From positions 62,001-126,000 of IMG/VR virus record IMGVR_UViG_3300027834_000005: 64,000 nt of DNA; one strand, given 5' to 3'. Source of the DNA: a virus. The translations under genes were made by a program, and so were the position numbers. Below the pieces are notes generated by a model. It was not told the DNA's origin and did no database searches. It worked only from the letters and a program-made list of their open reading frames with translations. This document shows positions 1 through 64,000 of the stretch, in pieces. The first letter of the stretch is position 1, and every line of letters begins with the position of its first letter.

Positions 1-290
1 TTGATGGCTCCATTAAATTCAACCATAGCTACGTTAATGGGTTCAAATGCGGGGAACAAACAACATGGAGAAGTAACGGCGTAATCTTCAGAAGTGAAAT
101 GTGCTCTTCAATCTCTGTGTTGCATGGCGAAGCAGTTGAAAGAGATAGAAACGGGTACGTAAATAGCCACTGCATATATGCTAATGGCGTGGTAGTTGAA
201 CGCCTTGACGATAGCGAACTCACCGACGAAGATAAGTTTGAGCTTAGGCTTAAGTACGGAGACATTGGTTTCCTAAAGCACTTCAAGTAG
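1..290 (+). CDS. class M array protein (MORN/YwqK-like), 5' end outside window
   Basis: The frame is open from base 3 to the stop at 290 with no good start, so the gene begins before the window. Two to three YwqK/MORN-like units are visible (NG, HGE and YVNG motifs). They are followed by the array tail TDEDKFELRLKYGDIGFL. Proteins of this repeat type are usually annotated as YwqK-family antitoxins, but no toxin partner is visible here. The next gene starts 9 bases downstream. Confidence 0.75.
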   Translation, partial: DGSIKFNHSYVNGFKCGEQTTWRSNGVIFRSEMCSSISVLHGEAVERDRNGYVNSHCIYANGVVVERLDDSELTDEDKFELRLKYGDIGFLKHFK

Positions 291-298
291 GAACGTAT

Positions 299-619
299 AT
301 GAGACAAGTTGATCGTGATGACATAGTTACAGGTACGAAGTTCTTATTGGTAGCTAAGCACACTAATGATATTGTCATTGGCGAGGTAATTTCAAAGTCT
401 AGAAGTAATTTTTACTACAAGATTGGAAACGGTAGAGTTTACGTGTTGGGTTTCACCACTACGGAGGTTTTGCCTGTGCCCGATTTGAGGGTCATACCAT
501 TAGACTATATGGATTGGTATGTGGAACAGGGCGAAATCAGAGACCAAGACGTTTTCCTCGCTAAGTTAAGTGGTGACTGGAACGACGTAGTAGATAAGAT
601 AACAGGAAGAAATCTATGA
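299..619 (+). CDS. class D array protein, 106 aa
   Basis: The protein is of unknown function. Residues 1-75 look like a compact beta-rich domain. The tail from about residue 81 (RDQDVFLAKLSGDW) is the class D form of the shared C-terminal signature. The stop overlaps the next start in an ATGA, implying translational coupling. Confidence 0.8.
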   Translation: MRQVDRDDIVTGTKFLLVAKHTNDIVIGEVISKSRSNFYYKIGNGRVYVLGFTTTEVLPVPDLRVIPLDYMDWYVEQGEIRDQDVFLAKLSGDWNDVVDKITGRNL

Positions 620-1002
620 CCATGCGTATTGTTACTTCTAGGGACCTAATCAATGAAGGAATGGAGCTTCTCCTTTTTTCATTCACTGATAAGGAGAAGC
701 ACTCACACGGCATATTCGTAGAGAAGTCTGTATCTATGTGGACTGAAGGCCCAGAGTATATAATAGATATCACCAGAAAAGACGGTAACACTACAAAGTT
801 TGGTGCTAAGAAACATGTATTAATGGGTGTCGTACCTTACTCAGAAAAAGATGGCATCAAGAAGTTCTTGGTTGCTATACCAGTTTCAAGTTTAGATGAG
901 AACGACCTGTTTCTGTTAAAACTAAGTAATAATGCTGATCATATAAGAGCTAAGACAAAAAAGCTTATCAACTCATATTCAATTGAACACTGGGTAGACT
1001 AA
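616..1002 (+). CDS. class D array protein, divergent tail, 128 aa
   Basis: The start lies in an ATGA overlap with the previous stop and has an AGGAAG ribosome site. The tail from about residue 93 (LDENDLFLLKLSNN) keeps the acidic-Phe-Leu pattern but has lost the SGDW core. A basic stretch of about 20 residues follows. Function unknown. Confidence 0.75.
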   Translation: MTMRIVTSRDLINEGMELLLFSFTDKEKHSHGIFVEKSVSMWTEGPEYIIDITRKDGNTTKFGAKKHVLMGVVPYSEKDGIKKFLVAIPVSSLDENDLFLLKLSNNADHIRAKTKKLINSYSIEHWVD

Positions 1003-1433
1003 TGTCGGAATTAAAACGCATAGTAGAAAGAAGTGGCGGAATCATAGAAACGTTCCAAGTTGATGAAACTGGCTCGAAACAGGGAGTCAGTGTTAGGACG
1101 TTCGAGAACGGAAAGCCATGGCTTATATCTTATTACCAAAATGGGTTCTTACATGGCGAATTCATAGAGCTGCACGAAGATGGGTACATACGTGAGCACT
1201 CTATGTACTCTAATGGTAAACAGTGCGGCGAGATGGTATTAAAAAGAGATGACAGGGTAGTACGCCATGAAATATGGTATAGTGCAGAATTGGTCCATAC
1301 ATTCATGTATCTTGGATCTATTTTCTGTGAACCAACAGAAGAAACCAAGTTTGAAATGACACTTAAATACGGCACCAAGTGGTTACCCAAGAGGACATAT
1401 GAAGAGTTATCAGCTGAATTTGAACAGTCCTAA
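1002..1433 (+). CDS. class M array protein (MORN/YwqK-like), 143 aa
   Basis: The gene starts in a TAATG overlap. Residues 28-85 hold about three YwqK-type units with NG and HGE turns. The tail begins near residue 110 (TEETKFEMTLKYGTKWLP) and has 14 extra residues, which overlap the ribosome site and start of the next gene. Confidence 0.8.
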   Translation: MSELKRIVERSGGIIETFQVDETGSKQGVSVRTFENGKPWLISYYQNGFLHGEFIELHEDGYIREHSMYSNGKQCGEMVLKRDDRVVRHEIWYSAELVHTFMYLGSIFCEPTEETKFEMTLKYGTKWLPKRTYEELSAEFEQS

Positions 1434-1722
1434 TTATAGAACTATAAATAAAAAAACATTAGTTCAAGATCTACCTCATAACACAATGCTTATCGGCATA
1501 GATAAGCATAATAGTGGGGATGCGATACACATACAGATTGGCGAAGATGGACGTCATATGTGTAACGGTTCGGTATGCTCTAACCTGCATCTTGATAATG
1601 ATAGATACGCATATGTACCTGAATCTAGCCTAAGTGAAGAAGCCGTGTTCGAAGCTAAGTTGCGTGGTGATTGGAGTGAAGTGGCAATTGAAGCTGCTTC
1701 ACTATACTACCGTGTCTATTAA
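1399..1722 (+). CDS. class D array protein, 107 aa
   Basis: The start at 1399 has a GAGG ribosome site at good spacing even though it lies 35 bases inside the previous gene. The tail from residue 78 (LSEEAVFEAKLRGDW) is a typical class D signature. Function unknown. Confidence 0.75.
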   Translation: MKSYQLNLNSPNYRTINKKTLVQDLPHNTMLIGIDKHNSGDAIHIQIGEDGRHMCNGSVCSNLHLDNDRYAYVPESSLSEEAVFEAKLRGDWSEVAIEAASLYYRVY

Positions 1723-1729
1723 TCCGTAT

Positions 1730-2155
1730 ATGAATCTTCCATTCGACCATCTCATATTCACTACGGATATGGAAGTGGGGAAGGAAATATTAGTGTACCG
1801 TCATGATGATCACGCTGGTGACAGGTATTCTTTTAAGGCTAATATATTCAGAGTACATGATGAATGTGATAGTGATGGTGATTATGATATGCAGCGCATG
1901 ATTGCCTCCCCAGATAACGTGATGGATCAGAAATTCAGCTTTGTTAGACTAGATGAATATAATGGCAACAAACTATGGATGGATTGCATTACGTTATTAG
2001 GTATACCTATACGGTATATAACCGATGAAGATCAGTTTCATGCCAGACTCACTGGGGATTGGAGAGACGTTGCTGATAAAATACGTATAGCTAGAGATGC
2101 GTACGATGAGAATGTTTTGGCTAAAGACTTAGAGGACTTCTTTGATGACTTATAG
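1730..2155 (+). CDS. class D array protein with acidic C-terminal extension, about 141 aa
   Basis: I chose the ATG at 1730, just after the previous stop. The ribosome site is weak, and a GTG at 1712 or an ATG at 1770 are alternatives. The signature is at residues 98-112 (TDEDQFHARLTGDW). About 30 further residues follow, ending in an acidic, Phe-rich stretch. Confidence 0.7.
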   Translation: MNLPFDHLIFTTDMEVGKEILVYRHDDHAGDRYSFKANIFRVHDECDSDGDYDMQRMIASPDNVMDQKFSFVRLDEYNGNKLWMDCITLLGIPIRYITDEDQFHARLTGDWRDVADKIRIARDAYDENVLAKDLEDFFDDL

Positions 2156-2471
2156 TTACTACCCGATAACAAAGCTTACTGATATACAACCATCAGATAC
2201 AGTGTATTACGTGTCTTTAAATCTACGTCAAGGTGTCAATCCTTTGACAGTTAGTATTGATGATGAATCGTGTATAACTTTAACGGCGGCTATGCCTACT
2301 AAATCAGGTAATGACAGTATTGAGTTGAAACATTATCACCTCCCTGATCAATACTCTAGTGAATTCTTAGTAAGAGCTGACAATATAGACCCTAAAGACA
2401 TATTTTATGTTAAGATTTCAGGGGACTACAAAGACCTACACAGGAAAGTATTAGATGCGTTCGAAAGGTGA
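2145..2471 (+). CDS. class D array protein, 108 aa
   Basis: An ATG at 2145 follows an AGAGGA ribosome site and overlaps the previous gene by 11 bases. The tail from residue 82 (DPKDIFYVKISGDY) substitutes ISGDY for LSGDW. Function unknown. Confidence 0.75.
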   Translation: MTYSYYPITKLTDIQPSDTVYYVSLNLRQGVNPLTVSIDDESCITLTAAMPTKSGNDSIELKHYHLPDQYSSEFLVRADNIDPKDIFYVKISGDYKDLHRKVLDAFER

Positions 2472-2790
2472 TATTAGTTGTGATTTTTACATGGAGTGTT
2501 TCGAATGTGCTGGTTTCTATTCATACGAAAAAGAACACGCACTAGGTGACATAATTAACGTGTTCGTTTATAGAGAATATGAACATGATTTCGTCATTAA
2601 AATAAGTTATCTAACTCCACTACATGAAACTAAATGGGGAATGATAACCGTAGAAGAAGACCACATCGTCATGGAGTTCGGTGTCAATGGTACATTCAAA
2701 TTCAAGCTTAGTATGACTGAAGATATAAAGTTTCAAAAATTACTTGATGGGTCTTTACCTACTATTTTTTTAGACGTGGATATAATATGA
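2455..2790 (+). CDS. class S array protein, 111 aa
   Basis: This is the first class S member. The tail from residue 87 (MTEDIKFQKLLDGSLPT) replaces SGDW with DGSLPT. The N-terminal part has two close cysteines near residue 13 (CFEC). It overlaps its neighbours by 17 and 4 bases. Confidence 0.75.
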   Translation: MRSKGDISCDFYMECFECAGFYSYEKEHALGDIINVFVYREYEHDFVIKISYLTPLHETKWGMITVEEDHIVMEFGVNGTFKFKLSMTEDIKFQKLLDGSLPTIFLDVDII

Positions 2791-3149
2791 AAGATATTTA
2801 CACAGAATCAAACTTTGAATTGATATGCATTAAGACAGAACATACTCCTATGACGTACGGTCATGTCCTTGGTAAAGTCCAACATATTACGTACACTTGT
2901 ACCTCTAAAAACGGAATAGTCCACGGTATACGTACCAACAGGGATACATACCAAACCACTAACAGAACGGAGGGGTATGCTAGTCTATTGTACGGAGGCG
3001 GTAGTTTAGGAGAATATGCACTGTACGTATTTAATATGGACGAAGAAGAGAAGTTTAAAAAAATATTAGATGGTTCCATCCCAACCTATCTGTCACACGT
3101 GATCACTGAAGGAGAGCACAATGAAAGAAAGAAGCGTATGTTTAAGTGA
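2787..3149 (+). CDS. class S array protein with basic tail, 120 aa
   Basis: It starts in an ATGA overlap. The tail from residue 84 (MDEEEKFKKILDGSIPTYL) is class S. A charged extension rich in Lys, Arg and Glu follows, overlapping the ribosome site of the next gene. Adjacent to another class S gene, it suggests tandem duplication. Confidence 0.75.
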   Translation: MKDIYTESNFELICIKTEHTPMTYGHVLGKVQHITYTCTSKNGIVHGIRTNRDTYQTTNRTEGYASLLYGGGSLGEYALYVFNMDEEEKFKKILDGSIPTYLSHVITEGEHNERKKRMFK

Positions 3150-3447
3150 TGGCGGTGGCAGAACAAAGTATTTCACTGACGAGGCTGGAGATGCCCAAGG
3201 TCTTTTTCTAGGATTCAGTGAAGAAGGCTACCTATGTACTCGTTGTATATTCTTGGACGATAAATGGCATGGTGAGTACGTACGGTACGATAAAGAAGGT
3301 AGCGTTATTGAGCGAGAGTTTTATGAACATGGTGTCCGTATTGTATTACCACCACACATGAACACGTTAAACCTTACGGACGAAGATCTATTCGAATTGA
3401 GATTCACCCACCACGAAATACAATACTTGCCGGAGATGGGAGAATGA
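3121..3447 (+). CDS. class M array protein (MORN/YwqK-like), 108 aa
   Basis: A strong AGGAG site precedes the ATG. Two YwqK-type units occupy residues 18-70 (HGEY turn visible). The tail from residue 85 (LTDEDLFELRFTHHEIQYL) diverges in its second half from the usual LKYGHMEFL. Confidence 0.8.
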   Translation: MKERSVCLSDGGGRTKYFTDEAGDAQGLFLGFSEEGYLCTRCIFLDDKWHGEYVRYDKEGSVIEREFYEHGVRIVLPPHMNTLNLTDEDLFELRFTHHEIQYLPEMGE

Positions 3448-3845
3448 TAATGCCGAGAAAGGAACAAATAATTGATTTCGAAGACAATGAGTTACCAATA
3501 TACTGCGTCCATGCTGACGAAATAGCTAAGCAGCAAGGCGGTCATTTTGTCGGACGCGAAGTCTACCTAACCAGATACTCAAAAACAGGTAGGTATATGG
3601 TATTGAAAGTTAAAGACAAAAGCAATGATACGTTTGAACATGTAACTTTCATATTATGTAAGGGGGTCCTAGTGGCTTCCTATTCAGAAAGCGACATCAC
3701 TATGTATATTCTTAACATGTCTGATATAGATTTGTTCCAAGCTAAACTGGAAGGCGCACACCCCACGTACTTACTTGACACCACCAGAGACAAAGACACG
3801 GATCTGCCTACGATAGAAGACATTCGTGAAACGATAAGGTCCTAA
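3444..3845 (+). CDS. class S array protein, 133 aa
   Basis: It starts in an ATGA overlap; an in-frame ATG two codons later is also possible. The signature at residue 92 (MSDIDLFQAKLEGAHPTYL) mixes the class D FQAKL and class S HPTYL features, linking the two subclasses. An acidic tail of about 20 residues follows. Confidence 0.75.
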   Translation: MIMPRKEQIIDFEDNELPIYCVHADEIAKQQGGHFVGREVYLTRYSKTGRYMVLKVKDKSNDTFEHVTFILCKGVLVASYSESDITMYILNMSDIDLFQAKLEGAHPTYLLDTTRDKDTDLPTIEDIRETIRS

Positions 3846-3846
3846 C

Positions 3847-4191
3847 ATGGATTCATACTGTCTAATAGAAAACATAAATGACTTAGAGAAAGGCGAATGG
3901 TACTACAGTATATTACGAAATGAGGCACATAGATGCGCTAAGATTAGTAGATACGCCCATTACCGTTCGATAGCATATATGATCCTTAAGGGCTATGAAT
4001 ATTCGCAAGACGGTTGGCTAGACGACGATGACATAACAGTATTCAATAAGGACCCATACCTCTACATAAAATTAGATTTGATCTCTGATGAAGACATGTT
4101 CCTCAGTAAGATGAGCGGTGATGGCTCCCACATAAAAGAGAAGGCTTACGTAGTTTCACACGGTTGTTATTATACCGAACTAACACGTTGA
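3847..4191 (+). CDS. class D array protein, 114 aa
   Basis: The tail from residue 79 (ISDEDMFLSKMSGDG) is class D, with Met replacing the usual Leu. It is the last gene of the first array operon. The promoter for the next set overlaps its stop codon. Confidence 0.75.
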   Translation: MDSYCLIENINDLEKGEWYYSILRNEAHRCAKISRYAHYRSIAYMILKGYEYSQDGWLDDDDITVFNKDPYLYIKLDLISDEDMFLSKMSGDGSHIKEKAYVVSHGCYYTELTR

Positions 4192-4216
4192 CAACGTCAT
4201 CATAATAAGGTAAAAT
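4188..4216 (+). promoter_or_regulatory. sigma70-type promoter inside the array
   Basis: The -35 is a perfect TTGACA (4188-4193) and the -10 is TAAAAT (4211-4216), with a 17-bp spacer. It lies in one of the few array gaps and should restart transcription at the 4241 gene. Confidence 0.75.
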
Positions 4217-4240
4217 GCTCGCTCAAGTAAGGGACTAAAC

Positions 4241-4624
4241 ATGACGCAGCAAACTGAAAGAAACCTAGACATCGTAGAAGAACTATCTGTGGGCGAAGTC
4301 TTCTTAGTAATGGATAAGGAGAAAGGCACTTCATGTTTATATGAGAAGATGCCAGATTCTGACGATTTGTTCGATTCGCCTAACTTCACTCGCATAGCTG
4401 GCGACCCAGAGATGAGAACATACGCCACAGTTTCCTATACCAATTTGGTCGTGTATAAACCATGCGAAACTAACTTCTTAGTTAAGGAAGAGAGTCTATT
4501 CCATGCCAAGCTATCAGGTGACTGGAGTCCGGTTCATCAAGATATCATGGCTCACCGTAAGAGATACTATGATGTGTACGTGCTGGACACCCATAATGCA
4601 TGGCAAGAGTCAAGAAAACAATAG
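4241..4624 (+). CDS. class D array protein, 127 aa
   Basis: First gene after the promoter at 4188. The signature begins at residue 82 (KEESLFHAKLSGDW). A 30-residue polar extension follows. Function unknown. Confidence 0.8.
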   Translation: MTQQTERNLDIVEELSVGEVFLVMDKEKGTSCLYEKMPDSDDLFDSPNFTRIAGDPEMRTYATVSYTNLVVYKPCETNFLVKEESLFHAKLSGDWSPVHQDIMAHRKRYYDVYVLDTHNAWQESRKQ

Positions 4625-4635
4625 GACATTATAAC

Positions 4636-5025
4636 ATGCACATTCCACTACACTGTACACAAGGTAACGTACAAGGTTCGTATTACCATCTTGCTTACCA
4701 TGCAAATGACACGGCGTTAGTATCCTTTCCTGAAGAACAACGCATAAGCACAGCTGGGTGTATGTTTGAATTTGAACCATCAGATGAAGAAGACGGTGAT
4801 TATTATATATGCTACGTGATAGATGGCGTGTTAGTTGTACCTTTTAGTGACGCGATTGTATACGTATTCGTTCTTGACATGACCGAGGAATCCAAATTCC
4901 AATGTCTACTTGATGGATCATTACCGTCCGTAATGTCTACCGTAACCAATGACAAGAACGTAAAAGTAGATATCACCTTCGATAGAATAAGTGAGCATCT
5001 GGAAGAATATCGCAACGTCATATAA
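4636..5025 (+). CDS. class S array protein, about 129 aa
   Basis: I placed the start at 4636, where AGGA lies 9 bases upstream; an in-frame ATG at 4600 inside the previous gene lacks a clear site. The signature at residue 82 (MTEESKFQCLLDGSLPS) is class S. A charged, probably helical extension of about 30 residues follows. Confidence 0.75.
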   Translation: MHIPLHCTQGNVQGSYYHLAYHANDTALVSFPEEQRISTAGCMFEFEPSDEEDGDYYICYVIDGVLVVPFSDAIVYVFVLDMTEESKFQCLLDGSLPSVMSTVTNDKNVKVDITFDRISEHLEEYRNVI

Positions 5026-5047
5026 TTACCATTCATTGGAGAATACG

Positions 5048-5500
5048 ATGATAAAATCAGAAAGTGGCAAAGACATAGTAGCCCACACTTTATACCATGA
5101 CAGTAAAGGTCTTGAGGTTGGCCTATGCGTTTTCATGCACGATTCCGTCACTATGCGCGAAACTTCAGAGTATTCCCGTGGGGACTATCACGGTGTTAGG
5201 AAGACTTGGTACACCAATGGACAACAATCTACTTACTCGGTGTACGAACACGGACGAAAAAACGGTATCTATCTCAGTTGGGACCTTGAGGGCAGACTAA
5301 ATTGCGTCATGTATTTCTGCAACGGTAAAAGACATGGGGAAATGAAGAGATATTCCTCTACAGGCGACTTATTTCATAAAATTCTCATCGATGATCACCC
5401 TCACTGTACCATGCCTATCACTGAAGAAGACAAGTTCGAACTGTGCCTTAGACACGAAGGATTATCTTTCATAGAGGACGACTATGATATACGACCATAA
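5048..5500 (+). CDS. class M array protein (MORN/YwqK-like), 150 aa
   Basis: The ATG at 5048 has GGAG seven bases upstream and is preferred over an upstream GTG. Four YwqK-type units fill residues 10-115 (YTNGQ, HGRKNG, CNGKRHGE). The tail from residue 124 is ITEEDKFELCLRHEGLSFI. Confidence 0.8.
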   Translation: MIKSESGKDIVAHTLYHDSKGLEVGLCVFMHDSVTMRETSEYSRGDYHGVRKTWYTNGQQSTYSVYEHGRKNGIYLSWDLEGRLNCVMYFCNGKRHGEMKRYSSTGDLFHKILIDDHPHCTMPITEEDKFELCLRHEGLSFIEDDYDIRP

Positions 5501-5798
5501 CAATGACGTTCCTAACGGAGAGATAGTCATAAACATGAACGAAGAGCTTATGGTTCCTTGGTCATGTAATCCTAGAATGAAACTTTCCTATGGAATTAAA
5601 CTTGACTTAGTAAATGGTAGACGTTTCTCTATACTTACTAACGTCCGTAAAGTTCATATGGTGTGTACGTTGGATGAGTTCAAATGCATAACTGAAGATA
5701 TGCTATTCCAAGCTCGCCTATCTGAAGACTGGAATGAGGTTGCCACTGCACTAAAGGATAATTCTCCATACCCATATATAAAACGTGACTTGCCATAA
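5484..5798 (+). CDS. class D array protein, 104 aa
   Basis: It overlaps the previous gene by 17 bases. The tail from residue 69 is ITEDMLFQARLSEDW, with Glu replacing the usual Gly. Its N-terminus (MIYD) resembles that of the 7549 gene, suggesting a duplicated pair. The next promoter overlaps its end. Confidence 0.75.
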   Translation: MIYDHNNDVPNGEIVINMNEELMVPWSCNPRMKLSYGIKLDLVNGRRFSILTNVRKVHMVCTLDEFKCITEDMLFQARLSEDWNEVATALKDNSPYPYIKRDLP

Positions 5799-5818
5799 CG
5801 TCGAATATACTGTATAAT
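5790..5818 (+). promoter_or_regulatory. sigma70-type promoter inside the array
   Basis: TTGCCA (5790-5795), a 17-bp spacer and a perfect TATAAT (5813-5818) precede the class M gene at 5851. Confidence 0.75.
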
Positions 5819-5850
5819 TACGCTCACACCTGAAGAGTCCAAATAATACT

Positions 5851-6234
5851 ATGAATTTAAAACTTATCGAGACTGATAACGAGTTATACCATATTGATGC
5901 CACTGGTAAAATTCAAGGTGAATACCGCAGAAGATACCGTAGTGGCGCTCGTCAAGTGAGAAGCTTCTACGTAGATGATAAAGCGGAAGGAATGTTTCGT
6001 AGTTGGCATGAAAATGGCACGCCTTGTGTCAATTGCATGATGAAAAACAATGCACCGCATGGTGAATATTTGATGCTGCACGATTGTGGATCAGTCAACG
6101 AACACACCATCCACATTGATGGCGTTACGATAGTGACTCCAGAACACATAGACGTTACAGACATGTCAGAGACAGACATGTTTGAATTGAAACTTTTATA
6201 TGGAGACATAGGTTTCCTTCGTGACAATAAATGA
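5851..6234 (+). CDS. class M array protein (MORN/YwqK-like), 127 aa
   Basis: First gene after the promoter at 5790. Three YwqK-type units are visible (GEYRRRY, WHENG, HGEY). The tail from residue 105 is MSETDMFELKLLYGDIGFL, nearly the same as that of the first gene in the window. Confidence 0.8.
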   Translation: MNLKLIETDNELYHIDATGKIQGEYRRRYRSGARQVRSFYVDDKAEGMFRSWHENGTPCVNCMMKNNAPHGEYLMLHDCGSVNEHTIHIDGVTIVTPEHIDVTDMSETDMFELKLLYGDIGFLRDNK

Positions 6235-6542
6235 CTACCATAAAGAAAAAAACCACTAATGGGTCCTATTGGCATGAAAATGACAACGGCGACAAGCATG
6301 GATTTTTCTGTAAGATGTACAGTAATGGGCTGCCATGGTGTGTGGGTTTCTACAGGAACAACGTATTACACGGCGAATCAATACACTTCAATAAAGATGG
6401 TACTGCCATAGAACGAGTCATATACATAGATGACTGCGCAGTAGAACGTCACGTTAGTCTGATGACCCCAGAAGAGAAATTTGAATACTGCTTGCGCAAT
6501 GGCCAAGTTGAATTCTTAGGAGAAGAATATGACGCCTTTTAA
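6231..6542 (+). CDS. class M array protein (MORN/YwqK-like), 103 aa
   Basis: It starts in an ATGA overlap. Two YwqK-type units at residues 10-60 (SNGLPW, HGES) precede the tail at residue 78 (MTPEEKFEYCLRNGQVEFL). Confidence 0.8.
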   Translation: MTTIKKKTTNGSYWHENDNGDKHGFFCKMYSNGLPWCVGFYRNNVLHGESIHFNKDGTAIERVIYIDDCAVERHVSLMTPEEKFEYCLRNGQVEFLGEEYDAF

Positions 6543-6867
6543 TATGATGTGCACCAATATAATGGGCGATCTTTCGTTCACTAACGCACATAAGATAGGC
6601 ATTGGCGTCACAGTCAATAGGGTGATAAAACACTCAGACCGTGATGTGTACACATTTGAACTAACCCATCATGTAGATGGTTCTCACTATGACAATGAAT
6701 ACTACGTCACGTTTGAAGAAGGCAAGTTTAGGATTGCATATGGCATCCATGAGGACTGTAGTTTTTCATACGCGGTTTACGACATAGAATTTTTGAGTGA
6801 CGAAGAGCAATTCCATTGCGTGTTATCTGGTGAATTGCCTAAATGGATAGAGGTAGAATTCGAATGA
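6529..6867 (+). CDS. class S array protein (SGELP variant), 112 aa
   Basis: An AGGAG site lies inside the preceding gene. The tail from residue 89 (LSDEEQFHCVLSGELPKW) joins the LSG of class D to the LP of class S. The closest relative in the array is the 7172 gene. Confidence 0.75.
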   Translation: MTPFNMMCTNIMGDLSFTNAHKIGIGVTVNRVIKHSDRDVYTFELTHHVDGSHYDNEYYVTFEEGKFRIAYGIHEDCSFSYAVYDIEFLSDEEQFHCVLSGELPKWIEVEFE

Positions 6868-7175
6868 ACTATAAGATGATCAGACACTTACCTCTTAATG
6901 AGCCGGTATACCACACTAATTCGTTAACAGGAAACATAGCCGGTGCCGTAATTAGAATGACCAAGTATAAATTATTAGATTTAGAAACAATGGACATACG
7001 GCCATTAGGATTCTACGGCGGTTACCGTGACTTTAAGCCTCTAACTAATCTCACTGCGGTGCCTGATGATTCTATATTCAAAGCTATTCTATCTGACGAT
7101 TGGAAAGAGGTACAATCACTCATTCCTTTCTATGCATTCCCATACACAGACGAACATGAAGGTATCAAGTTTTGA
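6864..7175 (+). CDS. class D array protein, about 103 aa
   Basis: The start at 6864 uses an ATGA overlap. An in-frame ATG at 6843 is possible but overlaps more. The signature at residue 66 is VPDDSIFKAILSDDW, followed by about 20 aromatic-rich residues. Confidence 0.75.
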   Translation: MNYKMIRHLPLNEPVYHTNSLTGNIAGAVIRMTKYKLLDLETMDIRPLGFYGGYRDFKPLTNLTAVPDDSIFKAILSDDWKEVQSLIPFYAFPYTDEHEGIKF

Positions 7176-7552
7176 GTAATAATCACATAGACGAACCAGA
7201 AGTGGCATTTAACCTTACGCTTATAGATAGACAAGGTCATATAAACGAAAGAGTGGACTGTCCAGAAACAATGGCAGTGGACACGTTCATCTTATTAAGC
7301 GATGACGACATAGATGGCCTACCCGCGTATAGGATGTGGTATGGGGATGGTCATAGCTTTTACGTCACTGTGGAAGAAGGTAATGTGCGAGTTGGGTTTA
7401 ATTGCCGTACACAAGAAGACTATGCATATTTATTATATAGCATAGATGGTTTGACCGAGGAAGATAAACTATACTACGCATTAAGCGGTGAGTTACCTGA
7501 GTGTTTAGCTACGTGCATTGAAAAACGCACCGCAAAGAGATATACATTTTGA
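7172..7552 (+). CDS. class S array protein (SGELP variant), 126 aa, TTG start
   Basis: The only well-placed start is a TTG at 7172, overlapping the previous stop, with AAGG upstream. The signature at residue 94 is LTEEDKLYYALSGELP. A basic extension follows. Confidence 0.7.
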   Translation: MSNNHIDEPEVAFNLTLIDRQGHINERVDCPETMAVDTFILLSDDDIDGLPAYRMWYGDGHSFYVTVEEGNVRVGFNCRTQEDYAYLLYSIDGLTEEDKLYYALSGELPECLATCIEKRTAKRYTF

Positions 7553-7842
7553 TATACGATAATGTGTTTGCAGTGCCTGAAGGTACATGGGTAGTTTCGT
7601 ACAGGTTAATATGTGATAACGTTGAAGTACAAGACATGTTCAAGAGAAAGTGCAAAGATTCCACTAAGTACATCATATGGGATTGCCCACATGAAGAGAC
7701 TCATGGATACCTATTACATAGTGAAAGCCTAGACACACTTGTCGATCTTATAGACATGGATGGCATAACAGAAGAGATGGTTTTCCATGCTGAGCTTTCG
7801 GGCGACTGGCATGAAATATTCACCACGTTAAATTTGGAGTGA
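7549..7842 (+). CDS. class D array protein, 97 aa, TTG start
   Basis: It starts with TTG at 7549 in a TTGA overlap. The tail from residue 73 (ITEEMVFHAELSGDW) is canonical. Its N-terminal half resembles the 5484, 9313 and 11033 proteins (short N-terminus, VPEGTWVVS pattern). Confidence 0.7.
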   Translation: MIYDNVFAVPEGTWVVSYRLICDNVEVQDMFKRKCKDSTKYIIWDCPHEETHGYLLHSESLDTLVDLIDMDGITEEMVFHAELSGDWHEIFTTLNLE

Positions 7843-7845
7843 AAC

Positions 7846-8142
7846 ATGAAGCTAACGATACTATTCATTATTGCGTTACTATCTCTACCATTGCACTCTA
7901 AAGAGAAACATAGAGAGGTAGTAGTGTGCGTGTCAGAGACGGCATCTGTTAGGTTCCATAAGGACACTGCTAGAGATAAAAGATATCGTGGTAATGAGTT
8001 AGTTAGTGTGAGTATTAAGGACTTACGTAGCGGTAAACGATTACGATTACGTAGTCGTGACTTCATAGACATGTCTTGTTTTTCAGAGCCAGCACCTAGG
8101 CCTATAACCCATGCCGATATACCTTACTTGGCGGTACTATGA
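7846..8142 (+). CDS. small secreted protein, 98 aa
   Basis: Unlike its neighbours it lacks the array tail and starts with a signal peptide (MKLTILFIIALLSLPLHS), predicting export to the periplasm. The mature part is basic and polar. A GGAG ribosome site precedes the ATG. I do not recognise a family. Confidence 0.75.
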   Translation: MKLTILFIIALLSLPLHSKEKHREVVVCVSETASVRFHKDTARDKRYRGNELVSVSIKDLRSGKRLRLRSRDFIDMSCFSEPAPRPITHADIPYLAVL

Positions 8143-8558
8143 GACACGATATAGCTAATATACGTACCTTACGTGGATTGAAAGAAGGCGAACTGTACTT
8201 AATTATATACTCGGCGGTGGGTTATGAGATAGGTAGAAGGACTTCATATGGCGGCATTATTTTATATACTATAGACGGTAGGCACCATGGTAATGAAAAA
8301 TCATACGGTACATTAGAACTGACCGTTGATCTATTGAGTAGTCATCTATGCAATCAAGAGCACATAACCAATATAGTTGGTGAAGAGGCTTTATTCTTAG
8401 CTAATCTATCTGGTGATTGGGAACAAGTATCAAACACTATCAACGATAACATAGTGATCGGATTGGATTCATACAGATATTTACGTAAGGTCCCATGGTA
8501 CGTGGTCTTTGGTATGAAAATAAAGAAAGCATTTGGTAACATAAGGAATACACTATGA
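8139..8558 (+). CDS. class D array protein with long C-terminal extension, 139 aa
   Basis: It starts in an ATGA overlap. The signature at residue 80 is VGEEALFLANLSGDW. About 45 residues follow, including a hydrophobic-basic segment (VPWYVVFGMKIKKAF) that could touch the membrane. Confidence 0.75.
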   Translation: MRHDIANIRTLRGLKEGELYLIIYSAVGYEIGRRTSYGGIILYTIDGRHHGNEKSYGTLELTVDLLSSHLCNQEHITNIVGEEALFLANLSGDWEQVSNTINDNIVIGLDSYRYLRKVPWYVVFGMKIKKAFGNIRNTL

Positions 8559-8974
8559 ACACTAAAGACGTACACGTGATATGTATACAGAACGAATTCG
8601 CTAACAAAGAGAACAAAGATAGTGAGCACATAATAGGGACGAAGTCAACCTTATCTAACGTAAAAAGAGAATATAACGAATACACTTTAGAACTTAGACA
8701 TCAATGTAATAAATCATCATATGGGTACTTTGGTAATATCGTTAACGATGTGATATTATTACCCTACGGGGACGGCAAGCACGCATTATATGTTTTGGAT
8801 TTATCGGACGAAGATAAATTCCAAGCTTCCCTTGACGGAACATTACACTCAGACTTCACATGCGTAACCAATGACGTTGACGTAGATATTACTGAACACC
8901 GTAAAATGCCAATGTGTGATATAACTAGTCACATAATGCATGGTTACTCTTACGTTGATCACAACGATGTTTGA
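8555..8974 (+). CDS. class S array protein, 139 aa
   Basis: It starts in an ATGA overlap. The signature at residue 83 is LSDEDKFQASLDGTLHS. The extension VTNDVDVDITEHRK resembles that of the 4636 protein (VTNDKNVKVDITFDR), so the two are sister copies. Confidence 0.75.
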   Translation: MNTKDVHVICIQNEFANKENKDSEHIIGTKSTLSNVKREYNEYTLELRHQCNKSSYGYFGNIVNDVILLPYGDGKHALYVLDLSDEDKFQASLDGTLHSDFTCVTNDVDVDITEHRKMPMCDITSHIMHGYSYVDHNDV

Positions 8975-9311
8975 CCTAATAGGACCTAGACCTAGAGGCG
9001 AATTTACTATCACATTAGATAGTTCTGAACACCTACGTTTTATACCAGATCTATCTAAGCATATGGTGGTCCATAACTTTACTGAGTGTCCCTACACACG
9101 TAATGATGGTAGTCCTATGTATCGTATGTATTATACCACAGAATATAGCGGATGGTACTTGTTGTACGTCTACTTTAAGGACGGTAATATAATGGTGTCG
9201 TACCCTCAAGAAAGAATCTATATGTACACGGTGGACTTATTGACCGACGAGGATAGAATGTACCATACCATATCGGGCACATCACCTGATTTTTTCTTAT
9301 TTAGGAAATAG
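8967..9311 (+). CDS. class S-like array protein, about 114 aa
   Basis: I chose the ATG at 8967, next to the previous stop; an ATG at 8940 is the alternative. The tail from residue 92 is LTDEDRMYHTISGTSPDFF, with Met replacing the conserved Phe. Confidence 0.7.
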   Translation: MFDLIGPRPRGEFTITLDSSEHLRFIPDLSKHMVVHNFTECPYTRNDGSPMYRMYYTTEYSGWYLLYVYFKDGNIMVSYPQERIYMYTVDLLTDEDRMYHTISGTSPDFFLFRK

Positions 9312-9312
9312 A

Positions 9313-9606
9313 ATGTACTATACACTAGAAGACATACCCATCGGCACATACGTTTGTAGTCTTAGAGGGGACGGAACTATAATAGAGGCATTCGTCAAAC
9401 TAAAAGAAGATTGGGTATATGACTTCGAGACAGAGTGCGACGATACTTATGGTCTTCTGTATAAGAGACCTCCGTATATACTTCTGGAAAACTTAGTAGA
9501 CGCTGAACTAATATTTCATGCCAAACTAACAGGGGATCACACCGAACTCCGAGAAGCGACTATGCAGTTGAAATGGGACAATTCATTTGGCGAAATAGAT
9601 GACTAA
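9313..9606 (+). CDS. class D array protein, paralog of the 11033 gene, 97 aa
   Basis: The sequence aligns through most of its length with the 11033 product (shared DIPIGTYV/EVPVGKYV, YDFET, ENLVD). The tail from residue 62 (VDAELIFHAKLTGDH) is class D. It is the last gene before a promoter gap. Confidence 0.8.
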   Translation: MYYTLEDIPIGTYVCSLRGDGTIIEAFVKLKEDWVYDFETECDDTYGLLYKRPPYILLENLVDAELIFHAKLTGDHTELREATMQLKWDNSFGEIDD

Positions 9607-9631
9607 GTCGTATTAAAATGTTACTCTTTCA

Positions 9632-9661
9632 TTTCCAAATGACACGAATGTGTGCTATAAT
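9632..9661 (+). promoter_or_regulatory. promoter inside the array
   Basis: A perfect TATAAT (9656-9661) lies 18 bases after TTTCCA (9632-9637), in an 80-base gap before the 9686 gene. The -35 is weak. Confidence 0.55.
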
Positions 9662-9685
9662 CCTACGAATACAAAGGTCAATACC

Positions 9686-10096
9686 ATGAAACATAATAAT
9701 CATTTGCCGAAAGATATCCAGATAGCAAGCCGTGACGTCGAAGTTGGAAAGACATACATCATGATCGGTGTGAATGAGTCGGTGGCTGAATATATAGTAG
9801 TTACTAAGATAACTGACTTTGAAGTCCCTATGTTCGGGGGAGTAACCGACACAATAAGCTACGTTGATCTAACCAACGATAGGCTATATACGTGCGATAT
9901 TAATATATTCATAGACCACTTTAAGGATGCATACGTCACTACATTAGACAGTATTAAGTCCACGTTGGACGGGGAATACTTATTCCAAATGGCTTTAACC
10001 AGTAACGACGTTAACCTAGTTAGACTGTGGGTCGAAGATCATAATCTCATCCACACATACTGTGACGACCTTAGTGGACGAGGAAAGGCATCATGA
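9686..10096 (+). CDS. class D-like array protein, 136 aa
   Basis: An AAGG ribosome site precedes the ATG at 9686, just downstream of the promoter at 9632. The signature is degenerate (LDGEYLFQMALTSND from residue 94). About 30 residues follow. Confidence 0.75.
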   Translation: MKHNNHLPKDIQIASRDVEVGKTYIMIGVNESVAEYIVVTKITDFEVPMFGGVTDTISYVDLTNDRLYTCDINIFIDHFKDAYVTTLDSIKSTLDGEYLFQMALTSNDVNLVRLWVEDHNLIHTYCDDLSGRGKAS

Positions 10097-10671
10097 GTCT
10101 CACGGAGTACAGAGATGACACATGTGTTTACTACACCGATGAATACGGTAGATACCAAGGTGAATACATATCATGGTACGGAACTGGCACTGTGTATCAA
10201 ACTCTCACATACGTTGATGATTTAGTTCACGGTGACATTATCACATGGCATCCGAACGGCAAGGTTAAATCTGTGAGGTCCTATGACATGGGCATAGTCA
10301 ACGGGGATTTTGCCTATTGGTGTGAATTTGGTACAATCGAATCATCGAAGTCTTATTCTGACGGTAAGTTACATGGTCTTTATCGTAGATGGTGGAGTAA
10401 CGGTCACCCACGATCTGAAACATTAATGGTTAACGATGACGCTCAAGGCGAATACAAAGAATGGCACTGTACCGGCGTTTTGAAATCTAGAACGTCATAT
10501 GTTAATGATCACATGCATGGCGAACTTATAAATTATTCTACTGACGGCACCGTATCAGGTAATTCATACATGGTAAACGATGTAGAGTTAATAGACTTAC
10601 TTCAGACCAACGTCACGGAGGAAGATAAGTTTGCATTAACACTGATTCACGGAGGTAAATGGCTGTCATGA
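10093..10671 (+). CDS. class M array protein, longest MORN/YwqK-like member, 192 aa
   Basis: About six YwqK-type units of 22-24 residues run from residue 18 to 165, with regular W, NG and HG(E/D) positions (GEYISWYGTG, HGDIITWHPNG, HGLYRRWWSNG). The tail from residue 174 is VTEEDKFALTLIHGGKWL. It starts in an ATGA overlap. Confidence 0.85.
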   Translation: MSLTEYRDDTCVYYTDEYGRYQGEYISWYGTGTVYQTLTYVDDLVHGDIITWHPNGKVKSVRSYDMGIVNGDFAYWCEFGTIESSKSYSDGKLHGLYRRWWSNGHPRSETLMVNDDAQGEYKEWHCTGVLKSRTSYVNDHMHGELINYSTDGTVSGNSYMVNDVELIDLLQTNVTEEDKFALTLIHGGKWLS

Positions 10672-11036
10672 ACGAAGAATTTACTGAACATAAATCTTCC
10701 AGAGTTCACTTTTTTACCGACGAAGAAGGACGAATGCATGGTAAATGTACTCGTTGGTTTGGCGATGGAAACTTAGATACTGAATCCTTCTATATCCATG
10801 GTGAACTAGACGGAGAATACAAAGAATGGTATCATAACGGTAACATTGCTGATCATGCCCAGATGAAAGATGGCTACACTAACGGCGAAAGTAAAGGCTG
10901 GAATAGTAACGGTAAACTTATAAATCACACGTATACTGTAGGCAATGTAATATCTGTGGATCTACTATCCAAAGACTTATCAGACGAAGATAAGTTCGAA
11001 ATAACATTGACCTATGGCGGGAAATGGTTACCATGA
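10668..11036 (+). CDS. class M array protein (MORN/YwqK-like), 122 aa
   Basis: It starts at the ATGA overlap (10668), three codons after another ATG that sits too close to GGAGG. Three to four YwqK-type units are visible. The tail from residue 104 is LSDEDKFEITLTYGGKWLP. Confidence 0.8.
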   Translation: MNEEFTEHKSSRVHFFTDEEGRMHGKCTRWFGDGNLDTESFYIHGELDGEYKEWYHNGNIADHAQMKDGYTNGESKGWNSNGKLINHTYTVGNVISVDLLSKDLSDEDKFEITLTYGGKWLP

Positions 11037-11380
11037 ATAATATCACGTACGATACATGGAAGGAAGTCCCCGTAGGCAAATATGTGTATGGCTTGACCGA
11101 AGATGGTAAGGTCAACGAAGTGTTTAGAATGCTTGAAGATGATTATGTCTATGACTTTGAGACTAACTCAGAGGAGCATAATAACATCCTATATAACAGA
11201 GCAGCAACCTTTCATCCCCTTGAAAATCTAGTGGACGAAAGAATCATATTCCTGTCCGCATTGACAGGTAGCATAGTCGAATTAAGGAATGCTGTTCGAA
11301 AAATTGATTGGGACCATGGGCCTGAATTTCTTGAGAACTATGACCGCAATACTAGACGTGTTGAAGACGAAGACGTTTAA
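11033..11380 (+). CDS. class D array protein, paralog of the 9313 gene, 115 aa
   Basis: Start at the ATGA overlap. It is a clear duplicate of the 9313 product, differing mainly by an 18-residue acidic extension. The signature at residue 67 is VDERIIFLSALTGS, where GS replaces GD. Confidence 0.8.
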   Translation: MNNITYDTWKEVPVGKYVYGLTEDGKVNEVFRMLEDDYVYDFETNSEEHNNILYNRAATFHPLENLVDERIIFLSALTGSIVELRNAVRKIDWDHGPEFLENYDRNTRRVEDEDV

Positions 11381-11394
11381 GTATCTCCCTCCCC

Positions 11395-11423
11395 TTGCAT
11401 TCTTTTTGAAACTACTGTACAAT
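11395..11423 (+). promoter_or_regulatory. sigma70-type promoter inside the array
   Basis: TTGCAT (11395-11400), a 17-bp spacer and TACAAT (11418-11423) precede the 11459 gene. Confidence 0.65.
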
Positions 11424-11458
11424 TAACTTCACATTAACAACTCACATAAGATTATCAT

Positions 11459-11842
11459 ATGAATACGGAATCTGTAGGTATGACTGTGGAAACTATAGAG
11501 ATTGGTATAGTTCGCGCTGTGCCTACTGGAAGCATTTTTCTGAAATGGCCATTTAATGAACAAGACAGTAGAGTATTCTTCAAGATATCCGATGACGAAA
11601 TGTACATATTCAGCGTAGTGTATGATCGCCCATCAGAAAAACACATCGTGAGAAAACGTAAAAGAACTATTAATAAATGCGCATGGACTAAATTCACATG
11701 CGTTAGTGTGTCCGAAGAAGACATATTCCATGCCCAATTATCTGAAGATTGGGGTAGTATTTGTAGACAAGCTAATGAACATAGAAATAGAATCAACTGT
11801 AGACATGTTGATTCTATGGAAGTGGATAAGTTGGAAGTGTAG
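11459..11842 (+). CDS. class D array protein, 127 aa
   Basis: First gene after the promoter at 11395. The signature at residue 84 is VSEEDIFHAQLSEDW. A polar extension of about 30 residues follows. The ribosome site is weak. Confidence 0.75.
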   Translation: MNTESVGMTVETIEIGIVRAVPTGSIFLKWPFNEQDSRVFFKISDDEMYIFSVVYDRPSEKHIVRKRKRTINKCAWTKFTCVSVSEEDIFHAQLSEDWGSICRQANEHRNRINCRHVDSMEVDKLEV

Positions 11843-11843
11843 A

Positions 11844-12068
11844 ATGTCATACGAGGTGAGGTATTCAAAGGGAAATTATCATTACCGAATGAGTAATGAT
11901 TTCCTGTTCCAAGGAGAGTGTAAATTCTGGGATGAAAATGATATCATAAACATGCACGTGTATGTGATTGATAACGAGATACTACATGATTTCCTCAAGG
12001 ATGAACCTATCACCGAAGAACTCAAATTCGAAATCACTTTAAGATATGGGAATTTATGGCTACCATGA
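11844..12068 (+). CDS. minimal class M array protein, 74 aa
   Basis: The shortest intact array member holds one degenerate YwqK-type unit (FQGECKFWDEND) plus the tail at residue 56 (ITEELKFEITLRYGNLWLP). The start follows the previous stop by one base. It may be a copy that lost repeats. Confidence 0.7.
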   Translation: MSYEVRYSKGNYHYRMSNDFLFQGECKFWDENDIINMHVYVIDNEILHDFLKDEPITEELKFEITLRYGNLWLP

Positions 12069-12433
12069 ACATACACGAATTAGCACTCAGTTTACACGTA
12101 GGTTCGTCATACGTATCATATTGTATAAATATCGACAATGAATTAGAGTCTATAGGTTTATTCAAAGTGGTTGACATGGACATTGACGAAGAGACGATAA
12201 CCACACACGACATGTTCAGGAATAAAGAAGACAAGAATTTTATCGAAGACCTAATTAGAATGCATGATAGCGAGGATGAGACTTTCATAATGCTTGATGT
12301 AGTCCATGCTGCACTACCAGCAGAATTCATATTCGAAGCAACCCTACGTGGTGATTTCAGAATCGTCCTTTCTGAATACTTCGGACTACAAGGCGTAGTG
12401 AATGCTAAAGGCATAATGGAGCTAAAAGTATGA
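12065..12433 (+). CDS. class D-like array protein, 122 aa
   Basis: The start is at the ATGA overlap. The signature at residue 84 is LPAEFIFEATLRGDF, intermediate between class D and class L. An extension of about 20 residues follows. Confidence 0.75.
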   Translation: MNIHELALSLHVGSSYVSYCINIDNELESIGLFKVVDMDIDEETITTHDMFRNKEDKNFIEDLIRMHDSEDETFIMLDVVHAALPAEFIFEATLRGDFRIVLSEYFGLQGVVNAKGIMELKV

Positions 12434-12810
12434 GTACATTGAAAACACTATGCATACTAAAGAACCTCAAGGAAGGCGAAACTTACGTCATGTTCAGATG
12501 TGTAATGGACCAAGTGTCGTACATGCGTACCATACGTGTTGAAAAGGTAGAGACACGACCAAGTGAACTAGGATTAACCAAAGCCTGTACTTTCATCCAC
12601 TTCCATAACGTCACGATGGACACCCACGGCATCCAAACGTTAAGTTCGTTTACGTCTACGTTCAGGGATAAACGAATTGAGGTGCTCGATGACATACTAT
12701 CGTCATTGTCTGACGAAGAGAACCTTCAGGTCTTTGAAGAAACGCTCAAAGGTACAGTGAACTCTCACATGCGCATCTGGTTCAAGAAGGAGGGTTTGAT
12801 ATGGCGGTAG
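12430..12810 (+). CDS. array protein with divergent tail, 126 aa
   Basis: It starts in an ATGA overlap. The signature at residue 93 is stretched (LSDEENLQVFEETLKGTVN), consistent with an insertion of two to three residues. The N-terminal pattern NLKEGETYVMF matches other class D and Q proteins. Confidence 0.75.
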   Translation: MSTLKTLCILKNLKEGETYVMFRCVMDQVSYMRTIRVEKVETRPSELGLTKACTFIHFHNVTMDTHGIQTLSSFTSTFRDKRIEVLDDILSSLSDEENLQVFEETLKGTVNSHMRIWFKKEGLIWR

Positions 12811-13136
12811 CATTCAGAGACGTAGTCGAAGGTGATGTTCTATATTTCATTAGTCGCGGTTTGAGCGAAATTGTCATATGGCATGTCATGGGGATCACAT
12901 CAGGTAACAAACAGCAGCACGTTCTCCATTTGGAGCAGAATGGTAACGTTATCACTCCAATGAACGAGAAAGAGTACAACTCGATAGTACGGAGTTCAAG
13001 ACTCATAGTGGAAAGAGACATAAAAGAGAATATACCTGAAGAAGATATATTCGAAGCTACACTATCTGGTAAACTATACGATCTATACAGTAACTATCTC
13101 AAAGAAGAGAATGACGATAGGGACATAAACACATGA
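12801..13136 (+). CDS. class L array protein, 111 aa
   Basis: A strong AGGAGGG precedes the ATG. The N-terminus has the class L pattern (DVVEGDVLYFI). The tail from residue 78 is IPEEDIFEATLSGKLYDLY. It is the first of three adjacent class L genes. Confidence 0.8.
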   Translation: MAVAFRDVVEGDVLYFISRGLSEIVIWHVMGITSGNKQQHVLHLEQNGNVITPMNEKEYNSIVRSSRLIVERDIKENIPEEDIFEATLSGKLYDLYSNYLKEENDDRDINT

Positions 13137-13432
13137 AATACGAAGAGTTACTAGAAGGCGACGAGATACATATCATACACAGTCATGTCTTTGCTACTTG
13201 GACTTTAATCGATGTTAAGTTTGGATACAATGGCGTCCATATTGGGTACAATATTAAAATGAATGATGAGTCATATAAATATCTTTTGGAGAGAGACGAA
13301 TATGAAAGTCTTACTGAGCGGAATAGAATAGTCGTACAACGAGATCTGGAAGATAACGATCCTGAAGGATTGTTCAAGGCTACACTTTCTGGTGATATAT
13401 TATCTTTCCTACTGGAATACGCAGACAAATGA
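13133..13432 (+). CDS. class L array protein, 99 aa
   Basis: It starts in an ATGA overlap. The N-terminus is LLEGDEIHII and the tail from residue 75 is NDPEGLFKATLSGDILSFL. Function unknown. Confidence 0.8.
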   Translation: MKYEELLEGDEIHIIHSHVFATWTLIDVKFGYNGVHIGYNIKMNDESYKYLLERDEYESLTERNRIVVQRDLEDNDPEGLFKATLSGDILSFLLEYADK

Positions 13433-13764
13433 GCATGCAATATACTAACCTTAGTATTGGTGACGTTTTTTACTACCCAATCAATATAGAATACAAACCC
13501 ATGCAGATTTGGACTATTACTGGTGCAGAATTCAAACGTAATATCCACACGTTTAAGGTTATGAGTGAAGATAGTCCGCCCGATACTAGGTTCTTCATGA
13601 ACAGAGAAGGATGGGAATCGATGGTTCATGGGAGATCCATCGTGACTCGTAATGAACTTGTCAAGTTGTACTCAGAAGAAGCTGTATTCCAAGCTCTACT
13701 ATCCGGTGATATGTCTGTTCTTATCGGACAGTACGACGAGGACAATAGCCATGACGATAATTAA
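13429..13764 (+). CDS. class L array protein, 111 aa
   Basis: It starts in an ATGA overlap. The N-terminus SIGDVFYYPI is the best example of the class L GDxFYYP motif. The tail from residue 81 is YSEEAVFQALLSGDMSVLI. Confidence 0.8.
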   Translation: MSMQYTNLSIGDVFYYPINIEYKPMQIWTITGAEFKRNIHTFKVMSEDSPPDTRFFMNREGWESMVHGRSIVTRNELVKLYSEEAVFQALLSGDMSVLIGQYDEDNSHDDN

Positions 13765-13845
13765 GCTAGTAATACTATCCATACTTGCGAAGAAGATAAA
13801 TTTGAGATATACTTGATCTACGGTCATATGGAATTTATACCATGA
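13765..13845 (+). pseudogene. orphan class M tail without repeats
   Basis: Directly after the stop of the previous gene, an in-frame stretch encodes THTC-like residues followed by EEDKFEIYLIYGHMEFIP and a stop. That is a complete class M tail with no start codon and no repeat domain. It closely matches the tail of the following gene (TSEEDKFEICLKYGHMDFI). It looks like the remnant of a deleted or recombined copy. Confidence 0.7.
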
Positions 13846-14285
13846 GTAAGCTAAAATTTATTGAAACGCCAACGTCACAGTACTTCGAAGATGAACTTGG
13901 AAGATTACAAGGTAAGCATATAGAATGGTATGAATTCGAGGACGGATATAAATGCATGAAATCTTTGAGTTTTTACAAAGACGATGAGATGCATGGTCCT
14001 TTCAAACGATGGTTCGAAAATGGTAAACCACAAAGATTCTGTACGTACGTGGAAGATAGACTCGATGGTGAGTACCAGAGATGGCATCGTAACAATAAAA
14101 GAAAGAGACATTGTTTCTATAAGAACACTGTGTTACATGGAGAGTACCAAAGATGGGATGAGGATGGAGAAGTAGAAATTAACAGACTCTATGTTGATGG
14201 TAAAAGATTATCGTGTCCTATACCTACATCCGAAGAAGATAAATTTGAGATATGCCTGAAATATGGACATATGGATTTCATATGA
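13842..14285 (+). CDS. class M array protein (MORN/YwqK-like), 147 aa
   Basis: It starts in an ATGA overlap with the orphan tail. Four YwqK-type units fill residues 15-120 (HGPFKRWFENG, DGEYQRWHRNN, HGEYQRWDEDG). The tail from residue 129 is TSEEDKFEICLKYGHMDFI. Confidence 0.85.
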   Translation: MSKLKFIETPTSQYFEDELGRLQGKHIEWYEFEDGYKCMKSLSFYKDDEMHGPFKRWFENGKPQRFCTYVEDRLDGEYQRWHRNNKRKRHCFYKNTVLHGEYQRWDEDGEVEINRLYVDGKRLSCPIPTSEEDKFEICLKYGHMDFI

Positions 14286-14809
14286 AACTAGAAGAGGTCA
14301 GAACTAGAACACGACATTACTACGTTGATGAAGAAGACAATATTCAAGGCGAATATATACGTTACTACGACGATGCCCCATCGGTAATTCGATCCGCATG
14401 CACGTACATAGACGACAAAAAAGAAGGTTTATATGTACATTTCTACAGAAACGGGAAAGTGGATAGCGTAAGTGAGTACGTAAATAATGAAAAGGACGGC
14501 GAGTATGTGTCGTGGCATAAAAATGGCGGTGTTTGTACCAGAACTACGTTCAGGAAAGGCGTGGAGAATGGAGAGTACATGGACTGGCATGCGAACGGTC
14601 AGTTATGGGAACATCTATTCTTTAAGGATGGACGTGAACATGGTGAATCTATAATGATTAAAGAGAATGGCGAGGTAAGGTCACATGCCATATACCTTGA
14701 GGGTAGAGAAACTAAGATACCAATACCAACCACTGAGGAAGATCAATTTCTCCTCTGCCTAGAACACGGTCACATGGATTTCCTACCAATAGGACTGCAT
14801 GACGTATGA
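14282..14809 (+). CDS. class M array protein (MORN/YwqK-like), 175 aa
   Basis: About five YwqK-type units are present (GEYIRYYDD, GEYVSWHKNG, GEYMDWHANG). The tail from residue 150 is TTEEDQFLLCLEHGHMDFL. A 38-base tract (14573-14610) is identical to one in the next gene, showing recent duplication or conversion. Confidence 0.85.
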   Translation: MKLEEVRTRTRHYYVDEEDNIQGEYIRYYDDAPSVIRSACTYIDDKKEGLYVHFYRNGKVDSVSEYVNNEKDGEYVSWHKNGGVCTRTTFRKGVENGEYMDWHANGQLWEHLFFKDGREHGESIMIKENGEVRSHAIYLEGRETKIPIPTTEEDQFLLCLEHGHMDFLPIGLHDV

Positions 14810-15348
14810 AACTTAAAGAGATAAAGACACGAACCATACACTACTTCGAAGATGAACTTGGACGAAGACAAGGTGAACTAATTCTTCGTTATGAGGAGAA
14901 ACCATCACAAATTAAATCCATTAATAATTACGTTGATGGTATTAAAGTTGGCACCAGTATAGATTGGTACATGAACGGTAAGATAAGAACCGTGGCCAAC
15001 TACGTGAATGAGCTTAAGGAAGGTAACCACGCTGAATGGCACGAAAGCGGCAATAAACGATCACGTACTTTTTACAAGGACGGTTCAGAGCATGGCGAGT
15101 ACATGGACTGGCATGCGAACGGTCAGTTATGGGAGCACGTATTTCTAATAGATAGTGCAGAAAACGGAGAGTCTATAATTTTCGACATATATGGTAATGT
15201 AACAGACCATGACATTTTTGTTAATGGTACGATAATTGATGTTCCAATCCCTACGTGTGAAGAAGAACAGTTTCTCTTGTGCCTTGAGTATGGACACATG
15301 GAATTCTTTCCTATAGGTATGTATGAACTTACAGCAAGTAAACACTAG
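14806..15348 (+). CDS. class M array protein, recent paralog of the 14282 gene, 180 aa
   Basis: The domain layout and length match the 14282 product, including GEYMDWHANGQLWEH. The tail from residue 150 is TCEEEQFLLCLEYGHMEFF. It overlaps neighbours by 4 and 26 bases. Confidence 0.85.
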   Translation: MKLKEIKTRTIHYFEDELGRRQGELILRYEEKPSQIKSINNYVDGIKVGTSIDWYMNGKIRTVANYVNELKEGNHAEWHESGNKRSRTFYKDGSEHGEYMDWHANGQLWEHVFLIDSAENGESIIFDIYGNVTDHDIFVNGTIIDVPIPTCEEEQFLLCLEYGHMEFFPIGMYELTASKH

Positions 15349-15613
15349 AGAAGAAACGTTCACCGTGGACAGAGATACCGGATGCATGGAAGGTGAATAT
15401 GTTAGCCGGTACAGTGACGGCTCAGTAAATATACACTGCTTCTATAAGAAGCATAAATTACATGGTGAGTTCAAAAGATGGGTGAATAGTATAAAACCAC
15501 TCGTCCATATTATATACATTGATGGGGTCCATTCCGATATCACTCCTCCAGTCACTGAGGAGGAAAGGTTCCTTTTCAAATTACAATACGATCTTCCATT
15601 ATTAGGAGAGTAA
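15323..15613 (+). CDS. class M array protein, short, 96 aa
   Basis: Two YwqK-type units (GEYVSRYSDG, HGEFKRW) precede a tail with an altered end (VTEEERFLFKLQYDLPLLG from residue 77). An AGG site is placed for the ATG at 15323 inside the previous gene. Confidence 0.8.
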   Translation: MNLQQVNTREETFTVDRDTGCMEGEYVSRYSDGSVNIHCFYKKHKLHGEFKRWVNSIKPLVHIIYIDGVHSDITPPVTEEERFLFKLQYDLPLLGE

Positions 15614-15615
15614 AC

Positions 15616-15954
15616 ATGACCCCATCAGAGAAATTAATACGGTCAGCATCCATTGGTGACACGATACTAATTGCCGAAAAGCGTGATTCCGTCACGTGGT
15701 CTGTAGATGAAACTAAGCTAGTGGTACAAGATGTGATTCTGTATGGTGAGAGAACCATAAAATATACGTTCAAGGATAATGACGAAACAGAGAGACTTAC
15801 CATGTCTATTTCTGACTGTGATCTTGAGCGTATATTCCGATCACACGAGCAAGTCATCTTATTAGTTAAGATCATCCCAGAAGACATCATGTTCCAATGT
15901 AAATTGTCAGGTGACTACTCAGACGCTGTGGCGTTCCAAGGCTTTGCTCCGTGA
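15616..15954 (+). CDS. class Q array protein, 112 aa
   Basis: This is the first of five consecutive class Q genes. The N-terminus has SIGDTILIAEK and a VTWS motif. The tail from residue 87 is IPEDIMFQCKLSGDYSDA, ending in a hydrophobic Gly-Phe. Confidence 0.8.
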   Translation: MTPSEKLIRSASIGDTILIAEKRDSVTWSVDETKLVVQDVILYGERTIKYTFKDNDETERLTMSISDCDLERIFRSHEQVILLVKIIPEDIMFQCKLSGDYSDAVAFQGFAP

Positions 15955-16268
15955 ACAAATTCGAACGCCTAGTTAACAATTTTGAAGCTGGGGATAGATT
16001 ACTAATCCTACGTTCAAGGGAAGGCGTTTGGATTCTGTACGAAGAAGCTACGATAACCAGAGACCCTGATTTTGACTTTAAGTTTAACTTCAAGTATGAT
16101 GGCAATCCAACAATATACAACTCTGATGCATCAGAGCTAGAAGCCATAAACAATGCTGGGTCATTTGCTATGGTATTGAAAAGAGATGTGCCAGAAGAGT
16201 TATTATTTCAATGTGTACTATCTAATACATACGACGAAGTACTAAGGTACTTGGGATATATACAATGA
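15951..16268 (+). CDS. class Q array protein, 105 aa, GTG start
   Basis: It starts with GTG in a GTGA overlap. The N-terminus is FEAGDRLLILR and the tail from residue 80 is VPEELLFQCVLSNTYDEV. Confidence 0.8.
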   Translation: MNKFERLVNNFEAGDRLLILRSREGVWILYEEATITRDPDFDFKFNFKYDGNPTIYNSDASELEAINNAGSFAMVLKRDVPEELLFQCVLSNTYDEVLRYLGYIQ

Positions 16269-16588
16269 ATATGTACATAGAGTTCATCGACATCTTGGTA
16301 GACACTGACACTGTTGTGATCGTACAGGAAAATCACGATAAAACGTGGACTAAAGCTAGTGAACTCATTGTGACATCTGTGAAACGACGTACCAAGCCAT
16401 CTTTTCTATATAGGCTAAATCATGACCATAATGTTTATGAGCTAACATGCAAAGATTTAGCTAGACTAAGTAACTCCAATGATTTTTCATTCGTACTCGA
16501 AAGAGTCATACCTGAAGATGTATTGTTCCAATGCAGACTGTCTGGCAACTACGCAGAAGCAATAAGACACCATGGGTTCACGTCATGA
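16265..16588 (+). CDS. class Q array protein, 107 aa
   Basis: It starts in an ATGA overlap. The TDTVVIVQE and KTWT motifs match its neighbours. The tail from residue 82 is IPEDVLFQCRLSGNYAEA. Confidence 0.8.
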   Translation: MNMYIEFIDILVDTDTVVIVQENHDKTWTKASELIVTSVKRRTKPSFLYRLNHDHNVYELTCKDLARLSNSNDFSFVLERVIPEDVLFQCRLSGNYAEAIRHHGFTS

Positions 16589-16938
16589 AATCAGAACTAT
16601 TTTGCTACAGAGATTTCCTATACTCATTGAAAGTGGGAGACAGAATCATGCGTATTCGATACATTCCTGAGAAATTCGAACATGTAGATACGTTAACTAT
16701 TACGCATATATCAACGCCTATAGGTCACACTCCTATATGCTCCTACACCTCCAGTGCTACCGGAGATAAGAGAATCAGGTTGTCAATGGGAAGCTTGGAA
16801 TATATGGAGCGTCAAGAAGGCATATACACTAGGAAGGAAGAAGAAATATTGAAAGGCGTACCTGAAGATATTCTATTTCAATGTGTGTTATCTAATGACT
16901 ACACAGATGCTCTTAAGTATAGGGGGTTCAAGGTATGA
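16585..16938 (+). CDS. class Q array protein, 117 aa
   Basis: I placed the start at the ATGA overlap (16585). The N-terminus is SLKVGDRIMRI and the tail from residue 92 is VPEDILFQCVLSNDYTDA. Confidence 0.8.
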   Translation: MKSELFCYRDFLYSLKVGDRIMRIRYIPEKFEHVDTLTITHISTPIGHTPICSYTSSATGDKRIRLSMGSLEYMERQEGIYTRKEEEILKGVPEDILFQCVLSNDYTDALKYRGFKV

Positions 16939-17255
16939 ATCTATATGAACAGCTCACTCATGACGCAAACACCAATGACATCTTAATAGTCGTACAGAAG
17001 GACAAAGCCAGTGAAGCGTGGACATTAAACCTAGTCGTACGAGTAGTCGTCGCGTCTAAAATGGACTTCGTTAGATTCAAGGCAGACGAATGGACCATAG
17101 GCACAAACGTATCCATTAAGGAATTAGAACAGTACCACGTACATTCTAACCTATGTCTTCTTTTAGAGAAAAACATACCAGAGGACATTCTATTTCATGC
17201 TAGACTGTCTGAAGACTACACTGATGCCGCAAGACTCGCGGGGTATATAGAATGA
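16935..17255 (+). CDS. class Q array protein, 106 aa
   Basis: It starts in an ATGA overlap. The tail from residue 81 is IPEDILFHARLSEDYTDA, where HARLSED approaches class D. It closes the run of five. Confidence 0.8.
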   Translation: MNLYEQLTHDANTNDILIVVQKDKASEAWTLNLVVRVVVASKMDFVRFKADEWTIGTNVSIKELEQYHVHSNLCLLLEKNIPEDILFHARLSEDYTDAARLAGYIE

Positions 17256-17563
17256 CATATGCATATCATGACATGAAGAAAGGCGATAAGTTCTACTACC
17301 CTGTGGGGTTTGAAGATGTCCCTAAAGAATGGATAGTAACACGTGCATCTAATAGATCCCAACCTATGACTGTGTACCGTGGGGGGACAGGTTCACACCC
17401 CGTGTCTTTAGAAGAGGACACATGGAATAGAACCGTCACGGACGGCGTCATTGTTACGTATGGGCAGATCTTGACAGCAGTAGGAGAAGAGTGTATGTTT
17501 GAACATGAACTGGCTGGCACAGTAACCTCACTGCTCGCGGAGATGAAGAATGACAAGTTTTAA
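17252..17563 (+). CDS. class L array protein, 103 aa
   Basis: The N-terminus MKKGDKFYYPVG is typical of class L. The tail from residue 77 is VGEECMFEHELAGTVTSLL. It starts in an ATGA overlap. Confidence 0.8.
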   Translation: MTYAYHDMKKGDKFYYPVGFEDVPKEWIVTRASNRSQPMTVYRGGTGSHPVSLEEDTWNRTVTDGVIVTYGQILTAVGEECMFEHELAGTVTSLLAEMKNDKF

Positions 17564-17651
17564 TGATGTGAAAGTAGGTGACATTTTGTACTACCCAGTA
17601 GCTGGATCATTAAGTGATCTATTACGGGACATGGGCAATTGGAATGTGTGA
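17550..17651 (+). CDS. internally deleted class L mini-gene, 33 aa
   Basis: The 33-residue frame starts inside the previous gene. It encodes a class L N-terminus (FNDVKVGDILYYPV) running straight into AGSLSDLLRDMG, which looks like the last part of a class L tail (AGTLYDLLSAYG). The middle 60 or so residues are missing. It may be a decayed copy or a functional minimal form. Confidence 0.5.
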   Translation: MTSFNDVKVGDILYYPVAGSLSDLLRDMGNWNV

Positions 17652-17952
17652 GTATGATGATTTAGAAGTGGGTGATGTATTCTATCATCCCGCAGGCCAT
17701 CCAAGAAAGAAAGCGAATAAGTGGACAATAATCCAACAGAGACGTACAAAGAACCTTGTTGCTATACGTGATGGTAGCGAAGATAAACGCGGAACACAAA
17801 TAAGTAAAACGCAATGGCACATACTGAGTGCACGTAATAGGATTGTCTCACATAAGAAATTACTGAGTGATAACAGCGAAGAAACTATATTCTTACATAC
17901 GCTCGCTGGCACTCTATATGATTTACTGAGTGCATACGGCCCATCAGACTAA
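17644..17952 (+). CDS. class L array protein, 102 aa
   Basis: The ATG at 17644 overlaps the stop of the mini-gene. The N-terminus is DLEVGDVFYHPAG and the tail from residue 77 is NSEETIFLHTLAGTLYDLL. Confidence 0.75.
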   Translation: MCEYDDLEVGDVFYHPAGHPRKKANKWTIIQQRRTKNLVAIRDGSEDKRGTQISKTQWHILSARNRIVSHKKLLSDNSEETIFLHTLAGTLYDLLSAYGPSD

Positions 17953-17963
17953 GGTAGATAGTT

Positions 17964-18290
17964 ATGGAAGCATACGTAAAAGCACTACATGGTGCTAAAA
18001 AAGGCGACATTGTTACAGTAGTTGAATACGACGAGGATAACAGATCGTGGGATCTCTTCATAGAGATAAAAATCGTGAGTTTACATACATATCCCATGCG
18101 ATTAGAGTACACGCATGAAGGAATGAGCATCACCAACTACGTTAACCTTGATAATCTACTGAGCACCGGCATAAATGCCATTTTCTTAAGAAGAACTATA
18201 CCGGAAGACATTATATTCCAATGTTCGTTATCAGGCAACTATGTAGAGGCTGTAAAGTACCACGGATACGATACCTATGAAACTGCATAA
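17964..18290 (+). CDS. class Q array protein, 108 aa
   Basis: It is separated from the main class Q run by the class L genes. The N-terminus is AKKGDIVTVVE and the tail from residue 79 is IPEDIIFQCSLSGNYVEA. AAGG lies upstream of the ATG. Confidence 0.8.
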   Translation: MEAYVKALHGAKKGDIVTVVEYDEDNRSWDLFIEIKIVSLHTYPMRLEYTHEGMSITNYVNLDNLLSTGINAIFLRRTIPEDIIFQCSLSGNYVEAVKYHGYDTYETA

Positions 18291-18570
18291 AATAGAGACA
18301 CCTTCATACATCATGTTCGTAGATGAGTATGGAAGGAAACAAGGTACATTTAAAGAATTCTATGAGGATGGACGATTAGAATACATATACAACTATGTAG
18401 ATGATCTTAAGCATGGCGATTATAAAGGATACACAAAGGACGGAGAAATTCTAGTCCATACACTATGTATTAATGGTGAGTTTGTGCATAGGTATCACAT
18501 TAACGGTCCTCTATCAGCCGAAGACAAGTTCGAGCTGTGCCTTAAGCACGGACATTTGGAGTTCCTATAA
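18277..18570 (+). CDS. class M array protein (MORN/YwqK-like), 97 aa
   Basis: Two to three YwqK-type units (GTFKEFYEDG, HGDYKGYTKDG) precede the tail at residue 79 (LSAEDKFELCLKHGHLEFL). Its last 64 coding bases differ at only one position from those of the next gene. Confidence 0.85.
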   Translation: MKLHKIETPSYIMFVDEYGRKQGTFKEFYEDGRLEYIYNYVDDLKHGDYKGYTKDGEILVHTLCINGEFVHRYHINGPLSAEDKFELCLKHGHLEFL

Positions 18571-18860
18571 TGTTAACTGAACATACGTCTAGTTTTTATA
18601 ACTACTTCACTGATAACCTTGGAAGGAAACAAGGTTTATTCAATACGTACTACGATAATGGCCAAAAAGAACAACATGACTACTTCGTGAATGATAAAAG
18701 ACATGGCGATAGTAAAAGTTACTACACTGGCGGTCAACTACGTACCCACATACTATTCATAAATGGGTCTATGCACCATAGCTACCTATGCGATGGTCCT
18801 CTATCAGCCGAAGACAAGTTCGAGCTGTGCCTTAAGTACGGACATTTGGAGTTCCTATGA
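18570..18860 (+). CDS. class M array protein, recent paralog of the 18277 gene, 96 aa
   Basis: The layout matches the preceding gene, with a TAATG junction. The repeat units have diverged (GLFNTYYDNG, HGDSKSYYTGG), while the tail LSAEDKFELCLKYGHLEFL is almost identical at DNA level. Confidence 0.85.
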   Translation: MLTEHTSSFYNYFTDNLGRKQGLFNTYYDNGQKEQHDYFVNDKRHGDSKSYYTGGQLRTHILFINGSMHHSYLCDGPLSAEDKFELCLKYGHLEFL

Positions 18861-19150
18861 AACATAAAGATATGCAAGTAGGCGATACCTTCTACCATTA
18901 CGGCATACGCGAGGTAGCTAAATGGAAGATAGACAGCATTAGCGTGATACACGTTATTGTTATAGGTGAAGGTGGTAACCCAGTAACTGTGAGCTTAGGT
19001 AGCTGGGGCGCACTAGTGAGAGAATGTACTATGGTGGCACATAAAGACTTAGTTGAAACCTACGGGGAAGAAGCAGTGTTTGAACATACTTTGTCCGGTA
19101 CAGTTAAAGACCTTTTATCCACATACAAAGAATTATCTAATAGACTATAA
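18857..19150 (+). CDS. class L array protein, 97 aa
   Basis: It starts in an ATGA overlap. The N-terminus is MQVGDTFYHYG and the tail from residue 69 is YGEEAVFEHTLSGTVKDLL. It is the last gene before a promoter-containing gap. Confidence 0.8.
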   Translation: MKHKDMQVGDTFYHYGIREVAKWKIDSISVIHVIVIGEGGNPVTVSLGSWGALVRECTMVAHKDLVETYGEEAVFEHTLSGTVKDLLSTYKELSNRL

Positions 19151-19163
19151 CATAAACTTATGG

Positions 19164-19169
19164 TATACT
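19164..19169 (+). promoter_or_regulatory. probable -10 box for the 19207 gene
   Basis: TATACT follows a GG in the 56-base gap before the 19207 gene. I see no good -35 box at 16-18 bases, so this is weak. Confidence 0.35.
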
Positions 19170-19206
19170 CTCTCATCACACACAGAACACCTACAAGGAT
19201 AGTAAT

Positions 19207-19869
19207 ATGAACGAAGAAACAACAGCCGTAGATACAGAAGCAGCAGAAGATCAAAATGTAACTATGGGACAAAGAGACATCACTACCCATGGCACACTGG
19301 ACAACAGTAAAGCAATGGAGTCTGCAGACGGCGATTGCATATGGATGGTGAGAGATGGCAAGCTAGAAATCATCAAGAAACATGAAGAATACTTCCTATG
19401 TATGTTATTCGATCACGTGAATAAAGCCTATGGCATAACCATTGAGAGAAACCCATGTGAGGGTGCCACTCATAGATTACCTTGCTTACAACAAACCATC
19501 GTTACGTATCCTGATGCCAAGCAAGATGACGGGAGCACAAAGGAAGTGGGATACATTCTGCAGCACTTTACACCGCCTGACACAATGACTGGCATACCTA
19601 ACTTAGAGAACACTGAGTCTCGTAGTAAGATGAAGATCACTATGGCTGATGGTAAAGTCGTTAAGAGCAAGAACCATATGCTCGTGCAACTAGACACAGG
19701 AAAGACTCTTCATGATAAGAAGAAAGCATTCACTAAGAAAGATAAAACCATGCACGTGAATAGACATGGCGTTACGCACTGGTTAGATGATAAACTTGTG
19801 AGACTGTCAGAGGACTTCTTCCGTCTGTACTCTGAAATCCCAGATAGCACAATCACTGAACTAACCTAG
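19207..19869 (+). CDS. hypothetical protein without the array tail, 220 aa
   Basis: AAGGA precedes the ATG. The protein is much longer than its neighbours and lacks the array signature. It has an acidic, Thr-rich N-terminus (residues 1-35), a central region with four cysteines, and a basic Lys-rich stretch (residues 150-185). I do not recognise a family. Confidence 0.8.
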   Translation: MNEETTAVDTEAAEDQNVTMGQRDITTHGTLDNSKAMESADGDCIWMVRDGKLEIIKKHEEYFLCMLFDHVNKAYGITIERNPCEGATHRLPCLQQTIVTYPDAKQDDGSTKEVGYILQHFTPPDTMTGIPNLENTESRSKMKITMADGKVVKSKNHMLVQLDTGKTLHDKKKAFTKKDKTMHVNRHGVTHWLDDKLVRLSEDFFRLYSEIPDSTITELT

Positions 19870-19889
19870 TCCGTTTAAGGAATATTCCT

Positions 19890-20192
19890 GTGAGTACTCT
19901 AACTGAACATAGGTCTCTGACTTATCACTATTTCGGTGATGATGACGGGAATATACATGGTGAATATAAGGGCTGGTGTGATGACGGTACACAAACTGTG
20001 CATGCATTATACGTCCATGGAAAAAGACATGGTGAGTACAAGAGCTGGTATAATGATGGGGATTTAAGCACCCATTGCATATACGTTCATGGAAAAAGAC
20101 ATGATGTGCCTTACATCGATATCTTATCTGATGAAGACAAATTCGAGCTATGTCTCATACATGGACATATGGAGTTCTTACCCAATACATAA
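19890..20192 (+). CDS. class M array protein (MORN/YwqK-like), 100 aa, GTG start
   Basis: A GTG at 19890 has AAGGA eight bases upstream. Two near-repeated YwqK-type units both end in HGKRH. The tail from residue 79 is LSDEDKFELCLIHGHMEFL. Confidence 0.8.
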   Translation: MSTLTEHRSLTYHYFGDDDGNIHGEYKGWCDDGTQTVHALYVHGKRHGEYKSWYNDGDLSTHCIYVHGKRHDVPYIDILSDEDKFELCLIHGHMEFLPNT

Positions 20193-20193
20193 C

Positions 20194-20290
20194 CCACTCT
20201 TTCGTACTTTTTCGTACCTGATTTTATTATATACGGACATTATCTTTGCTAAAACAGGGGTAAAAAGTACGAAATGAGTTTATGTACGAA
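20194..20290 (+). repeat. dyad with four GTACGAA half-sites
   Basis: TTCGTAC occurs at 20201 and 20211, and its complement GTACGAA at 20268 and 20284. The flanks also pair (CTCTTTCGTAC with GTACGAAATGAG). The segment could fold as one large imperfect hairpin or serve as paired protein-binding sites. It opens a 358-base gap without genes (20,193-20,550). The rest of that gap is AT-rich with short palindromes (GAGCGCTC, CTTATATAAG) and the promoter at 20487. Confidence 0.6.
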
Positions 20291-20486
20291 GACCCTGAGC
20301 GCTCTGTATTGCCATATAAGCCACCCAAATAACATACCAACCCAATGACACCTCTATCCCAGTAACGACGCCACACAGAGCTTATATAAGCATTCCCTTT
20401 GGTACATTAACTTATATATAAGTGCAACGCTTTTTTGCCCAAAACACACCCACTTTTTTTCTTACCCCTCGACGTGCGTGTCTCTC

Positions 20487-20515
20487 TTGTAAACAAATTG
20501 AAAATAATGTATACT
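20487..20515 (+). promoter_or_regulatory. sigma70-type promoter before the 20551 operon
   Basis: TTGTAA (20487-20492), a 17-bp spacer and TATACT (20510-20515) lie 35 bases before the next gene start. Confidence 0.6.
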
Positions 20516-20550
20516 CTCCTACATAAATTACCATTAGTGACGCATATCAA

Positions 20551-20862
20551 ATGAAGCTAACAGAACACATAACAGACACTTGCCACTTCTTTAAAGATGA
20601 AGAAGGAAGAACTCAAGGCGAATACATATCGTGGTATGATGAAGATAAACAGCAATGTAGTTGTCATTGTTTCTATAAGGATGGCAAAGCTCATGGAGAA
20701 TATTTATCCCTGTATTTTGATGGGAATATCGCATCACACCTTATCATCGTAAATGGCATCGGCACTTCTGAATGCCCTGACAATCTCACAGAAGAAGATA
20801 AGTTTGAGATATGTCTAAAGTATGGACATATGAAATTCCTCACTAACAACTGGAATACGTAA
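20551..20862 (+). CDS. class M array protein (MORN/YwqK-like), 103 aa
   Basis: First gene after the 358-base gap. Two YwqK-type units (GEYISWYDED, HGEYLSLYFDG) precede the tail at residue 79 (LTEEDKFEICLKYGHMKFL). Confidence 0.85.
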   Translation: MKLTEHITDTCHFFKDEEGRTQGEYISWYDEDKQQCSCHCFYKDGKAHGEYLSLYFDGNIASHLIIVNGIGTSECPDNLTEEDKFEICLKYGHMKFLTNNWNT

Positions 20863-21230
20863 TGGATATCAAAGATATAAAAGTAGGCGATATCATCTAC
20901 TACCAACAACTACCTGGTCGCCCACTAGAAACACACAAGGTAGTAGAACTCCGCATGAACAAAAATAAACCCACTGTATGTGTACGTTACGCAGAAGATG
21001 GAGGACATCGCTCTCTCATCACAGAGAAAGAATATGATGAACTCAGAGAGAACGGTAGACTCATCACAGACAAAGAAGCACGAACTAATTTTTCCGATGA
21101 AGAACTATTCCAAGCTGAGCTAGCAGGAGACACACCACAACTCATTACCAAGTACTTGGAAAACAAAGCCAAAGCATTCGATGCACATCTCATACACAAG
21201 AGCACATTGCCATATGCCCCAGATGAATGA
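20862..21230 (+). CDS. class L array protein with long extension, 122 aa
   Basis: It starts in a TAATG overlap. The N-terminus is IKVGDIIYYQQ. The signature at residue 77 is FSDEELFQAELAGDTPQLI, mixing class D and class L features. A 25-residue extension follows. Confidence 0.75.
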   Translation: MDIKDIKVGDIIYYQQLPGRPLETHKVVELRMNKNKPTVCVRYAEDGGHRSLITEKEYDELRENGRLITDKEARTNFSDEELFQAELAGDTPQLITKYLENKAKAFDAHLIHKSTLPYAPDE

Positions 21231-21576
21231 TTACTATAGCTTACAAGTGGGAGATGAGTACTACTACCCCATAGGACACCACCCACTAAAAATCAACACG
21301 TGGACCGTAGAACAGATACCAACGTCCCCACAAGGAGGCACTACATACGTGAGAAGAGATTTCGATAAGGTACGGTCTGCCATATCTCTACCCAACTGGA
21401 TGTCTCTAGTGGCAAAAGGAAACATCGTCACAAAGAAATACCTCATAGATATGGTGGGGGAAGAAGAACTCTTTCAACACATACTAGCCGACACTCTTAA
21501 AGACCTACTACTCATAGCGAAGATACAGATGATAGAGGAAGGCAAGGATACGATACGTAAAGGAATAATGAGATGA
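21223..21576 (+). CDS. class L array protein, 117 aa
   Basis: The start at 21223 overlaps the previous stop. The N-terminus is LQVGDEYYYPIG and the tail from residue 78 is VGEEELFQHILADTLKDLL. A basic helical extension follows. Confidence 0.75.
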   Translation: MNDYYSLQVGDEYYYPIGHHPLKINTWTVEQIPTSPQGGTTYVRRDFDKVRSAISLPNWMSLVAKGNIVTKKYLIDMVGEEELFQHILADTLKDLLLIAKIQMIEEGKDTIRKGIMR

Positions 21577-21878
21577 CCAAGCACATACCCGATAAAGACT
21601 CATCTCTATATGGCGTGCAAGAGGGAGACAAATACTACTCCATAAGAGAACATGAAGCCAACCTATGGATTGTACACACCGTACGACAAAGACATATATG
21701 CATAACTAATGAAGGCGATGACAAACTAACCCTCACTAAAGATAGCTGGTATACGCTCATAGCAACACAAATCATGGTAGCACATGAAGACTTAATACAT
21801 GCGTACGGAGAAGAAGCACTCTTCCAACACCTACTAGCTGATACCCTATTAGAACTACTAACTCTATATACTGATTAA
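21573..21878 (+). CDS. class L array protein, 101 aa
   Basis: It starts in an ATGA overlap. The N-terminus is VQEGDKYYSI and the tail from residue 78 is YGEEALFQHLLADTLLELL, closest to the preceding gene. Confidence 0.8.
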   Translation: MTKHIPDKDSSLYGVQEGDKYYSIREHEANLWIVHTVRQRHICITNEGDDKLTLTKDSWYTLIATQIMVAHEDLIHAYGEEALFQHLLADTLLELLTLYTD

Positions 21879-21889
21879 TAGGCAAGAAG

Positions 21890-22186
21890 ATGAATCTAAC
21901 TGAACATAACACTCCAAGTAGAAGTCCATGCTTCCACGACGAGAATAGAAACAAACAAGGTCTGTATTCGCGTACTTTTTTCACAGGAAAGGAAGCCGCA
22001 CGAGTATTCTACCTTGATAACTATGAACATGGTGAAGTGAAGCGCTGGTGCGTTAACGGAGATGTACTTGAACATGCCATCTATGTACGTGGGCACGTAG
22101 TTAAAGACCTCATGAACGACATACTCACTGATGAAGATAAGTTCCTACTGTGCCTAGAACATGGACACATGGAATTCTTATCATAA
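21890..22186 (+). CDS. class M array protein, last of the array, 98 aa
   Basis: Two YwqK-type units (GLYSRTFFTG, HGEVKRWCVNG) precede the tail at residue 79 (LTDEDKFLLCLEHGHMEFL). An AGAAG site precedes the ATG. Downstream lies a long non-coding segment. Confidence 0.8.
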   Translation: MNLTEHNTPSRSPCFHDENRNKQGLYSRTFFTGKEAARVFYLDNYEHGEVKRWCVNGDVLEHAIYVRGHVVKDLMNDILTDEDKFLLCLEHGHMEFLS

Positions 22187-22371
22187 ACATATACCCCATG
22201 TGTATACTCTACTAAAACGCCATAGGAGAATGGGAAATATGAATGGCATATTTGAGTGGCATATTTGAATCCCATTATTGAATCTCACCCGTAGAGAGAA
22301 ACCCATATGCATATACATACCCACACACGTATATGGAAACTAATCCTATTAAACATTATTGTTAATGATCC
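22187..22371 (+). other. non-coding spacer with GGCATATTTGA repeats
   Basis: I see no gene here. GGCATATTTGA occurs twice near 22244 and 22258, followed by CCCATTATTGAATCTCA. The wording resembles inverted repeats near 40,798 and 48,526. Confidence 0.4.
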
Positions 22372-22400
22372 TTGACACTATAGGGAATAAGTTATATAAT
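22372..22400 (+). promoter_or_regulatory. perfect-consensus sigma70 promoter
   Basis: A perfect TTGACA (22372-22377), a 17-bp spacer and a perfect TATAAT (22395-22400) form one of the strongest promoters in the window. No convincing gene follows for over 600 bases on this strand. Confidence 0.8.
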
Positions 22401-22406
22401 AGATAC

Positions 22407-22530
22407 ACAATAAAGAAACGGGATCTCCTCACTTATTCTTATTGTATAGAGCATAGACACATCGCCAGTACCCTTGGATATAATGTCCCCGTAGTACGTG
22501 TCTATGCTCACCACCTATACTGGAATTCAT
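22407..22530 (+). ncRNA. candidate structured small RNA
   Basis: Two hairpins follow the perfect promoter. The first pairs 22407-22417 with 22436-22445 (ACAATAA-GAA with TTCTTATTGT). The second has a perfect 12-bp stem, GAGCATAGACAC (22449-22460) with GTGTCTATGCTC (22498-22509), enclosing 37 bases. No clear terminator is visible, so the 3' end is a guess. A phage regulatory RNA or replication primer RNA are both possible. Confidence 0.55.
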
Positions 22531-22559
22531 CCCTATACATGTAAGTGGCCCTATATACG

Positions 22560-22800
22560 AAAAACATGGCTATAGCTGAAAATGTATCTATATGGGAAAA
22601 TCATGGCTATAGCTGAAAATGTGTGCTATACTGAAAAAACCATCTATATACGTAATTGTCCCTATAGGGGGAAATCATGGTCAAACTGGAAAGTTGCCCT
22701 ATAGTGGAAAAGTTACCTATAGTGCCCCTTAAGGGGAAATCATAGTCAAATTGGAAAAGTTGGTCAAAACTGAAAATTCCATTTTAGCTGGAAAATTTTT
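22560..22800 (+). repeat. AT-rich block of degenerate short repeats
   Basis: CATGGCTATAGCTGAAAATGT occurs twice in near-identical form (from about 22565 and 22602). Variants of CTATAG, GGGGAAATCAT and CTGGAAAAGTT recur through the block. There is no gene. This could be an iteron-like control or origin region. Confidence 0.5.
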
Positions 22801-22824
22801 ATTGAATGCTAAACGTAATGGTAA

Positions 22825-23005
22825 TACGAATCGTAATACGAATCATTCTCATTTGCGCCTGTAAACCGTAATGCGAATCATTCTCATTCTCATCTATAAC
22901 TATCAGGCAGGAGTGGTGTTTATCTCCTCGGTTATCCCAAGCCATGTAAGTATTATACCTATCCTCACGTAGAGTGCAAGCATTTATTTGATATAATTTC
23001 AGATA
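22825..23005 (+). promoter_or_regulatory. intergenic module copy 1 (Fur-box-like sequences plus CAGGCAGGAGTGGTGT)
   Basis: CGAATCATTCTCATT occurs at about 22835 and again at 22874. It is followed by CAGGCAGGAGTGGTGT, a short AT-rich stretch and, near 23,004, AATGATAATGATTATC. The order matches six other copies in the window. No parS site is present in this copy. Confidence 0.55.
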
Positions 23006-23018
23006 GTAATGATAATGA

Positions 23019-23252
23019 TTATCCCTTAGTCTCTGCGATTACTCTAGTGTCGATATTATGCATAATATCGTGAGCGGTGGCAAGGGATATATACACTATT
23101 ACATGAGTACTTGTCCCCATAGTAGTTTTTATATAAGGAGATGATTCTGTATCTTTGGGTATTACCAGAATATTATTCTCATCATGCATACTGCCCGTCA
23201 TAGGTTTGTTGCTGTATACGCGCTCTGTTGATGATTCGTGTAATAGTTTCAT
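23019..23252 (-). CDS. hypothetical protein, 77 aa
   Basis: An AAGGAGA site precedes the ATG, and a dedicated promoter lies directly upstream. The protein is polar with a short hydrophobic C-terminal half. I do not recognise it. Confidence 0.7.
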   Translation of the reverse strand: MKLLHESSTERVYSNKPMTGSMHDENNILVIPKDTESSPYIKTTMGTSTHVIVYISLATAHDIMHNIDTRVIAETKG

Positions 23253-23283
23253 GGTTATCTCCTTGTCTCTAAGTTGAATATGT

Positions 23284-23311
23284 AGTATAGTGTATCCATA
23301 TAAGAAGTCAA
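23284..23311 (-). promoter_or_regulatory. minus-strand promoter, duplicated at 23697
   Basis: TTGACT and TATACT are separated by 16 bp on the minus strand. The promoter and about 50 bases of leader, including AGAGACAAGGA, are almost identical to those before the 23665 start. Confidence 0.7.
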
Positions 23312-23315
23312 GGGT

Positions 23316-23501
23316 TTATTCTAAAGAATCATAGTTTAAATTACTGAGGTCGTTTATCACGACTAAGAGCAGAGATAGCTGCGCGTCTATTCTGTTATAG
23401 TTTTGACTACCAGCCCTACACTTACTCAGTCTTATCTCTAAGTTGCTAATTGTTTGGCGATAGTCGTTGATTAGGTCTTGTATAGACATAGACGATTTCA
23501 T
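23316..23501 (-). CDS. hypothetical protein, 61 aa
   Basis: Second gene of a two-gene minus-strand operon, coupled by an ATGA overlap. It is predicted largely helical, with heptad-like Leu and Ile spacing. No family recognised. Confidence 0.65.
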   Translation of the reverse strand: MKSSMSIQDLINDYRQTISNLEIRLSKCRAGSQNYNRIDAQLSLLLVVINDLSNLNYDSLE

Positions 23502-23665
23502 GATTTAAACCCACTGAATGCTTCTAGTTCTTCTCTGAATGCTCTCTTAGAGTCGTCGTCGTGATACCCTTCATCCATGCCCATGCATATGCCATGATTG
23601 ATACATGCCCATACCATGTTCTTAAGGGCCTCTTGTGCTTCTTCTGATAGTTGGTCGTAGGTCAT
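23498..23665 (-). CDS. hypothetical protein, 55 aa
   Basis: The start at 23665 has AAGGA upstream and follows the duplicated promoter. A longer frame upstream would read through that promoter and is rejected. The protein is acidic and helical with a central hydrophobic segment and several Met and Cys. Confidence 0.7.
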   Translation of the reverse strand: MTYDQLSEEAQEALKNMVWACINHGICMGMDEGYHDDDSKRAFREELEAFSGFKS

Positions 23666-23696
23666 GATAATGTCCTTGTCTCTAAGTTGAATATGT

Positions 23697-23724
23697 AGTA
23701 TAGTGTATCTATATAAGAAGTCAA
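23697..23724 (-). promoter_or_regulatory. minus-strand promoter, duplicate of the one at 23284
   Basis: TTGACT and TATACT with a 16-bp spacer and the same leader as the neighbouring minus-strand promoter. Confidence 0.7.
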
Positions 23725-23736
23725 GGGTTTTATTCA

Positions 23737-23817
23737 ATGTATTTCATATTAGAGGCAATATCTATTATTGTCGTTATAGCATTAGTAACGGCTTTATTAT
23801 GTATTATATGGCTTTAG
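23737..23817 (+). CDS. possible tiny membrane peptide, 26 aa
   Basis: The frame encodes almost only hydrophobic residues (ISIIVVIALVTALLCIIWL), one membrane span. There is no convincing ribosome site, and it opposes the minus-strand promoter region, so it may be chance. Confidence 0.3.
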   Translation: MYFILEAISIIVVIALVTALLCIIWL

Positions 23818-23820
23818 TTG

Positions 23821-23848
23821 TTGACACTGTAGTTATGGTGTGTATACT
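23821..23848 (+). promoter_or_regulatory. promoter of the GGTGTATATTAA family, copy 1
   Basis: A perfect TTGACA and TATACT are separated by 16 bp. The leader GGTGTATATTAAATAAGGGG is shared with copies at 24194 and 24556. Confidence 0.75.
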
Positions 23849-23875
23849 GGGTGTATATTAAATAAGGGGATAGCT

Positions 23876-24205
23876 ATGGCTATTGTAGTTAAGGCAGACC
23901 AGAAACTGTTAGATCGTCTTAAGGACGCTTCTGAACATGATGCTGTATTTGATGAGCTAACAGCTAAGAGTAACGCAATTGATCCTAGTGATAGCATTGT
24001 GGGTGCGTTCCTTGCGTTTTACATGGGTGATGGCTATGCCTATTACTTATGTACTAGCGAATCTCCATTAGAAGTACAGCATATCCCTTTATGGGATGAA
24101 TGGGAGATAAACGTTAAAGGGTTTGATAAGCAATACCTTACGCAGAAAATAGTTAATGAGCGTAGAATTAATGCTCTTAAGTCTAAACAAACCTTGACAT
24201 TGTAG
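23876..24205 (+). CDS. hypothetical protein, 109 aa
   Basis: AAGGGG precedes the ATG at 23876, and a frame extending upstream overlaps the promoter. The protein has an acidic N-terminal helix and aromatic-rich middle (DGYAYYLC). No family recognised. Confidence 0.75.
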   Translation: MAIVVKADQKLLDRLKDASEHDAVFDELTAKSNAIDPSDSIVGAFLAFYMGDGYAYYLCTSESPLEVQHIPLWDEWEINVKGFDKQYLTQKIVNERRINALKSKQTLTL

Positions 24206-24221
24206 TTATACTCGCTATACT
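24194..24221 (+). promoter_or_regulatory. promoter of the GGTGTATATTAA family, copy 2
   Basis: TTGACA and TATACT with a 16-bp spacer. The -35 overlaps the last codons of the 23876 gene. The leader through the next ATG is identical to copy 1. Confidence 0.75.
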
Positions 24222-24248
24222 GGGTGTATATTAAATAAGGGGATAGCT

Positions 24249-24572
24249 ATGGCTACCGACATTAAAGTAATACATATGAGTAATACCTCTGGTGGGTATA
24301 ATAACACTACGGTAAAGTCTGCCACGGACAATGTAACGCCTTTAGTGGTTGCTACACGTAAGTATATCATTACCTCTACGTTATTAGAAGCATGTAACAG
24401 TGACTACTCCCCTGTAACGTTTAAGGCTGAAGTATGGAACGATAGGCTATCGGAGTGGAAAGATGTATATTACTTGCATATTACCCATGAGCGTGCTACT
24501 ATGTCTGTGGATGATTTTGTATCTAAGCATACTAAAGAAATAGAAGATATAATGCTTGCTATTTTGTTTTAG
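24249..24572 (+). CDS. hypothetical protein, 107 aa
   Basis: Monocistronic, with its own promoter and AAGGGG site. The mixed alpha/beta composition gives no recognisable motif. Confidence 0.75.
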   Translation: MATDIKVIHMSNTSGGYNNTTVKSATDNVTPLVVATRKYIITSTLLEACNSDYSPVTFKAEVWNDRLSEWKDVYYLHITHERATMSVDDFVSKHTKEIEDIMLAILF

Positions 24573-24583
24573 TGGGTTATACT
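24556..24583 (+). promoter_or_regulatory. promoter of the GGTGTATATTAA family, copy 3
   Basis: TTGCTA and TATACT with a 16-bp spacer overlap the 3' end of the 24249 gene. The leader differs from copies 1 and 2 by two bases. Confidence 0.65.
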
Positions 24584-24612
24584 GGGTGTATATTAATTAA
24601 GGGGAGAATCCC

Positions 24613-24801
24613 ATGCCACAGAAAATATCTTTTGGTACAGCCTTGATACTAGGTTTCCTAGGTCATCAGTTCGGTATGTCCGTATTACAGTTAGGTGCTA
24701 TCATTGTATTAGTTGCTGTTATAGCTACGGCTAGTTATGTACAGGGATTGCGTGAAGGTGATAAGATGGGTGCTGGTCGTATTAGACGTGGTGAAGGCTA
24801 A
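24613..24801 (+). CDS. small membrane protein, 62 aa
   Basis: Two hydrophobic spans are visible (FGTALILGFLGHQFG; LGAIIVLVAVIATASY), followed by a basic tail. A holin-like role is possible but not supported by neighbours. Confidence 0.7.
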   Translation: MPQKISFGTALILGFLGHQFGMSVLQLGAIIVLVAVIATASYVQGLREGDKMGAGRIRRGEG

Positions 24802-24950
24802 TGTCTGATTGTGAACATAGTGATGATGGTGGAAAAACAACGTGTAGTGATATGTATAACTGCTGTAGTTGTGGCGGTAATGATTGTGGCTGTCGCTATT
24901 GTTTTGATTGTAATGCATGTGAAGAATGTTTAGGGGATGATGATGAGTAA
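24801..24950 (+). CDS. cysteine-rich mini-protein, 49 aa
   Basis: It starts in a TAATG overlap. Eleven or so cysteines sit in 49 residues, mostly in the run YNCCSCGGNDCGCRYC and the CNACEEC that follows. This pattern suggests metal binding, but it matches no zinc-ribbon family I know. It overlaps the next gene by 8 bases. Confidence 0.65.
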   Translation: MSDCEHSDDGGKTTCSDMYNCCSCGGNDCGCRYCFDCNACEECLGDDDE

Positions 24951-25233
24951 AAGAAAAATGTTATTAGCTGGTGTTATAGCTGCTAGTGTTATGTTAGTGG
25001 GTTGTAATGATGTTATTAGTATATCACCTGAAGCTATAGAACTAGTTGAGCCTGTATGTGATACGAATGATGGTGTGTTTAAATATACCATTGAAGAGAC
25101 TAGTACCTATAACTATGTGTCTGTTACGTGTCTTAACAATGCTAATTTTAATCGTGTGGCGTTTTATAACAGTTCTAATGAACCGGCTTATGCGCCAGTA
25201 TATAAATACTTAGCGGATAAAAAACAAGAATAA
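24943..25233 (+). CDS. small lipoprotein, 96 aa
   Basis: A signal peptide ends in the lipobox LVGC, so Cys about 21 would be lipidated. AGGGGA precedes the third of three adjacent ATGs. The mature part is short and acidic. An outer-membrane spanin or surface-exclusion role is possible, without direct evidence. Confidence 0.75.
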   Translation: MSKRKMLLAGVIAASVMLVGCNDVISISPEAIELVEPVCDTNDGVFKYTIEETSTYNYVSVTCLNNANFNRVAFYNSSNEPAYAPVYKYLADKKQE

Positions 25234-25246
25234 GGAAAGGGTAGTC

Positions 25247-25354
25247 ATGGAATGGCTTGATTCTATAAGGGATGTTGAATGGTTTATAGGTGCTATCTTA
25301 GTGGCATGTATAGTTGTGCTTGCGAATTACTTCGGGAGAAGTGATGATGATTGA
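25247..25354 (+). CDS. tiny membrane protein, 35 aa
   Basis: AAGG lies upstream. One membrane span (WFIGAILVACIVVLANYF) is flanked by acidic residues. It is paired with the next gene, which has the same layout. Confidence 0.6.
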   Translation: MEWLDSIRDVEWFIGAILVACIVVLANYFGRSDDD

Positions 25355-25487
25355 TTGGCTAATGAGCTTGCAAGATGAGCATTGGTTCTTTATAATAATG
25401 GGAACTGTGCTGTTTGTGTTGTTACTTAGTGGCAGTGAGACATTATTTGGCTCTGAGGAGACGCATGACGAGTTTCCTGATGTATAG
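25347..25487 (+). CDS. tiny membrane protein, 46 aa
   Basis: The start overlaps the previous stop; a tandem ATG three bases upstream is equally possible. One span (HWFFIIMGTVLFVLLLSG) precedes an acidic tail. WLMSLQDEHWFF resembles WLDSIRDVEWFI in the preceding protein, suggesting duplication. Confidence 0.6.
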   Translation: MIDWLMSLQDEHWFFIIMGTVLFVLLLSGSETLFGSEETHDEFPDV

Positions 25488-25510
25488 AGGGTGATTGTAT
25501 GCCTGAACGC

Positions 25511-25529
25511 ATAAAAGCCCTTACGGGCT
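25511..25529 (-). terminator. terminator for the minus-strand 25550-26168 operon
   Basis: AGCCC pairs with GGGCT around a four-base loop, followed by a short U run on the minus strand. Confidence 0.6.
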
Positions 25530-25549
25530 ATTGTGGGGCTTCTGAGAGG

Positions 25550-25750
25550 CTACACGACTACATTAGATAAGTCTCTCATGTTATCTAATACATCTTCAAG
25601 GGATTTATGTGGTAGGATGGTTCTATCATCTGCTTGATCTTTTAATCGCATTGATGCTTCTACGCATTCAGCATAGTCTTTACTTTTATGGATAGCAAGT
25701 CCATCATGCATTATCTTATACGCTATCTCTGGTTGTATTGAAGTAGCCAT
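25550..25750 (-). CDS. hypothetical protein, 66 aa
   Basis: Last gene of a three-gene minus-strand operon, starting in a TAATG overlap. The protein is mostly helical and charged. No family recognised. Confidence 0.7.
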   Translation of the reverse strand: MATSIQPEIAYKIMHDGLAIHKSKDYAECVEASMRLKDQADDRTILPHKSLEDVLDNMRDLSNVVV

Positions 25751-25956
25751 TATGCATTATCCTTGCGGTATTGTTTAAGAGCTTCACTATACATACGTGC
25801 ATAGGTATAGTCAACATTAATGTTAGCAGATTTTTGGAATAGCAGTTCACTTTCATCTTTAGTGCCATACTTCCATGCTTGCACTTGCCATGTGTTTGTG
25901 CTTTCCGCAATCTGTTCAAAGATAATACATACAAATCCAATTCTATAATAAAACAT
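25750..25956 (-). CDS. hypothetical protein, 68 aa
   Basis: The start at 25956 uses a TAATG overlap, so longer upstream frames are rejected. The sequence pattern (FEQIAESTNTWQVQAW, ARMYSEALKQY) suggests helical hairpins. Function unknown. Confidence 0.65.
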   Translation of the reverse strand: MFYYRIGFVCIIFEQIAESTNTWQVQAWKYGTKDESELLFQKSANINVDYTYARMYSEALKQYRKDNA

Positions 25957-26168
25957 TATGCTTCGTCCCATTCTGATAAGTCTTGTGTAGTGCCATCTAA
26001 GAAACCCAATGCATCTTCCAACGTACACTGTACCGTGAGCTTACCATCAAAGCTATTCATGATACGCATTTGTTCTGTAGCTTCTTCTGCGTGCTGCTCA
26101 CCATGGTGCTGAGTTAAGCCAACACGGATAGACACTGCTGATTCTGTATGTTCTCTTGCCTTAGACAT
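25956..26168 (-). CDS. hypothetical protein, 70 aa
   Basis: First gene of the operon, with AAGGAGA before the ATG. Its middle is His/Glu-rich (QHHGEQHAEEA). No family recognised. Confidence 0.7.
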   Translation of the reverse strand: MSKAREHTESAVSIRVGLTQHHGEQHAEEATEQMRIMNSFDGKLTVQCTLEDALGFLDGTTQDLSEWDEA

Positions 26169-26192
26169 GATGTTCTCCTTAGTTATACCACC

Positions 26193-26221
26193 TATAATAC
26201 CTACTCCTCACTTGTTGTCAA
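26193..26221 (-). promoter_or_regulatory. minus-strand promoter for the 26168 operon
   Basis: TTGACA and ATTATA on the minus strand with a 17-bp spacer, followed by an AAGGAGA leader. Confidence 0.6.
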
Positions 26222-26246
26222 CAACTAAATTAAATTAATATATTAC

Positions 26247-26274
26247 TTGACTATGTATAGGGTACGTATATAAT
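26247..26274 (+). promoter_or_regulatory. promoter for the 26300 operon
   Basis: TTGACT and a perfect TATAAT with a 16-bp spacer, 25 bases before the first ATG. It is divergent from the minus-strand promoter at 26193. Confidence 0.75.
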
Positions 26275-26299
26275 GAGAATCAAATTAAAGGAGAACACC

Positions 26300-26527
26300 A
26301 TGAAGCACATATCCGATTTCAATATTACTGAGGGTGACTGTACATTCCCAGACGCCAAAGCTATCCTTGAATATGTAAATGTGCACGGGGTAAACTCTGT
26401 TAGTACTGAAGCATACGAACTTATCTCTTGTGCTGACTGTGGCGCAGAGATGGACGGTGGCTACCCTAACGATTGTTTCGGTACTACTCATGGTTGGTGC
26501 GGTGAATGCGAACAAGAGGAAGACTAA
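26300..26527 (+). CDS. small zinc-ribbon-like protein, 75 aa
   Basis: AAAGGAGA precedes the ATG. The C-terminal half has two CxxC pairs (SCADCGAE about residue 44; WCGECEQ about residue 67), typical of a zinc ribbon. The N-terminal half is acidic. DNA, RNA or protein binding is likely but unspecified. Confidence 0.7.
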   Translation: MKHISDFNITEGDCTFPDAKAILEYVNVHGVNSVSTEAYELISCADCGAEMDGGYPNDCFGTTHGWCGECEQEED

Positions 26528-26697
26528 TGGACGATCACACAGAACTAAAATGTAACACTTGTAATGATAATACAGGTGTGTATTATCAAGACTGCGGTGC
26601 GCCATTCTATCAAATATTCGTATGTTACTCTTGTAAAGAGAAAGAAGTACGCGAAGAAGAAGAACGCCTTGAAGAGGAAGATGAAGATGAAGAATAA
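26527..26697 (+). CDS. small zinc-ribbon-like protein with acidic tail, 56 aa
   Basis: It starts in a TAATG overlap. CNTC and CYSC pairs frame a zinc ribbon. The last 20 residues are almost all Glu, Asp and Arg. It is probably a partner or paralog of the preceding gene. Confidence 0.7.
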   Translation: MDDHTELKCNTCNDNTGVYYQDCGAPFYQIFVCYSCKEKEVREEEERLEEEDEDEE

Positions 26698-27007
26698 GAA
26701 ACCAATCGTAGGTATAGTGGGCACAAGTAGCATTGGGCATAGTAGTCTAGTCCGCCACATAGGTCAATCTGTCCCTGTAGTAGTGATAGACGATATCGAT
26801 AAGGCTGACTTCTCTAATGAAGGTCTAGCTAGAAAAACTATCGAAGAGTTCTATACACAATCAGGCGATTGCATAAAGCACACGGTTAATAATTGCCAGC
26901 CATGTAAGGTTAAAGCCGTAGATAGATTATCTCAGCGTATAGACTTACATAGTGTAACGCCTAAAGATATGATGAATGCTTTAGAAAAATATAAACATAA
27001 ACGTTGA
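26687..27007 (+). CDS. hypothetical protein, 106 aa
   Basis: I chose the ATG at 26687 because GAGG is then well spaced; 26681 is possible. The N-terminus (IVGIVGTSSIGHSSLVRHI) resembles a nucleotide-binding beta-strand and loop, but the P-loop Lys is His, so no ATPase is claimed. Confidence 0.65.
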   Translation: MKNKKPIVGIVGTSSIGHSSLVRHIGQSVPVVVIDDIDKADFSNEGLARKTIEEFYTQSGDCIKHTVNNCQPCKVKAVDRLSQRIDLHSVTPKDMMNALEKYKHKR

Positions 27008-27031
27008 CTTTGTATATGTGCCCTGTATAGT
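27004..27031 (+). promoter_or_regulatory. promoter for the 27058 gene
   Basis: TTGACT and TATAGT with a 16-bp spacer, overlapping the preceding stop codon. The leader contains TCTGAGGAGAA. Confidence 0.65.
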
Positions 27032-27057
27032 GGGGCATAACTTCTGAGGAGAAGAAC

Positions 27058-27456
27058 ATGTATCTATCCAAAAACGTACAATCAGTTACTATTAGTGTTG
27101 ATCCAGAAGACCTGTACATGTTGACGTTGTTTGCTCGTCACTACTGTTTAGCTAAGCATTACGCGAGATCTAGTGGTAAGCGTAAGAATAAAGTTGAGCG
27201 TTTAATTAACAAGAACAAAAAAGTTATCCAGCGTATTATTGGTGAAACACTGGGGGATAGACTGGTGTTAGATACATTCGCTTGGGAATTTAAGAACAGA
27301 GAAGGATATAAGGGCATATTCAATAAGAGAAGTGTTCATGATGCGTATGACACTGTGTGTCGTTATGAATGGTACATTGTAATCACGTCTGATTTAGCGA
27401 AGCATGGCTATGGTAAACCAAAAAAAGACTTGACTCCTAGCGACACTACTGTATAG
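27058..27456 (+). CDS. hypothetical protein, 132 aa
   Basis: The start has GAGGAGA upstream. The protein is basic in the middle (SSGKRKNKVERLINKNKK), mostly helical, and might bind nucleic acid. No family recognised. Confidence 0.75.
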   Translation: MYLSKNVQSVTISVDPEDLYMLTLFARHYCLAKHYARSSGKRKNKVERLINKNKKVIQRIIGETLGDRLVLDTFAWEFKNREGYKGIFNKRSVHDAYDTVCRYEWYIVITSDLAKHGYGKPKKDLTPSDTTV

Positions 27457-27457
27457 T
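27430..27457 (+). promoter_or_regulatory. promoter for the 27482 gene
   Basis: TTGACT and TATAGT with a 16-bp spacer lie within the 3' end of the previous gene. The leader is ATCACTAAGGGGAATA. Confidence 0.65.
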
Positions 27458-27481
27458 GGACTCATCACTAAGGGGAATAGC

Positions 27482-27769
27482 ATGTTATTTAACAATAGAC
27501 GCGGACGTATCCGTGACCATGTAGAAAGTAAAGCTAAGATTATCTCTAAGGCTATTGCTCCTATCAAGGGCGCTAGTGCTATGGAAACGTCTAGTTCTAA
27601 CATTAATGCCTCATCATTCCGCATTTACTGTAAGACTGAAGAGGTAGTTGATCGCGTAGAGAATACATTACGTGGTTTAGCTATTCAGCGTTTGCACACT
27701 AATACCATTCAAGGTACTGGACGTGGCATTGTAGTGTGTGTTACTATTATTACTGATCTTATTCGATAG
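27482..27769 (+). CDS. hypothetical protein, 95 aa
   Basis: AAGGGGA precedes the ATG. A basic N-terminus is followed by a Ser/Ala/Thr-rich middle and a beta-rich C-terminus. No family recognised. Confidence 0.7.
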   Translation: MLFNNRRGRIRDHVESKAKIISKAIAPIKGASAMETSSSNINASSFRIYCKTEEVVDRVENTLRGLAIQRLHTNTIQGTGRGIVVCVTIITDLIR

Positions 27770-27777
27770 GTGTAGTT

Positions 27778-28266
27778 ATGCTCAAAGTCATGAAGATGGT
27801 TAAGGTATTGGGGAAAGTACGTGTTCCTTATACTACATACCGTGTACCTTTACTTAAAGGAATCATTGAGGGCACTGTCACTATTGTCAGTGCTGAGTGG
27901 TGTGACCCGTGGAAAACAAAACATTCTGATTTATACGCCAAGCCGAATCTATGTGTTAGCTTTGATGAAAATGGCGAACGTGGTTCATTTAATAATTGGT
28001 GTGCGGTTCAGGATGGCTTTGACTATAAAGTATACCCTGACGGTAAGATAGAAGTAACCAAGTATGAAAGTGGCGGATATCATGGTGGACGTGGTGATAA
28101 GCATTGGGTAGCAGTATTACAGGCTGACCCTAAGATTGTCAAGGAATCATTCGGCTCTAGTATTACCCGTGCATGGCAAAGACATGTAGATGATAAGCTT
28201 TGTGCTATTGAAGAAAAGGAACGTTTGGAACGGCTTAATTCCTTATCTAAACTTTTATTGAAATAG
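27778..28266 (+). CDS. hypothetical protein, 162 aa
   Basis: It follows the 27482 gene by 8 bases. Residues 40-110 have Trp- and Gly-rich beta patterns (WCAVQDGFDYKVYPDG). The C-terminus is a charged helix. Function unknown. Confidence 0.75.
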   Translation: MLKVMKMVKVLGKVRVPYTTYRVPLLKGIIEGTVTIVSAEWCDPWKTKHSDLYAKPNLCVSFDENGERGSFNNWCAVQDGFDYKVYPDGKIEVTKYESGGYHGGRGDKHWVAVLQADPKIVKESFGSSITRAWQRHVDDKLCAIEEKERLERLNSLSKLLLK

Positions 28267-28267
28267 G

Positions 28268-28295
28268 TTGACACTGCATTCCTCTTAGGTATAAT
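28268..28295 (+). promoter_or_regulatory. promoter for the 28320 operon
   Basis: Perfect TTGACA and TATAAT with a 16-bp spacer and the leader ACATAACTAAGGGGAACACC. Confidence 0.8.
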
Positions 28296-28319
28296 GGATA
28301 CATAACTAAGGGGAACACC

Positions 28320-28742
28320 ATGAAACATATCACTACTCTAGCACCTACTTGCTTCGCAGACATTAGACTGCCTACTACCATTACTTGTTTAGATCAAGAC
28401 TTGGCTACGTTAAAAGCGCAAAAGGATGCTAAGGTAAACAGCTATATGCACCACTGCTTCTATTCATTAGCAGCACGTTTCCCTAAGCGCGACTTCTATG
28501 TTGATCATGGTATGGGTTGTCTCACTGTTGAGATTGTGCCTAAAGGCGCAAAGAAGAGCGAATCCCAAACTATCCTATGTGAGATGCATAGTCAATTTTC
28601 TATAGTAAGGGTTGACGGAACTAAACATTACATGTATGGTAGTAGTCCTCTATTCATTGAACTTAATGATATACTAACACAGTTCGATATGTATGATACA
28701 CATATCAAACCTTTCACTACAGCCGCAGAGCTAAAGGATTAA
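28320..28742 (+). CDS. hypothetical protein, 140 aa
   Basis: AAGGGGA precedes the ATG. The mixed alpha/beta protein contains no recognisable motif. It forms an operon with the next gene, two bases downstream. Confidence 0.75.
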   Translation: MKHITTLAPTCFADIRLPTTITCLDQDLATLKAQKDAKVNSYMHHCFYSLAARFPKRDFYVDHGMGCLTVEIVPKGAKKSESQTILCEMHSQFSIVRVDGTKHYMYGSSPLFIELNDILTQFDMYDTHIKPFTTAAELKD

Positions 28743-28744
28743 CC

Positions 28745-29152
28745 ATGTCAGAATTCACACAAGAACAGTTAGATATGGCTGTGGCCATGCAAAAACGTGC
28801 AGTATTCATTGGCGACCAGATAATGGTTTTACGCAAGGGCGAAATCTATACAAGGCATGGTCAGTGCTCGGAAGTTGATTTTGAAGATGATTACATTGAA
28901 CTATCCTATGAGTACAGTGATGGTGACCATTTGGGCAGTGTATCGTTAACCATTGAAGACCTCAATGATCCTGACGGTACTGTAGAGAAAGAGCGTGCTA
29001 GTATTGCACGTGAGATTATGCGTAAGGAAGCTGAAGAAGTAGCACTTACGGTTGCTGTTGAATCCGAAGAGCGTGAAAAACGTAAAGCTGAGTATGAGAA
29101 ATTAAAAGCAGAATTTGAGCCGAAATCACTTGACAGCGGTGATGGCCAATAG
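28745..29152 (+). CDS. hypothetical acidic protein, 135 aa
   Basis: A short beta-rich middle (residues 30-70) is followed by a long charged helix (residues 80-125, Glu/Lys/Arg-rich), possibly a coiled coil. Function unknown. Confidence 0.75.
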   Translation: MSEFTQEQLDMAVAMQKRAVFIGDQIMVLRKGEIYTRHGQCSEVDFEDDYIELSYEYSDGDHLGSVSLTIEDLNDPDGTVEKERASIAREIMRKEAEEVALTVAVESEEREKRKAEYEKLKAEFEPKSLDSGDGQ

Positions 29153-29158
29153 TAATAT
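29130..29158 (+). promoter_or_regulatory. promoter for the 29185 gene
   Basis: A perfect TTGACA and TAATAT with a 17-bp spacer overlap the preceding gene's end. The leader CATCAGCTAAGGGGAATG matches the family of leaders with CTAAGGGG. Confidence 0.6.
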
Positions 29159-29184
29159 AGTACTCATCAGCTAAGGGGAATGTC

Positions 29185-29511
29185 ATGCATTTAGAAGAAT
29201 CGCACAAGTCACTACACGTATCATACATTGAGTCGTTATCTGAAACGCGCTTGATGTTCCAATTAAGTGGCCACCCTTATTGGGGTAATGATGCTATCTT
29301 TTGTGCATGGCCTGAAGATGGCCTGAAGAATCGCATTAAGCTTGGCGTCGATTATATTGACGAGAGTAGCGTATTCTGTAAGTGGGTTGTGACTGCTGTT
29401 GGCTTTGAGCCACGTGACGGACACAATGACATACGTGTTTGGGTAAAAGATGCAGATGATCACTTGACATTACTTACAAGTGAGAATATGATTATGGTGA
29501 GTGGCACATGA
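29185..29511 (+). CDS. hypothetical protein, 108 aa
   Basis: AAGGGGA precedes the ATG. It is beta-rich with several Trp, resembling a small barrel or DUF-type fold. No specific family recognised. Confidence 0.75.
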   Translation: MHLEESHKSLHVSYIESLSETRLMFQLSGHPYWGNDAIFCAWPEDGLKNRIKLGVDYIDESSVFCKWVVTAVGFEPRDGHNDIRVWVKDADDHLTLLTSENMIMVSGT

Positions 29512-29693
29512 TGCGCTCATCGACTAGAACAAGACTTCGCATTTTAGGGATATCAGTTGCTATGTGGCCAGTAGAAAAATGTTATTACGAACCGATTGTT
29601 GTTAAGAATCCAAGCGAACCTGTAAATCGTGACGGTAAGCAACGTGGTAAGAAGAAGCTACGCGACTGGAATATACATGGTCGTGGTCGGTAG
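29508..29693 (+). CDS. hypothetical basic protein, 61 aa
   Basis: It overlaps the previous gene by 4 bases (ATGATG; either ATG possible). The C-terminus is strongly basic (RDGKQRGKKKLRDWN), suggesting nucleic acid contact. Confidence 0.6.
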   Translation: MMRSSTRTRLRILGISVAMWPVEKCYYEPIVVKNPSEPVNRDGKQRGKKKLRDWNIHGRGR

Positions 29694-29722
29694 TTGACTA
29701 TTATTTGAACATGTGTTATAAT
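29694..29722 (+). promoter_or_regulatory. promoter for the 29748 gene
   Basis: TTGACT and a perfect TATAAT with a 17-bp spacer immediately after the previous stop. Confidence 0.75.
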
Positions 29723-29747
29723 GTATTGCATATACAAGGAACAATAT

Positions 29748-29957
29748 ATGCGATGCATAGAATTATGTAATGCTATCTCAGCTCAAGACGGTTGGCGAGC
29801 TGAATTCACCTATTGCGGAAGCACTGGCGAGTACGTGGGTAGAGTATACACTCATGAAGATGGAATTGGATGGATATGTGATAAGATCGCGGTAAGTGCA
29901 AACATACACGTAGTTGAAGATATACTCGTGGAAGCATTGCACAGTTTGTTATTTTAA
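29748..29957 (+). CDS. hypothetical protein, 69 aa
   Basis: The start at 29748 follows AAGGAA. The upstream in-frame ATG at 29721 lies in the promoter. Function unknown. Confidence 0.7.
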   Translation: MRCIELCNAISAQDGWRAEFTYCGSTGEYVGRVYTHEDGIGWICDKIAVSANIHVVEDILVEALHSLLF

Positions 29958-29986
29958 TACATGTTCGTATGACAAGGAGTCATAGC

Positions 29987-30190
29987 ATGAAAACAGCTCT
30001 ATTTGTAATCGCATTAAGTATGTGCTTATGTGCCCGTGCGCATATTCCTAATAATGCCCCTGTGCCATCTAACCATGTACTTAAGTGTGACATTGTAGAA
30101 AAGGTATGCATCCTATCTAACGTGAAGACGTCTACTTGTACAGCCAAGAAAGAACGTTGTTTAAGTAAAATAATTGATAAAAAGACTTGA
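29987..30190 (+). CDS. small secreted cysteine-containing protein, 67 aa
   Basis: AAGGAG precedes the ATG at 29987. A signal peptide (MKTALFVIALSMCLCARA) precedes a 49-residue mature part with four cysteines that could form two disulfides. A periplasmic role is predicted. Confidence 0.7.
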   Translation: MKTALFVIALSMCLCARAHIPNNAPVPSNHVLKCDIVEKVCILSNVKTSTCTAKKERCLSKIIDKKT

Positions 30191-30214
30191 CCTTTAATTC
30201 CCCTATGCTATTAT
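30187..30214 (+). promoter_or_regulatory. operator-promoter family, copy 1
   Basis: TTGACC and TATTAT with a 16-bp spacer. Only the right half of the palindrome (ATGGTTACAC) is kept. The leader has TTCTGAGGGGAAC. Confidence 0.7.
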
Positions 30215-30246
30215 GGTTACACATTAAACGTTCTGAGGGGAACATC

Positions 30247-30819
30247 ATGGGTTGGACTTGCACACATAAACCAGACAATATCAAAGATCACTTAGACCAA
30301 GGAATGACTTGGGACACTGATACGCATTCTATGTGCGTACTTGAAAGTGCTTTGAAGAACTTCACTGAATACTACGCCGCCGTAGAACGTACCGATAAGG
30401 CTACTGGTGAGACAATGGTATTCGCCGCAATCACTTTAGTTACGTATCATAACAAAGGTTCTGAAGTATGCTTTAAGGACATGGACGAATCTGCAGGCCC
30501 GAACGCAGTTAAATGCCCACTATCTATCCTTAAGCTATTGACTCCCTTACCAGAAGATGATACATCTTATGCTGCTAAGTGGCGCGAGTCGTGCTACGCT
30601 TCGATTGAGGCTAGTAAGAAGATCACCAAACTAAAGCATGGCCAATTGGTTAAGTTCAAAAATGCTATTAGTTTTGGTATGAACGACAAATATACAGAAA
30701 TGTATGTGTATAAGCAAGGCAGAAAGCTACGCTTTGCCCCATACCCAACTATTAACATGAACTCTGCGCCACCGTATCAAATACGCCGCTCTTCATTACT
30801 GAACAACTTGGAGTCATAA
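30247..30819 (+). CDS. hypothetical protein, 190 aa
   Basis: GAGGGGA precedes the ATG; an upstream extension would read through the promoter. Mixed alpha/beta with a basic C-terminal third. No family recognised. The next gene overlaps by one base. Confidence 0.75.
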   Translation: MGWTCTHKPDNIKDHLDQGMTWDTDTHSMCVLESALKNFTEYYAAVERTDKATGETMVFAAITLVTYHNKGSEVCFKDMDESAGPNAVKCPLSILKLLTPLPEDDTSYAAKWRESCYASIEASKKITKLKHGQLVKFKNAISFGMNDKYTEMYVYKQGRKLRFAPYPTINMNSAPPYQIRRSSLLNNLES

Positions 30820-31031
30820 TGGAACAATTCGACACGGTATTACTAGCATACATTGTATTCTGTGTGCTATACTTACCAGCACACTACTTGGCATACAAGT
30901 TATGCCTGAATGCAGCTAAAAATGTATACATCGAACGCTTGACAACTGTGTTACGTCGTGCTATGTATGGGGATATAGCTGTAGTTGTTATTGGATTGAT
31001 CTATTTAATAGTTAAATATTTTATAATTTAA
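30819..31031 (+). CDS. small membrane protein, 70 aa
   Basis: Two hydrophobic segments (VLLAYIVFCVLYLPAHYLA; IAVVVIGLIYLIVKYFII) flank a basic loop, predicting an inner-membrane hairpin. It is coupled to the 30247 gene (TAATG). Confidence 0.75.
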   Translation: MEQFDTVLLAYIVFCVLYLPAHYLAYKLCLNAAKNVYIERLTTVLRRAMYGDIAVVVIGLIYLIVKYFII

Positions 31032-31034
31032 TGC

Positions 31035-31062
31035 TTGACTCTATGTGTAACCCTGTTATTAT
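31035..31062 (+). promoter_or_regulatory. operator-promoter family, copy 2
   Basis: TTGACT and TATTAT, spacer 16 bp. The arms GTGTAACCCT and ATGGTTACAC pair at 9 of 10 positions around the -10. Confidence 0.8.
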
Positions 31063-31094
31063 GGTTACACATTAAACGTTCTGAGGGGAACATC

Positions 31095-31574
31095 ATGCAA
31101 AACAAATCACACTTGACCGCTATATCGCGCAGTAAGCTAAGCGCACCTATGCAATACTTACTTGACAATGGCGCATTGAACACAACAGTTGGCCTTGACT
31201 ATGGTAGTGGACGTGGGCATGATGCCGACTATATAGGCATGGATAAGTTTGACCCTTACTACACCAGCGGTAAGATCATGGAATGGGATAGGGACATACA
31301 CCATGATATGTTGGATATGTCCAGTGGCTATCAAGTTATCACTTGCAATTATGTGCTTAATGTGATTGAGGATCAAGCAGAGCGTGATATGGTGCTGCTA
31401 AATATCAAAATGTTACTGTGTGACACTGGAAAAGCATACATCACCGTGCGCCGCGACTCTCATGTGCAAGAAGGTTATACCAGTAAAGGTACATACCAAG
31501 CAACTATAGAACTAGATCTCCCTGTATATCATCATGCTAAAGGCAAATACATTACTTATTTGCTCGAAAAGTAG
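31095..31574 (+). CDS. SAM-dependent methyltransferase-like protein, 159 aa
   Basis: The start is the ATG after GAGGGGA at 31095. Residues 30-45 (VGLDYGSGRGHDA) form motif I of class I methyltransferases. A mid-protein CNYVLNVI segment fits motif IV, and VLLNIKMLL and GKAYITV fit the next helix and strand. It is shorter than typical DNA methyltransferases and lacks a clear target-recognition domain, so the substrate is unknown. Confidence 0.75.
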   Translation: MQNKSHLTAISRSKLSAPMQYLLDNGALNTTVGLDYGSGRGHDADYIGMDKFDPYYTSGKIMEWDRDIHHDMLDMSSGYQVITCNYVLNVIEDQAERDMVLLNIKMLLCDTGKAYITVRRDSHVQEGYTSKGTYQATIELDLPVYHHAKGKYITYLLEK

Positions 31575-31602
31575 TTGACTTCAGCGGTGACCATGGTATC
31601 AT
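31575..31602 (+). promoter_or_regulatory. operator-promoter family, copy 3
   Basis: TTGACT and TATCAT, spacer 16 bp, arms matching at 7 of 10. The leader TTCTGAGGGGAACG is kept. Confidence 0.7.
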
Positions 31603-31636
31603 GGTTACATATTAAATAGTTCTGAGGGGAACGATC

Positions 31637-31987
31637 ATGGCAGCTAAACACTATGTGTATCTAAACACTGTTAAGAAAAGTATGTCTATCAAGCTACGTG
31701 GTATTGTCATTGAACATACCAAGAGCAAGAAATTAATCAATGTTTTGTTTGACACTGTCAATGATGGTGCTATTATTAAAGCCGGTGATATTGCTGATAG
31801 AAACATTAGCGACTCACATGATCAAGACATCGTGGAAATTGTTGACTTCCCCAATGGTAAGTGGTATGTTCTTAGTACTAGAGAACAAGTACTAGGCGCT
31901 AAAGAAGCTGTTATTGTAGGCACGAAGATATTTTGCCATGAAGCTGACCTTAGTTACCCTGAAAAACAATTGACGTTGGAGGTATAG
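31637..31987 (+). CDS. hypothetical protein, 116 aa
   Basis: GAGGGGA precedes the ATG. A beta-rich protein with a basic start. It lies one base before the RadC-like gene, so the two are probably co-expressed. Confidence 0.75.
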   Translation: MAAKHYVYLNTVKKSMSIKLRGIVIEHTKSKKLINVLFDTVNDGAIIKAGDIADRNISDSHDQDIVEIVDFPNGKWYVLSTREQVLGAKEAVIVGTKIFCHEADLSYPEKQLTLEV

Positions 31988-31988
31988 C

Positions 31989-32468
31989 ATGTTACAGTTA
32001 CGCAAGAAGAATACCGCTCTGACTACTGGAGAACAAAAGACAGTAGACCGTGCGATGGAGGTACTCGATAGAGCAGCCAAGCGACAAGGTTCTGTGTTCA
32101 GTAGTATCTCTATGGTAAAGAAGTACTTTAAGACCAGACTATCGGGCTTAAGTAAAGAGAAATTTGAAGTTGCTTTCCTAGACACTGGACTGCGATTGAT
32201 TGAATGTGAAACTATGTTCGATGGATCTGCCGATTATGTCCATGTAGACGTAACAGAAATTACACGAAAGGCATTGACATTAAATGCCACACGTGTTATA
32301 CTGGCACACAATCACCCTAGCGGTAACGCTAATGCCAGTGACGGAGATAAACTCCTAACTAAAGAAATAAAGGGTGTACTTTCTCAATTTGATATAGTAC
32401 TATGTGACCATATCATAGTGGCGGACGGCAAGACACCGTTCTCTATGAGCGAAGCTAACTTATTATAG
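31989..32468 (+). CDS. radC: RadC-family JAB/MPN protein, 159 aa
   Basis: The C-terminal domain carries the RadC signature: an acidic residue in DVTEI, then AHNHPSG, then D about 11 residues later. This is a JAMM-type metal site (HxH...D). RadC domains occur on phages and mobile elements and are often linked to anti-restriction or repair, but the biochemical role remains unclear. The length fits a RadC domain with a divergent N-terminus. Confidence 0.85.
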   Translation: MLQLRKKNTALTTGEQKTVDRAMEVLDRAAKRQGSVFSSISMVKKYFKTRLSGLSKEKFEVAFLDTGLRLIECETMFDGSADYVHVDVTEITRKALTLNATRVILAHNHPSGNANASDGDKLLTKEIKGVLSQFDIVLCDHIIVADGKTPFSMSEANLL

Positions 32469-32477
32469 TGACGAACG

Positions 32478-32813
32478 ATGGATAGAATAGGTCCCAATTT
32501 AAACATAGAACGAGCCTTGGACATGATCCAGTTCGAGGATGCAGTACCAGTAACAGAATGGCGTGGGGCAGTGTATCACATTGATCCTACAGGCCGTGCA
32601 CTAGGTAACCTATATTACACTAGGTTCACACTAGACATGGCCACAGCTGTACACTCAGTGGAAATGCCTTATTCTAAGATGCATACCCTAGGTGAACTGC
32701 TTGACCGTGGCGAGAACATGCAAAACAAAGTACCGCCAAAGATAGAAGAATTGCCGCCACTAGCCTATGCAGTGGTAGTATGTAAGACTGAGCCTATTAT
32801 CACTAAGAAGTAA
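32478..32813 (+). CDS. hypothetical protein, 111 aa
   Basis: It follows the RadC-like gene by 9 bases. It is a mixed alpha/beta protein with a Pro-rich C-terminus (VPPKIEELPPLAY). No family recognised. Confidence 0.7.
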   Translation: MDRIGPNLNIERALDMIQFEDAVPVTEWRGAVYHIDPTGRALGNLYYTRFTLDMATAVHSVEMPYSKMHTLGELLDRGENMQNKVPPKIEELPPLAYAVVVCKTEPIITKK

Positions 32814-32830
32814 CAGACTGGAGAGTAAAC

Positions 32831-33217
32831 ATGTTATCAGCTATTTCCTTATCATTCTTAATGGGCTTTATCAATAACATCACTGACGACCCTATTGACA
32901 CGTACGCCAAGACTGTGTTTATGGAAGCATACAACATAGAGGTAAGTCAAGAAGATATGCAAGGTTTCTTGTTCGACACTGATGTAGTAGTGACGGAGCA
33001 TACACTAGGCACGGAGAACGGAGACTACTGGTGTACTACTACGACCAATGGTAACCAAACTCTACATACAGCCGCCTATATACATAATGGCGAGTTCGGG
33101 CACATACCCAAAGGTGTTACATTCTACGCCGGACTATGTGAGCCTGACACTGAAGAAGGCAGGACAGAAAAGACTTTCATGCAGATTATGAGTTCATTTG
33201 GCTCCATGTTCAAGTAA
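32831..33217 (+). CDS. hypothetical protein, 128 aa
   Basis: GGAGAG precedes the ATG. A hydrophobic N-terminus (MLSAISLSFLMGFI) may be a membrane anchor. The rest is acidic with several aromatic and Thr-rich strands. It is the last gene before a terminator. Confidence 0.7.
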   Translation: MLSAISLSFLMGFINNITDDPIDTYAKTVFMEAYNIEVSQEDMQGFLFDTDVVVTEHTLGTENGDYWCTTTTNGNQTLHTAAYIHNGEFGHIPKGVTFYAGLCEPDTEEGRTEKTFMQIMSSFGSMFK

Positions 33218-33240
33218 CTCTTCACTAGGTTCAACCCCTC

Positions 33241-33286
33241 AAAGTGCTCACCCATAATACTCCCCTCAGTTGGGGTGGGCACTTTT
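33241..33286 (+). terminator. rho-independent terminator
   Basis: AAAGTGCTCACCC pairs with GGGTGGGCACTTTT, with an inner CCCC/GGGG stem, followed by a short T run. Confidence 0.75.
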
Positions 33287-33346
33287 CCCCGCATATATCT
33301 TATCACTCATTTCCGATAAATACTAGTAACAACATGGAAATGGACA

Positions 33347-33679
33347 ATGTCATCATTCAACTTAAACATCAAACACATAAATAAGTGGCTTATTGCCCCA
33401 TATTTTCTATGTTTTGCTACTATCGCATACGTGCAAATCTCTATAACTAACATGCATACTCTGTATGATACCAACATACAAGACACAATCACGGTACAAA
33501 CCGCACAGAATCGTCTGATTTCATACGAGAATTCTCAAAAGATAGATGAATTACACGCAGAAGTAGTAAAAGAAACCATTAATAGGTTCAGAGCTGAAGA
33601 TATGCAGTCATGGATCACTACGTTCAAGAGAGACAACCCAGAGTTACACATACCTGAACTAAAACTAGATCGTCAGTAA
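33347..33679 (+). CDS. membrane-anchored coiled-coil protein, 110 aa
   Basis: One membrane span (WLIAPYFLCFATIAYVQI, residues 12-30) precedes an outward helix. The end (TFKRDNPELHIPELKL) matches the end of the following protein, so the two form a paralogous pair. A spanin-like or envelope role is possible but unproven. Confidence 0.75.
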   Translation: MSSFNLNIKHINKWLIAPYFLCFATIAYVQISITNMHTLYDTNIQDTITVQTAQNRLISYENSQKIDELHAEVVKETINRFRAEDMQSWITTFKRDNPELHIPELKLDRQ

Positions 33680-33696
33680 TCAAGGAGAATAGATGT

Positions 33697-34056
33697 ATGG
33701 CTACTGATAACGAAGAAAGAAAGCACTTTAGTGAAGATAAAAAAGCTCATTGGGCACTAGGTATATCCGCAATACCAACTTTTATGTTATTACTCACGTT
33801 AGTATGGCAACAATCGGCGTTCCAGACTACATTAACAGAAAAATTGAACCATTACGGAGCCAAGCAAGAGCAAATCTTAGAGTCTGTTGACGAAAACGGC
33901 AAGCTTATCAAGTTAAATACTATAAGATTGTCTGAAGTAGAGAACATATTAGCGGACAGTGTGACACGTGAGGACTTATTTCACTGGTTACTGGAGCTAA
34001 AGACAAATAACCCAGACATAAAAGTGCCCTTGCCCCCAAAGAAGAGCGACAAATAA
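33697..34056 (+). CDS. membrane-anchored coiled-coil protein, paralog of the 33347 gene, 119 aa
   Basis: The ATG at 33697 follows AAGGAGA by 10 bases. One span (LGISAIPTFMLLLTLVW) and a coiled-coil region lead to LKTNNPDIKVPLP, equivalent to the end of the previous protein. Confidence 0.75.
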   Translation: MATDNEERKHFSEDKKAHWALGISAIPTFMLLLTLVWQQSAFQTTLTEKLNHYGAKQEQILESVDENGKLIKLNTIRLSEVENILADSVTREDLFHWLLELKTNNPDIKVPLPPKKSDK

Positions 34057-34068
34057 CACTTTCAAATC

Positions 34069-34091
34069 AGCAACTTAGGTTGCTTTTTTTT
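34069..34091 (+). terminator. rho-independent terminator
   Basis: AGCAAC-TTAG-GTTGCT is followed by seven T. Confidence 0.85.
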
Positions 34092-34118
34092 ATTCTCAAT
34101 TTTAATTCACAAAAACGC

Positions 34119-34147
34119 TTGACATCTAATCACCCCACACATATTAT
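34119..34147 (+). promoter_or_regulatory. promoter for the 34187 gene
   Basis: A perfect TTGACA and TATTAT with a 17-bp spacer. It lacks the palindrome of the operator-promoter family. Confidence 0.7.
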
Positions 34148-34186
34148 AGATCACATATTCAAACACACCAGCGCGGGAGCGACACC

Positions 34187-34726
34187 ATGAACACTAATAC
34201 TTCTAACTATACAATTGAACGCACTAAATCTGACAAAGAACGTACTTGGTTCTTAACCATCGATGGCATTAAGTTTGGTCAGGCCGAAGTGGTACACCTT
34301 ACTGATACCTTACGCTCTGTAGTAGCAACGTTTGAAGCATTCACAGCTGACGGATTCAAGCCTATCACAGTATCATATGATTGCAACAAGGTCAAGGCGC
34401 GTGTAGCTTACTCTATCAACAACTTCATTGACGATATTATGGAAGCAATCGGCGATAAAGAAATCTTTATCCCTCGCGTATTAGACGACAATGTTATGGG
34501 GCAGGTTATCGTACCTGAAGACGTTACTCTACAGAACACCCGCGAAGCTGCCGAAGTACTTAAGCTTGATGTTGATGCTGACTTAGATGTGGCTCGTGTG
34601 CAAGTTATCAATCACCTAGCAGATAACAAAGCCAAGCATTTAGATATGCCTATGTTTGACCTAGTACAAAAGTCTAAGCTTGGTCGTACACGTGCGACTG
34701 CTGTACACCATCACATGGCTTGGTAA
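34187..34726 (+). CDS. hypothetical protein, 179 aa
   Basis: CGGGAG precedes the ATG. The N-terminal half is beta-rich; residues 110-179 are helical with an acidic stretch and a basic, His-containing end (RTRATAVHHHMAW). No family recognised. Confidence 0.75.
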   Translation: MNTNTSNYTIERTKSDKERTWFLTIDGIKFGQAEVVHLTDTLRSVVATFEAFTADGFKPITVSYDCNKVKARVAYSINNFIDDIMEAIGDKEIFIPRVLDDNVMGQVIVPEDVTLQNTREAAEVLKLDVDADLDVARVQVINHLADNKAKHLDMPMFDLVQKSKLGRTRATAVHHHMAW

Positions 34727-34743
34727 TTAATTGAAATAAAGTG

Positions 34744-34771
34744 TTGACACTATGTGTGATCATGCTATTAT
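34744..34771 (+). promoter_or_regulatory. operator-promoter family, copy 4
   Basis: TTGACA and TATTAT, spacer 16 bp. Arms GTGTGATCAT and ATGGTCACAC (9 of 10). Both arms carry the compensating G/C change. Confidence 0.8.
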
Positions 34772-34805
34772 GGTCACACATTAAAGAGTTCTGAGGGGAA
34801 CCACC

Positions 34806-35585
34806 ATGTATCAAGTAACTAAAGCGCTAAAATCAATCGTAGCTCAATCTGACCTTTACATTCCTGTATCTATGTTATCAGTTAATGCTGATGCAAAGAC
34901 AGTAAAGGGCACTAAAAAAGGTTTTCTAACTGGTATCATGTACCTTGCGCCTAACGCTACTTTATGCCCTAGCGCAAAAGCTGCTGATTGTCTAAGCCCT
35001 TGTCTTTATACTGCTGGTCGCGGCAAGTTTACTAGTGTTCAACTAGGTCGTATTAACAAGACTAAATTATTAGATAAGCACCCAGAAATAGCAATGGTTG
35101 CTTTATGGAAAAGCATAAACGGTTTAGTCAATAAAGCTGCTAAGCAAGGTTTACAGCCTGTAGTGCGCCTTAATGGCACTAGCGATATTGACTGGACTAC
35201 TCGCATGTTAGATGGTAAAACATTGTTTCAGCATTTCCCTGATGTGCAATTTTACGACTACACCAAACGCCCTAATATCTCACGCAAGGCAAGCTTTATT
35301 AGCAACTATGATGTTACTGTAAGCTATAGCTCTGCTGCTGCTTATACTCCTGTTATGTCTAAGCTTATGAAAGGCAATGATAATATCGCGGTAGTGTTTG
35401 ACGGTGGCCTGCCTGATACATTCCTAGGCTTGCCAGTGATTGACGGTGACGATAGTGATTTGCGTTTCTTAGATAAAGAAGAACACAAAGAGCGTGTTGT
35501 TGTTGGCCTTAAGGCTAAAGGCGATGCAAGGGGCAGCGACTCTGCCCTAGTCGTTAACACTAACATCATAGCAGTGGCGGCCTAA
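34806..35585 (+). CDS. GP88-like phage protein, 259 aa
   Basis: Residues 45-75 (YLAPNATLCPSAKAADC, then CLYTAGRGKF) match the conserved Cys-rich segment of the phage gene-product-88 family, including the spaced cysteines and AGRG. Central residues with DWTT and FYDYTKRP fit the same family. Its function is not established; the cysteines suggest metal binding. It has its own promoter. Confidence 0.75.
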   Translation: MYQVTKALKSIVAQSDLYIPVSMLSVNADAKTVKGTKKGFLTGIMYLAPNATLCPSAKAADCLSPCLYTAGRGKFTSVQLGRINKTKLLDKHPEIAMVALWKSINGLVNKAAKQGLQPVVRLNGTSDIDWTTRMLDGKTLFQHFPDVQFYDYTKRPNISRKASFISNYDVTVSYSSAAAYTPVMSKLMKGNDNIAVVFDGGLPDTFLGLPVIDGDDSDLRFLDKEEHKERVVVGLKAKGDARGSDSALVVNTNIIAVAA

Positions 35586-35752
35586 TGGTCGCTCTAGACC
35601 TAAGCCGATACACTGTGCTTAGGTCGTACTATGTAGGCAGCATCAAAATGGCTACTATCACTAATCATGGTAATAGCCATTATCTACAAGTCAACTATTC
35701 TCGCATAATAGAATTTTATGAAAAACAATTTTATAAAGCATTGACAAAGTAA
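35585..35752 (+). CDS. hypothetical protein, 55 aa
   Basis: It starts in a TAATG overlap with the GP88-like gene, implying coupling. Polar N-terminus, aromatic-basic C-terminus (RIIEFYEKQFYKALTK). Its last codons contain the -35 box of the next promoter. Confidence 0.6.
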   Translation: MVALDLSRYTVLRSYYVGSIKMATITNHGNSHYLQVNYSRIIEFYEKQFYKALTK

Positions 35753-35768
35753 CCGTCTATGCTATTAT
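35741..35768 (+). promoter_or_regulatory. operator-promoter family, copy 5
   Basis: TTGACA and TATTAT, spacer 16 bp. Only the inner CTAT/ATAG pairing is kept. The leader is ACAAGTTCTGAGGGGAA. Confidence 0.7.
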
Positions 35769-35801
35769 AGGTACACATTAACAAGTTCTGAGGGGAATAG
35801 C

Positions 35802-36122
35802 ATGGGCATTATCAAAGTAGCGGTATGGAATAAAGATGATTTTGAAGATCATGACTATAGAGATATTCTAAACCAAGAAACCCATGACGGTAAAAAGTAT
35901 TCCACTTTGATGGGAGTACCAACGGGCACCGCCGATAAAACTATCAAAGAGATAATTATGGCCTCTGGTGAAGCAGCCGAAACTAATCTTGCATTCGAGA
36001 TACTTAGGCCAAAATGTATCTCTCAGTTCTGTATAGCCACTGGCTTATCTGGCGGCACTGCAACCAATGAAGCTCATGCAGCATACATAAAAGCTTACAA
36101 TGAAGTAAATAATATACTTTGA
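35802..36122 (+). CDS. hypothetical protein, 106 aa, related to the 46758 gene
   Basis: GAGGGGA precedes the ATG. The N-terminal half (IIKVAVWNKDDFE) resembles the 46758 product (MQVAIWNNDKVE), including a later KDIL/KEII helix, so these are paralogs. Function unknown. Confidence 0.75.
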   Translation: MGIIKVAVWNKDDFEDHDYRDILNQETHDGKKYSTLMGVPTGTADKTIKEIIMASGEAAETNLAFEILRPKCISQFCIATGLSGGTATNEAHAAYIKAYNEVNNIL

Positions 36123-36146
36123 CATTGAGCGTAGCCATGCTATTAT
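36119..36146 (+). promoter_or_regulatory. operator-promoter family, copy 6
   Basis: TTGACA (overlapping the previous stop) and TATTAT, spacer 16 bp. The right arm is ATAGGCACAC; the left arm matches at 6 of 10. Confidence 0.75.
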
Positions 36147-36179
36147 AGGCACACATTAACAAGTTCTGAGGGGAACACC

Positions 36180-36653
36180 ATGACAGTATCATTCGAAGAC
36201 TTAGCAGTAAAAAAATTAGCGATGGTTCGCGGCTGTTTTGGCACTGAGAAAGCAAAAGAAGTATTCATCACAGAAGTAGATGAAGATATAAAAAACGGCG
36301 AAGCCGGTATCTGCTACTCTACCCCTGACGGCGCGTCTGGTTGGGCATATATCGATCAAATAGATAGTGTATATTCCGCAGAGTCTATGCCGAATATTCG
36401 TAGAAAATTTATAGAACATGCCTCATCTTGTGGCGCGGTAGAAGTTGACGGTAAGCTATACGCTAACCCTCCGCTATCCGCCGATAACGATTTTAGACTT
36501 GACACGACAGGTCTCATTGTATCTGTACGTGCGTTAGACTTCTTCAATGACGATGTGGCATGGTGCGACGACAAACTATGTTTTGTTATCACAGAACTAG
36601 ACGATTCCAAGTACACCATTAAATTTTACAACCTTGTACCATACGGAGAGTAG
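36180..36653 (+). CDS. hypothetical protein, 157 aa
   Basis: GAGGGGA precedes the ATG. An alpha/beta protein with several acidic clusters and aromatic strands. No family recognised. It is in an operon with the next small gene. Confidence 0.75.
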   Translation: MTVSFEDLAVKKLAMVRGCFGTEKAKEVFITEVDEDIKNGEAGICYSTPDGASGWAYIDQIDSVYSAESMPNIRRKFIEHASSCGAVEVDGKLYANPPLSADNDFRLDTTGLIVSVRALDFFNDDVAWCDDKLCFVITELDDSKYTIKFYNLVPYGE

Positions 36654-36655
36654 CA

Positions 36656-36835
36656 ATGCAACGTTTTGATGATAAAGTCCATACTGGACAGACAGCGCTA
36701 TTCAATAAAAAGGTCGTTATACCACGTGCCCAAGTTATTGTCAAGCCAAACAAATCGAAAGAAGTTGTTGCTTCTGGTAAGAACTTCAACTATAATGCTT
36801 CTCATTGTGTACCTGTATACATTGACGAAGTATAA
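36656..36835 (+). CDS. hypothetical protein, 59 aa
   Basis: CGGAGAG precedes the ATG. The protein is basic with a hydrophobic beta-strand (KKVVIPRAQVIVKP). Its stop codon abuts the 5' strand of hammerhead stem I, so self-cleavage would define the 3' end of its mRNA. Confidence 0.7.
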   Translation: MQRFDDKVHTGQTALFNKKVVIPRAQVIVKPNKSKEVVASGKNFNYNASHCVPVYIDEV

Positions 36836-36897
36836 CCGTTCTGATGAGCTTGCGAAATACAAGCGAAACATGGAATCATACGATTCTATGTCAACGG
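36836..36897 (+). ncRNA. hammerhead ribozyme, open at stem I
   Basis: All core elements are present: CCGTT (stem I, 36836-36840); CTGATGA (36841-36847); stem II GCTTG/CAAGC with a 7-base loop (36848-36864); GAA (36865-36867); a 10-bp stem III (36868-36877 with 36882-36891, one G-T pair, four-base loop). The cleavage nucleotide C892 lies in a GTC triplet, and AACGG (36893-36897) closes stem I. Cleavage is predicted between 36892 and 36893. Stem I has only five pairs, so tertiary contacts are uncertain. Confidence 0.85.
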
Positions 36898-37219
36898 ACT
36901 GCGAGACGGGCTGGAAAACTGTCTCGTAAACAAGTGAGGTGGAAAATGCTACCACTAATGCTAGGCCTGCCAGCGGCTATTGGACACTTGACTATGGTTT
37001 TGCAGACTGCTATTGATCTATCGCCTCACGTGATATAGTATAATAGAAATTAAAACTGTCCTAATATAGAAGGTCTCTATATAAGAGACACAACTGGGGA
37101 AACCGTGCCAATGCAGATTTAACTATATGTAAGATTGTGATCTATTACAAGCCACAGAAAGTGGGTACTAAGTCACATTATAAAAGCATATGGTTCTGTG
37201 ATTGGCGCGTAGCTAATTC
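36898..37219 (+). other. non-coding region downstream of the hammerhead
   Basis: I see no convincing gene. Hairpins occur at CGAGAC/GTCTCG (about 36,902-36,926) and GTCTCT/AGAGAC (about 37,073-37,090). A weak promoter-like TTGACT at about 36,987 is followed by TATTGA. The region could hold one or more small RNAs released by ribozyme cleavage. Confidence 0.4.
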
Positions 37220-37248
37220 TTGCATTCCATGCTCTACTATGTTATACT
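37220..37248 (+). promoter_or_regulatory. promoter for the 37276 gene
   Basis: TTGCAT and TATACT with a 17-bp spacer, followed by an ACAGGAG ribosome site. Confidence 0.65.
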
Positions 37249-37275
37249 CCTCAAAAATTACACAGGAGTTATAGC

Positions 37276-37839
37276 ATGGATGCTATCACAGCACAACAAG
37301 CACAGCAATATATTGACGCAGTAAGCGTATCTACAGAACAAGTGGCGGACACCATTGAAGATGAGCAATCATACGAGATCGTTTCTGTTACTAAAGTGAA
37401 GACAGCGGCCAAGCACAAAGAAGAAACAATCAATAAGGTATCGCGTTCAATCGCCATACTGCCATTATCTGGCAACACTTACCGTGATATGGTTATAGAA
37501 TCAGCCAAGTCCATGGGGACAGATGCTGAGGTGGCGGATAGCTTCACAGTATCAGACACGTTCTATGAGCATACAGACCTATACCCACTATGTAAAGCTA
37601 AGAGAAACGACACCATGTATTTGTATGGTATCTATGAGCGCTCCTCTAAGCCCGTTTACGTGCATAATGGCGTAGAGCTAAGCAAAGAGCAAGTGGCGGA
37701 GTTCCTGACGCCTGCAGAGGCTAAGAAGCTGCTTGGTGACACTGTAACAGTCACAGAGAACAAAGCCAATAGCTTGACACATAAAGTCAATGCGCGTACA
37801 GTGAAACTTGATAACGTTAAATCTATTAAAAAGATTTGA
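37276..37839 (+). CDS. hypothetical protein, paralog of the 49482 gene, 187 aa
   Basis: The C-terminal half aligns with the 49482 product: VAEFLTPAEAKKLLGDT against VAELMTKSAAKKLLGDT, then RTVKLDNV against RTIKMENV. The N-terminal third is helical and polar. Function unknown. A CAGGAG ribosome site precedes the ATG. Confidence 0.8.
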   Translation: MDAITAQQAQQYIDAVSVSTEQVADTIEDEQSYEIVSVTKVKTAAKHKEETINKVSRSIAILPLSGNTYRDMVIESAKSMGTDAEVADSFTVSDTFYEHTDLYPLCKAKRNDTMYLYGIYERSSKPVYVHNGVELSKEQVAEFLTPAEAKKLLGDTVTVTENKANSLTHKVNARTVKLDNVKSIKKI

Positions 37840-37864
37840 CACTACCCATAAGTTGCGGTATCAT
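37836..37864 (+). promoter_or_regulatory. promoter for the 37889 gene
   Basis: TTGACA overlaps the previous stop; TATCAT follows after 17 bp. Confidence 0.65.
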
Positions 37865-37888
37865 TAGTTAAATTATTGAGGACACACC

Positions 37889-38275
37889 ATGGCCATTAAA
37901 TCTAACGTTTCAATCGGTGACACAGTTGACTGGTACGATAGCGGTGATAATACATGCTTCGCACTCAACGTAACAGTTACGTCTATTAATGGTTCACGCT
38001 ATAACTTACGTGCTCCTGATGGCGGTGTTATAGTCGCACGTGATCATGAACTATATGAAGTAGGGACTACTCCCTATGTACCTCATGACCATTCTGTTGA
38101 GAACGTTATTGAAGAAGTGGCCACAGAATGGTTTGATGACAACTTCGATGAAGTCGCTCTTGAAATCTTGGAATCGTCTGGCGTTATATCTCAAGCTGAA
38201 GGATTCCGTATGTCTTGCTTGGCAACGCTACAGATAGAGCTAGCCAGTAAGTTAGAAACTATTTCGCATAAATAG
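37889..38275 (+). CDS. hypothetical protein, 128 aa
   Basis: The first 65 residues look like a small beta-barrel (SIGDTVDWYDSG ... GTTPYVPHDH), similar in style to the array N-domains, but there is no array tail. The C-terminal half is helical and acidic. Confidence 0.75.
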   Translation: MAIKSNVSIGDTVDWYDSGDNTCFALNVTVTSINGSRYNLRAPDGGVIVARDHELYEVGTTPYVPHDHSVENVIEEVATEWFDDNFDEVALEILESSGVISQAEGFRMSCLATLQIELASKLETISHK

Positions 38276-38303
38276 TTGACTATCACCTCAGTTACTGTAT
38301 TAT
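38276..38303 (+). promoter_or_regulatory. promoter for the 38329 gene
   Basis: TTGACT and TATTAT with a 16-bp spacer directly after the previous stop; the leader has CTGAGGAGA. Confidence 0.7.
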
Positions 38304-38328
38304 GTACTTACTGACTGAGGAGATTACC

Positions 38329-38715
38329 ATGCAACATAACAATGTGTTTAATAGAAACTTATTAGCTAAACTTATCATTGAAGCTGGTAATGGTACTGCT
38401 ACTCGCGCTACTAATAGCAGGGGCACCTACATAACGACAGTGTATAGCACTGAAGATATAAAGTCCGTCCGCCGTGTAGTTCGCATGGCCAATAAGATGA
38501 TTAAGCGAGCTGGCGTGTCCAGCGGTTATAAGATTGATATTAAAGGCCGATTAGGTAAGAAAAACCCTAACGCCCATAAGTATGTCACGCGTGACAAGTG
38601 GGGTAAAGGGATAGATCAATGGGATGGCAGAATTCGCATAGAAGATGCCACAAGATTCGATGTATATGTTTATTTCAAATCTAGGCAAGAAAGTCTTGAC
38701 TGGCTAAAGAATTAA
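38329..38715 (+). CDS. hypothetical basic protein, 128 aa
   Basis: TGAGGAGA precedes the ATG at 38329. The protein is rich in Arg and Lys with Asn-rich stretches. A basic middle (KGRLGKKNPNAHKYVTRDK) suggests nucleic acid binding. Its last codons contain the -35 box of the tRNA-region promoter. Confidence 0.75.
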   Translation: MQHNNVFNRNLLAKLIIEAGNGTATRATNSRGTYITTVYSTEDIKSVRRVVRMANKMIKRAGVSSGYKIDIKGRLGKKNPNAHKYVTRDKWGKGIDQWDGRIRIEDATRFDVYVYFKSRQESLDWLKN

Positions 38716-38724
38716 AGATATAAT
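38696..38724 (+). promoter_or_regulatory. promoter for the tRNA region
   Basis: TTGACT (38696-38701) and a perfect TATAAT (38719-38724) with a 17-bp spacer. No gene follows for 350 bases, so it probably drives the structured RNA and tRNAs. Confidence 0.75.
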
Positions 38725-38729
38725 GTACA

Positions 38730-38975
38730 ACATGAACTGAAGGGAGAATACCCTACACTACAATCGTTTGATTGGTTCATGGCAGGTAAGTGTCCGGTTC
38801 GATTCCGGTTGACGTATGATATCATATCCTATGATGTTACGTGCTTTTAGGAACTGCAAGCCATCGGTGGTGACTCAAAAGGTCGATGATCCCGCTAGCA
38901 ACGTACTGCTTCAGAAGTGATACTGTTATGTGCTTTGTAGCCTTCGGGCGGTAAAGAGTACATAGCGATTATCAT
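38730..38975 (+). ncRNA. structured non-coding leader with a tRNA-like T arm
   Basis: A T-arm-like CCGGTTCGATTCCGG lies at about 38,793, but I cannot build a matching acceptor or anticodon arm, so it is not called a tRNA. A UUCG-capped hairpin (CTTTGTAGCC/GGCGGTAAAG with one mismatch) spans about 38,934-38,957. CATCG/CGATG can also pair (about 38,863-38,889). It may be a processed small RNA upstream of the tRNAs. Confidence 0.45.
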
Positions 38976-38978
38976 TAC

Positions 38979-39055
38979 GCGCTTGTAGCTCAGCTGGATA
39001 GAGCATCCGCCTTCTAAGCGGAGGGTCATTGGTTCGAATCCAATCAGGCGCACCA
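38979..39055 (+). tRNA. tRNA-Arg (TCT anticodon)
   Basis: The full cloverleaf is visible: acceptor GCGCTTG/CAGGCGC, D arm, anticodon stem TCCGC/GCGGA with loop CTTCTAA (TCT), T arm with GGTTCGAATCC and an encoded CCA. It reads AGA, a codon common in this AT-rich genome. Confidence 0.95.
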
Positions 39056-39077
39056 CATTAACACACGGATAAATACA

Positions 39078-39236
39078 ATGCAAGTACTAACAGCAATAGC
39101 TTTTACAATAGCAATATTAGTTGTGGCATTGATATCCATCTCGTTATGTAATACTTCTCTATACTTCATGAATAGAAGACGCGCTACTAAAGCGGGTAAG
39201 AAAGTAAGAGAGAAACTTTTAGGGCCTATAGCATAG
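39078..39236 (+). CDS. small membrane protein between tRNAs, 52 aa
   Basis: One membrane span (IAFTIAILVVALISISL) is followed by a strongly basic tail. The last five codons overlap the start of the tRNA(CAT) gene. The ribosome site is weak. The TM-plus-basic layout supports a real gene, but only moderately. Confidence 0.5.
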   Translation: MQVLTAIAFTIAILVVALISISLCNTSLYFMNRRRATKAGKKVREKLLGPIA

Positions 39237-39298
39237 TCGGTTAATGCGTTCGACTCATAATCGAGGGAGGTGCGGTTCGAATCCGCGTAGGCCCACCA
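39222..39298 (+). tRNA. tRNA with CAT anticodon (Met or Ile2)
   Basis: Acceptor GGGCCTA/TAGGCCC, anticodon loop CTCATAA (CAT), T arm GGTTCGAATCC and an encoded CCA are all present. The pairs at the acceptor start do not mark an initiator. Whether it is elongator Met or Ile2 (lysidine-modified) cannot be decided by eye. Confidence 0.93.
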
Positions 39299-39358
39299 AA
39301 CAGTCCAGTTAGCTATCTGGTCATGACAAAAATAGCATCCATCCTCTACTCAAGGGGC

Positions 39359-39395
39359 AAAAGGGCATTAAGTTAATCTTTCTGCCCTTTTTTAT
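39359..39395 (+). terminator. terminator after the tRNAs
   Basis: AAGGGCA pairs with TGCCCTT across a 15-base loop and is followed by a T run. Confidence 0.75.
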
Positions 39396-39405
39396 TGCCT
39401 GCCTA

Positions 39406-39433
39406 TTGACAACACATCTCACAATGCTATTAT
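39406..39433 (+). promoter_or_regulatory. operator-promoter family, copy 7
   Basis: TTGACA and TATTAT, spacer 16 bp, right arm ATGGTTACAC; left arm matches at 6 of 10. Confidence 0.75.
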
Positions 39434-39465
39434 GGTTACACATTAAACGTTCTGAGGGGAACACG

Positions 39466-39834
39466 ATGGATAATACATTTATCACTAGCGCAGATTACAA
39501 CGGCCTCACATTAGCCACTCACCGCGAAGAGACGATACATGACCTGTCTTATCGCGTAAAGAATTCTAGGGGTAACACTCTGTACAAGGTGAGAGATAAC
39601 TTCGAGGCAGCGATTAAGTGGATAGACAAGAACGCCGCCCGTGTACGTGTAGCTGACGAATATTTTATCAAGAAAGATTCCCCCGAAATACTTTATACCT
39701 GCTCTGTGCTCCCGAATGACGATTGTGTCATCGAGTGGTATGATAGCAACAACTCATTACATACAGAGAGTATGAGCGGAATTGAGTTTGACCGAGTTTA
39801 CTACAAAAACAAAGACTATGAAGTTTTATCATAA
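39466..39834 (+). CDS. hypothetical protein, 122 aa
   Basis: GAGGGGA precedes the ATG. A beta-rich, polar protein with no recognisable motif. It is probably monocistronic. Confidence 0.75.
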   Translation: MDNTFITSADYNGLTLATHREETIHDLSYRVKNSRGNTLYKVRDNFEAAIKWIDKNAARVRVADEYFIKKDSPEILYTCSVLPNDDCVIEWYDSNNSLHTESMSGIEFDRVYYKNKDYEVLS

Positions 39835-39838
39835 GTCC

Positions 39839-39866
39839 TTGACAATACATCTCACAATGCTATTAT
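39839..39866 (+). promoter_or_regulatory. operator-promoter family, copy 8
   Basis: TTGACA and TATTAT, spacer 16 bp, nearly identical to copy 7 upstream, but the leader is different (AACGGAGCGCA). Confidence 0.75.
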
Positions 39867-39892
39867 GGTTACACATTAACGGAGCGCATACC

Positions 39893-40219
39893 ATGAAGAC
39901 CGGAACTAAACTATTCGCAGTAACAGACCAACATGTAATTATCCCTCTAGTGGTAACATCGTTAGCGACAAGAGAGGACTACACTAAGGCCGTGACTGAG
40001 ATCGTTGGTGAGTCCACTAGCCATGCCCAATGCCATCACGAAACATACTTCATGTCTATGTGGTTAGAAGAAGACGGAAGCATAGACAAGGCTAACGTAT
40101 TCACGGACGTAGAGCAAGCCAAAGTGTATGCTATCGAGAGAGTGGATATGGCATTAGCTACTATCAACAGACAAATCTGCTCATTGGGCAATCAAAGAAA
40201 TAAGTTAGAAAACACTTGA
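39893..40219 (+). CDS. hypothetical protein, 108 aa
   Basis: CGGAG precedes the ATG at 39893. The middle has HAQCHHETYF, a His/Cys cluster that might bind metal. The C-terminal third is helical. No family recognised. Confidence 0.75.
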   Translation: MKTGTKLFAVTDQHVIIPLVVTSLATREDYTKAVTEIVGESTSHAQCHHETYFMSMWLEEDGSIDKANVFTDVEQAKVYAIERVDMALATINRQICSLGNQRNKLENT

Positions 40220-40243
40220 CTCCAAACGTAACCATGCTATTAT
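40216..40243 (+). promoter_or_regulatory. operator-promoter family, copy 9
   Basis: TTGACT and TATTAT, spacer 16 bp. GTAACCAT and ATGGTTAC form a perfect 8-bp dyad. Confidence 0.8.
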
Positions 40244-40276
40244 GGTTACACATTAACAAGTTCTGAGGAGAACACT

Positions 40277-40609
40277 ATGAACACTGCAACTTTATTACAT
40301 GGTTCATTTCGCGTTGGTCGTTTCAAGCACACTACATCTAAGCGTGCTGTTAACGTAGCATGTCACGTAGGTAACATCAACGGTGAGTCTAGTTTCTTCT
40401 TCACCCGTGATGGTGCGCCCGTGTTCATTCCTAGCAATGAGCTATTGAATGACTGGGAGCAGATCGAAGAGCACAAAGGTATGTGGTCTACTATCCGTCC
40501 GTGTAGCAAGCGTACTTTCTCACAAGTGAAGACGTTAGGTCAAGTCATGGAATCGTCCGCACCTGTAAAGCGTGAGAAGTTAAGCTTAAAGAAAAAAGAA
40601 TTAGTATAA
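40277..40609 (+). CDS. hypothetical protein, 110 aa
   Basis: TGAGGAGA precedes the ATG. A beta-rich, basic protein with Lys-rich C-terminus (KREKLSLKKKELV). No family recognised. Confidence 0.75.
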   Translation: MNTATLLHGSFRVGRFKHTTSKRAVNVACHVGNINGESSFFFTRDGAPVFIPSNELLNDWEQIEEHKGMWSTIRPCSKRTFSQVKTLGQVMESSAPVKREKLSLKKKELV

Positions 40610-40613
40610 ACAC

Positions 40614-40641
40614 TTGACATTGTGTGTAGCCATGCTATTAT
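40614..40641 (+). promoter_or_regulatory. operator-promoter family, copy 10
   Basis: TTGACA and TATTAT, spacer 16 bp, arms GTGTAGCCAT and ATGGTTACAC (9 of 10). Confidence 0.8.
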
Positions 40642-40673
40642 GGTTACACATTAAACGTTCTAAGGGGAACAGT

Positions 40674-40784
40674 ATGAAATTTTTAGCCGGTATCGCAGTA
40701 GGTGTATTCTTGTCACCAATCTTATTACCTCTGTTCTTCTTTGCCATTGGTACAATCAGTACAGCAGGCAGAATCATTTTTTAA
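40674..40784 (+). CDS. tiny membrane protein, 36 aa
   Basis: AAGGGGA precedes the ATG. The whole peptide is hydrophobic (FLAGIAVGVFLSPILLPLFF), one or two spans. The dedicated promoter and strong ribosome site support expression. Confidence 0.65.
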   Translation: MKFLAGIAVGVFLSPILLPLFFFAIGTISTAGRIIF

Positions 40785-40797
40785 GATAGCACATCTA

Positions 40798-40832
40798 AAT
40801 GCCATTTTTAAGTCACATTTTTAAATGGCATT
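40798..40832 (+). repeat. AATGCCATTTTTAA inverted repeat
   Basis: AATGCCATTTTTAA and TTTTTAAATGGCATT form a dyad with a short loop. A near copy is at 48526 and a degenerate one at 22241. It may act as a terminator. Confidence 0.55.
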
Positions 40833-40889
40833 ATTGACTTTCAATCCTGAATGACATACCATGTATATATTACATACGAGGATACACCC

Positions 40890-41135
40890 ATGGCCACACA
40901 AGTATTAAGCGTTAGGCAGATAGATGATGCGCTATGCGACCCAATCATGGTAGCGTCTTATCGTAAAGAACGCCACTTCGTTAGACTATCTTTTGATCCA
41001 CGTGATTGTAAGTTTGCTCTGGCCTATGGTATCACTCGCCTCAAGCAAGACTTTAAGTCATTCAAGCATGACGAGAAAGAAGCAGCCGTCACCATGTACA
41101 ATGATTTAGTGGAGAAATACAATGCCAGCATTTAA
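40890..41135 (+). CDS. hypothetical protein, 81 aa
   Basis: I placed the start at 40890 after GAGGATA. An alpha/beta protein with a basic middle. It overlaps the next gene by 14 bases. Confidence 0.65.
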   Translation: MATQVLSVRQIDDALCDPIMVASYRKERHFVRLSFDPRDCKFALAYGITRLKQDFKSFKHDEKEAAVTMYNDLVEKYNASI

Positions 41136-41379
41136 AGCGAAAGATACCAAAGTACTTGAGCTAGCCAATCAAGCAATCAGTCAGTTCTGTAAAGAGACTG
41201 GAGTCATGGAGCCAACCGCTGGCTACGCTAATATATTGAGACGTGAATTAATTCATATCTTACTACAACAAGATGCCGCTACAAAAGCAGCTATCCTTGC
41301 TGACGCCACGGGCGGTGATGCAGACAGTTACCCAACCCTAACACAAACAATCAATAATTGTCAAGGCGGACTCGTTTGA
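41122..41379 (+). CDS. hypothetical protein, 85 aa
   Basis: GGAG precedes the ATG inside the 40890 gene. Largely helical. No family recognised. A parS site follows 7 bases after its stop. Confidence 0.7.
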   Translation: MPAFKAKDTKVLELANQAISQFCKETGVMEPTAGYANILRRELIHILLQQDAATKAAILADATGGDADSYPTLTQTINNCQGGLV

Positions 41380-41386
41380 GTTCGTT

Positions 41387-41402
41387 TGTTTCACGTGAAA
41401 CA
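41387..41402 (+). other. parS: parS (ParB-binding) site 1
   Basis: The 16 bases TGTTTCACGTGAAACA match the bacterial chromosomal parS consensus TGTTNCACGTGAAACA at every position. Confidence 0.85.
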
Positions 41403-41549
41403 TTGTAAACGATAATCATTCTCATTAGGGGATAGCGGACAGGAGTAGTGTTTATCTTCGCCTCCTCCAGCGCCTCTATCTGTAACCATTATACATCTCC
41501 CCCATTACATAGCAAGCATTTTATTCATTTAATTTAATTCATTATTCGC
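41403..41549 (+). promoter_or_regulatory. intergenic module copy 2 (Fur-box-like plus GGACAGGAGTAGTGT)
   Basis: Directly after parS come CGATAATCATTCTCATT, then GCGGACAGGAGTAGTGT, a CATTATAC element and CAAGCATTTTATTCATTTAATT. The same order recurs at 51,322, 53,650 and 53,760. Confidence 0.6.
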
Positions 41550-41577
41550 TTGACTTCACATGAGCTTAGAGTAGAAT
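41550..41577 (+). promoter_or_regulatory. operator-promoter family, copy 11 (operator lost)
   Basis: TTGACT and TAGAAT, spacer 16 bp. The leader TTCTGAGGGGAAC is kept, but the palindrome is gone. Confidence 0.65.
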
Positions 41578-41611
41578 GGGAACCATATTAAATAGTTCTG
41601 AGGGGAACAAC

Positions 41612-42364
41612 ATGATAAACCAAGACACCATGAAAGCAATGATCAATCTATTCGGTAGACTACGTCCATTCGATTTACGTGATGCACGTGAAGATAGAGT
41701 TAACGCAGTCATGTGGTCAATCATTGAAGCATTCAACTGGAACGCCAATGGTAACGAAAACATTACGCAAATCCAACGTGCCATGATTAGCCACTTCGAC
41801 AACGACCTAATGTTACGCGCCTGTAAGTTTGCACGTGAGCGTATCTCCGAACTACACACTCATGCGTTCGATGCGTGTACGGTTGGCGGTGATGACTCAT
41901 ACAACGACTGCGTATCTCATGCTGTAGGTATGGGCGAAGACTATTTCAATAAAGCAATGGCAAATCCAGCCATTCTTAACAGCCTAGATTATAAAGAATC
42001 GTTTAGTTATGTATTATTCAGTGAGGCGAGCGATTTTGAAAAGTTTGATACACACTATCACAAACAACAAGCGTATATGCTTTGGGGTCAACTAAACTTC
42101 CACCACGACAGCTACAAGTCGGATAATGCTGGATTATGGGCAAAACTAGCAGTGCGCTTTGATGACGTGCTGGGTGCAATTGGTGAACAAAACGACACAC
42201 CAGATATGGACGCACTATGGTTAGCCGTTGGTGACTTGCAGAATAGAGAAGTATACAGTGAGCTATCTGGTTTCTGCTATAGCTATCCTAACATTCTTAA
42301 GGATATGGCCGAGTACTTGTTTGACTGGGACAAGCAAAAGAATACACAAAAAGAATTGTTTTAG
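41612..42364 (+). CDS. hypothetical protein, 250 aa
   Basis: GAGGGGA precedes the ATG. A mostly helical, acidic protein with repeated Trp and Tyr. Length and composition suggest a soluble helical domain. No family recognised. Confidence 0.8.
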   Translation: MINQDTMKAMINLFGRLRPFDLRDAREDRVNAVMWSIIEAFNWNANGNENITQIQRAMISHFDNDLMLRACKFARERISELHTHAFDACTVGGDDSYNDCVSHAVGMGEDYFNKAMANPAILNSLDYKESFSYVLFSEASDFEKFDTHYHKQQAYMLWGQLNFHHDSYKSDNAGLWAKLAVRFDDVLGAIGEQNDTPDMDALWLAVGDLQNREVYSELSGFCYSYPNILKDMAEYLFDWDKQKNTQKELF

Positions 42365-42367
42365 TAG

Positions 42368-42395
42368 TTGACAACGAGTGTGACCGTGCTATGAT
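42368..42395 (+). promoter_or_regulatory. operator-promoter family, copy 12
   Basis: TTGACA and TATGAT, spacer 16 bp. Arms GTGTGACCGT and ATGGTCACAC match at 9 of 10. Confidence 0.8.
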
Positions 42396-42427
42396 GGTCA
42401 CACATTAAACGTTCTGAGGGGAACAAC

Positions 42428-42892
42428 ATGGCAGACCAAACGAATACATTAGTTATCAATCTTGGCGGCGACGAGCTTAATGATGAAGATAAGCGCATGT
42501 TATGCAACAACGTTGATTTTGCATTGGAACAGCAACGCTCTGAGGGTATGTTATCTACCAACCTAAGCCATGATGCTAATGGCGATCAGAAAGCGATTGA
42601 CTGGATAGACGTTGACTTCTTTACTCCAGCTCCTCCTAAGTCTAACACACTAACGGACGATAGCAAGTTCAAAGTATTCCAAAAAACATCTGGTCACTTT
42701 TTGACCGAATGTGTACCTGATAACTGGAATGATCTTGATGATACAGAATCGGATGATTTCTTAACTTCTCACTTAACCAGCGACTTAGAACATCACACAG
42801 CTAGCGATGTTTATAGCTTGATTGAAGACGCCGCCACTGTTACAATAGAGCTTATTGAAAGCAACACATTAACCTTTACTGAGGAGAAGTAA
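42428..42892 (+). CDS. hypothetical acidic protein, 154 aa
   Basis: GAGGGGA precedes the ATG. The protein is strongly acidic, rich in Asp and Glu in the second half, as in some DNA mimics, but no specific family is recognised. The next gene follows one base later. Confidence 0.75.
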   Translation: MADQTNTLVINLGGDELNDEDKRMLCNNVDFALEQQRSEGMLSTNLSHDANGDQKAIDWIDVDFFTPAPPKSNTLTDDSKFKVFQKTSGHFLTECVPDNWNDLDDTESDDFLTSHLTSDLEHHTASDVYSLIEDAATVTIELIESNTLTFTEEK

Positions 42893-42893
42893 G

Positions 42894-43139
42894 ATGGGCG
42901 ATAAAAACTATGCAGTATTCGACATGTCCCGTGAGAACCAATTTGACGATGGTAATGGCAACGGCGTATCTCTTGAAGATCACGTCAGGTATGTAGACAA
43001 TTACATGGGGACGCCAGACTGCGGTATCTTCTGTGATACCTTAGCAGAAGCTTTTGAAGAAGCCAAGATGTTTAAGGAAGGCGCTGGCATTGTTGACCTT
43101 GAAGAAGGTAGCATTGTAGAAGTAACAGAAGCACAATAA
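42894..43139 (+). CDS. hypothetical acidic protein, 81 aa
   Basis: GAGGAGA lies near the preceding stop. Acidic throughout. It is co-transcribed with the 42428 gene. Confidence 0.7.
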   Translation: MGDKNYAVFDMSRENQFDDGNGNGVSLEDHVRYVDNYMGTPDCGIFCDTLAEAFEEAKMFKEGAGIVDLEEGSIVEVTEAQ

Positions 43140-43144
43140 AACAC

Positions 43145-43173
43145 TTGACGCCACTGTTATCCTATGCGATGAT
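43145..43173 (+). promoter_or_regulatory. promoter for the 43208 gene
   Basis: TTGACG and GATGAT with a 17-bp spacer; the -10 is weak. Confidence 0.4.
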
Positions 43174-43207
43174 GGTGGTCTATTCAATAATAACTCTGGG
43201 AAGCAAC

Positions 43208-43894
43208 ATGAAAAAGCCATACGGATTCAAGCGAGCCTTTGCCTCGTTATCACTCTTACTCGTGCTAGTCATGCCATCTATTGCAATGGCAACCAACTGC
43301 GCATCACAAATCAATAACATCTCCGACCTACCCGACATTGCCAAGCAACAAATGATCGTAGAGTGCGAACAGAACAAGCTTAACGATGTGCGCAGTATCG
43401 TAGAGCCTGATATGTCCGCTGATGAAGCTGCTGACATGGCACAGAAGTGGGCGGGTGTAGCTAATGCGTTCCTCGGTGCAATCAATACGGTGGCCAAAGA
43501 CTTAGGCGTAACCATTAACGAATTCTTACCCACGCCAGCCGGTATACTTACCGCTGTCCTTATCACATGGGAAGTTATGGGCGATGACATAGGCGAGGTG
43601 GTTTCGTCAGTGGTTGGATGTAGTGCTTTCGTTATCCTCGGTTTCATTGTACTTAACATGGGCAGACGTTACTGTAAACGTCAACTTGTAACCAAAACAG
43701 AAACAGTACTCATTAAGGGCTGGTTTGGTAGAGAGAAACATGTACAGAAGGACACTTATTGTTCAATTAATGAACTAGACAGACACGGTGGCGGCAGTGA
43801 TTCTCCCTCGGATCACTCATGGTACTACATTACCGTACTGGTTACAACCGGAATAGGTCTGTCGTGTATCGCTATCGGTATTTTACAGTTATAG
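43208..43894 (+). CDS. exported membrane protein, 228 aa
   Basis: The ATG at 43208 opens a clear signal peptide (LSLLLVLVMPSIAMA). A helical periplasmic region with two cysteines follows. Spans then lie near residues 115-150 (PAGILTAVLITWEVMG; VVGCSAFVILGFIVLNMG) and at the C-terminus (YYITVLVTTGIGLSCIAIG). An envelope-located phage protein; function unknown. Confidence 0.75.
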   Translation: MKKPYGFKRAFASLSLLLVLVMPSIAMATNCASQINNISDLPDIAKQQMIVECEQNKLNDVRSIVEPDMSADEAADMAQKWAGVANAFLGAINTVAKDLGVTINEFLPTPAGILTAVLITWEVMGDDIGEVVSSVVGCSAFVILGFIVLNMGRRYCKRQLVTKTETVLIKGWFGREKHVQKDTYCSINELDRHGGGSDSPSDHSWYYITVLVTTGIGLSCIAIGILQL

Positions 43895-43917
43895 AATAGT
43901 CCGATTACATACCAAAC

Positions 43918-43942
43918 AAAAGCCACTCTTTAGTGGCTTTTT
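43918..43942 (+). terminator. rho-independent terminator
   Basis: AGCCACT-CTTT-AGTGGCT followed by five T. Confidence 0.85.
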
Positions 43943-43945
43943 CTG

Positions 43946-43973
43946 TTGACAGCGATTATACATTGTGTATAAT
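43946..43973 (+). promoter_or_regulatory. promoter for the 43998 gene
   Basis: Perfect TTGACA and TATAAT with a 16-bp spacer, immediately after the terminator. Confidence 0.85.
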
Positions 43974-43997
43974 GATACTCATCAACTGGAGAAGACC

Positions 43998-44651
43998 ATG
44001 CCAAACATAACAGCAATAGCAAAAGACATAGCATCAGTGATGATCACAGCAGAGACTGCAATGGGCAGTAGTGATTTAGGCGACTACTTACATGAGTGCG
44101 TAACTGACGAGTATTGGGGTATCAAGCTAAAGGCAGCAGCCAAGCCATGCCAAGACCTCATTGATAAGTGTTTAGCCATAGGTGCTATCAGTAACGACTC
44201 TAGTGTATGGATTGGGGACGCTGACGCCTATATCTGGGTAGAAGAGATTAAACCAACTAAGAGCTACCATACATTACGCCATGCACTAATCATCAAGAAC
44301 GTAGTGACGTGCGCAGAGAACAATGTATTCATCTATGATCTTGACAGTATGGATGATGATTTCTCAGCTACGTTCCATTGTGTGGCGGTAGAAGACTCCG
44401 AAGAAGTAATGCGCTATAATCCGCGCCAGTTCAATGATAACCGTGATTGGGAAAAAGCCACGCTCAAGACTTACCGCGACCATAACTTTACTTTTGGCTA
44501 TCGTGACTGCCGTGATAGAGGACATAGCTTCTTACTAAAGCATGGTTCATGTGAGAAGGCAACACCTCATGAAGTAAGATTTGCCTTACGTGAACTTATG
44601 TGGGCGTATAATTCCATAGTAGAGGCAGAAGATTACACGAAAAAGAACTAA
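43998..44651 (+). CDS. hypothetical protein, 217 aa
   Basis: TGGAGA precedes the ATG. An alpha/beta protein with an acidic central part and a Cys/His/Arg-rich segment (FGYRDCRDRGHSF) about residues 165-180. No family recognised. It lies directly upstream of the Mom-like gene but has its own promoter. Confidence 0.75.
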   Translation: MPNITAIAKDIASVMITAETAMGSSDLGDYLHECVTDEYWGIKLKAAAKPCQDLIDKCLAIGAISNDSSVWIGDADAYIWVEEIKPTKSYHTLRHALIIKNVVTCAENNVFIYDLDSMDDDFSATFHCVAVEDSEEVMRYNPRQFNDNRDWEKATLKTYRDHNFTFGYRDCRDRGHSFLLKHGSCEKATPHEVRFALRELMWAYNSIVEAEDYTKKN

Positions 44652-44658
44652 AAATAGC

Positions 44659-44687
44659 TTGACTTTTGAATCGTATCATGTTATTAT
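44659..44687 (+). promoter_or_regulatory. upstream promoter of the Mom-like gene
   Basis: TTGACT and TATTAT with a 17-bp spacer. The -10 lies inside the palindrome TGTTATTATAACA. Confidence 0.65.
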
Positions 44688-44709
44688 AACAGCTTCTGTT
44701 ATAATAACA
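44679..44709 (+). promoter_or_regulatory. tandem palindromic operators of the Mom-like gene
   Basis: TGTTATTATAACA (44679-44691) and TGTTATAATAACA (44697-44709) are perfect palindromes 18 bases apart, centre to centre. A third half-related TGTTATAATA overlaps the downstream -10 at 44743. The spacing suits two dimers on the same DNA face. Confidence 0.7.
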
Positions 44710-44722
44710 GTTTATAAATTAG

Positions 44723-44751
44723 TTTACAGCATAGTCTAGGTGTGTTATAAT
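44723..44751 (+). promoter_or_regulatory. proximal promoter of the Mom-like gene
   Basis: TTTACA and a perfect TATAAT with a 17-bp spacer. The -10 ends only five bases before the ATG, so this promoter would make a leaderless mRNA. Confidence 0.7.
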
Positions 44752-44756
44752 AGCGC

Positions 44757-45380
44757 ATGATTAAATATACTGTAGAACAAATAGAAAGAAAAGATTGCGA
44801 ACCATACATAATAGGTATACACTACGCCAAACGATGGCCAAGTATCTCCTATGCGTATGGTTTATTTGCTGATGGCGACCTATGCGGGATTGTATCATAC
44901 GGCACACCACCTAGCGCACCACTCAAGCGCGGCATAGCAGGAGACGATTATAAGGATAAAATCCTTGAACTCAATCGATTATGCTTACTCCACAACAGAA
45001 AGAACGAAGCCAGTATACTTGTAGGCCAAAGCCTCAAGATGCTACCAAGGAATCGTATCATTGTATCTTTTGCCGACATAAGCCAAGGTCACACAGGCAC
45101 AGTATACCAAGCAACCAATTTTACATACTGCGGACTAAGCGCCAAGCGTACTGACTGGAAGGTGAAAGGCAAGGAACACTTACACGGCCAAACCATAGCA
45201 GACGAGTTCAGAGGCGTAAAGAACAGAGCACAGGCAATGCGCGACAAGTACGGTGATGACTTCTATCTGGCACCACGCCCACGTAAACATAGATACATCT
45301 ATTTCTGTGGTGGGAAGAACTTTAGAAAACATGCCATACGCGCACTAAAATATAAAGTAGAAGATTATCCCAAAAAGTAG
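44757..45380 (+). CDS. mom: Mom-like DNA modification protein, 207 aa
   Basis: The layout matches Mu-type Mom proteins, which have an acetyltransferase-like fold and convert adenine to a carbamoylmethyl form that blocks restriction. Visible features are HYAKRWP near residue 22, a GIVSYGTPP strand, ELNRLCL, then SFADISQGHTGTVYQATNF and a following YCG. The product would protect phage DNA. Palindromic operators and the lack of a ribosome site suggest tight control. Similarity judged by eye. Confidence 0.8.
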   Translation: MIKYTVEQIERKDCEPYIIGIHYAKRWPSISYAYGLFADGDLCGIVSYGTPPSAPLKRGIAGDDYKDKILELNRLCLLHNRKNEASILVGQSLKMLPRNRIIVSFADISQGHTGTVYQATNFTYCGLSAKRTDWKVKGKEHLHGQTIADEFRGVKNRAQAMRDKYGDDFYLAPRPRKHRYIYFCGGKNFRKHAIRALKYKVEDYPKK

Positions 45381-45408
45381 TTGACATTAAATGTGACCAT
45401 GCTATTAT
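45381..45408 (+). promoter_or_regulatory. operator-promoter family, copy 13
   Basis: TTGACA and TATTAT, spacer 16 bp. Arms ATGTGACCAT and ATGGTCACAC match at 9 of 10. The leader is 10 bases longer than in other copies. Confidence 0.8.
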
Positions 45409-45449
45409 GGTCACACATCAAACGAAACAAGTTCTGAGGGGAACACATC

Positions 45450-46019
45450 ATGGGCTATACAACTGAATTTACCGGCAAAATCGAAATCGTACCAGCTCTT
45501 AATGAGACTGAAATTAAGTACATCCAGCAATTCAATGACACACGTCGTATGGAACGTACCAACGGTGCATACTTTGTTGGCGGCACTGGCATGTGTGGTC
45601 AAGGTCAAGACGATGATATCATCAATTACAATCAGCCACCACAAGGCCAACCATCACTGTGGTGTCAGGTAACATGTTCAGACGATGGTAAGTATTTAGA
45701 ATGGGACGGCGGCGAGAAAGCATATAGCATGGAAATCTGGATGCTTTATATCATTAAACACTTCTTAGGTAAAGACCCAATTGCTAGACAGGTAAACAAA
45801 TCTTTTGGCTTCCTTAAAGGTCACATGCTTAATGGTACGCTAGCAGCCGAAGGCGAGAGCCACGATGATAACTGGCAGATCAGCGTTATTGATAACGTAG
45901 TGTACAAGCAAGAGCACGACGAAAGCAAGCTAGGTTTAGGCGAACTGGTACAGGTTGAACTTGAAGTAGGGCAACTGGCACTATCTAACTCACCCACCGG
46001 ATTATTAGAACACAGTTAA
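45450..46019 (+). CDS. conserved phage/bacterial hypothetical protein, 189 aa
   Basis: GAGGGGA precedes the ATG. The pattern YTTEFTGKIEI ... GQGQDDDIINYNQPP ... SLWCQV ... LEWDGGEKAY is familiar from conserved hypothetical proteins of bacteria and phages with unknown role. The length fits. It ends before a terminator. Confidence 0.75.
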   Translation: MGYTTEFTGKIEIVPALNETEIKYIQQFNDTRRMERTNGAYFVGGTGMCGQGQDDDIINYNQPPQGQPSLWCQVTCSDDGKYLEWDGGEKAYSMEIWMLYIIKHFLGKDPIARQVNKSFGFLKGHMLNGTLAAEGESHDDNWQISVIDNVVYKQEHDESKLGLGELVQVELEVGQLALSNSPTGLLEHS

Positions 46020-46069
46020 GGCGGCGATTAAGTAGCGCCTTATATACTCAGACGAATTCATAAGCCTTT

Positions 46070-46098
46070 GCCCATCCCTAAAAAAGATGGGCTTTTTT
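46070..46098 (+). terminator. rho-independent terminator
   Basis: GCCCATC pairs with GATGGGC, followed by six T. Confidence 0.85.
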
Positions 46099-46110
46099 GT
46101 GTCTTACCTA

Positions 46111-46138
46111 TTGACATTGTGTGTGTAGCACGTATAAT
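46111..46138 (+). promoter_or_regulatory. promoter for the 46163 gene
   Basis: Perfect TTGACA and TATAAT with a 16-bp spacer, sharing GTGTGTAGCACG with the next promoter at 46703. Confidence 0.85.
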
Positions 46139-46162
46139 TATCACATAACTAAGGGGCACGCC

Positions 46163-46699
46163 ATGAACATTCCATTATTTGATAAATTCCAAGCGCTAGT
46201 AGTAGAACATTACAATCCCAAACACATGCCCCTTACTAATTACCCTCGCGGTGATTGGGTAGACGACGAAACATTCATCTCCATAGCAGAAGGTTACTTG
46301 ACGTGGTTAGACAAAAACCTAGAGCGTTTAGTGGACAATGTAACCGCCATATATGAAGCAACTGGCTACGAGTCTGGATATTCCGCGCTAACCGAGAACT
46401 TATTATGGAAGCGTGAGATTATAATAGATCACCCTGAAAGAGCATACAGCCGTGAGAGTATAAAAGGCAACATATTAGAGAAGTCATTATCGCCATTATA
46501 TCACTTGTATCAGAATAAAGCATGGGGTAAGCGTGAGAAGTCAGAGAGGTTCGGGTTCACTGGCTCACTAGTAACATCTTCACTGAACGTAGAAGTAGAA
46601 GAAAGCGTCAGGCGAGGTAAGATGGACGTGTCTTATTCTTTCCATATTAGCATGAGTATTGGCAGTACTCACAGAGGCGTTATAGAAATAGCAGAATAA
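46163..46699 (+). CDS. hypothetical protein, 178 aa
   Basis: AAGGGGCA precedes the ATG. Helical N-terminal two-thirds, beta-rich end. No family recognised. Confidence 0.75.
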   Translation: MNIPLFDKFQALVVEHYNPKHMPLTNYPRGDWVDDETFISIAEGYLTWLDKNLERLVDNVTAIYEATGYESGYSALTENLLWKREIIIDHPERAYSRESIKGNILEKSLSPLYHLYQNKAWGKREKSERFGFTGSLVTSSLNVEVEESVRRGKMDVSYSFHISMSIGSTHRGVIEIAE

Positions 46700-46702
46700 A
46701 CC

Positions 46703-46732
46703 TTGACTTTGTGTGTGTGTAGCACGTATAAT
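46703..46732 (+). promoter_or_regulatory. promoter for the 46758 gene
   Basis: TTGACT and a perfect TATAAT with an 18-bp spacer, a near-duplicate of the promoter at 46111. Confidence 0.75.
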
Positions 46733-46757
46733 GATTACATCAACTAAGGGGAACACC

Positions 46758-47288
46758 ATGCAAGTAGCCATTTGGAACAACGATAAAGTCGAAGGCGAAA
46801 CATACGCTGAAGTACAAGAGAACGAAAAGGAAGAGAAAGGCACAGTGTCCTCTGTCCTTACACTACCAACAAATTCGATGTATGTCTTAAAGGATATACT
46901 GGAAGCTGTCTATAACGAAACTGACATTAGTCTGAAATGGGAAATCGTTGGTGATGTTGCGCCAGTAACACTACCAAAAGTTACCGATTTGCCAGTGCCC
47001 AACTTCATCAATGTTGAGCGTAATAACCGCAACGCTGCCATCGAGTTCATTAACGGTAGCTTAGCAAGAGCCATACTCAGTAAGATGAATAGCACTAACG
47101 TACGTCCTAAAGACGGCAAGTTCCACACTAGCATGAAAGATCCTGACGTGTCAAAAGAAGTTCTAGTCATCGTTAAGGAAATGGCTAAGGTGCTAGGCTA
47201 CACACTATCAGATAGCCACGATGGTGGCGGCATGTTCTACGTATTAGCCATTCAATGGCAAATAGATCTTGACACGCTAGAAGACTAG
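46758..47288 (+). CDS. hypothetical protein, related to the 35802 gene, 176 aa
   Basis: AAGGGGA precedes the ATG. Residues 1-70 align with the 35802 product. The extra C-terminal 90 residues are alpha/beta with a His- and Gly-rich turn (SDSHDGGGMFYV). Confidence 0.75.
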   Translation: MQVAIWNNDKVEGETYAEVQENEKEEKGTVSSVLTLPTNSMYVLKDILEAVYNETDISLKWEIVGDVAPVTLPKVTDLPVPNFINVERNNRNAAIEFINGSLARAILSKMNSTNVRPKDGKFHTSMKDPDVSKEVLVIVKEMAKVLGYTLSDSHDGGGMFYVLAIQWQIDLDTLED

Positions 47289-47325
47289 CGGTATTATAAC
47301 CACACACTCACATAGGGATACAATC

Positions 47326-47631
47326 ATGGCTAAGATGCAGATAATTACATGTTTATGTGGGTGTGGCGGTAAGAAAGCAGTACGCCAAGCTGATATTGAT
47401 CGCGGCTGGGGATTGTACTACAGTAAGCGCTGTAAGGCTAAGCACCAAGCCCAAGGGTTTAAGTCTCCAACCGCCAACAAGAAACGTTCTGTTAAGCACG
47501 ATAAGTATGACAGACAGTATACCAAGGGCGGTGTAGCAACTACATGGTATTTTGGTTCTGATCAAGAACACGACGACCTGATGGATGAAGCCGAAATGGG
47601 CTGGGATGCACACAAGGATATCACGTTATGA
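47326..47631 (+). CDS. zinc-finger-like protein, 101 aa
   Basis: The N-terminus has CLCGCGGKK and, about 20 residues later, CKAKHQ, giving a possible Cys/His zinc site as in small phage DNA-binding proteins. A basic middle and acidic end follow. AGGGATA precedes the ATG. Confidence 0.7.
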   Translation: MAKMQIITCLCGCGGKKAVRQADIDRGWGLYYSKRCKAKHQAQGFKSPTANKKRSVKHDKYDRQYTKGGVATTWYFGSDQEHDDLMDEAEMGWDAHKDITL

Positions 47632-48125
47632 CTATCAATGCAACTATAAATTTTAAGCTTGATCTGTATGGCGATAATACGCATAGTTTCCTATCTAGGA
47701 TAGATATTTTATCTTACCCTCAAAACAAAGATATATGCGACATAATACGCGAGTATATCAGAGATGGCTTGACAGTAGAGTGCGAATACGTTAATGACAT
47801 TGACGGTCTATATGAGTACTACGTCCCTATATACTTTGAAGACGTGAAGCCAGAAGAGCTAAGCGATATAGCTATGAAAGCAGCTGATTCTATAGCTGAA
47901 GCGGTAGCAAGTTTTAAGAGCGAGTACCACGTTGATGAGTACTACAAAATATACGAACGCTTCGAGAAAGTATACACCGACTACATGATAGATGGCGAAA
48001 CTGTAATGTATGAGCGTTTGGCTGGCAAGGGGTATCGTCTGAGAAACTGGCAGAATGCAGAGAGCTATCTATATACACGTTTATTTTGCAAAAAGACCTT
48101 GACGCCACGTTCAGAGCTGGTATAG
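47628..48125 (+). CDS. hypothetical protein, 165 aa
   Basis: It starts in an ATGA overlap. An acidic, mostly helical protein rich in Tyr (Asp/Glu/Tyr clusters). No family recognised. The next promoter lies in its end. Confidence 0.75.
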   Translation: MTINATINFKLDLYGDNTHSFLSRIDILSYPQNKDICDIIREYIRDGLTVECEYVNDIDGLYEYYVPIYFEDVKPEELSDIAMKAADSIAEAVASFKSEYHVDEYYKIYERFEKVYTDYMIDGETVMYERLAGKGYRLRNWQNAESYLYTRLFCKKTLTPRSELV

Positions 48126-48126
48126 T
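48099..48126 (+). promoter_or_regulatory. promoter for the 48151 gene
   Basis: TTGACG and TATAGT with a 16-bp spacer; leader ACATAACTAAGGGGAACA. Confidence 0.65.
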
Positions 48127-48150
48127 AGACACATAACTAAGGGGAACACT

Positions 48151-48315
48151 ATGAACATTGAACACTTCGTAAACGGCAAGAGCACAGGCACTATCACTCC
48201 AGACACCAAAGCATGGCGTGATCATTCCATCAACTTCCAAGCACGTAGTGATGCTCACTACCAACCATCGCGCCCGTCTAAAGTGACGTTTGTTGAGGTG
48301 CCGCGCAATGCCTAA
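48151..48315 (+). CDS. hypothetical protein, 54 aa
   Basis: AAGGGGA precedes the ATG. A polar, beta-like protein with several Ser, Thr and His. It overlaps the next gene by 8 bases. Confidence 0.65.
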   Translation: MNIEHFVNGKSTGTITPDTKAWRDHSINFQARSDAHYQPSRPSKVTFVEVPRNA

Positions 48316-48508
48316 TCTAATCGCATGTGTCGTGATGGCACTCTGTTTATTATTCAATCTAGTGCGCTGGTTAATGCTACCAGAGGACATACGCCTAGCT
48401 ATTGACATATTCATGCTGTTTGTTTTCGTGGAACTTTTTTTGACTTTCTGCTTCTTAATGAATTTTGATAAAGCTAAGAAATATATCTCGAAGTACTGCC
48501 GATCATAA
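48308..48508 (+). CDS. small membrane protein, 66 aa
   Basis: Two spans (LIACVVMALCLLFNLV; IDIFMLFVFVELFLTFCFLM) and a basic tail. The upstream ribosome site TGAGGTG supports the ATG at 48308. Confidence 0.7.
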   Translation: MPNLIACVVMALCLLFNLVRWLMLPEDIRLAIDIFMLFVFVELFLTFCFLMNFDKAKKYISKYCRS

Positions 48509-48525
48509 CAGTCTGAATAGCAAAT

Positions 48526-48562
48526 GTAAATGCCATTTTTGAACCACATTTTTGAATGGCAT
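48526..48562 (+). repeat. AAATGCCATT inverted repeat
   Basis: AAATGCCATT and AATGGCATTT form a perfect 10-bp dyad around a 17-base loop, followed by TTTGAATCTCAT. A near copy lies at 40798. The remaining 120 bases to the next promoter hold no gene. Confidence 0.6.
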
Positions 48563-48683
48563 TTTTGAATCTCATACCCGCGCCACACTCCCGCGCCACA
48601 CACGACACGTCAGTCACACGCGAACATATACTCGCACGAATACATACGTGCATATAATATCACACATTATATACATATAGCGC

Positions 48684-48711
48684 TTGACAACGTGTGTACC
48701 TATGCTATTAT
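48684..48711 (+). promoter_or_regulatory. operator-promoter family, copy 14
   Basis: TTGACA and TATTAT, spacer 16 bp. Arms GTGTACCTAT and ATAGGCACAC (9 of 10) show compensating changes against the GTGTAACCAT form. Confidence 0.8.
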
Positions 48712-48744
48712 AGGCACACATTAACAAGTTCTGAGGGGAACACC

Positions 48745-49047
48745 ATGAGTACAACATCTACTAAGTCATTGCGCATTAGAACCTACACTGGTTATATTAA
48801 CACACAAGCCATCGTCATTGGCGAGCACGTAGCTACTAACACCTACATTGCCGCGAAAGGCATCATAGGCGGTCTGTGGGACGTAGACCATACCGAGGCA
48901 CAAGAGATTATCATGGGCGCTATCGTAGGCACTGAAGCGATACACAGAACTAGATTATGTAGTGATGGTGATGTAACAATGAGATTGATAGTGGATGTCA
49001 TAGAAACAGACGCCACTGAGATCAAAGATGAGTATGCATACGCATAG
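48745..49047 (+). CDS. hypothetical protein, 100 aa
   Basis: GAGGGGA precedes the ATG. An alpha/beta protein, Thr- and Ile-rich, with no recognisable motif. It is the last gene under this promoter family. Confidence 0.75.
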   Translation: MSTTSTKSLRIRTYTGYINTQAIVIGEHVATNTYIAAKGIIGGLWDVDHTEAQEIIMGAIVGTEAIHRTRLCSDGDVTMRLIVDVIETDATEIKDEYAYA

Positions 49048-49102
49048 TCACACAGTCCACCATCATACCACACATGTAGTTATCCGCAACATGTTTATTC
49101 AT

Positions 49103-49174
49103 ACAGTACTGGTTGGATATACAGTACTGGTTGGATATACAGTACTGGTTGGATATACAGTACTGGTTGGATAT
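49103..49174 (+). repeat. four 18-bp tandem repeats (iteron-like)
   Basis: ACAGTACTGGTTGGATAT repeats four times without change. Each unit contains the palindrome CAGTACTG. The block sits directly before intergenic module copy 3 in a 434-base gap without genes (49,048-49,481). Confidence 0.85.
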
Positions 49175-49187
49175 ACAGTGGATTTGG

Positions 49188-49320
49188 TAAACGCGAATCA
49201 TTCGCATTCGCATTCTCATTACCCAAATAGCAGGCAGGAGTGGTGTAGCTCTATTATACTAGCATTCACAACAACAACACAAGCTTTATTTCATCTAATT
49301 AAATATAAAATGAATGAATA
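49188..49320 (+). promoter_or_regulatory. intergenic module copy 3
   Basis: GCGAATCATTCGCATTCGCATTCTCATT is followed by AGCAGGCAGGAGTGGTGT, CTATTATACTAG, CAACAACAACACAAGCTTTA and an imperfect dyad ending AAAAAGCTTT before the promoter at 49327. Confidence 0.6.
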
Positions 49321-49326
49321 AAAAGC

Positions 49327-49354
49327 TTTACATATACAGCCAGTTCTATAATAT
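49327..49354 (+). promoter_or_regulatory. CAGCTAGTTCTG promoter family, copy 1
   Basis: TTTACA, a 16-bp spacer with CAGCCAGTTCT and TAATAT. It is the most divergent copy. The ATG is 130 bases downstream; a second possible TTTCACT/TATAAT lies at about 49,410-49,430. Confidence 0.55.
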
Positions 49355-49481
49355 AGGTGGCACTTGTTTAGAACAACAAACAAAAAGAAAGACAAATAAA
49401 AGCTTGCAATACTCTTTCACTTGTCTATAATGAGAATCATCAAAACAAAAAAACAAAAACTTTTATATAACGGGCTTACTT

Positions 49482-50102
49482 ATGAACATTATCTCTTCTT
49501 TGAAAAAAGCAACATTGGCTAAAATCGAATCAGCACAGGCGAATGCAGCCATTACTAAACGCGCAAACGGCGCACGTATCACAGCGGGACAAGTGGCGGC
49601 AATCGCGGCAACTAAGCCAGCACTGGTTAAACTAACACAAGTCACGCCTGTAGCACTAGCAGCAGCCAACAAACAGCGCAACATTGTTAAGGTAGCACAA
49701 ACAGTGTGTATCTTGCCTAATGATTCGGACGTATACACAAGCGCCATTAAGCACACGGCAAAAGGTAGCGCCGAAGATATCGCAGCATATACGCCACGCG
49801 AAAGCAAGTATAATCATTGCGGTAGTGCTTATGCAGCGCTAACACTTAAATCAGATGATAGCAAGGAATATTTATATACAATTCAAGACAATTGTACAAA
49901 ATCTGTACTAGTTGACGCCGACACTGGCACAGTTTTAGAAAAAGCGCAAGTTGCTGAATTAATGACCAAATCAGCAGCCAAAAAATTGCTAGGTGATACC
50001 AGCGCAGAAAAAACCAACAAAACCTTTGACATTGAGCACGATGTATGCGTACGCACAATCAAGATGGAAAATGTTATTAAGATGGAAGAAGTATCCATCT
50101 AA
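49482..50102 (+). CDS. hypothetical protein, paralog of the 37276 gene, 206 aa
   Basis: An Ala/Lys-rich helical N-terminus (residues 1-75) precedes a C-terminal domain shared with the 37276 product (KKLLGDT, RTIKMENV). The two copies use different promoter families, so they may act at different times. Function unknown. Confidence 0.8.
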   Translation: MNIISSLKKATLAKIESAQANAAITKRANGARITAGQVAAIAATKPALVKLTQVTPVALAAANKQRNIVKVAQTVCILPNDSDVYTSAIKHTAKGSAEDIAAYTPRESKYNHCGSAYAALTLKSDDSKEYLYTIQDNCTKSVLVDADTGTVLEKAQVAELMTKSAAKKLLGDTSAEKTNKTFDIEHDVCVRTIKMENVIKMEEVSI

Positions 50103-50116
50103 TAGAACGCTAACAC

Positions 50117-50145
50117 AAAAGACTGGCATTGTCCAGTCTTTTTTT
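50117..50145 (+). terminator. rho-independent terminator
   Basis: AAAGACTGG-CATTGT-CCAGTCTT followed by a T run. The core CTGGCATTGTCCAG is identical to the terminator at 55193. Confidence 0.9.
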
Positions 50146-50151
50146 ATATAC

Positions 50152-50290
50152 GAATGATTCTCAATTGCAAATGATTATCATTCTCATTACCCAAATACCA
50201 TGCAGGAGTGGTGTAAGGTCATTATACTACCAACCACAACAACAACACAAGCTTTATTTCATCTAAATTAAATATAAAAAGAATGAATAA
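50152..50290 (+). promoter_or_regulatory. intergenic module copy 4
   Basis: AAATGATTATCATTCTCATT is followed by ATGCAGGAGTGGTGT, GGTCATTATACTACC, CAACAACAACACAAGCTTTA and the AAGCTTT dyad. No parS is present. Confidence 0.6.
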
Positions 50291-50295
50291 AAAGC

Positions 50296-50323
50296 TTTAC
50301 ATACTCAGCTCGTTCTATATAAT
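50296..50323 (+). promoter_or_regulatory. CAGCTAGTTCTG promoter family, copy 2
   Basis: TTTACA, spacer TACTCAGCTCGTTCTA, TATAAT. Confidence 0.8.
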
Positions 50324-50374
50324 GATTACATCAGCTAAGGGATTACCTCTTAGCACCCTTTGAGAGTATTTGCT

Positions 50375-50926
50375 ATGTCTTCACGTAGAATTAATGTATC
50401 AGTTGAACAGTTAGCCACAGAAGCGAAACAGAACGAATTAGCCCGTGTGGACGCAATTAATGCAACTCGTAACATGCTCAATAAGTTACAGCCCTTAATT
50501 GCTGCGCGTATAGCCAAAGGTATTAAGTTTAAAAACGACGGTAGCCCATACGCTAAAGACGCCAAAGATATTGCCGCTATCGTAGCCAATGCGGTTGGTG
50601 GTGAAAAAATACATGTTATGGTAATGTATAAAGAAATCCCTAACCCAATTAGACCTATTCCTTCGACTATACGCATACAGGCAAGGGCGCACTATAGCAA
50701 AATTAGCTCAATATATAACGACTTGAACGGAAAACCGGACGTAAGCGGCCAGAGCTGCGAGGAAAATGCCTATGTGGGTGTTGCTGAGTCTTTCGAGTAC
50801 AAAGATAAACCGCTTTTATCAGTGGATCAAGTAGTAAAGGCTAAAGCCAGAATCACAGAAATAGACGACCTGATAAGTGCATTAAATGGCGAGCGTTCCG
50901 CACTTGCGCACTCTATTGATCTTTAA
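50375..50926 (+). CDS. hypothetical protein, 183 aa
   Basis: The start at 50375 follows GAGAGTATTTGC, a ribosome-site leader shared with the next genes. Helical N-terminus, beta-rich middle with a Pro-rich loop (KEIPNPIRPIPSTIRI), and a helical end. No family recognised. Confidence 0.75.
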   Translation: MSSRRINVSVEQLATEAKQNELARVDAINATRNMLNKLQPLIAARIAKGIKFKNDGSPYAKDAKDIAAIVANAVGGEKIHVMVMYKEIPNPIRPIPSTIRIQARAHYSKISSIYNDLNGKPDVSGQSCEENAYVGVAESFEYKDKPLLSVDQVVKAKARITEIDDLISALNGERSALAHSIDL

Positions 50927-50939
50927 TACACATTAATAC

Positions 50940-50967
50940 TTTACATACTCAGCTAGTTCTGTATAAT
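50940..50967 (+). promoter_or_regulatory. CAGCTAGTTCTG promoter family, copy 3
   Basis: TTTACA, spacer TACTCAGCTAGTTCTG, TATAAT. Confidence 0.8.
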
Positions 50968-51018
50968 GATTACATCAGCTAGGGGATTGTCCCCTAGCAC
51001 CTTTTAAGAGTATTTGCC

Positions 51019-51312
51019 ATGACTACTGTCGCTGCTATTGCCACCGCTACGCCTAAAGATATGATGATAAAACATGTTAACTTTTGTTTCCCTGTCGCTT
51101 GTGCCCGTGATGGACAAGATTTCTTTAAGCACGCATCAGACACTATACACTTAAACTCTAAAAATGTCATCTTGAAGTTTACGCCGTTGTATGATAGCAA
51201 GACGCGCACTGTCGAGAAAGTATTCGATAACTTTCTAAAAAGCCACGGGTGGTACTTAGAAGCGTACACGGTAACAGAACTAATCTTAAGAAAACGCATA
51301 ACACACAATTAA
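51019..51312 (+). CDS. hypothetical protein, 97 aa
   Basis: AAGAGTATTTGCC precedes the ATG. An alpha/beta protein with a basic end. No family recognised. A parS site follows 9 bases after the stop. Confidence 0.7.
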   Translation: MTTVAAIATATPKDMMIKHVNFCFPVACARDGQDFFKHASDTIHLNSKNVILKFTPLYDSKTRTVEKVFDNFLKSHGWYLEAYTVTELILRKRITHN

Positions 51313-51321
51313 ACCGTTCTA

Positions 51322-51337
51322 TGTTTCACGTGAAACA
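51322..51337 (+). other. parS: parS (ParB-binding) site 2
   Basis: TGTTTCACGTGAAACA, an exact match to the chromosomal parS consensus and identical to site 1. Confidence 0.85.
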
Positions 51338-51472
51338 TTACCCACTATATGTGGGTAAATGCGTATCATTCTCATTAAGTAAATAGCGGACAGGAGTGGT
51401 GTAAGGTCATTATACTACCAACCGCAACAACAACACAAGCTTTTTCTTTATTATCTTTTTGCACAATAAAGC
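51338..51472 (+). promoter_or_regulatory. intergenic module copy 5
   Basis: After parS come the hairpin CCCAC/GTGGG, GCGTATCATTCTCATT, AGCGGACAGGAGTGGTGT, GGTCATTATACTACC, CAACAACAACACAAGCTTT and a T-rich dyad. Confidence 0.6.
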
Positions 51473-51500
51473 TTTACATACTCAGCTAGATCTGTATAAT
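51473..51500 (+). promoter_or_regulatory. CAGCTAGTTCTG promoter family, copy 4
   Basis: TTTACA, spacer TACTCAGCTAGATCTG, TATAAT. Confidence 0.8.
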
Positions 51501-51522
51501 TCAGTAATGTTTATAAGGTTCT

Positions 51523-51939
51523 ATGTGTATGAAAACTACAGACAAGCAAACAAATATATCAGGTTTTTGGCGTATGTGCGCGAGCATCATATTTGACGTT
51601 GTTGCGCACGACGGTGGCGGCTTATCATACTCTTATTACCACGGCAGACAGTTAAGGTCTGGATGTATGCATGATCCTAAGCTATTCACGCAGAATTACA
51701 CACAGTTTAACGTAGATAGCGCAGAAAAAGACCTTGAAGCATTTATTAATGTATTCAATACTTTACATGCTGCCAATGACGCGCTAACAGAGGAAAAACA
51801 ATTTATATTTGATAAAGTTGACACACTAATAACTTTACTGTATAGGGCAGGCGTGGATTATGATGGTGTTACACTAGACATTGACTATAGAAAAGACCAC
51901 CCAACGTATAGCAGAAATAGTAAGTTTTCTTTTCAATAA
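51523..51939 (+). CDS. hypothetical protein, 138 aa
   Basis: AAGG precedes the ATG at 51523; an in-frame ATG at 51529 is possible. Residues 22-48 have a Gly-rich, Asp/His/Tyr segment (VVAHDGGGLSYSYYHG). The remainder is helical. No family recognised. Confidence 0.75.
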   Translation: MCMKTTDKQTNISGFWRMCASIIFDVVAHDGGGLSYSYYHGRQLRSGCMHDPKLFTQNYTQFNVDSAEKDLEAFINVFNTLHAANDALTEEKQFIFDKVDTLITLLYRAGVDYDGVTLDIDYRKDHPTYSRNSKFSFQ

Positions 51940-51942
51940 AGC

Positions 51943-52002
51943 TTTACATACTCAGCTAGATCTGTATAATTGTTAACAAGTCGGGGGCATACAGCAACCG
52001 AC
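51943..52002 (+). promoter_or_regulatory. CAGCTAGTTCTG promoter family, copy 5, with leader hairpin
   Basis: TTTACA (51943), spacer TACTCAGCTAGATCTG, TATAAT (51965). The leader starts GTTAACAA and has the hairpin GTCGG/CCGAC (51980-52002) with loop GGGCATACAGCAA. Confidence 0.8.
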
Positions 52003-52021
52003 ACAGTTTAGAGTATTTGTT

Positions 52022-52399
52022 ATGACTTTTTCTATCGTTAGTTCTACTGCAAAAACCATCTTCACCCCTAGTGCATCTACTCCGCGCCATGAACACGACT
52101 GCGACTGTTGTACATTTACTGGTACTTACGGCGACTATGATCTTTATCATTGCCCTAAGAGCGATGAGGGCACGATCATAGCACGTTTCGGCATTGATGG
52201 CGATTACTATAGCCGCCCGTTATCCTTATGTAAAAGTTCAATGAGCTGTGATCATCCATTGTCTGCCGCCCTTGCTGCATATAAGGAGCACACAGAACAA
52301 CCCGTAACAATTGGCGATCTTATCAAGCGACAAATGGACGAGTCAACCTTTAAAGAAGAACATCTAGCGCATTTTAATAAATGTCTTAATAGGGAATAA
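52022..52399 (+). CDS. cysteine/histidine-containing hypothetical protein, 125 aa
   Basis: HEHDCDCC near residue 23, YHCP near residue 42 and CKSSMSCDH near residue 70 could bind metal. The C-terminal third is helical and acidic. The leader hairpin and AGAGTATTTG lie upstream. Confidence 0.7.
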   Translation: MTFSIVSSTAKTIFTPSASTPRHEHDCDCCTFTGTYGDYDLYHCPKSDEGTIIARFGIDGDYYSRPLSLCKSSMSCDHPLSAALAAYKEHTEQPVTIGDLIKRQMDESTFKEEHLAHFNKCLNRE

Positions 52400-52405
52400 A
52401 AACCC

Positions 52406-52460
52406 TTTACATACTCAGCTAGTTCTGTATAATTGTTAACAAGTCGGGGGCATACAGCAA
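52406..52460 (+). promoter_or_regulatory. CAGCTAGTTCTG promoter family, copy 6, with leader hairpin
   Basis: TTTACA (52406), spacer TACTCAGCTAGTTCTG, TATAAT (52428), then the same GTTAACAA and GTCGG/CCGAC leader as copy 5. Confidence 0.8.
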
Positions 52461-52486
52461 CCGACACCTTTTTGAGAGTATTTACC

Positions 52487-52663
52487 ATGGCTACATTAGT
52501 TGCTGCGAAACAAGTTAAAGCTGGCGATCTTATCATGGACAAGGGCACAAAGCGACAAGTGTCTATGGTTCGCGTATCAGGTGGCGGCGTCGATATCTAT
52601 TGTGTATGTGGCGAGCATTTAGACAAGATAGCCGATCAACAAGTATCATTGGTGGAGGTGTAA
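52487..52663 (+). CDS. hypothetical small beta-rich protein, 58 aa
   Basis: GAGAGTATTTACC precedes the ATG. The pattern VKAGDLIMDKGTKRQVSMV suggests an SH3-like barrel, similar in style to the array N-domains. A GGAGG ribosome site for the next gene lies at its end. Confidence 0.7.
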   Translation: MATLVAAKQVKAGDLIMDKGTKRQVSMVRVSGGGVDIYCVCGEHLDKIADQQVSLVEV

Positions 52664-52665
52664 TC

Positions 52666-52857
52666 ATGGCTAGTGTATACGGTGTTAATAGTCCTCGTAG
52701 TGGTCACATAGATGTAAGCAATACGGAACGTGGTGCAAAGAACTACGCAACGCGCAACGGCTACACAGAAGTAACAGAGCGCAACACAAATCACATGACG
52801 GCTATTATCATAGCTGAAAAACATGATGGTATGTGGTGCAAACCTTATTCATTATAG
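52666..52857 (+). CDS. hypothetical protein, 63 aa
   Basis: The start at 52666 follows GGAGG. A polar protein with Asn/Thr/Arg-rich middle. It is the second gene of a two-gene operon. Confidence 0.7.
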   Translation: MASVYGVNSPRSGHIDVSNTERGAKNYATRNGYTEVTERNTNHMTAIIIAEKHDGMWCKPYSL

Positions 52858-52860
52858 TAG

Positions 52861-52915
52861 TTGACATACTCAGTCAGTTCTATATAATTGTTAACAAGTC
52901 GGGGGCATACAGCAA
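52861..52915 (+). promoter_or_regulatory. CAGCTAGTTCTG promoter family, copy 7, with leader hairpin
   Basis: A perfect TTGACA (52861), spacer TACTCAGTCAGTTCTA, TATAAT (52883), then the GTTAACAA and GTCGG/CCGAC leader. Confidence 0.8.
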
Positions 52916-52943
52916 CCGACACAAATCAAAAACGGGATTTATC

Positions 52944-53198
52944 ATGGCTTCATACAAACTTTCTACTATTGCCGCTATCTACGCACTACAACAAGCCATC
53001 GTTGCCGATAAAGCACCTTGCACCCTAACGCAACATTACTTTGCCAAGCAAGTGGTACAGATTGCCGAGCAAGTAGATAACGAGTTTATCATTGATACGC
53101 CTTTAGAGGAAGTCAAAGCAAGCGTTCAATGCGCGTATGATTTTGCTAAGGTTGTGGCGGATAGTGGCGGCCTTGTATACACTCAGGCGAGTGTATAA
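52944..53198 (+). CDS. hypothetical protein, 84 aa
   Basis: ACGGGAT precedes the ATG. Helical, Ala/Val-rich. No family recognised. Confidence 0.7.
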   Translation: MASYKLSTIAAIYALQQAIVADKAPCTLTQHYFAKQVVQIAEQVDNEFIIDTPLEEVKASVQCAYDFAKVVADSGGLVYTQASV

Positions 53199-53200
53199 CT

Positions 53201-53260
53201 ATGGCTATCACGTTATCAGTTATCATGGTTCTTTCTTTTCCTTTAGTCTTTAGCCTGTAG
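53201..53260 (+). CDS. possible tiny membrane peptide, 19 aa
   Basis: MAITLSVIMVLSFPLVFSL is one hydrophobic span. It follows the previous stop by two bases, but without a clear ribosome site. Weak call. Confidence 0.3.
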   Translation: MAITLSVIMVLSFPLVFSL

Positions 53261-53269
53261 GGGTTTATT

Positions 53270-53614
53270 ATGCTATTAGTCATTAATGCACTAGAACAAG
53301 TCAAAAGCGGCACTGATGGCGCGGCCACTATAATCTCTCATATTAACGCGCACCCACTCAAAGCGCTTATTGCTGAAGGGCTTTATGAAAAGGTACGGGA
53401 ACGCGATAACATAGCAGATAAACGCTATTCATTACAGGCACGCCGTAAAAAGGCCGACAAGTACACAAACACCGACGCTATGGATAAAGACATAGAAGCG
53501 TTAGGGTTGCAAGAAGATGCCCTAGATGGCGATATAGAGGCCATAGTGCATGAATCTAAGAAAATGCTAAACTTTGAAATTGCATTGATTGTAAACGAAT
53601 TCTCAAAATATTAA
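53270..53614 (+). CDS. hypothetical helical protein, 114 aa
   Basis: AGGGG lies upstream. Residues 38-95 form a charged, coiled-coil-like region (RERDNIADKRYSLQARRKK). Last gene before a terminator. Confidence 0.7.
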   Translation: MLLVINALEQVKSGTDGAATIISHINAHPLKALIAEGLYEKVRERDNIADKRYSLQARRKKADKYTNTDAMDKDIEALGLQEDALDGDIEAIVHESKKMLNFEIALIVNEFSKY

Positions 53615-53624
53615 ATAAGCCTTT

Positions 53625-53652
53625 GGGGGGACTTGTGTCCCCTCTTTTTTTG
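53625..53652 (+). terminator. rho-independent terminator
   Basis: GGGGAC-TTGT-GTCCCC followed by a T run with one C. Confidence 0.85.
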
Positions 53653-53716
53653 TGTATAATAGAACCACACCACTCCTGCCTGCTATTCCACTAATGAGAA
53701 TGATTATCATTCACAC
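53653..53716 (-). promoter_or_regulatory. intergenic module copy 6 (inverted)
   Basis: On the minus strand the order is parS, AATGATAATCATTCTCATT, AGCAGGCAGGAGTGGTGT, CTATTATACAC, as in copies 2 and 5. It faces copy 7 around parS site 3. Confidence 0.6.
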
Positions 53717-53732
53717 TGTTCCACGTGAAACA
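53717..53732 (+). other. parS: parS (ParB-binding) site 3
   Basis: TGTTCCACGTGAAACA matches the parS consensus TGTTNCACGTGAAACA with N = C. Confidence 0.85.
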
Positions 53733-53754
53733 TAAACTAACACGCAATCAACTC

Positions 53755-53935
53755 TAAATGAGAATGATTCCCAACAACTGATAGCAGACAGGAGTAGTGT
53801 TTGCCTCCTAGCTCCGCAGCTAGCCCCAATCCCTTATCTCTTAATACCTATTATAATGATCTGAATACATAACGCAAGCATTATTTCACCTAAATTAAAT
53901 ACAAAATTAGATGATTATATAGTTGACACTAACAG
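53755..53935 (+). promoter_or_regulatory. intergenic module copy 7 and promoter region of the DUF932 gene
   Basis: AAATGAGAATGATTCCC precedes AGCAGACAGGAGTAGTGT, CCTATTATAATGATC and CAAGCATTATTTCACC. A TTGACA follows at about 53,932. The gap 53,615-54,116 holds no gene. Confidence 0.55.
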
Positions 53936-54024
53936 CAGAATGATTAATAATAGCTTCACTGTTTAGGCAAGCCCTAACAGCGCTAAAACAGATATGAAAT
54001 TATCTGAAAATAAAACAAGTAATC

Positions 54025-54055
54025 GCTTGACTCTATAATCACTAAGCGATACTAT
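54025..54055 (+). promoter_or_regulatory. promoter for the DUF932 gene
   Basis: TTGACT, about 17 bp, then TACTAT. The leader contains the hairpin GCCCC-AAA-GGGGC followed by AAAGG just before the ATG. Confidence 0.55.
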
Positions 54056-54116
54056 ATAACAACTGAAACCAATAACGAGTTTCGGACAAAGCCCCAAAGG
54101 GGCAAAGGCTATTATT

Positions 54117-55172
54117 ATGAATACTTCTACTCCTTCAAACGTTGTTTCTCTTTTCTCTAAAACTTCTGCCGCTGTAGCTGTTACTACTGCCGCCGTGGAC
54201 TATGCGCCTGTACGTCAAGAGGCACGCGAGAACGGTCTGTCTACGCCTAACTGGAACGTTCCTACATGTAAGCGTGAAGATATCGGCCTAACGTTACATG
54301 CTCAGCTAGACGCTAAAGGCGTGTTCTATACTGTTGATGGCCGTGATAACTTCGTACAGAATAATGCGGGTGAATTTGTAAGCACTGGCTCGAAAACTAT
54401 CTACAATGAAACGAATGAAAAAACTCTTGGCGTTATGTCTAAAGGTTATGAGATTGTCCAGAATGAAAACATCTTCACTTCTCTTTTTGCAGAGATTGAA
54501 CGTGCTGGCCTAGACGTCTCTAATGCCTTCACACGCGTTAGAATGGATAACGACGGTCAAAGAGTAATGGCGGAAATCATCTTTCCAGAAACATCGTTCG
54601 ACGTCGCTGTAGGTGATACCGTCGCCTTGTCTATCACTGCAATCAATAGCTTTGATGGTAGTGGCGCTTTTCACCTTAAAATGGGCGCGTTTCGTTTCAT
54701 CTGTGCTAACGGTATGGTATCAGCTAACGGTATCATTGAGTATAAGCACCAACACAGCAAAGGCTTAAGCGCTTCAAGTGCTGCTAAGCATATCGCTAAC
54801 GGCATGACTCAATATAATGAAGACAAAGAGTCTTTATTAGAACAAGCCAACACACAAGTAAACGCGCAAGATGTTTATGAAGCGTTAGCAATCATGAACA
54901 AAATTGATACTAAACTAGCGCCAACCTATGAGCAATACCAGCTTGTTATTCGCCCAACACTTAAACGTGAGCCAGCTATAGAGCGTCATATGGGCTTATG
55001 GAATAAGTACAAGGCAGAGCTAGGCAATACCCAATGGGCACTTAACAACGTGCTAACGCATATCAGCACACATGGCGACAAGCCAGAGTATACAGCAGAT
55101 CAAAACATTACTACCCGCTCAGGCAAAGAGAAGTTAGTAGGTGTTGCACTACGTAACATGTTAGCGGCATAA
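54117..55172 (+). CDS. DUF932-family phage/plasmid-like protein, 351 aa
   Basis: The pattern of a short GLDW-like start, a middle LGVMSKGYEIVQNENIF and later FDGSGAFHLKMGAFRFICANGM matches DUF932 (phage/plasmid-like protein family). Members are common on phages and plasmids and have no fixed biochemical role. The length fits. It sits between parS site 3 and the DnaA-box cluster, so a link to replication or maintenance is plausible but inferred. Confidence 0.8.
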   Translation: MNTSTPSNVVSLFSKTSAAVAVTTAAVDYAPVRQEARENGLSTPNWNVPTCKREDIGLTLHAQLDAKGVFYTVDGRDNFVQNNAGEFVSTGSKTIYNETNEKTLGVMSKGYEIVQNENIFTSLFAEIERAGLDVSNAFTRVRMDNDGQRVMAEIIFPETSFDVAVGDTVALSITAINSFDGSGAFHLKMGAFRFICANGMVSANGIIEYKHQHSKGLSASSAAKHIANGMTQYNEDKESLLEQANTQVNAQDVYEALAIMNKIDTKLAPTYEQYQLVIRPTLKREPAIERHMGLWNKYKAELGNTQWALNNVLTHISTHGDKPEYTADQNITTRSGKEKLVGVALRNMLAA

Positions 55173-55192
55173 GCCCTAACACCTAACACGAT

Positions 55193-55218
55193 AAGGCTGG
55201 CATTGTCCAGCCTTTTTT
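55193..55218 (+). terminator. rho-independent terminator
   Basis: AAGGCTGG-CATTGT-CCAGCCTT followed by T. It isolates the DnaA-box cluster from upstream transcription. Confidence 0.9.
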
Positions 55219-55234
55219 ACGTCTATTGTAATAG

Positions 55235-55554
55235 TTATCCACACCCTGTGCATAACCTGTTAGTAATACTTATCCCCTACCTTATCCACAATCCTATAGT
55301 TATCCACAACCACTGCGCTATTATAGTGCACGACCATGCACCATAGGGGGGCACCCCCCTACCCCTGCCCCTATGCACACGGGTGGCGGCATGTCAAGGG
55401 ATAACTTATGCACAATTGTACACAGAGTTACACACAATATAGCGGTTTTAGCGAAAGTCAAGGGATAACTAGCACTATTTCTGTGCATAAGCCTGTGGAT
55501 AAGAAAAAATAGTTATCACCAGGGGTCCTGTGTATATGTATAACCTGTGGATAA
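55235..55554 (+). other. cluster of eight DnaA boxes, oriC-like
   Basis: Perfect TTATCCACA boxes start at 55235, 55282 and 55300 on the plus strand; on the minus strand they occupy 55494-55502 and 55546-55554. TTATGCACA boxes lie at 55406 (plus), and at 55247-55255 and 55482-55490 (minus). GGGATAAC, CTATGCACA and TTATCCCCT near-boxes add to the cluster. G/C tracts and AT-rich stretches (AATTTTTTTG, AAAAATTTTT) flank it to 55,640. Confidence 0.8.
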
Positions 55555-55639
55555 CTTAGGGGCGACCTAGCCAGCGGCCCAATTTTTTTGCCCCCAGACC
55601 CCCCCCATGGTAAAAATTTTTCCCAGAAAATTTTCCGAC

Positions 55640-55728
55640 CCTCCTACCCCCCAACCCTCGGTAAACCCTTGGTGAACCCTTGGTAAACCCTTGGGCGACG
55701 TAGTCGCTACCCTCGGTAAACCTTGTAC
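55640..55728 (+). repeat. CCCTTGGTAAA short repeats
   Basis: CCCTCGGTAAACC and CCCTTGG(T/G)(A/G)AACC recur four to five times at the right edge of the DnaA-box region, overlapping the end of the 55707 gene. Confidence 0.6.
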
Positions 55729-56333
55729 ATGATCCTGTGCTTATGTTCTATCCACTCACACAACTCTTCTGCCGACACATTAGGGGGTGGGAGTGACCAC
55801 GCTTTCCGTGTTCCTGACGTCGCAGCCCCAAAGGGCAGCTCTGTTAGTGGTGGGGCAAGCGTTCCGACTCCTCGACTCGACACTCCTAGCGGCACTTTAG
55901 TGGATACTTTAGTGGATACTTTAGTGGATACTTTAGTGGATACACTAGAGGAAAAGTCACCACTATGATTAGTTATGGTGGGAATGTAGGGTGCATAGTA
56001 GAACCCACTGTCAGAATCACGTTGGGGGATATACTTCCGATCCATGTAGACCCCCAGATATAGCCCTGTGAAGGCCCTGACGCGATCTTTTGGATCATAG
56101 AGTATATCGGTTAGGATTTCATCCTCTTCGCCTCCTAGCTCGTGCTGGAACTGTGTGGGGCCATCTACTATCCCTGTGACGGAACTATAGAAGTCACCCA
56201 CAACAGAACCCCATAAATTTACTTGTATGTCTATGTCGTGGAGTTTAGATGTATTGAGGAAATGATAGAACATGTCTCCGGCAGCATTTCTAAAGCATAT
56301 GTGACGGTTGTAGTAGACTTTATGCAGTTCCAT
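55707..56333 (-). CDS. divergent array-family protein with VSTK repeats, about 208 aa
   Basis: I chose the start at 56333 because MELHKVYYNRH aligns with the start of the 56830 gene; ATGs near 56387 are alternatives. The signature DGPTQFQHELGGEED lies about residue 60-75. A KVST unit repeats four times, encoded by a 12-bp DNA repeat (about 55893-55945). The upstream DNA has three near-identical CATGTTTTTTGAT units. Confidence 0.7.
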   Translation of the reverse strand: MELHKVYYNRHICFRNAAGDMFYHFLNTSKLHDIDIQVNLWGSVVGDFYSSVTGIVDGPTQFQHELGGEEDEILTDILYDPKDRVRAFTGLYLGVYMDRKYIPQRDSDSGFYYAPYIPTITNHSGDFSSSVSTKVSTKVSTKVSTKVPLGVSSRGVGTLAPPLTELPFGAATSGTRKAWSLPPPNVSAEELCEWIEHKHRIMYKVYRG

Positions 56334-56383
56334 GCCTATTGAATGAATCATGTTTTTTGATCGCATCATGTTTTTTGATTGCA

Positions 56384-56830
56384 TCATGTTTTTATGTTCT
56401 CGCGTAATAGTCTTTCCACTGTTCGAGTGTCTACTAGCGCACCGTATACTGCGATGCAGGATGGTGGCATACTGCATGCAGTGGCGTAGTTTCTAGTGTC
56501 TTCGTATTTATGAAGGAAGTGGTAGAATGCCACTCCCTGTCTTTCACTCTTGAGTTCATCGAATTCATAATCGTCAAATGCGTCCAATCCTTCTCCGCTC
56601 AGTTCGTAGTTGAATTGATCTTCACGGCTAAACTCTACCATACGGACGGTATAAAATTCTTCGCCGATATTAATTCCGAAAGTAGAATTCTTTTTCTTCT
56701 TTTCGGAATGCATATAGGCAAGTGAGAATGAATGCGCATAGTGGATGAATTTTTCTCCATCCTGTCTTGCAATAGAAAAATGATTTCTATATCCAAATGG
56801 GTATACTTTATGAAATGAATAATTATGCAC
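56384..56830 (-). CDS. divergent array-family protein, 148 aa
   Basis: The tail-like signature is FSREDQFNYELSGEG, at about residues 66-80. An extension follows with YHFLHKYEDTRNY. It overlaps the next gene upstream by 8 bases. The N-terminus MHNYSFHKVYPFGYRNH resembles that of the 56333 gene. Confidence 0.75.
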   Translation of the reverse strand: MHNYSFHKVYPFGYRNHFSIARQDGEKFIHYAHSFSLAYMHSEKKKKNSTFGINIGEEFYTVRMVEFSREDQFNYELSGEGLDAFDDYEFDELKSERQGVAFYHFLHKYEDTRNYATACSMPPSCIAVYGALVDTRTVERLLRENIKT

Positions 56831-57215
56831 GGATACTGTATCCTCTATCTAAAAACCTTGGTGGTTTAATGCCAAAAAATGTGCTTTCTCTTCCGTATTT
56901 GAAATAGTACCGTGGTTTAGCTTCTGGGTGTTTTTTCTTTATTTGTTGTATCATGGACCAGAACCCATGGCCATAATATACAAAACCATCGCACCCTACC
57001 GGCGTACCTGATAATTTTCTTTCGAACTCTTCTTCTACGGAGAGCACCATGAGATCCACTACCCATACTTCTTTACCGATGCATTGTCCAAAATAGGTTG
57101 GTTGAGTACCGCTAGGCTTGGGTCTAATATGAGTGATGCCTTGTATGTGATAGAAATTACCATCGTCGTCTGTGACAATTATATATGCTTCTGTAACTAT
57201 TGATTGCAGTTTCAT
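56823..57215 (-). CDS. divergent array-family protein, 130 aa
   Basis: The signature LSVEEEFERKLSGTP lies at about residues 58-72. A basic, aromatic extension follows with KHPEAKPRYYFKYG. It starts in an ATGA overlap. Confidence 0.75.
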   Translation of the reverse strand: MKLQSIVTEAYIIVTDDDGNFYHIQGITHIRPKPSGTQPTYFGQCIGKEVWVVDLMVLSVEEEFERKLSGTPVGCDGFVYYGHGFWSMIQQIKKKHPEAKPRYYFKYGRESTFFGIKPPRFLDRGYSIRA

Positions 57216-57709
57216 ACTGATTGTTCCTGAAAATATTCTGATGCGAATGGGTTTGCCCCAAATACTCCGCGAATAGTGCGTGTTACAGTATTATCTTCTC
57301 CGTATTCAGAATGTATAAATTTTCTGAATACTTCAATACTATGCCATACGACTATGCCTTCTCCGTCCTGACTATGGTCCCAGTATTCATCGTCTCGGTA
57401 TGCCTCAGTGAGCCGGTCTAGGAAAAATTCTTCCACGGTAACTACTTTCAATATGAATGCGTGTCCGTGTTCCTTAGTAATTAAGGTATGTAGTGGGCAA
57501 CCGTATACGACTTCTGTGGTTGTTGGGTTACTAGTTTCTGGATAGACTATTCTACAGTGTTTGATATCTAGGTTGATACTCCACTGATAGAGATATACAA
57601 TTTCTGGGCGTGTAGAGTCCATGACGGCGTAAAAGCTTTTTCTTTCGAATATACTTTTACCTGCTAACCTTTGGGCGTTCTGGCTCTGTAGCGTGGTGTA
57701 TTTTAGCAT
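57212..57709 (-). CDS. divergent array-family protein, 165 aa
   Basis: The signature is VTVEEFFLDRLTEAY at about residues 93-107. It is the first gene of a four-gene leftward unit, preceded by the near-palindrome AATAGTATATAATACTATT, which contains a -10-like TATAAT. Confidence 0.75.
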   Translation of the reverse strand: MLKYTTLQSQNAQRLAGKSIFERKSFYAVMDSTRPEIVYLYQWSINLDIKHCRIVYPETSNPTTTEVVYGCPLHTLITKEHGHAFILKVVTVEEFFLDRLTEAYRDDEYWDHSQDGEGIVVWHSIEVFRKFIHSEYGEDNTVTRTIRGVFGANPFASEYFQEQSV

Positions 57710-57726
57710 GTGTATGCCCTATATTA

Positions 57727-57746
57727 ATAGTATTATATACTATTAT
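57727..57746 (-). promoter_or_regulatory. palindromic promoter element of the 57709 operon
   Basis: AATAGTATATAATACTATT is nearly self-complementary and includes TATAAT on the minus strand, just upstream of the 57709 start. No good -35 is seen. Confidence 0.45.
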
Positions 57747-57783
57747 TTTGAAGTTTACTATAGTCTTATAGGATTTTTCGGCT

Positions 57784-58083
57784 TTATAGTTTCAGATTTT
57801 GAGGTTGCCACTTCAGGCTCATGCACCGGATCTGCAGCGCGGCTCTTATGATTCGATACGGCCAACCTAACAGGATTGTCAACGGAAAGAACATTATATG
57901 GTCGTCTAGGTGTTCGCTTCCGTGTGTGATTTCCATTATGAGTTCGGTTATGCAATACGCCATAACGAAGGTGAAGTACGCTAAAAGCGCAATAAAAAGA
58001 ATAGCCCCTAGGTGTGAACTTCCGTTAACAGTCACAGTACATGCTTCTATAGTACATCTTGCAGTAGATTCAATGCCGAGCAT
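57784..58083 (-). CDS. membrane protein, tandem family member 4, 99 aa
   Basis: GGAG precedes the ATG. One long span (GAILFIALLAYFTFVMAYCI) is followed by LLGWPYRIIRAAL, which matches the PYRIL segment of the upstream paralogs. It is the most divergent of the four. Confidence 0.7.
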   Translation of the reverse strand: MLGIESTARCTIEACTVTVNGSSHLGAILFIALLAYFTFVMAYCITELIMEITHGSEHLDDHIMFFPLTILLGWPYRIIRAALQIRCMSLKWQPQNLKL

Positions 58084-58268
58084 GAGGTTCTCCTTCTAAA
58101 TAATATCCCAATGAATAGGTATAGTGGACAAATAAACTTCTCAGTGAACCCTCTGAAGTTATCATAGTTCCACCCAAAATGCTCATATATGACTATGGCC
58201 CACGTTATGTTAGCTACTAAGTACATTCCTACCATATAGACGAATGTCACATATAATAAAGTGTTCAT
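58047..58268 (-). CDS. membrane protein, tandem family member 3, 73 aa
   Basis: One span near the start, then FGWNYDNFRG, a second hydrophobic stretch and a basic FRRRTSC. It overlaps both neighbours. Confidence 0.75.
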   Translation of the reverse strand: MNTLLYVTFVYMVGMYLVANITWAIVIYEHFGWNYDNFRGFTEKFICPLYLFIGILFRRRTSCSALNLLQDVL

Positions 58269-58471
58269 AGCACATTACTCCATATATTGGGCACATTCTT
58301 TTCCCTAAGTACGAATCGTATAACACGGAAAGGTAACAGTGTGATCTTATCGAATATTCCGTCAGGCTCGTAGTTCCACCCATATGCATACACAGCAATC
58401 AATGAACATATAATTGCCATGAACGAGTAGGAAGTGCCCAATATAATTACAGAAAGTATAATACCCATCAT
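58265..58471 (-). CDS. membrane protein, tandem family member 2, 68 aa
   Basis: One span (ILSVIILGTSYSFMAIICSL), then YGWNYEPDGIFD, LPFRVIRFVLREKN. It starts in an ATGA overlap. Confidence 0.75.
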   Translation of the reverse strand: MMGIILSVIILGTSYSFMAIICSLIAVYAYGWNYEPDGIFDKITLLPFRVIRFVLREKNVPNIWSNVL

Positions 58472-58689
58472 CTCTCACACCGATTCCATCGCACGGGCAT
58501 TGTCCTCTTACGAAAAACAACAGCCAGAATTCTATAAGGGATAAGGAACGCAGAATCCCATATATCTTCATTCTGGAAATCCCATCCGTACACCTCTACT
58601 GTGGAGACGGTATACGCGAACGAAAAAATTACATACACCCCAATAGAGATGAACATCCAGAACTGCGTGGCACTTATAGGGTCTATCAT
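58468..58689 (-). CDS. membrane protein, tandem family member 1, 73 aa
   Basis: One span (FWMFISIGVYVIFSFAYTV), then VYGWDFQNEDIWD and IPYRILAVVFRKR. AGGAATAT precedes the ATG. The YGW(D/N) and P(Y/F)R motifs define the family. Confidence 0.75.
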   Translation of the reverse strand: MIDPISATQFWMFISIGVYVIFSFAYTVSTVEVYGWDFQNEDIWDSAFLIPYRILAVVFRKRTMPVRWNRCER

Positions 58690-58729
58690 GTTTATATTCC
58701 TATATCAATAAGACTATACTACCATAAAT

Positions 58730-59269
58730 TCAAGATTTCATATAGTACTTAGCATGGATATCTGTCCACGTATTTCTATTTGCGTTTAACTTATTATGGG
58801 CCGCAACTATATTAGCGTATGGATTATGGGGAACAGGATAGTAATCGCCTGCCATAGAGAAGTATACGAGTGAACTTTTAAACGTTCTGTTACTTCCTCC
58901 AAATAAAGGTAGATGGTATACCCCTACATTTTCAGACTCCACTTCAGCTAGTAATAAGAATATATCTTCGTGGAGAGTACCCATCAATGAAGACATGAAA
59001 TATTCAGTCGTTTCCATGGTCACTTTCTTCCCCTCGCATATGGTTCCGGTGAGAGAGCCGAAACACGGGGTGATATTTTCTTCAGTTGTTTTCACTAAGT
59101 ATGACGGTAGCTTAACGACACAGACGTACTCAACTGAGTCCTCTTCATAGAAATGAAGATATAAGTCTTCTGTTATTAGGCCGATAAACGAACCCACGCC
59201 ACGTTTATTGACAGGATTAGTTTTAATTCGATTTTCATACTTACTTATTTTTTGATACTGGAATGTCAT
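58730..59269 (-). CDS. divergent array-family protein, 179 aa
   Basis: A degenerate signature, TTEYFMSSLMGTLHED, lies at about residues 86-101. It follows a beta-rich N-terminal part. The C-terminal 75 residues have no recognised motif. It starts in an ATGA overlap. Confidence 0.7.
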   Translation of the reverse strand: MTFQYQKISKYENRIKTNPVNKRGVGSFIGLITEDLYLHFYEEDSVEYVCVVKLPSYLVKTTEENITPCFGSLTGTICEGKKVTMETTEYFMSSLMGTLHEDIFLLLAEVESENVGVYHLPLFGGSNRTFKSSLVYFSMAGDYYPVPHNPYANIVAAHNKLNANRNTWTDIHAKYYMKS

Positions 59270-59697
59270 GTGTAGTGCCTACCGAATCCGTATTCTCTTG
59301 CTGCGCTATCATAGTTACAGAAATCTATATAACTTTGGTATGAACATGGTGATTTATATTCGTATGGTCCATCATTCATATATAAGTACATTTCATAATA
59401 CGCGCCTACCTTAGCACGCGACGTTTTACTTCTGTATTGATTTACAGTTCCTCTAAGCTTAGCCTCGAAAAATTCATCCTCCGGTACTTCTGCGCTATGA
59501 ACTGCAATAACGGGTCCAACAAAAGAACCAAACACGGTGATATTACTTTCTTTCTCCTTTCTATCGAGTATAGTATCTAGCATTCGTCCTAGGTCATAAC
59601 CACCGCAGAAATATAATATATAACTATCCCTACTAGTGGGTATCTCAATCACGTATCTATCGTCTTTATCGAGGACAACTTTATTCTTTATAGTCAT
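59266..59697 (-). CDS. divergent array-family protein, 143 aa
   Basis: The signature VPEDEFFEAKLRGTVNQ at about residues 71-87 is the clearest minus-strand match to the array tail. A Tyr-rich extension follows. Confidence 0.8.
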   Translation of the reverse strand: MTIKNKVVLDKDDRYVIEIPTSRDSYILYFCGGYDLGRMLDTILDRKEKESNITVFGSFVGPVIAVHSAEVPEDEFFEAKLRGTVNQYRSKTSRAKVGAYYEMYLYMNDGPYEYKSPCSYQSYIDFCNYDSAAREYGFGRHYT

Positions 59698-59700
59698 ATA

Positions 59701-59853
59701 TCACCATATAAGCGCACGAAAAACTACATTAACCATGAACACAGCGAAACCCACAATGACAAGAAGCACAGGGGAACTATCTAAACGCATGGGCACCTCT
59801 TCAAGGGTCACAATAGTAAGAATTATGACTACAAAACTCACGAAAATTCCCAT
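59701..59853 (-). CDS. small membrane protein, 50 aa
   Basis: Two spans (GIFVSFVVIILTIVTL; VLLVIVGFAVFMVNVVF) with AGG about ten bases before the ATG. It fits exactly between its neighbours, which supports it. Confidence 0.65.
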   Translation of the reverse strand: MGIFVSFVVIILTIVTLEEVPMRLDSSPVLLVIVGFAVFMVNVVFRALIW

Positions 59854-59861
59854 ACCAATGC

Positions 59862-60071
59862 CTATGTGTCTTTTTTTGACATCATATCACGAATGCCAAA
59901 TGGATCGAATACCTTCATAACGTTGGATTTTATTTCAGTCACCAGTCTGTCACGCAGCACGGTGTCATCCCCGACTATTTTATCCCACATGGGATTCAAG
60001 TCTGGTAACCCAACCAACTCTCTGGCCTCTTTGGGCGTGAGGTCAACGTTCATATTAATATCGATCTTCAT
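59862..60071 (-). CDS. DUF6489-like protein, 69 aa
   Basis: The pattern IDINMNVDLTPKEARELVGL followed by PDLNPMWDKI resembles the start of DUF6489-family proteins of Proteobacteria. Function unknown. It starts in a TAATG overlap. Confidence 0.65.
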   Translation of the reverse strand: MKIDINMNVDLTPKEARELVGLPDLNPMWDKIVGDDTVLRDRLVTEIKSNVMKVFDPFGIRDMMSKKDT

Positions 60072-60415
60072 TATAATCTCATTTTCACAAGTTTTACCAT
60101 CGGATCACCCTCAACGGCACCCAACGTATATGCAAAATAATCTCTCTCCTTTATAAAGCGGAAACAAATATATTTGTCATCTTCTTTACCCATTACCATA
60201 TGGACGTTAAACTTCACAAACGTGAATATCTTCAGGCACGCGCCCATCTTAACAGCCATCACTTGGTCGCCAGACTCTAATGCGCCCACACTTTCATCCA
60301 GAGCATCAGGGTCCACCGGATCGAACATGGCAAAAAACAACATATACGGATAATATAAGAACCACATGTATGCTCTGTAAAATATATTCACTTTATTTCC
60401 CTCTTTCAAACCCAT
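60071..60415 (-). CDS. hypothetical protein with hydrophobic N-terminus, 114 aa
   Basis: A hydrophobic aromatic segment (YMWFLYYPYMLFFAMF) about residues 16-32 may be membrane-associated. ERDYFAYTLGAVEGD near residue 90 faintly resembles the array signature. It overlaps the upstream gene by 23 bases. Confidence 0.7.
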   Translation of the reverse strand: MGLKEGNKVNIFYRAYMWFLYYPYMLFFAMFDPVDPDALDESVGALESGDQVMAVKMGACLKIFTFVKFNVHMVMGKEDDKYICFRFIKERDYFAYTLGAVEGDPMVKLVKMRL

Positions 60416-60974
60416 AGGTAAGTAGACGCTCGTCTGTCATCTGCTTTCTGACGTCTTTACCAACGCCCTGCATATAGCATAGGAAATCATTATAGGTGTA
60501 TTTCTCACTCCTGTCAACCCTATCATCTATTCTATCAAAGCAATAGTTAATGAGCATCATGGCATTACACTCATCCATGTAGAATGCTGTCTCGCCCATC
60601 TTACCTACCGTCACTGTATTAGACGAGTTAGGAGTCAGAGCAAGTTCATCAGGGATAGTTGGCCATCTCACGTTGAAGAAAGGTTCTATGACTGAGCCGT
60701 TGAAGGCTGTGCACACTTTATGTGTAGGTAAAAGACTGGCTCTCACACCGACTGCCTTAAACAAACGATGGGTCGCTATCTTCTGTCTTCCGAAGAATCC
60801 GTCATTGTATAATGATAAGATATAGATGTCCGAACCAAGACCGTTAAGGAACTTAGCTTCGTCCGTGGATAGGATACCAAGGGTTAGGGATCTTAATTTT
60901 ATCTCAGATTCTGTGATCTTTAACGCGCCAGACTTGGTGTCTTTGCGTATTTGATAGGGTTTGTTGACTGACAT
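60393..60974 (-). CDS. hypothetical protein, 193 aa
   Basis: First gene of the leftward operon after a consensus promoter. An alpha/beta protein with a helical C-terminal third. No family recognised. Confidence 0.75.
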   Translation of the reverse strand: MSVNKPYQIRKDTKSGALKITESEIKLRSLTLGILSTDEAKFLNGLGSDIYILSLYNDGFFGRQKIATHRLFKAVGVRASLLPTHKVCTAFNGSVIEPFFNVRWPTIPDELALTPNSSNTVTVGKMGETAFYMDECNAMMLINYCFDRIDDRVDRSEKYTYNDFLCYMQGVGKDVRKQMTDERLLTYGFERGK

Positions 60975-61001
60975 ATGGCACCATAATGTTTTATATTCCG
61001 C

Positions 61002-61030
61002 ATTATAGCACCATTTGTAGTTAGTGTCAA
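61002..61030 (-). promoter_or_regulatory. minus-strand promoter for the 60974 operon
   Basis: Perfect TTGACA and TATAAT on the minus strand with a 17-bp spacer. The -35 overlaps the stop codon of the tail-fibre gene. Confidence 0.85.
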
Positions 61031-62664
61031 ATTACTTTGGTTATGAAAACCATAGCGTAATTGTTCAGATCGTCAATGCCGATGGTATGACTGTGGGTAT
61101 GAGTTACGTTATGCGTATGCGTGCCATCTGAACTTATACCATGGTCATGTGATGATCCACTACCTGTAGATCCAGAAGTAGAACTTGCTCCGGTCTGACC
61201 CTCATAAGGTTCAGATATTGTCCCGCCGCCCACACCACTATATGCACCAACTGCATGTGTATGTGCTGGCATTTCGCTAATAGATAATACATGTCCCGCT
61301 GTGTCACCACCATGGGAATGATTACCGGCGCTAGTAGAGGTCATAGTGTCAGTGGAACTTAACGTGATTGATGGTGAGCCATTTGCTCCCACATCGCCGT
61401 CGTCATCTACGCCCTTAATGAATCGATTAACTAGGTTAGGGGTCTTAATGTCTCCGGTGCCATTGGCAACTAAAATACCATTAGTGTAGGTGTCACCATT
61501 GCATAACTTCCAACCGCTAGGGATAGTAACGATATTACCATTCCACATCATTGTCATGCCCACAGGGAAGAAATCCATGTACGATGCTTTTTCTATAGCG
61601 CCATCATCCTTAACAATTACCACTTTGTCAGTGGCTGGTGTCAATGAACCATTAGGTAAATTATCAACGCCACTTTCGAACACAGTTGTGCCTATAGTGT
61701 CGGATACCGTAAATGTTTGGTTTGGACTTTCATTAAGACTAGTAACATATAATTGGTTTACATGTACACTTGCTAATCTTTTGGTCGTAGATCCTATACC
61801 TGTTCCACTATCTGACTCAGGTACAATATAAGTTCCGCCGATAAGATTAATGTCGTTGTTTCCGTCTCCGCCTAAATTAGATACGTTTGCCGTTTCCACA
61901 GTGATTGCGTTGAATGGCGTAGCCGCGTTACCAAGATTTACTTGGTTGCCGCTTTCACTAATAGGAACGATAGAGGATACATTATTCTCTACGATTTCCT
62001 TAAGGATTACATTTCTACCTTCGCCAAATCTCAACTCTTCGGCAAATACAGATTTAATAGGGTTGTCATATTCACCTAAGTCAATAAAACTTCCGCTCTC
62101 AGCTGTTATTTTAGAAACGTTACCAGTAGATGATTTGGAGTTTGACAGTACCGTGTTACCGTCTATAGACAAAGCAGGGATACCATCTGGATCAGATACG
62201 CCTACTTGACCGGCATATCTGTTCGTGTTCAATGTTAAATGAGTAACGAAAGCTTCATGCCAGTACAATGAATCAGTGCCGATATTCTGTTCTGAATCTC
62301 TCGCAGGAACCAGCGACTGCGTAGTTGATTCTTGCGCAACTAAAGTCCATCCGTAAGTAGGACTAGAGACCTCTGAATTATACACTTTAAGTCTTTCTAC
62401 GGATGTATCAAACCATAGCTGTCCGGTAACTGGTGTTACTGGTGCCGGTGATGTATCGTCATTGTTATTAAAGTTTACAAAAGGATTACTTTCTGGAGGA
62501 AGATCAGACGCGTAATTTTCTGATAACTGAAATAAAGATTGCGCCACAGAGGACCCATAATCTTCGACGTCACGACCTAATAGACTAGTACTATAGATTC
62601 TGTTTATTTCAGAATCTTGCACCGGAACAGAAAGTCCGTTAGATTTCTTAAATGTAAGAGACAT
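61027..62664 (-). CDS. tail-fibre-like protein with collar-type C-terminus, 545 aa
   Basis: Residues about 370-430 (PSGWKLCNGD, TPNLVNRFIKG) match the phage tail-collar domain. The end is rich in His, Ser and Gly (HDHGISSDGTHTHN) as in many phage fibres, where metal-binding repeats fold as trimers. The N-terminal part has GQLWFDTSVERLKVY, seen in virion structural proteins. It is likely a receptor-binding or fibre protein of the virion. Confidence 0.85.
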   Translation of the reverse strand: MSLTFKKSNGLSVPVQDSEINRIYSTSLLGRDVEDYGSSVAQSLFQLSENYASDLPPESNPFVNFNNNDDTSPAPVTPVTGQLWFDTSVERLKVYNSEVSSPTYGWTLVAQESTTQSLVPARDSEQNIGTDSLYWHEAFVTHLTLNTNRYAGQVGVSDPDGIPALSIDGNTVLSNSKSSTGNVSKITAESGSFIDLGEYDNPIKSVFAEELRFGEGRNVILKEIVENNVSSIVPISESGNQVNLGNAATPFNAITVETANVSNLGGDGNNDINLIGGTYIVPESDSGTGIGSTTKRLASVHVNQLYVTSLNESPNQTFTVSDTIGTTVFESGVDNLPNGSLTPATDKVVIVKDDGAIEKASYMDFFPVGMTMMWNGNIVTIPSGWKLCNGDTYTNGILVANGTGDIKTPNLVNRFIKGVDDDGDVGANGSPSITLSSTDTMTSTSAGNHSHGGDTAGHVLSISEMPAHTHAVGAYSGVGGGTISEPYEGQTGASSTSGSTGSGSSHDHGISSDGTHTHNVTHTHSHTIGIDDLNNYAMVFITKVI

Positions 62665-62665
62665 A

Positions 62666-63298
62666 TTACACTGCCTCCAAATAGATTCTTATAGTGTAGT
62701 CAATCTCAAGAATACGATTGTTAGACTTTTGGATAGGATGAAAAATAACATGAGAAATCATCAACGCATCATTAGTGTTGGCCAATGTAGTTGATAGAGG
62801 AATATTTGACTCACCTGTATACAAAGCTATCTCATCAAACACCGTGGCGTCATCTAAGTTATTTGCTCTATCAATCGGGTCCTGTAGACTACCAGTATCA
62901 TTGAAATCTAAAGTACACGTGATTTTTACATCGGCATACTGCGCATTACTTTGGATAGGAATAACTGTGTTACCAGAATCGGCTCCGGTATTCGTTGAAC
63001 CATTCTCTCCTACTTCTTGGTGGTAAATTTCCGAGTATAATGATGAACTAGGATCTTTTATATTAGTCACATCCGGTTTTCTATATGTAATTTCTCCGTT
63101 TGCAGAGATAGACGTACCGCCATTACCAAATGCCATATATCTAATATGTCCGGTTCCTAGACCAGACAATGCATCAACTACGGACGCCGCGAGGTTACCA
63201 TAATGTATAGCGTTCATTTCGTCACGTATTACTTCTCTAGTAACTTTGTCACGAATGATGACATGCCCTTCAGCACGCATACCAATTCCTTCAATCAT
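62666..63298 (-). CDS. virion structural protein, 210 aa
   Basis: I placed the start at 63298, where GAGAGGA is well spaced; a longer frame to 63343 lacks a site. The pattern MIEGIGMRAEGHVIIRD, then VSALSGLG-like Gly turns and a C-terminal strand-rich part, fits a virion or fibre-assembly protein. It lies directly upstream of the fibre gene in transcription order. Confidence 0.75.
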   Translation of the reverse strand: MIEGIGMRAEGHVIIRDKVTREVIRDEMNAIHYGNLAASVVDALSGLGTGHIRYMAFGNGGTSISANGEITYRKPDVTNIKDPSSSLYSEIYHQEVGENGSTNTGADSGNTVIPIQSNAQYADVKITCTLDFNDTGSLQDPIDRANNLDDATVFDEIALYTGESNIPLSTTLANTNDALMISHVIFHPIQKSNNRILEIDYTIRIYLEAV

Positions 63299-63299
63299 T

Positions 63300-63428
63300 T
63301 TATCCTCTCTTATCAAGCAAAGTCTTGCCTGATTCTTTGTCAATTATCTTGATGTGATCTTCTGCACTGAGGATGATGCCATCTCTGACACCATCATCTT
63401 TATCTTTTACTTCGTCTGTTTCTTTCAT
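63300..63428 (-). CDS. short protein resembling the start of its downstream neighbour, 42 aa
   Basis: DGIILSAEDHIKIIDKESG resembles EGIGMRAEGHVIIRDKVTR in the downstream protein. The frame ends just before the next start, and its final codons form that gene's ribosome site. It may be a truncated duplicate or a small virion protein. Its own ribosome site is weak. Confidence 0.55.
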   Translation of the reverse strand: MKETDEVKDKDDGVRDGIILSAEDHIKIIDKESGKTLLDKRG

Positions 63429-63460
63429 ATCACTATTTATCACTAAATATTATATCCGTA

Positions 63461-64000
63461 TTAATTGTGCGGTGGCGTAGGTGTTACCGCCACTGGTAAG
63501 AATGGCACCTCTGAGTTAGAGTACACATACGTCCCTAATGGATAGTCTTCCAATAGGTTACCGTTAACAGATCCTTCAACATCTAATGTAGTACCGGCAG
63601 ACATTCTGGTCACGCCAGTCAATGTATTACCAACCTTGCCCGTGTAGATAACTCTCTCCGCGCCAACCCAAATAATACTTGGATTATCAACAGTCGCATC
63701 AACGAATAAAGATCCGTCTGTAACGTTCACATTAGAATCACCGTAAGCAAAGATACTAGAAAGTGTAGTTCTCGAAGTTAAGCTATGTAGCGTCTGGATG
63801 TTCTTCTCACTAACGAAGATTCTACAATCGTCGGAACTAACACCAGAACTTTTATCCGTGTAGCTAATAACTACCGCATCAGAAGATTTATACAAAGCCA
63901 TTTCGTCAGTTACGCCAGCATCAACATTGGAAGGTAAGAACGCTCCGCCGTCAATTGTTTGCTTACTGATATCATTACTGAATACATCGTCTCTCTTAGT
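63461..64000 (-). CDS. virion-type protein, 5' end outside window
   Basis: The frame is open from the stop at 63461 to the window edge. The ATG at 63901 is internal, since 33 more codons upstream stay open (ending GGAFLPSNVDAGVTDE). It is beta-rich, with SSIFAYGDSNVNVTDGSLF and IIWVGAERVIYTGKVG patterns, as in baseplate or fibre-associated proteins. Confidence 0.7.
   Translation of the reverse strand, partial: TKRDDVFSNDISKQTIDGGAFLPSNVDAGVTDEMALYKSSDAVVISYTDKSSGVSSDDCRIFVSEKNIQTLHSLTSRTTLSSIFAYGDSNVNVTDGSLFVDATVDNPSIIWVGAERVIYTGKVGNTLTGVTRMSAGTTLDVEGSVNGNLLEDYPLGTYVYSNSEVPFLPVAVTPTPPHN

Follow-up and report, generated by a model that had tools for sequence, protein, structure and literature searches.

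A large array of small proteins with changeable heads and a shared C-terminal tail in a T4-like jumbo phage

Why would a phage keep a long run of small genes that begin differently and end alike? The question is raised by a 64,000-nt stretch of DNA (the window; positions 62,001 to 126,000 of the IMG/VR record IMGVR_UViG_3300027834_000005), which belongs to the 347-kb genome of a T4-like jumbo phage (G000). In an initial annotation, the first 22 kb were described as an array of about 58 small paralogs sharing one C-terminal signature behind five N-terminal types.

Extent of the array

Positions 1-22186 of the window are filled by 60 tightly packed plus-strand genes (median length 112 aa), with 41 of the 59 junctions overlapping or abutting, 19 by exactly 4 nt. 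The C-terminal signature [ST]xEEDxFxxxLxG, here called the tail, was found on 58 of these 60 consecutive genes, which confirms the array. The two exceptions encode a signal-peptide protein (7846..8142) and a 220-aa protein (19207..19869). Five of the 58 tail genes have profile scores above i-E 1; those starting at 11024, 17252 and 21573 are homologous over their whole length to clear members (11024 to the gene at 9313), and those at 9650 and 12430 are weak members. As a regular expression, the signature matches 68 of 224 plus-strand ORFs and none of the 175 on the minus strand; shuffled sequences gave 3.5 matches. An iterated HMM collected 95 ORFs at i-E<0.01, every one on the plus strand, and none in reversed controls. 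Genome-wide, at least about 107 ORFs carry the tail, vs 0 in reversed controls. The array is larger than first reported and not confined to the first 22 kb: it extends upstream of the window (contig ~16-38 kb and 49-62 kb), and an additional group of tail genes is located at contig 201-231 kb.

Among 95 tails, the core is nearly invariant, with Glu at E(-3) in 90/95, F(0) in 94/95 and L(+4) in 77/95, but the following Gly, which the annotation had included in the signature, is present in only about 50%. The match is followed by a median of 5 residues (90th percentile 22). The array proteins are mostly cytosolic and mildly acidic (median pI 5.06 vs 5.57); we rejected a reading of them as DNA mimics since they are only mildly acidic.

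Variable heads

Of the five proposed head types, M and S stand, while D, Q and L are better read as one SH3-like superfamily. The M genes, with MORN heads, are found at 1..290 (beginning upstream, at contig 61835), 1002..1433, 3121..3447, 5048..5500, 5851..6234, 6231..6542, 10093..10671 (the longest MORN head), 10659..11036, 11832..12068 (a short copy), 13842..14285, 14252..14809 (the start may be 14282), 14806..15348, 15323..15613, 18277..18570, 18570..18860, 19890..20192, 20551..20862 and 21890..22186, the final gene of the array. The S genes lie at 2455..2790, 2787..3149, 3444..3845, 4600..5025, 6529..6867, 7172..7552, 8555..8974 and 8940..9311. Type D is represented at 299..619, 616..1002, 1399..1722, 1730..2155, 2142..2471, 3847..4191, 4241..4624, 5484..5798, 6843..7175, 7549..7842, 8139..8558, 9313..9606, 11024..11380 and 11459..11842, type Q at 15616..15954, 15951..16268, 16265..16588, 16531..16938, 16935..17255 and 17964..18290, and type L at 12801..13136, 13133..13432, 13429..13764, 17252..17563, 17614..17952, 18857..19150, 20862..21230, 21181..21576 and 21573..21878. 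One further tail gene (12056..12433) has a D/L-like head of no firm type, and the two weak members (9650..10096 and 12430..12810) have heads outside the named types.

Full-length profile matches of 92-94% probability were found among D, Q and L. In the AF2 model of the L gene 18857..19150 (pLDDT 92.6), an SH3-like barrel with five strands within residues 11-61 is accompanied by helices; the nearest structures (PWWP, Tudor, a designed SH3 and the myosin N-terminal SH3) are weak matches, with E>=0.03. An SH3-like barrel probably unites the three types. The model of the M gene 20551..20862 (pLDDT 89) is a beta-hairpin solenoid of MORN hairpins plus one helix, and its PDB matches include SET7/9, MORN1, MORN4 and junctophilin, none at E<0.001. 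Two M genes, scanned singly, reach the Pfam cut-off of 29.6 for MORN_2 (PF07661), with 52.5 bits (10093-10671) and 29.6 bits (14806-15348). As modelled, the fold of the MORN heads is unrelated to that of the SH3-like heads.

The suggested link of the M heads to YwqK-type immunity proteins was not supported: 21 M members gave no PADLOC match, the sole NCBIfam match was to an adhesin whose repeats are similar and fell far short of the cut-off, and no toxin gene was recognised beside the M genes. We were not able to find the heads in 16 other genomes, except for one weak MORN-only match in the genome G001, and an IMG/VR search for loci related to MORN+tail genes gave no relatives. To judge from these searches, this genome has the heads essentially to itself. 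Some larger tail-bearing proteins consist of the small domain repeated in tandem; fusions to known enzymes were also considered for these larger proteins and rejected, no enzyme being recognised by eye.

A conserved tail

HMM matches between the tails of different classes have mostly 67-97% probability, vs at most 12% between heads, although trimming the tail alignments at the motif makes a match easier to obtain. In a less biased test, leave-one-class-out profiles put the match in the omitted class on the same residue for 53 of the 55 proteins, with scores for M and S that are modest and not above the best minus-strand ORF. The tails are thus related between classes, and in both predicted folds (MORN and SH3-like) the motif occupies an equivalent place, where the C-terminal helix begins. 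E(-3), F(0) and L(+4), being at i, i+3 and i+7, fall on a single helix face. The tail also resembles half an ankyrin repeat; no ankyrin match to Pfam was obtained among ten array proteins scanned.

Codon use at the conserved tail positions is near background and L(+4) uses all six Leu codons, so what is conserved is the protein. In pooled paralogue pairs, synonymous differences are 0.76 in heads and 0.82 in tails, and nonsynonymous differences are 0.45 and 0.22, about half in the tail. These patterns argue that the tail is maintained by selection on the protein.

Cassette turnover and expression

Heads appear to be replaced with the tail retained, since three traces of such exchange are found within the array. 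The M genes 18277..18570 and 18570..18860 share a 3' tail of 64 bp with 98% identity and have diverged heads. An orphan M-type tail (13768..13842) continues in frame past the stop of the L gene 13429..13764, as the relic of a replaced gene. The third trace is a truncated L-gene N-terminal head without body or tail (17550..17620, MTSFNDVKVGDILYYPVAGSLSD). With tails related across classes, heads not, the tail protein under selection and these cassette relics, the idea of changeable heads in front of a constant tail is supported.

Sigma70-like promoter sites are present in 6 of 7 gaps (expected 0.95; P=0.0003), all on the plus strand: 4188..4216 and 5790..5818 (11/12 each), 9632..9661, 11428..11455, 13785..13813, which overlaps the orphan tail, and 19141..19169. 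The array is probably transcribed as polycistronic early genes from promoters of the host sigma70 type.

Occurrence in other phages and bacteria

Tail-like motifs recur in relatives, unlike the heads. A probably related C-terminal motif, of the DAMLFKLTW type, is present in 40-61 copies each in the Sinorhizobium phage Phosso (53 copies) and several uncultured jumbo phages, and matches nothing significantly in Pfam or PHROG. The direct profile match between the G000 tail and the Phosso-type motif is not significant, at a probability of 4.8%; the indirect link (G000 tail to G001, 89.9%; G001 to Phosso-type, 95.6%) passes through the single genome G001 and ~18 columns. PA5oct, Paride and Atu_ph07 have a marginal tail or none, and it was not found in T4, KVP40, phiKZ, S-PM2, Aeh1, P-SSM2, CcrColossus and phage G. 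Bacterial genomes gave 3 pattern matches, one being a coincidence in a long unrelated protein. As the annotation had supposed, no earlier description of a shared tail was found in searches of Pfam, PHROG, NCBIfam and papers; the DAMLFKLTW tail family is undescribed, is defined here and bears no family name. Short hypothetical genes that belong to no family make up large parts of jumbo-phage genomes, and the tail gives a handle on about 107 such genes here, on 53 in Phosso and on 40-61 per genome in several uncultured jumbos.

Possible roles of the tail

Our best explanation, held tentatively and at rather less than an even chance, is that these are binders made early in infection, diversified in their heads and alike in a docking helix. 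The array would be a diversity locus of the phage, with at least about 107 small proteins, in each of which the head varies and is of a binding type (a MORN solenoid, an SH3-like barrel or S) and the C-terminal amphipathic helix, with its fixed E-x-x-F-x-x-x-L face, is constant. Through this face, we infer, all members would dock on one partner, whether a protein of the phage or of the host or their fellow members, and head diversity may serve the binding of many different host factors or defence factors. In host takeover or counter-defence, the set could supply interchangeable adaptors or binders. Should the tail be a docking signal, one pull-down could reveal the purpose of this gene mass and show how host-directed binders are diversified by head swaps before a fixed tail. 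A wider claim, that many jumbo phages have an undescribed modular system in which a widely shared short C-terminal helix docks dozens to >100 interchangeable, fast-evolving heads on one common effector, in a phage analogue of viral F-box arrays for host takeover or counter-defence, is speculative and on balance unlikely.

A structural origin of the tail is a serious possibility, although a doubtful one. The array would then be one ancient paralogue family with heads diverged or swapped, and the tail a C-terminal cap kept by common descent, the last helix being the least changeable part and docking to nothing. The helix is confidently folded in both AF2 models, with a good pTM of 0.77-0.80, which suggests that it packs on its own head, as would be expected of a structural cap. 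The full-length relationship of D, Q and L and the Phosso-type motif, whose strand and helix resemble a piece of a small alpha/beta domain, also agree with a cap. However, a cap is expected to co-vary with its head, and the unrelated MORN and SH3-like folds share the same Glu-Phe-Leu face; packing alone is hard to reconcile with the tail because the fixed Glu sits behind unrelated heads. The coincidence of a recombination tract and a relic with the tail also speaks against it.

It is improbable that the tail is a degron for timed proteolysis of early proteins by phage or host Clp proteases. The motif is always near the C-terminus (80/80 DAMLFKLxW matches lie 1-24 residues from the stop) and the full-length tail-bearing jumbos encode Clp unfoldases, with ClpA and ClpX confirmed in G000. 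Yet the same unfoldases are encoded by the relatives with no tail or a marginal one (PA5oct, Paride and Atu_ph07), the tail is a predicted folded helix and not a disordered end, and 10-40 residues follow it in many members. As candidates for a common partner, the Clp unfoldases were rejected since their presence does not track the tail, and so was an FtsH-like (M41) protease, which is present in G000, PA5oct and Paride and absent from G001 and Phosso. Five genes are shared by G000, G001 and Phosso and not by PA5oct; none was convincing and three were scanned without finding a Pfam family. No common partner was found among the Clp, FtsH-like and gene-profile candidates.

A role as virion or inclusion-body components, with the tail as an assembly or packaging signal, was another proposal of the annotation and would suit one motif at high copy number, but seems very improbable: the array sits apart from the structural genes, no structural family was matched, and the sigma70-like promoters in its gaps fit early genes better. 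That the tail is conserved for what its DNA or RNA does (translation coupling, an RNA element or a recombination site) is hardly credible and largely refuted, since in spite of the position at gene ends and the one pair with near-identical tail DNA, synonymous divergence is no lower in the tail than elsewhere, codons are near background and no Rfam match was found.

Comparison with known systems

The F-box and ankyrin-PRANC families of poxviruses and giant viruses combine variable binding repeats with a constant C-terminal docking motif and are expanded per genome. By analogy, the array would work alike, with docking as proposed here, but its host is bacterial and lacks ubiquitin ligases, and no F-box match was obtained in any library searched. 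Closer in form are the DAMLFKLTW proteins of Phosso and the uncultured jumbos, which are small, have differing fronts and tens of copies per genome, and bear a short strand-helix motif near the stop, as in the array tail. In contrast to G000, the Phosso genes do not form one contiguous array, and the helix register (D-A-M-L-F-K-L) differs from that of the G000 tail. MORN_2/YwqK-type proteins (PF07661) resemble the M heads, which match MORN_2, but the M proteins add the C-terminal helix tail and no immunity or toxin partner is seen. The Pseudomonas phage PA5oct is related (terminase 59%) and also has a terminal early array of small paralogues, but these have no tail and their constant part is an N-terminal 'MDLILxLQ'. 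In Bacillus phage G, a lineage-specific expansion has produced about 35 zinc-ribbon copies (PMC7824862), so that in this jumbo phage, too, a small protein has expanded into many paralogues; there, one domain was copied, whereas in the array one tail is carried on unrelated heads.

Array and C-terminal signature

The array comprises 60 plus-strand genes (median 112 aa) that run from upstream of position 1 of the window up to 22186; neighbours overlap or abut at 41 of the 59 junctions. The signature [ST]xEEDxFxxxLxG was found at the C-terminus of 58 genes, being absent from 7846-8142 and 19207-19869. As a regular expression, it matched 68 plus-strand ORFs in the first 84 kb (3.5 in shuffles) and not one of the 175 minus-strand ORFs. 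An iterated tail profile recovered 95 ORFs at i-E<0.01 and nothing among reversed sequences. The window (62001-126000) belongs to G000, an IMG/VR virus record of 347,232 bases, where a profile built from 50 tails found 107 ORFs at i-E<=0.1 and 129 at <=1 (0 and 1 reversed-sequence matches, respectively), at a median of 5 residues from the protein end. The array thus extends upstream of the window, through contig positions of about 16-38 kb and 49-62 kb; a further group, apart from it, is at 201-231 kb. A separate small array, set amid other genes, lies at contig 206270-208021: four D-like genes in tandem (about 137-146 aa), with tails and common KKLRKAFNxWKK ends.

With one class left out of the profile, the same residue was still located in nearly every protein of that class (D 13 of 14, S 8 of 8, Q 6 of 6, L 9 of 9, M 17 of 18). 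The held-out M and S bit scores were low, not above the best minus-strand ORF (window 59266-59697), which may itself be a member. This 143-aa ORF lies near tail-fibre genes and has the tail-like motif PEDEFFEAKLRGT. HMM-HMM comparison of tails gave 97% for D-Q, 96% for S-L and 67% for D-M, and failed for Q-M, and so ties together the tails of most classes. The heads showed no relation between classes by the same method. Full-length mutual matches of D, Q and L at 92-94% collapse the five types of the initial annotation into MORN, an SH3-like group and S.

For 18857-19150, AlphaFold2 predicted an SH3-like barrel together with helices (pLDDT 92.6, pTM 0.80; tail helices at residues 71-80 and 83-96), and for 20551-20862 MORN hairpins with one helix at 81-91 (pLDDT 89, pTM 0.77). 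Foldseek matched PWWP, Tudor and SH3 barrels, and also SET7/9 and MORN proteins; for neither model did any match fall below E 0.001. Judging from the spacing, E-x-x-F-x-x-x-L would occupy a single face of the first tail helix in both models.

Selection, turnover and expression

In 25 close pairs, which have members in common and are not independent, synonymous differences are saturated in both parts (head 0.76, tail 0.82), and nonsynonymous differences are 0.45 in heads and 0.22 in tails. Codon use at conserved tail positions is near background. It is thus the protein on which selection acts. Recombination is visible in exceptions: 18277 and 18570 have 98% identity over a common 64-bp 3' end, and heads differing at 60% of residues. 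Directly after the stop of the L gene 13429-13764 there is an in-frame orphan M-type tail, and 17550-17620 is the start of an L gene, head only. Cassette turnover is directly recorded in these three features.

The array is interrupted by seven short gaps (43-78 bp) and by a longer one of 358 bp. Sigma70-like promoter matches occur in six of the seven short gaps (0.95 expected at random, P=0.0003), with no enrichment across the whole 1-20000 region (59 vs 68 expected), so that the promoter argument depends on placement in gaps. Early expression by the host polymerase is suggested. Perfect TTGACA-TATAAT promoters number seven outside the array (0.17 expected), at window 22372, 28268, 43946, 46111 and 52861 (+) and 60489 and 61002 (-), and none within it.

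Distribution in related phages

G000 is a T4-like jumbo phage. For its large terminase, identity is 59% with PA5oct and Paride (both Pseudomonas phages), 59% with G001, an uncultured 328-kb contig, and 47% with Sinorhizobium phage Phosso. Genes for tRNA-Arg(tct) and tRNA-Met(cat) are at window 38979-39055 and 39222-39298, the former with 87-94% identity to counterparts in PA5oct, Acinetobacter and Listeria phage records.

The heads gave no match in 16 other genomes, except for one weak MORN-only match in G001; the tails, unlike the heads, recur. In G001, a short tail version is carried by about 33 small proteins, mostly in arrays at the genome ends, and Phosso has 53 proteins of the DAMLFKLTW type. 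A search of IMG/VR with a degenerate DNA pattern for DAMLFKLxW found 66 stretches; wherever a stop was visible (80 reading frames), the motif preceded it by 1-24 residues. Copies number 40-61 in each of five contigs of 277-465 kb, 41 in one of 183 kb, and 17 and 21 in two others of 425 and 608 kb. Ten proteins of the DAMLFKLTW type, compared with Pfam and PHROG, gave nothing significant. The G001 tail profile matched G000 (90% probability) and Phosso (96%), and bridges the two versions. Their direct comparison was not significant, and the likeness, over about 18 columns only, may be convergence. In IMGVR_UViG_3300031687_000001, six tandem paralogues (L125:11159-12948) ending in DERKMMLRLQYG have a third local tail version.

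Possible role and known systems

A constant fixed-face helix on unrelated binding-type folds, kept during head turnover, most resembles a family of adaptors: the helix would dock onto one common site, with the heads as exchangeable binders. ClpA/ClpX and an FtsH-like AAA-M41 protease were checked by co-occurrence as the common partner, and neither follows the tail across genomes, so docking, our tentatively preferred reading, is a step that we infer. That the tail is a plain structural cap is a close second, itself quite conceivable. The FtsH-like protease (AAA + Peptidase_M41) is encoded between array blocks at contig 23032-24966 (L002:4032-5963), with M41 homologues in PA5oct and Paride too. 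Phage unfoldases of the ClpA and ClpX types, carrying Clp_N and the ClpX zinc finger, are encoded at contig 337398-339620 and 292024-293238; ClpB_D2-small matches occur in nearly all jumbo relatives examined.

Our literature search, of incomplete coverage, returned no account of such a tail or array, which is no proof of novelty. A comparison of jumbo phages (PMC7824862), in which MORN is nowhere mentioned, reports ClpA/ClpX in some of them and, for Bacillus phage G, a zinc-ribbon expansion of ~35 copies. In PA5oct (NC_071039, bases 408-3255), a small-paralogue array has a constant N-terminus, MDLILxLQ, rather than a constant tail.
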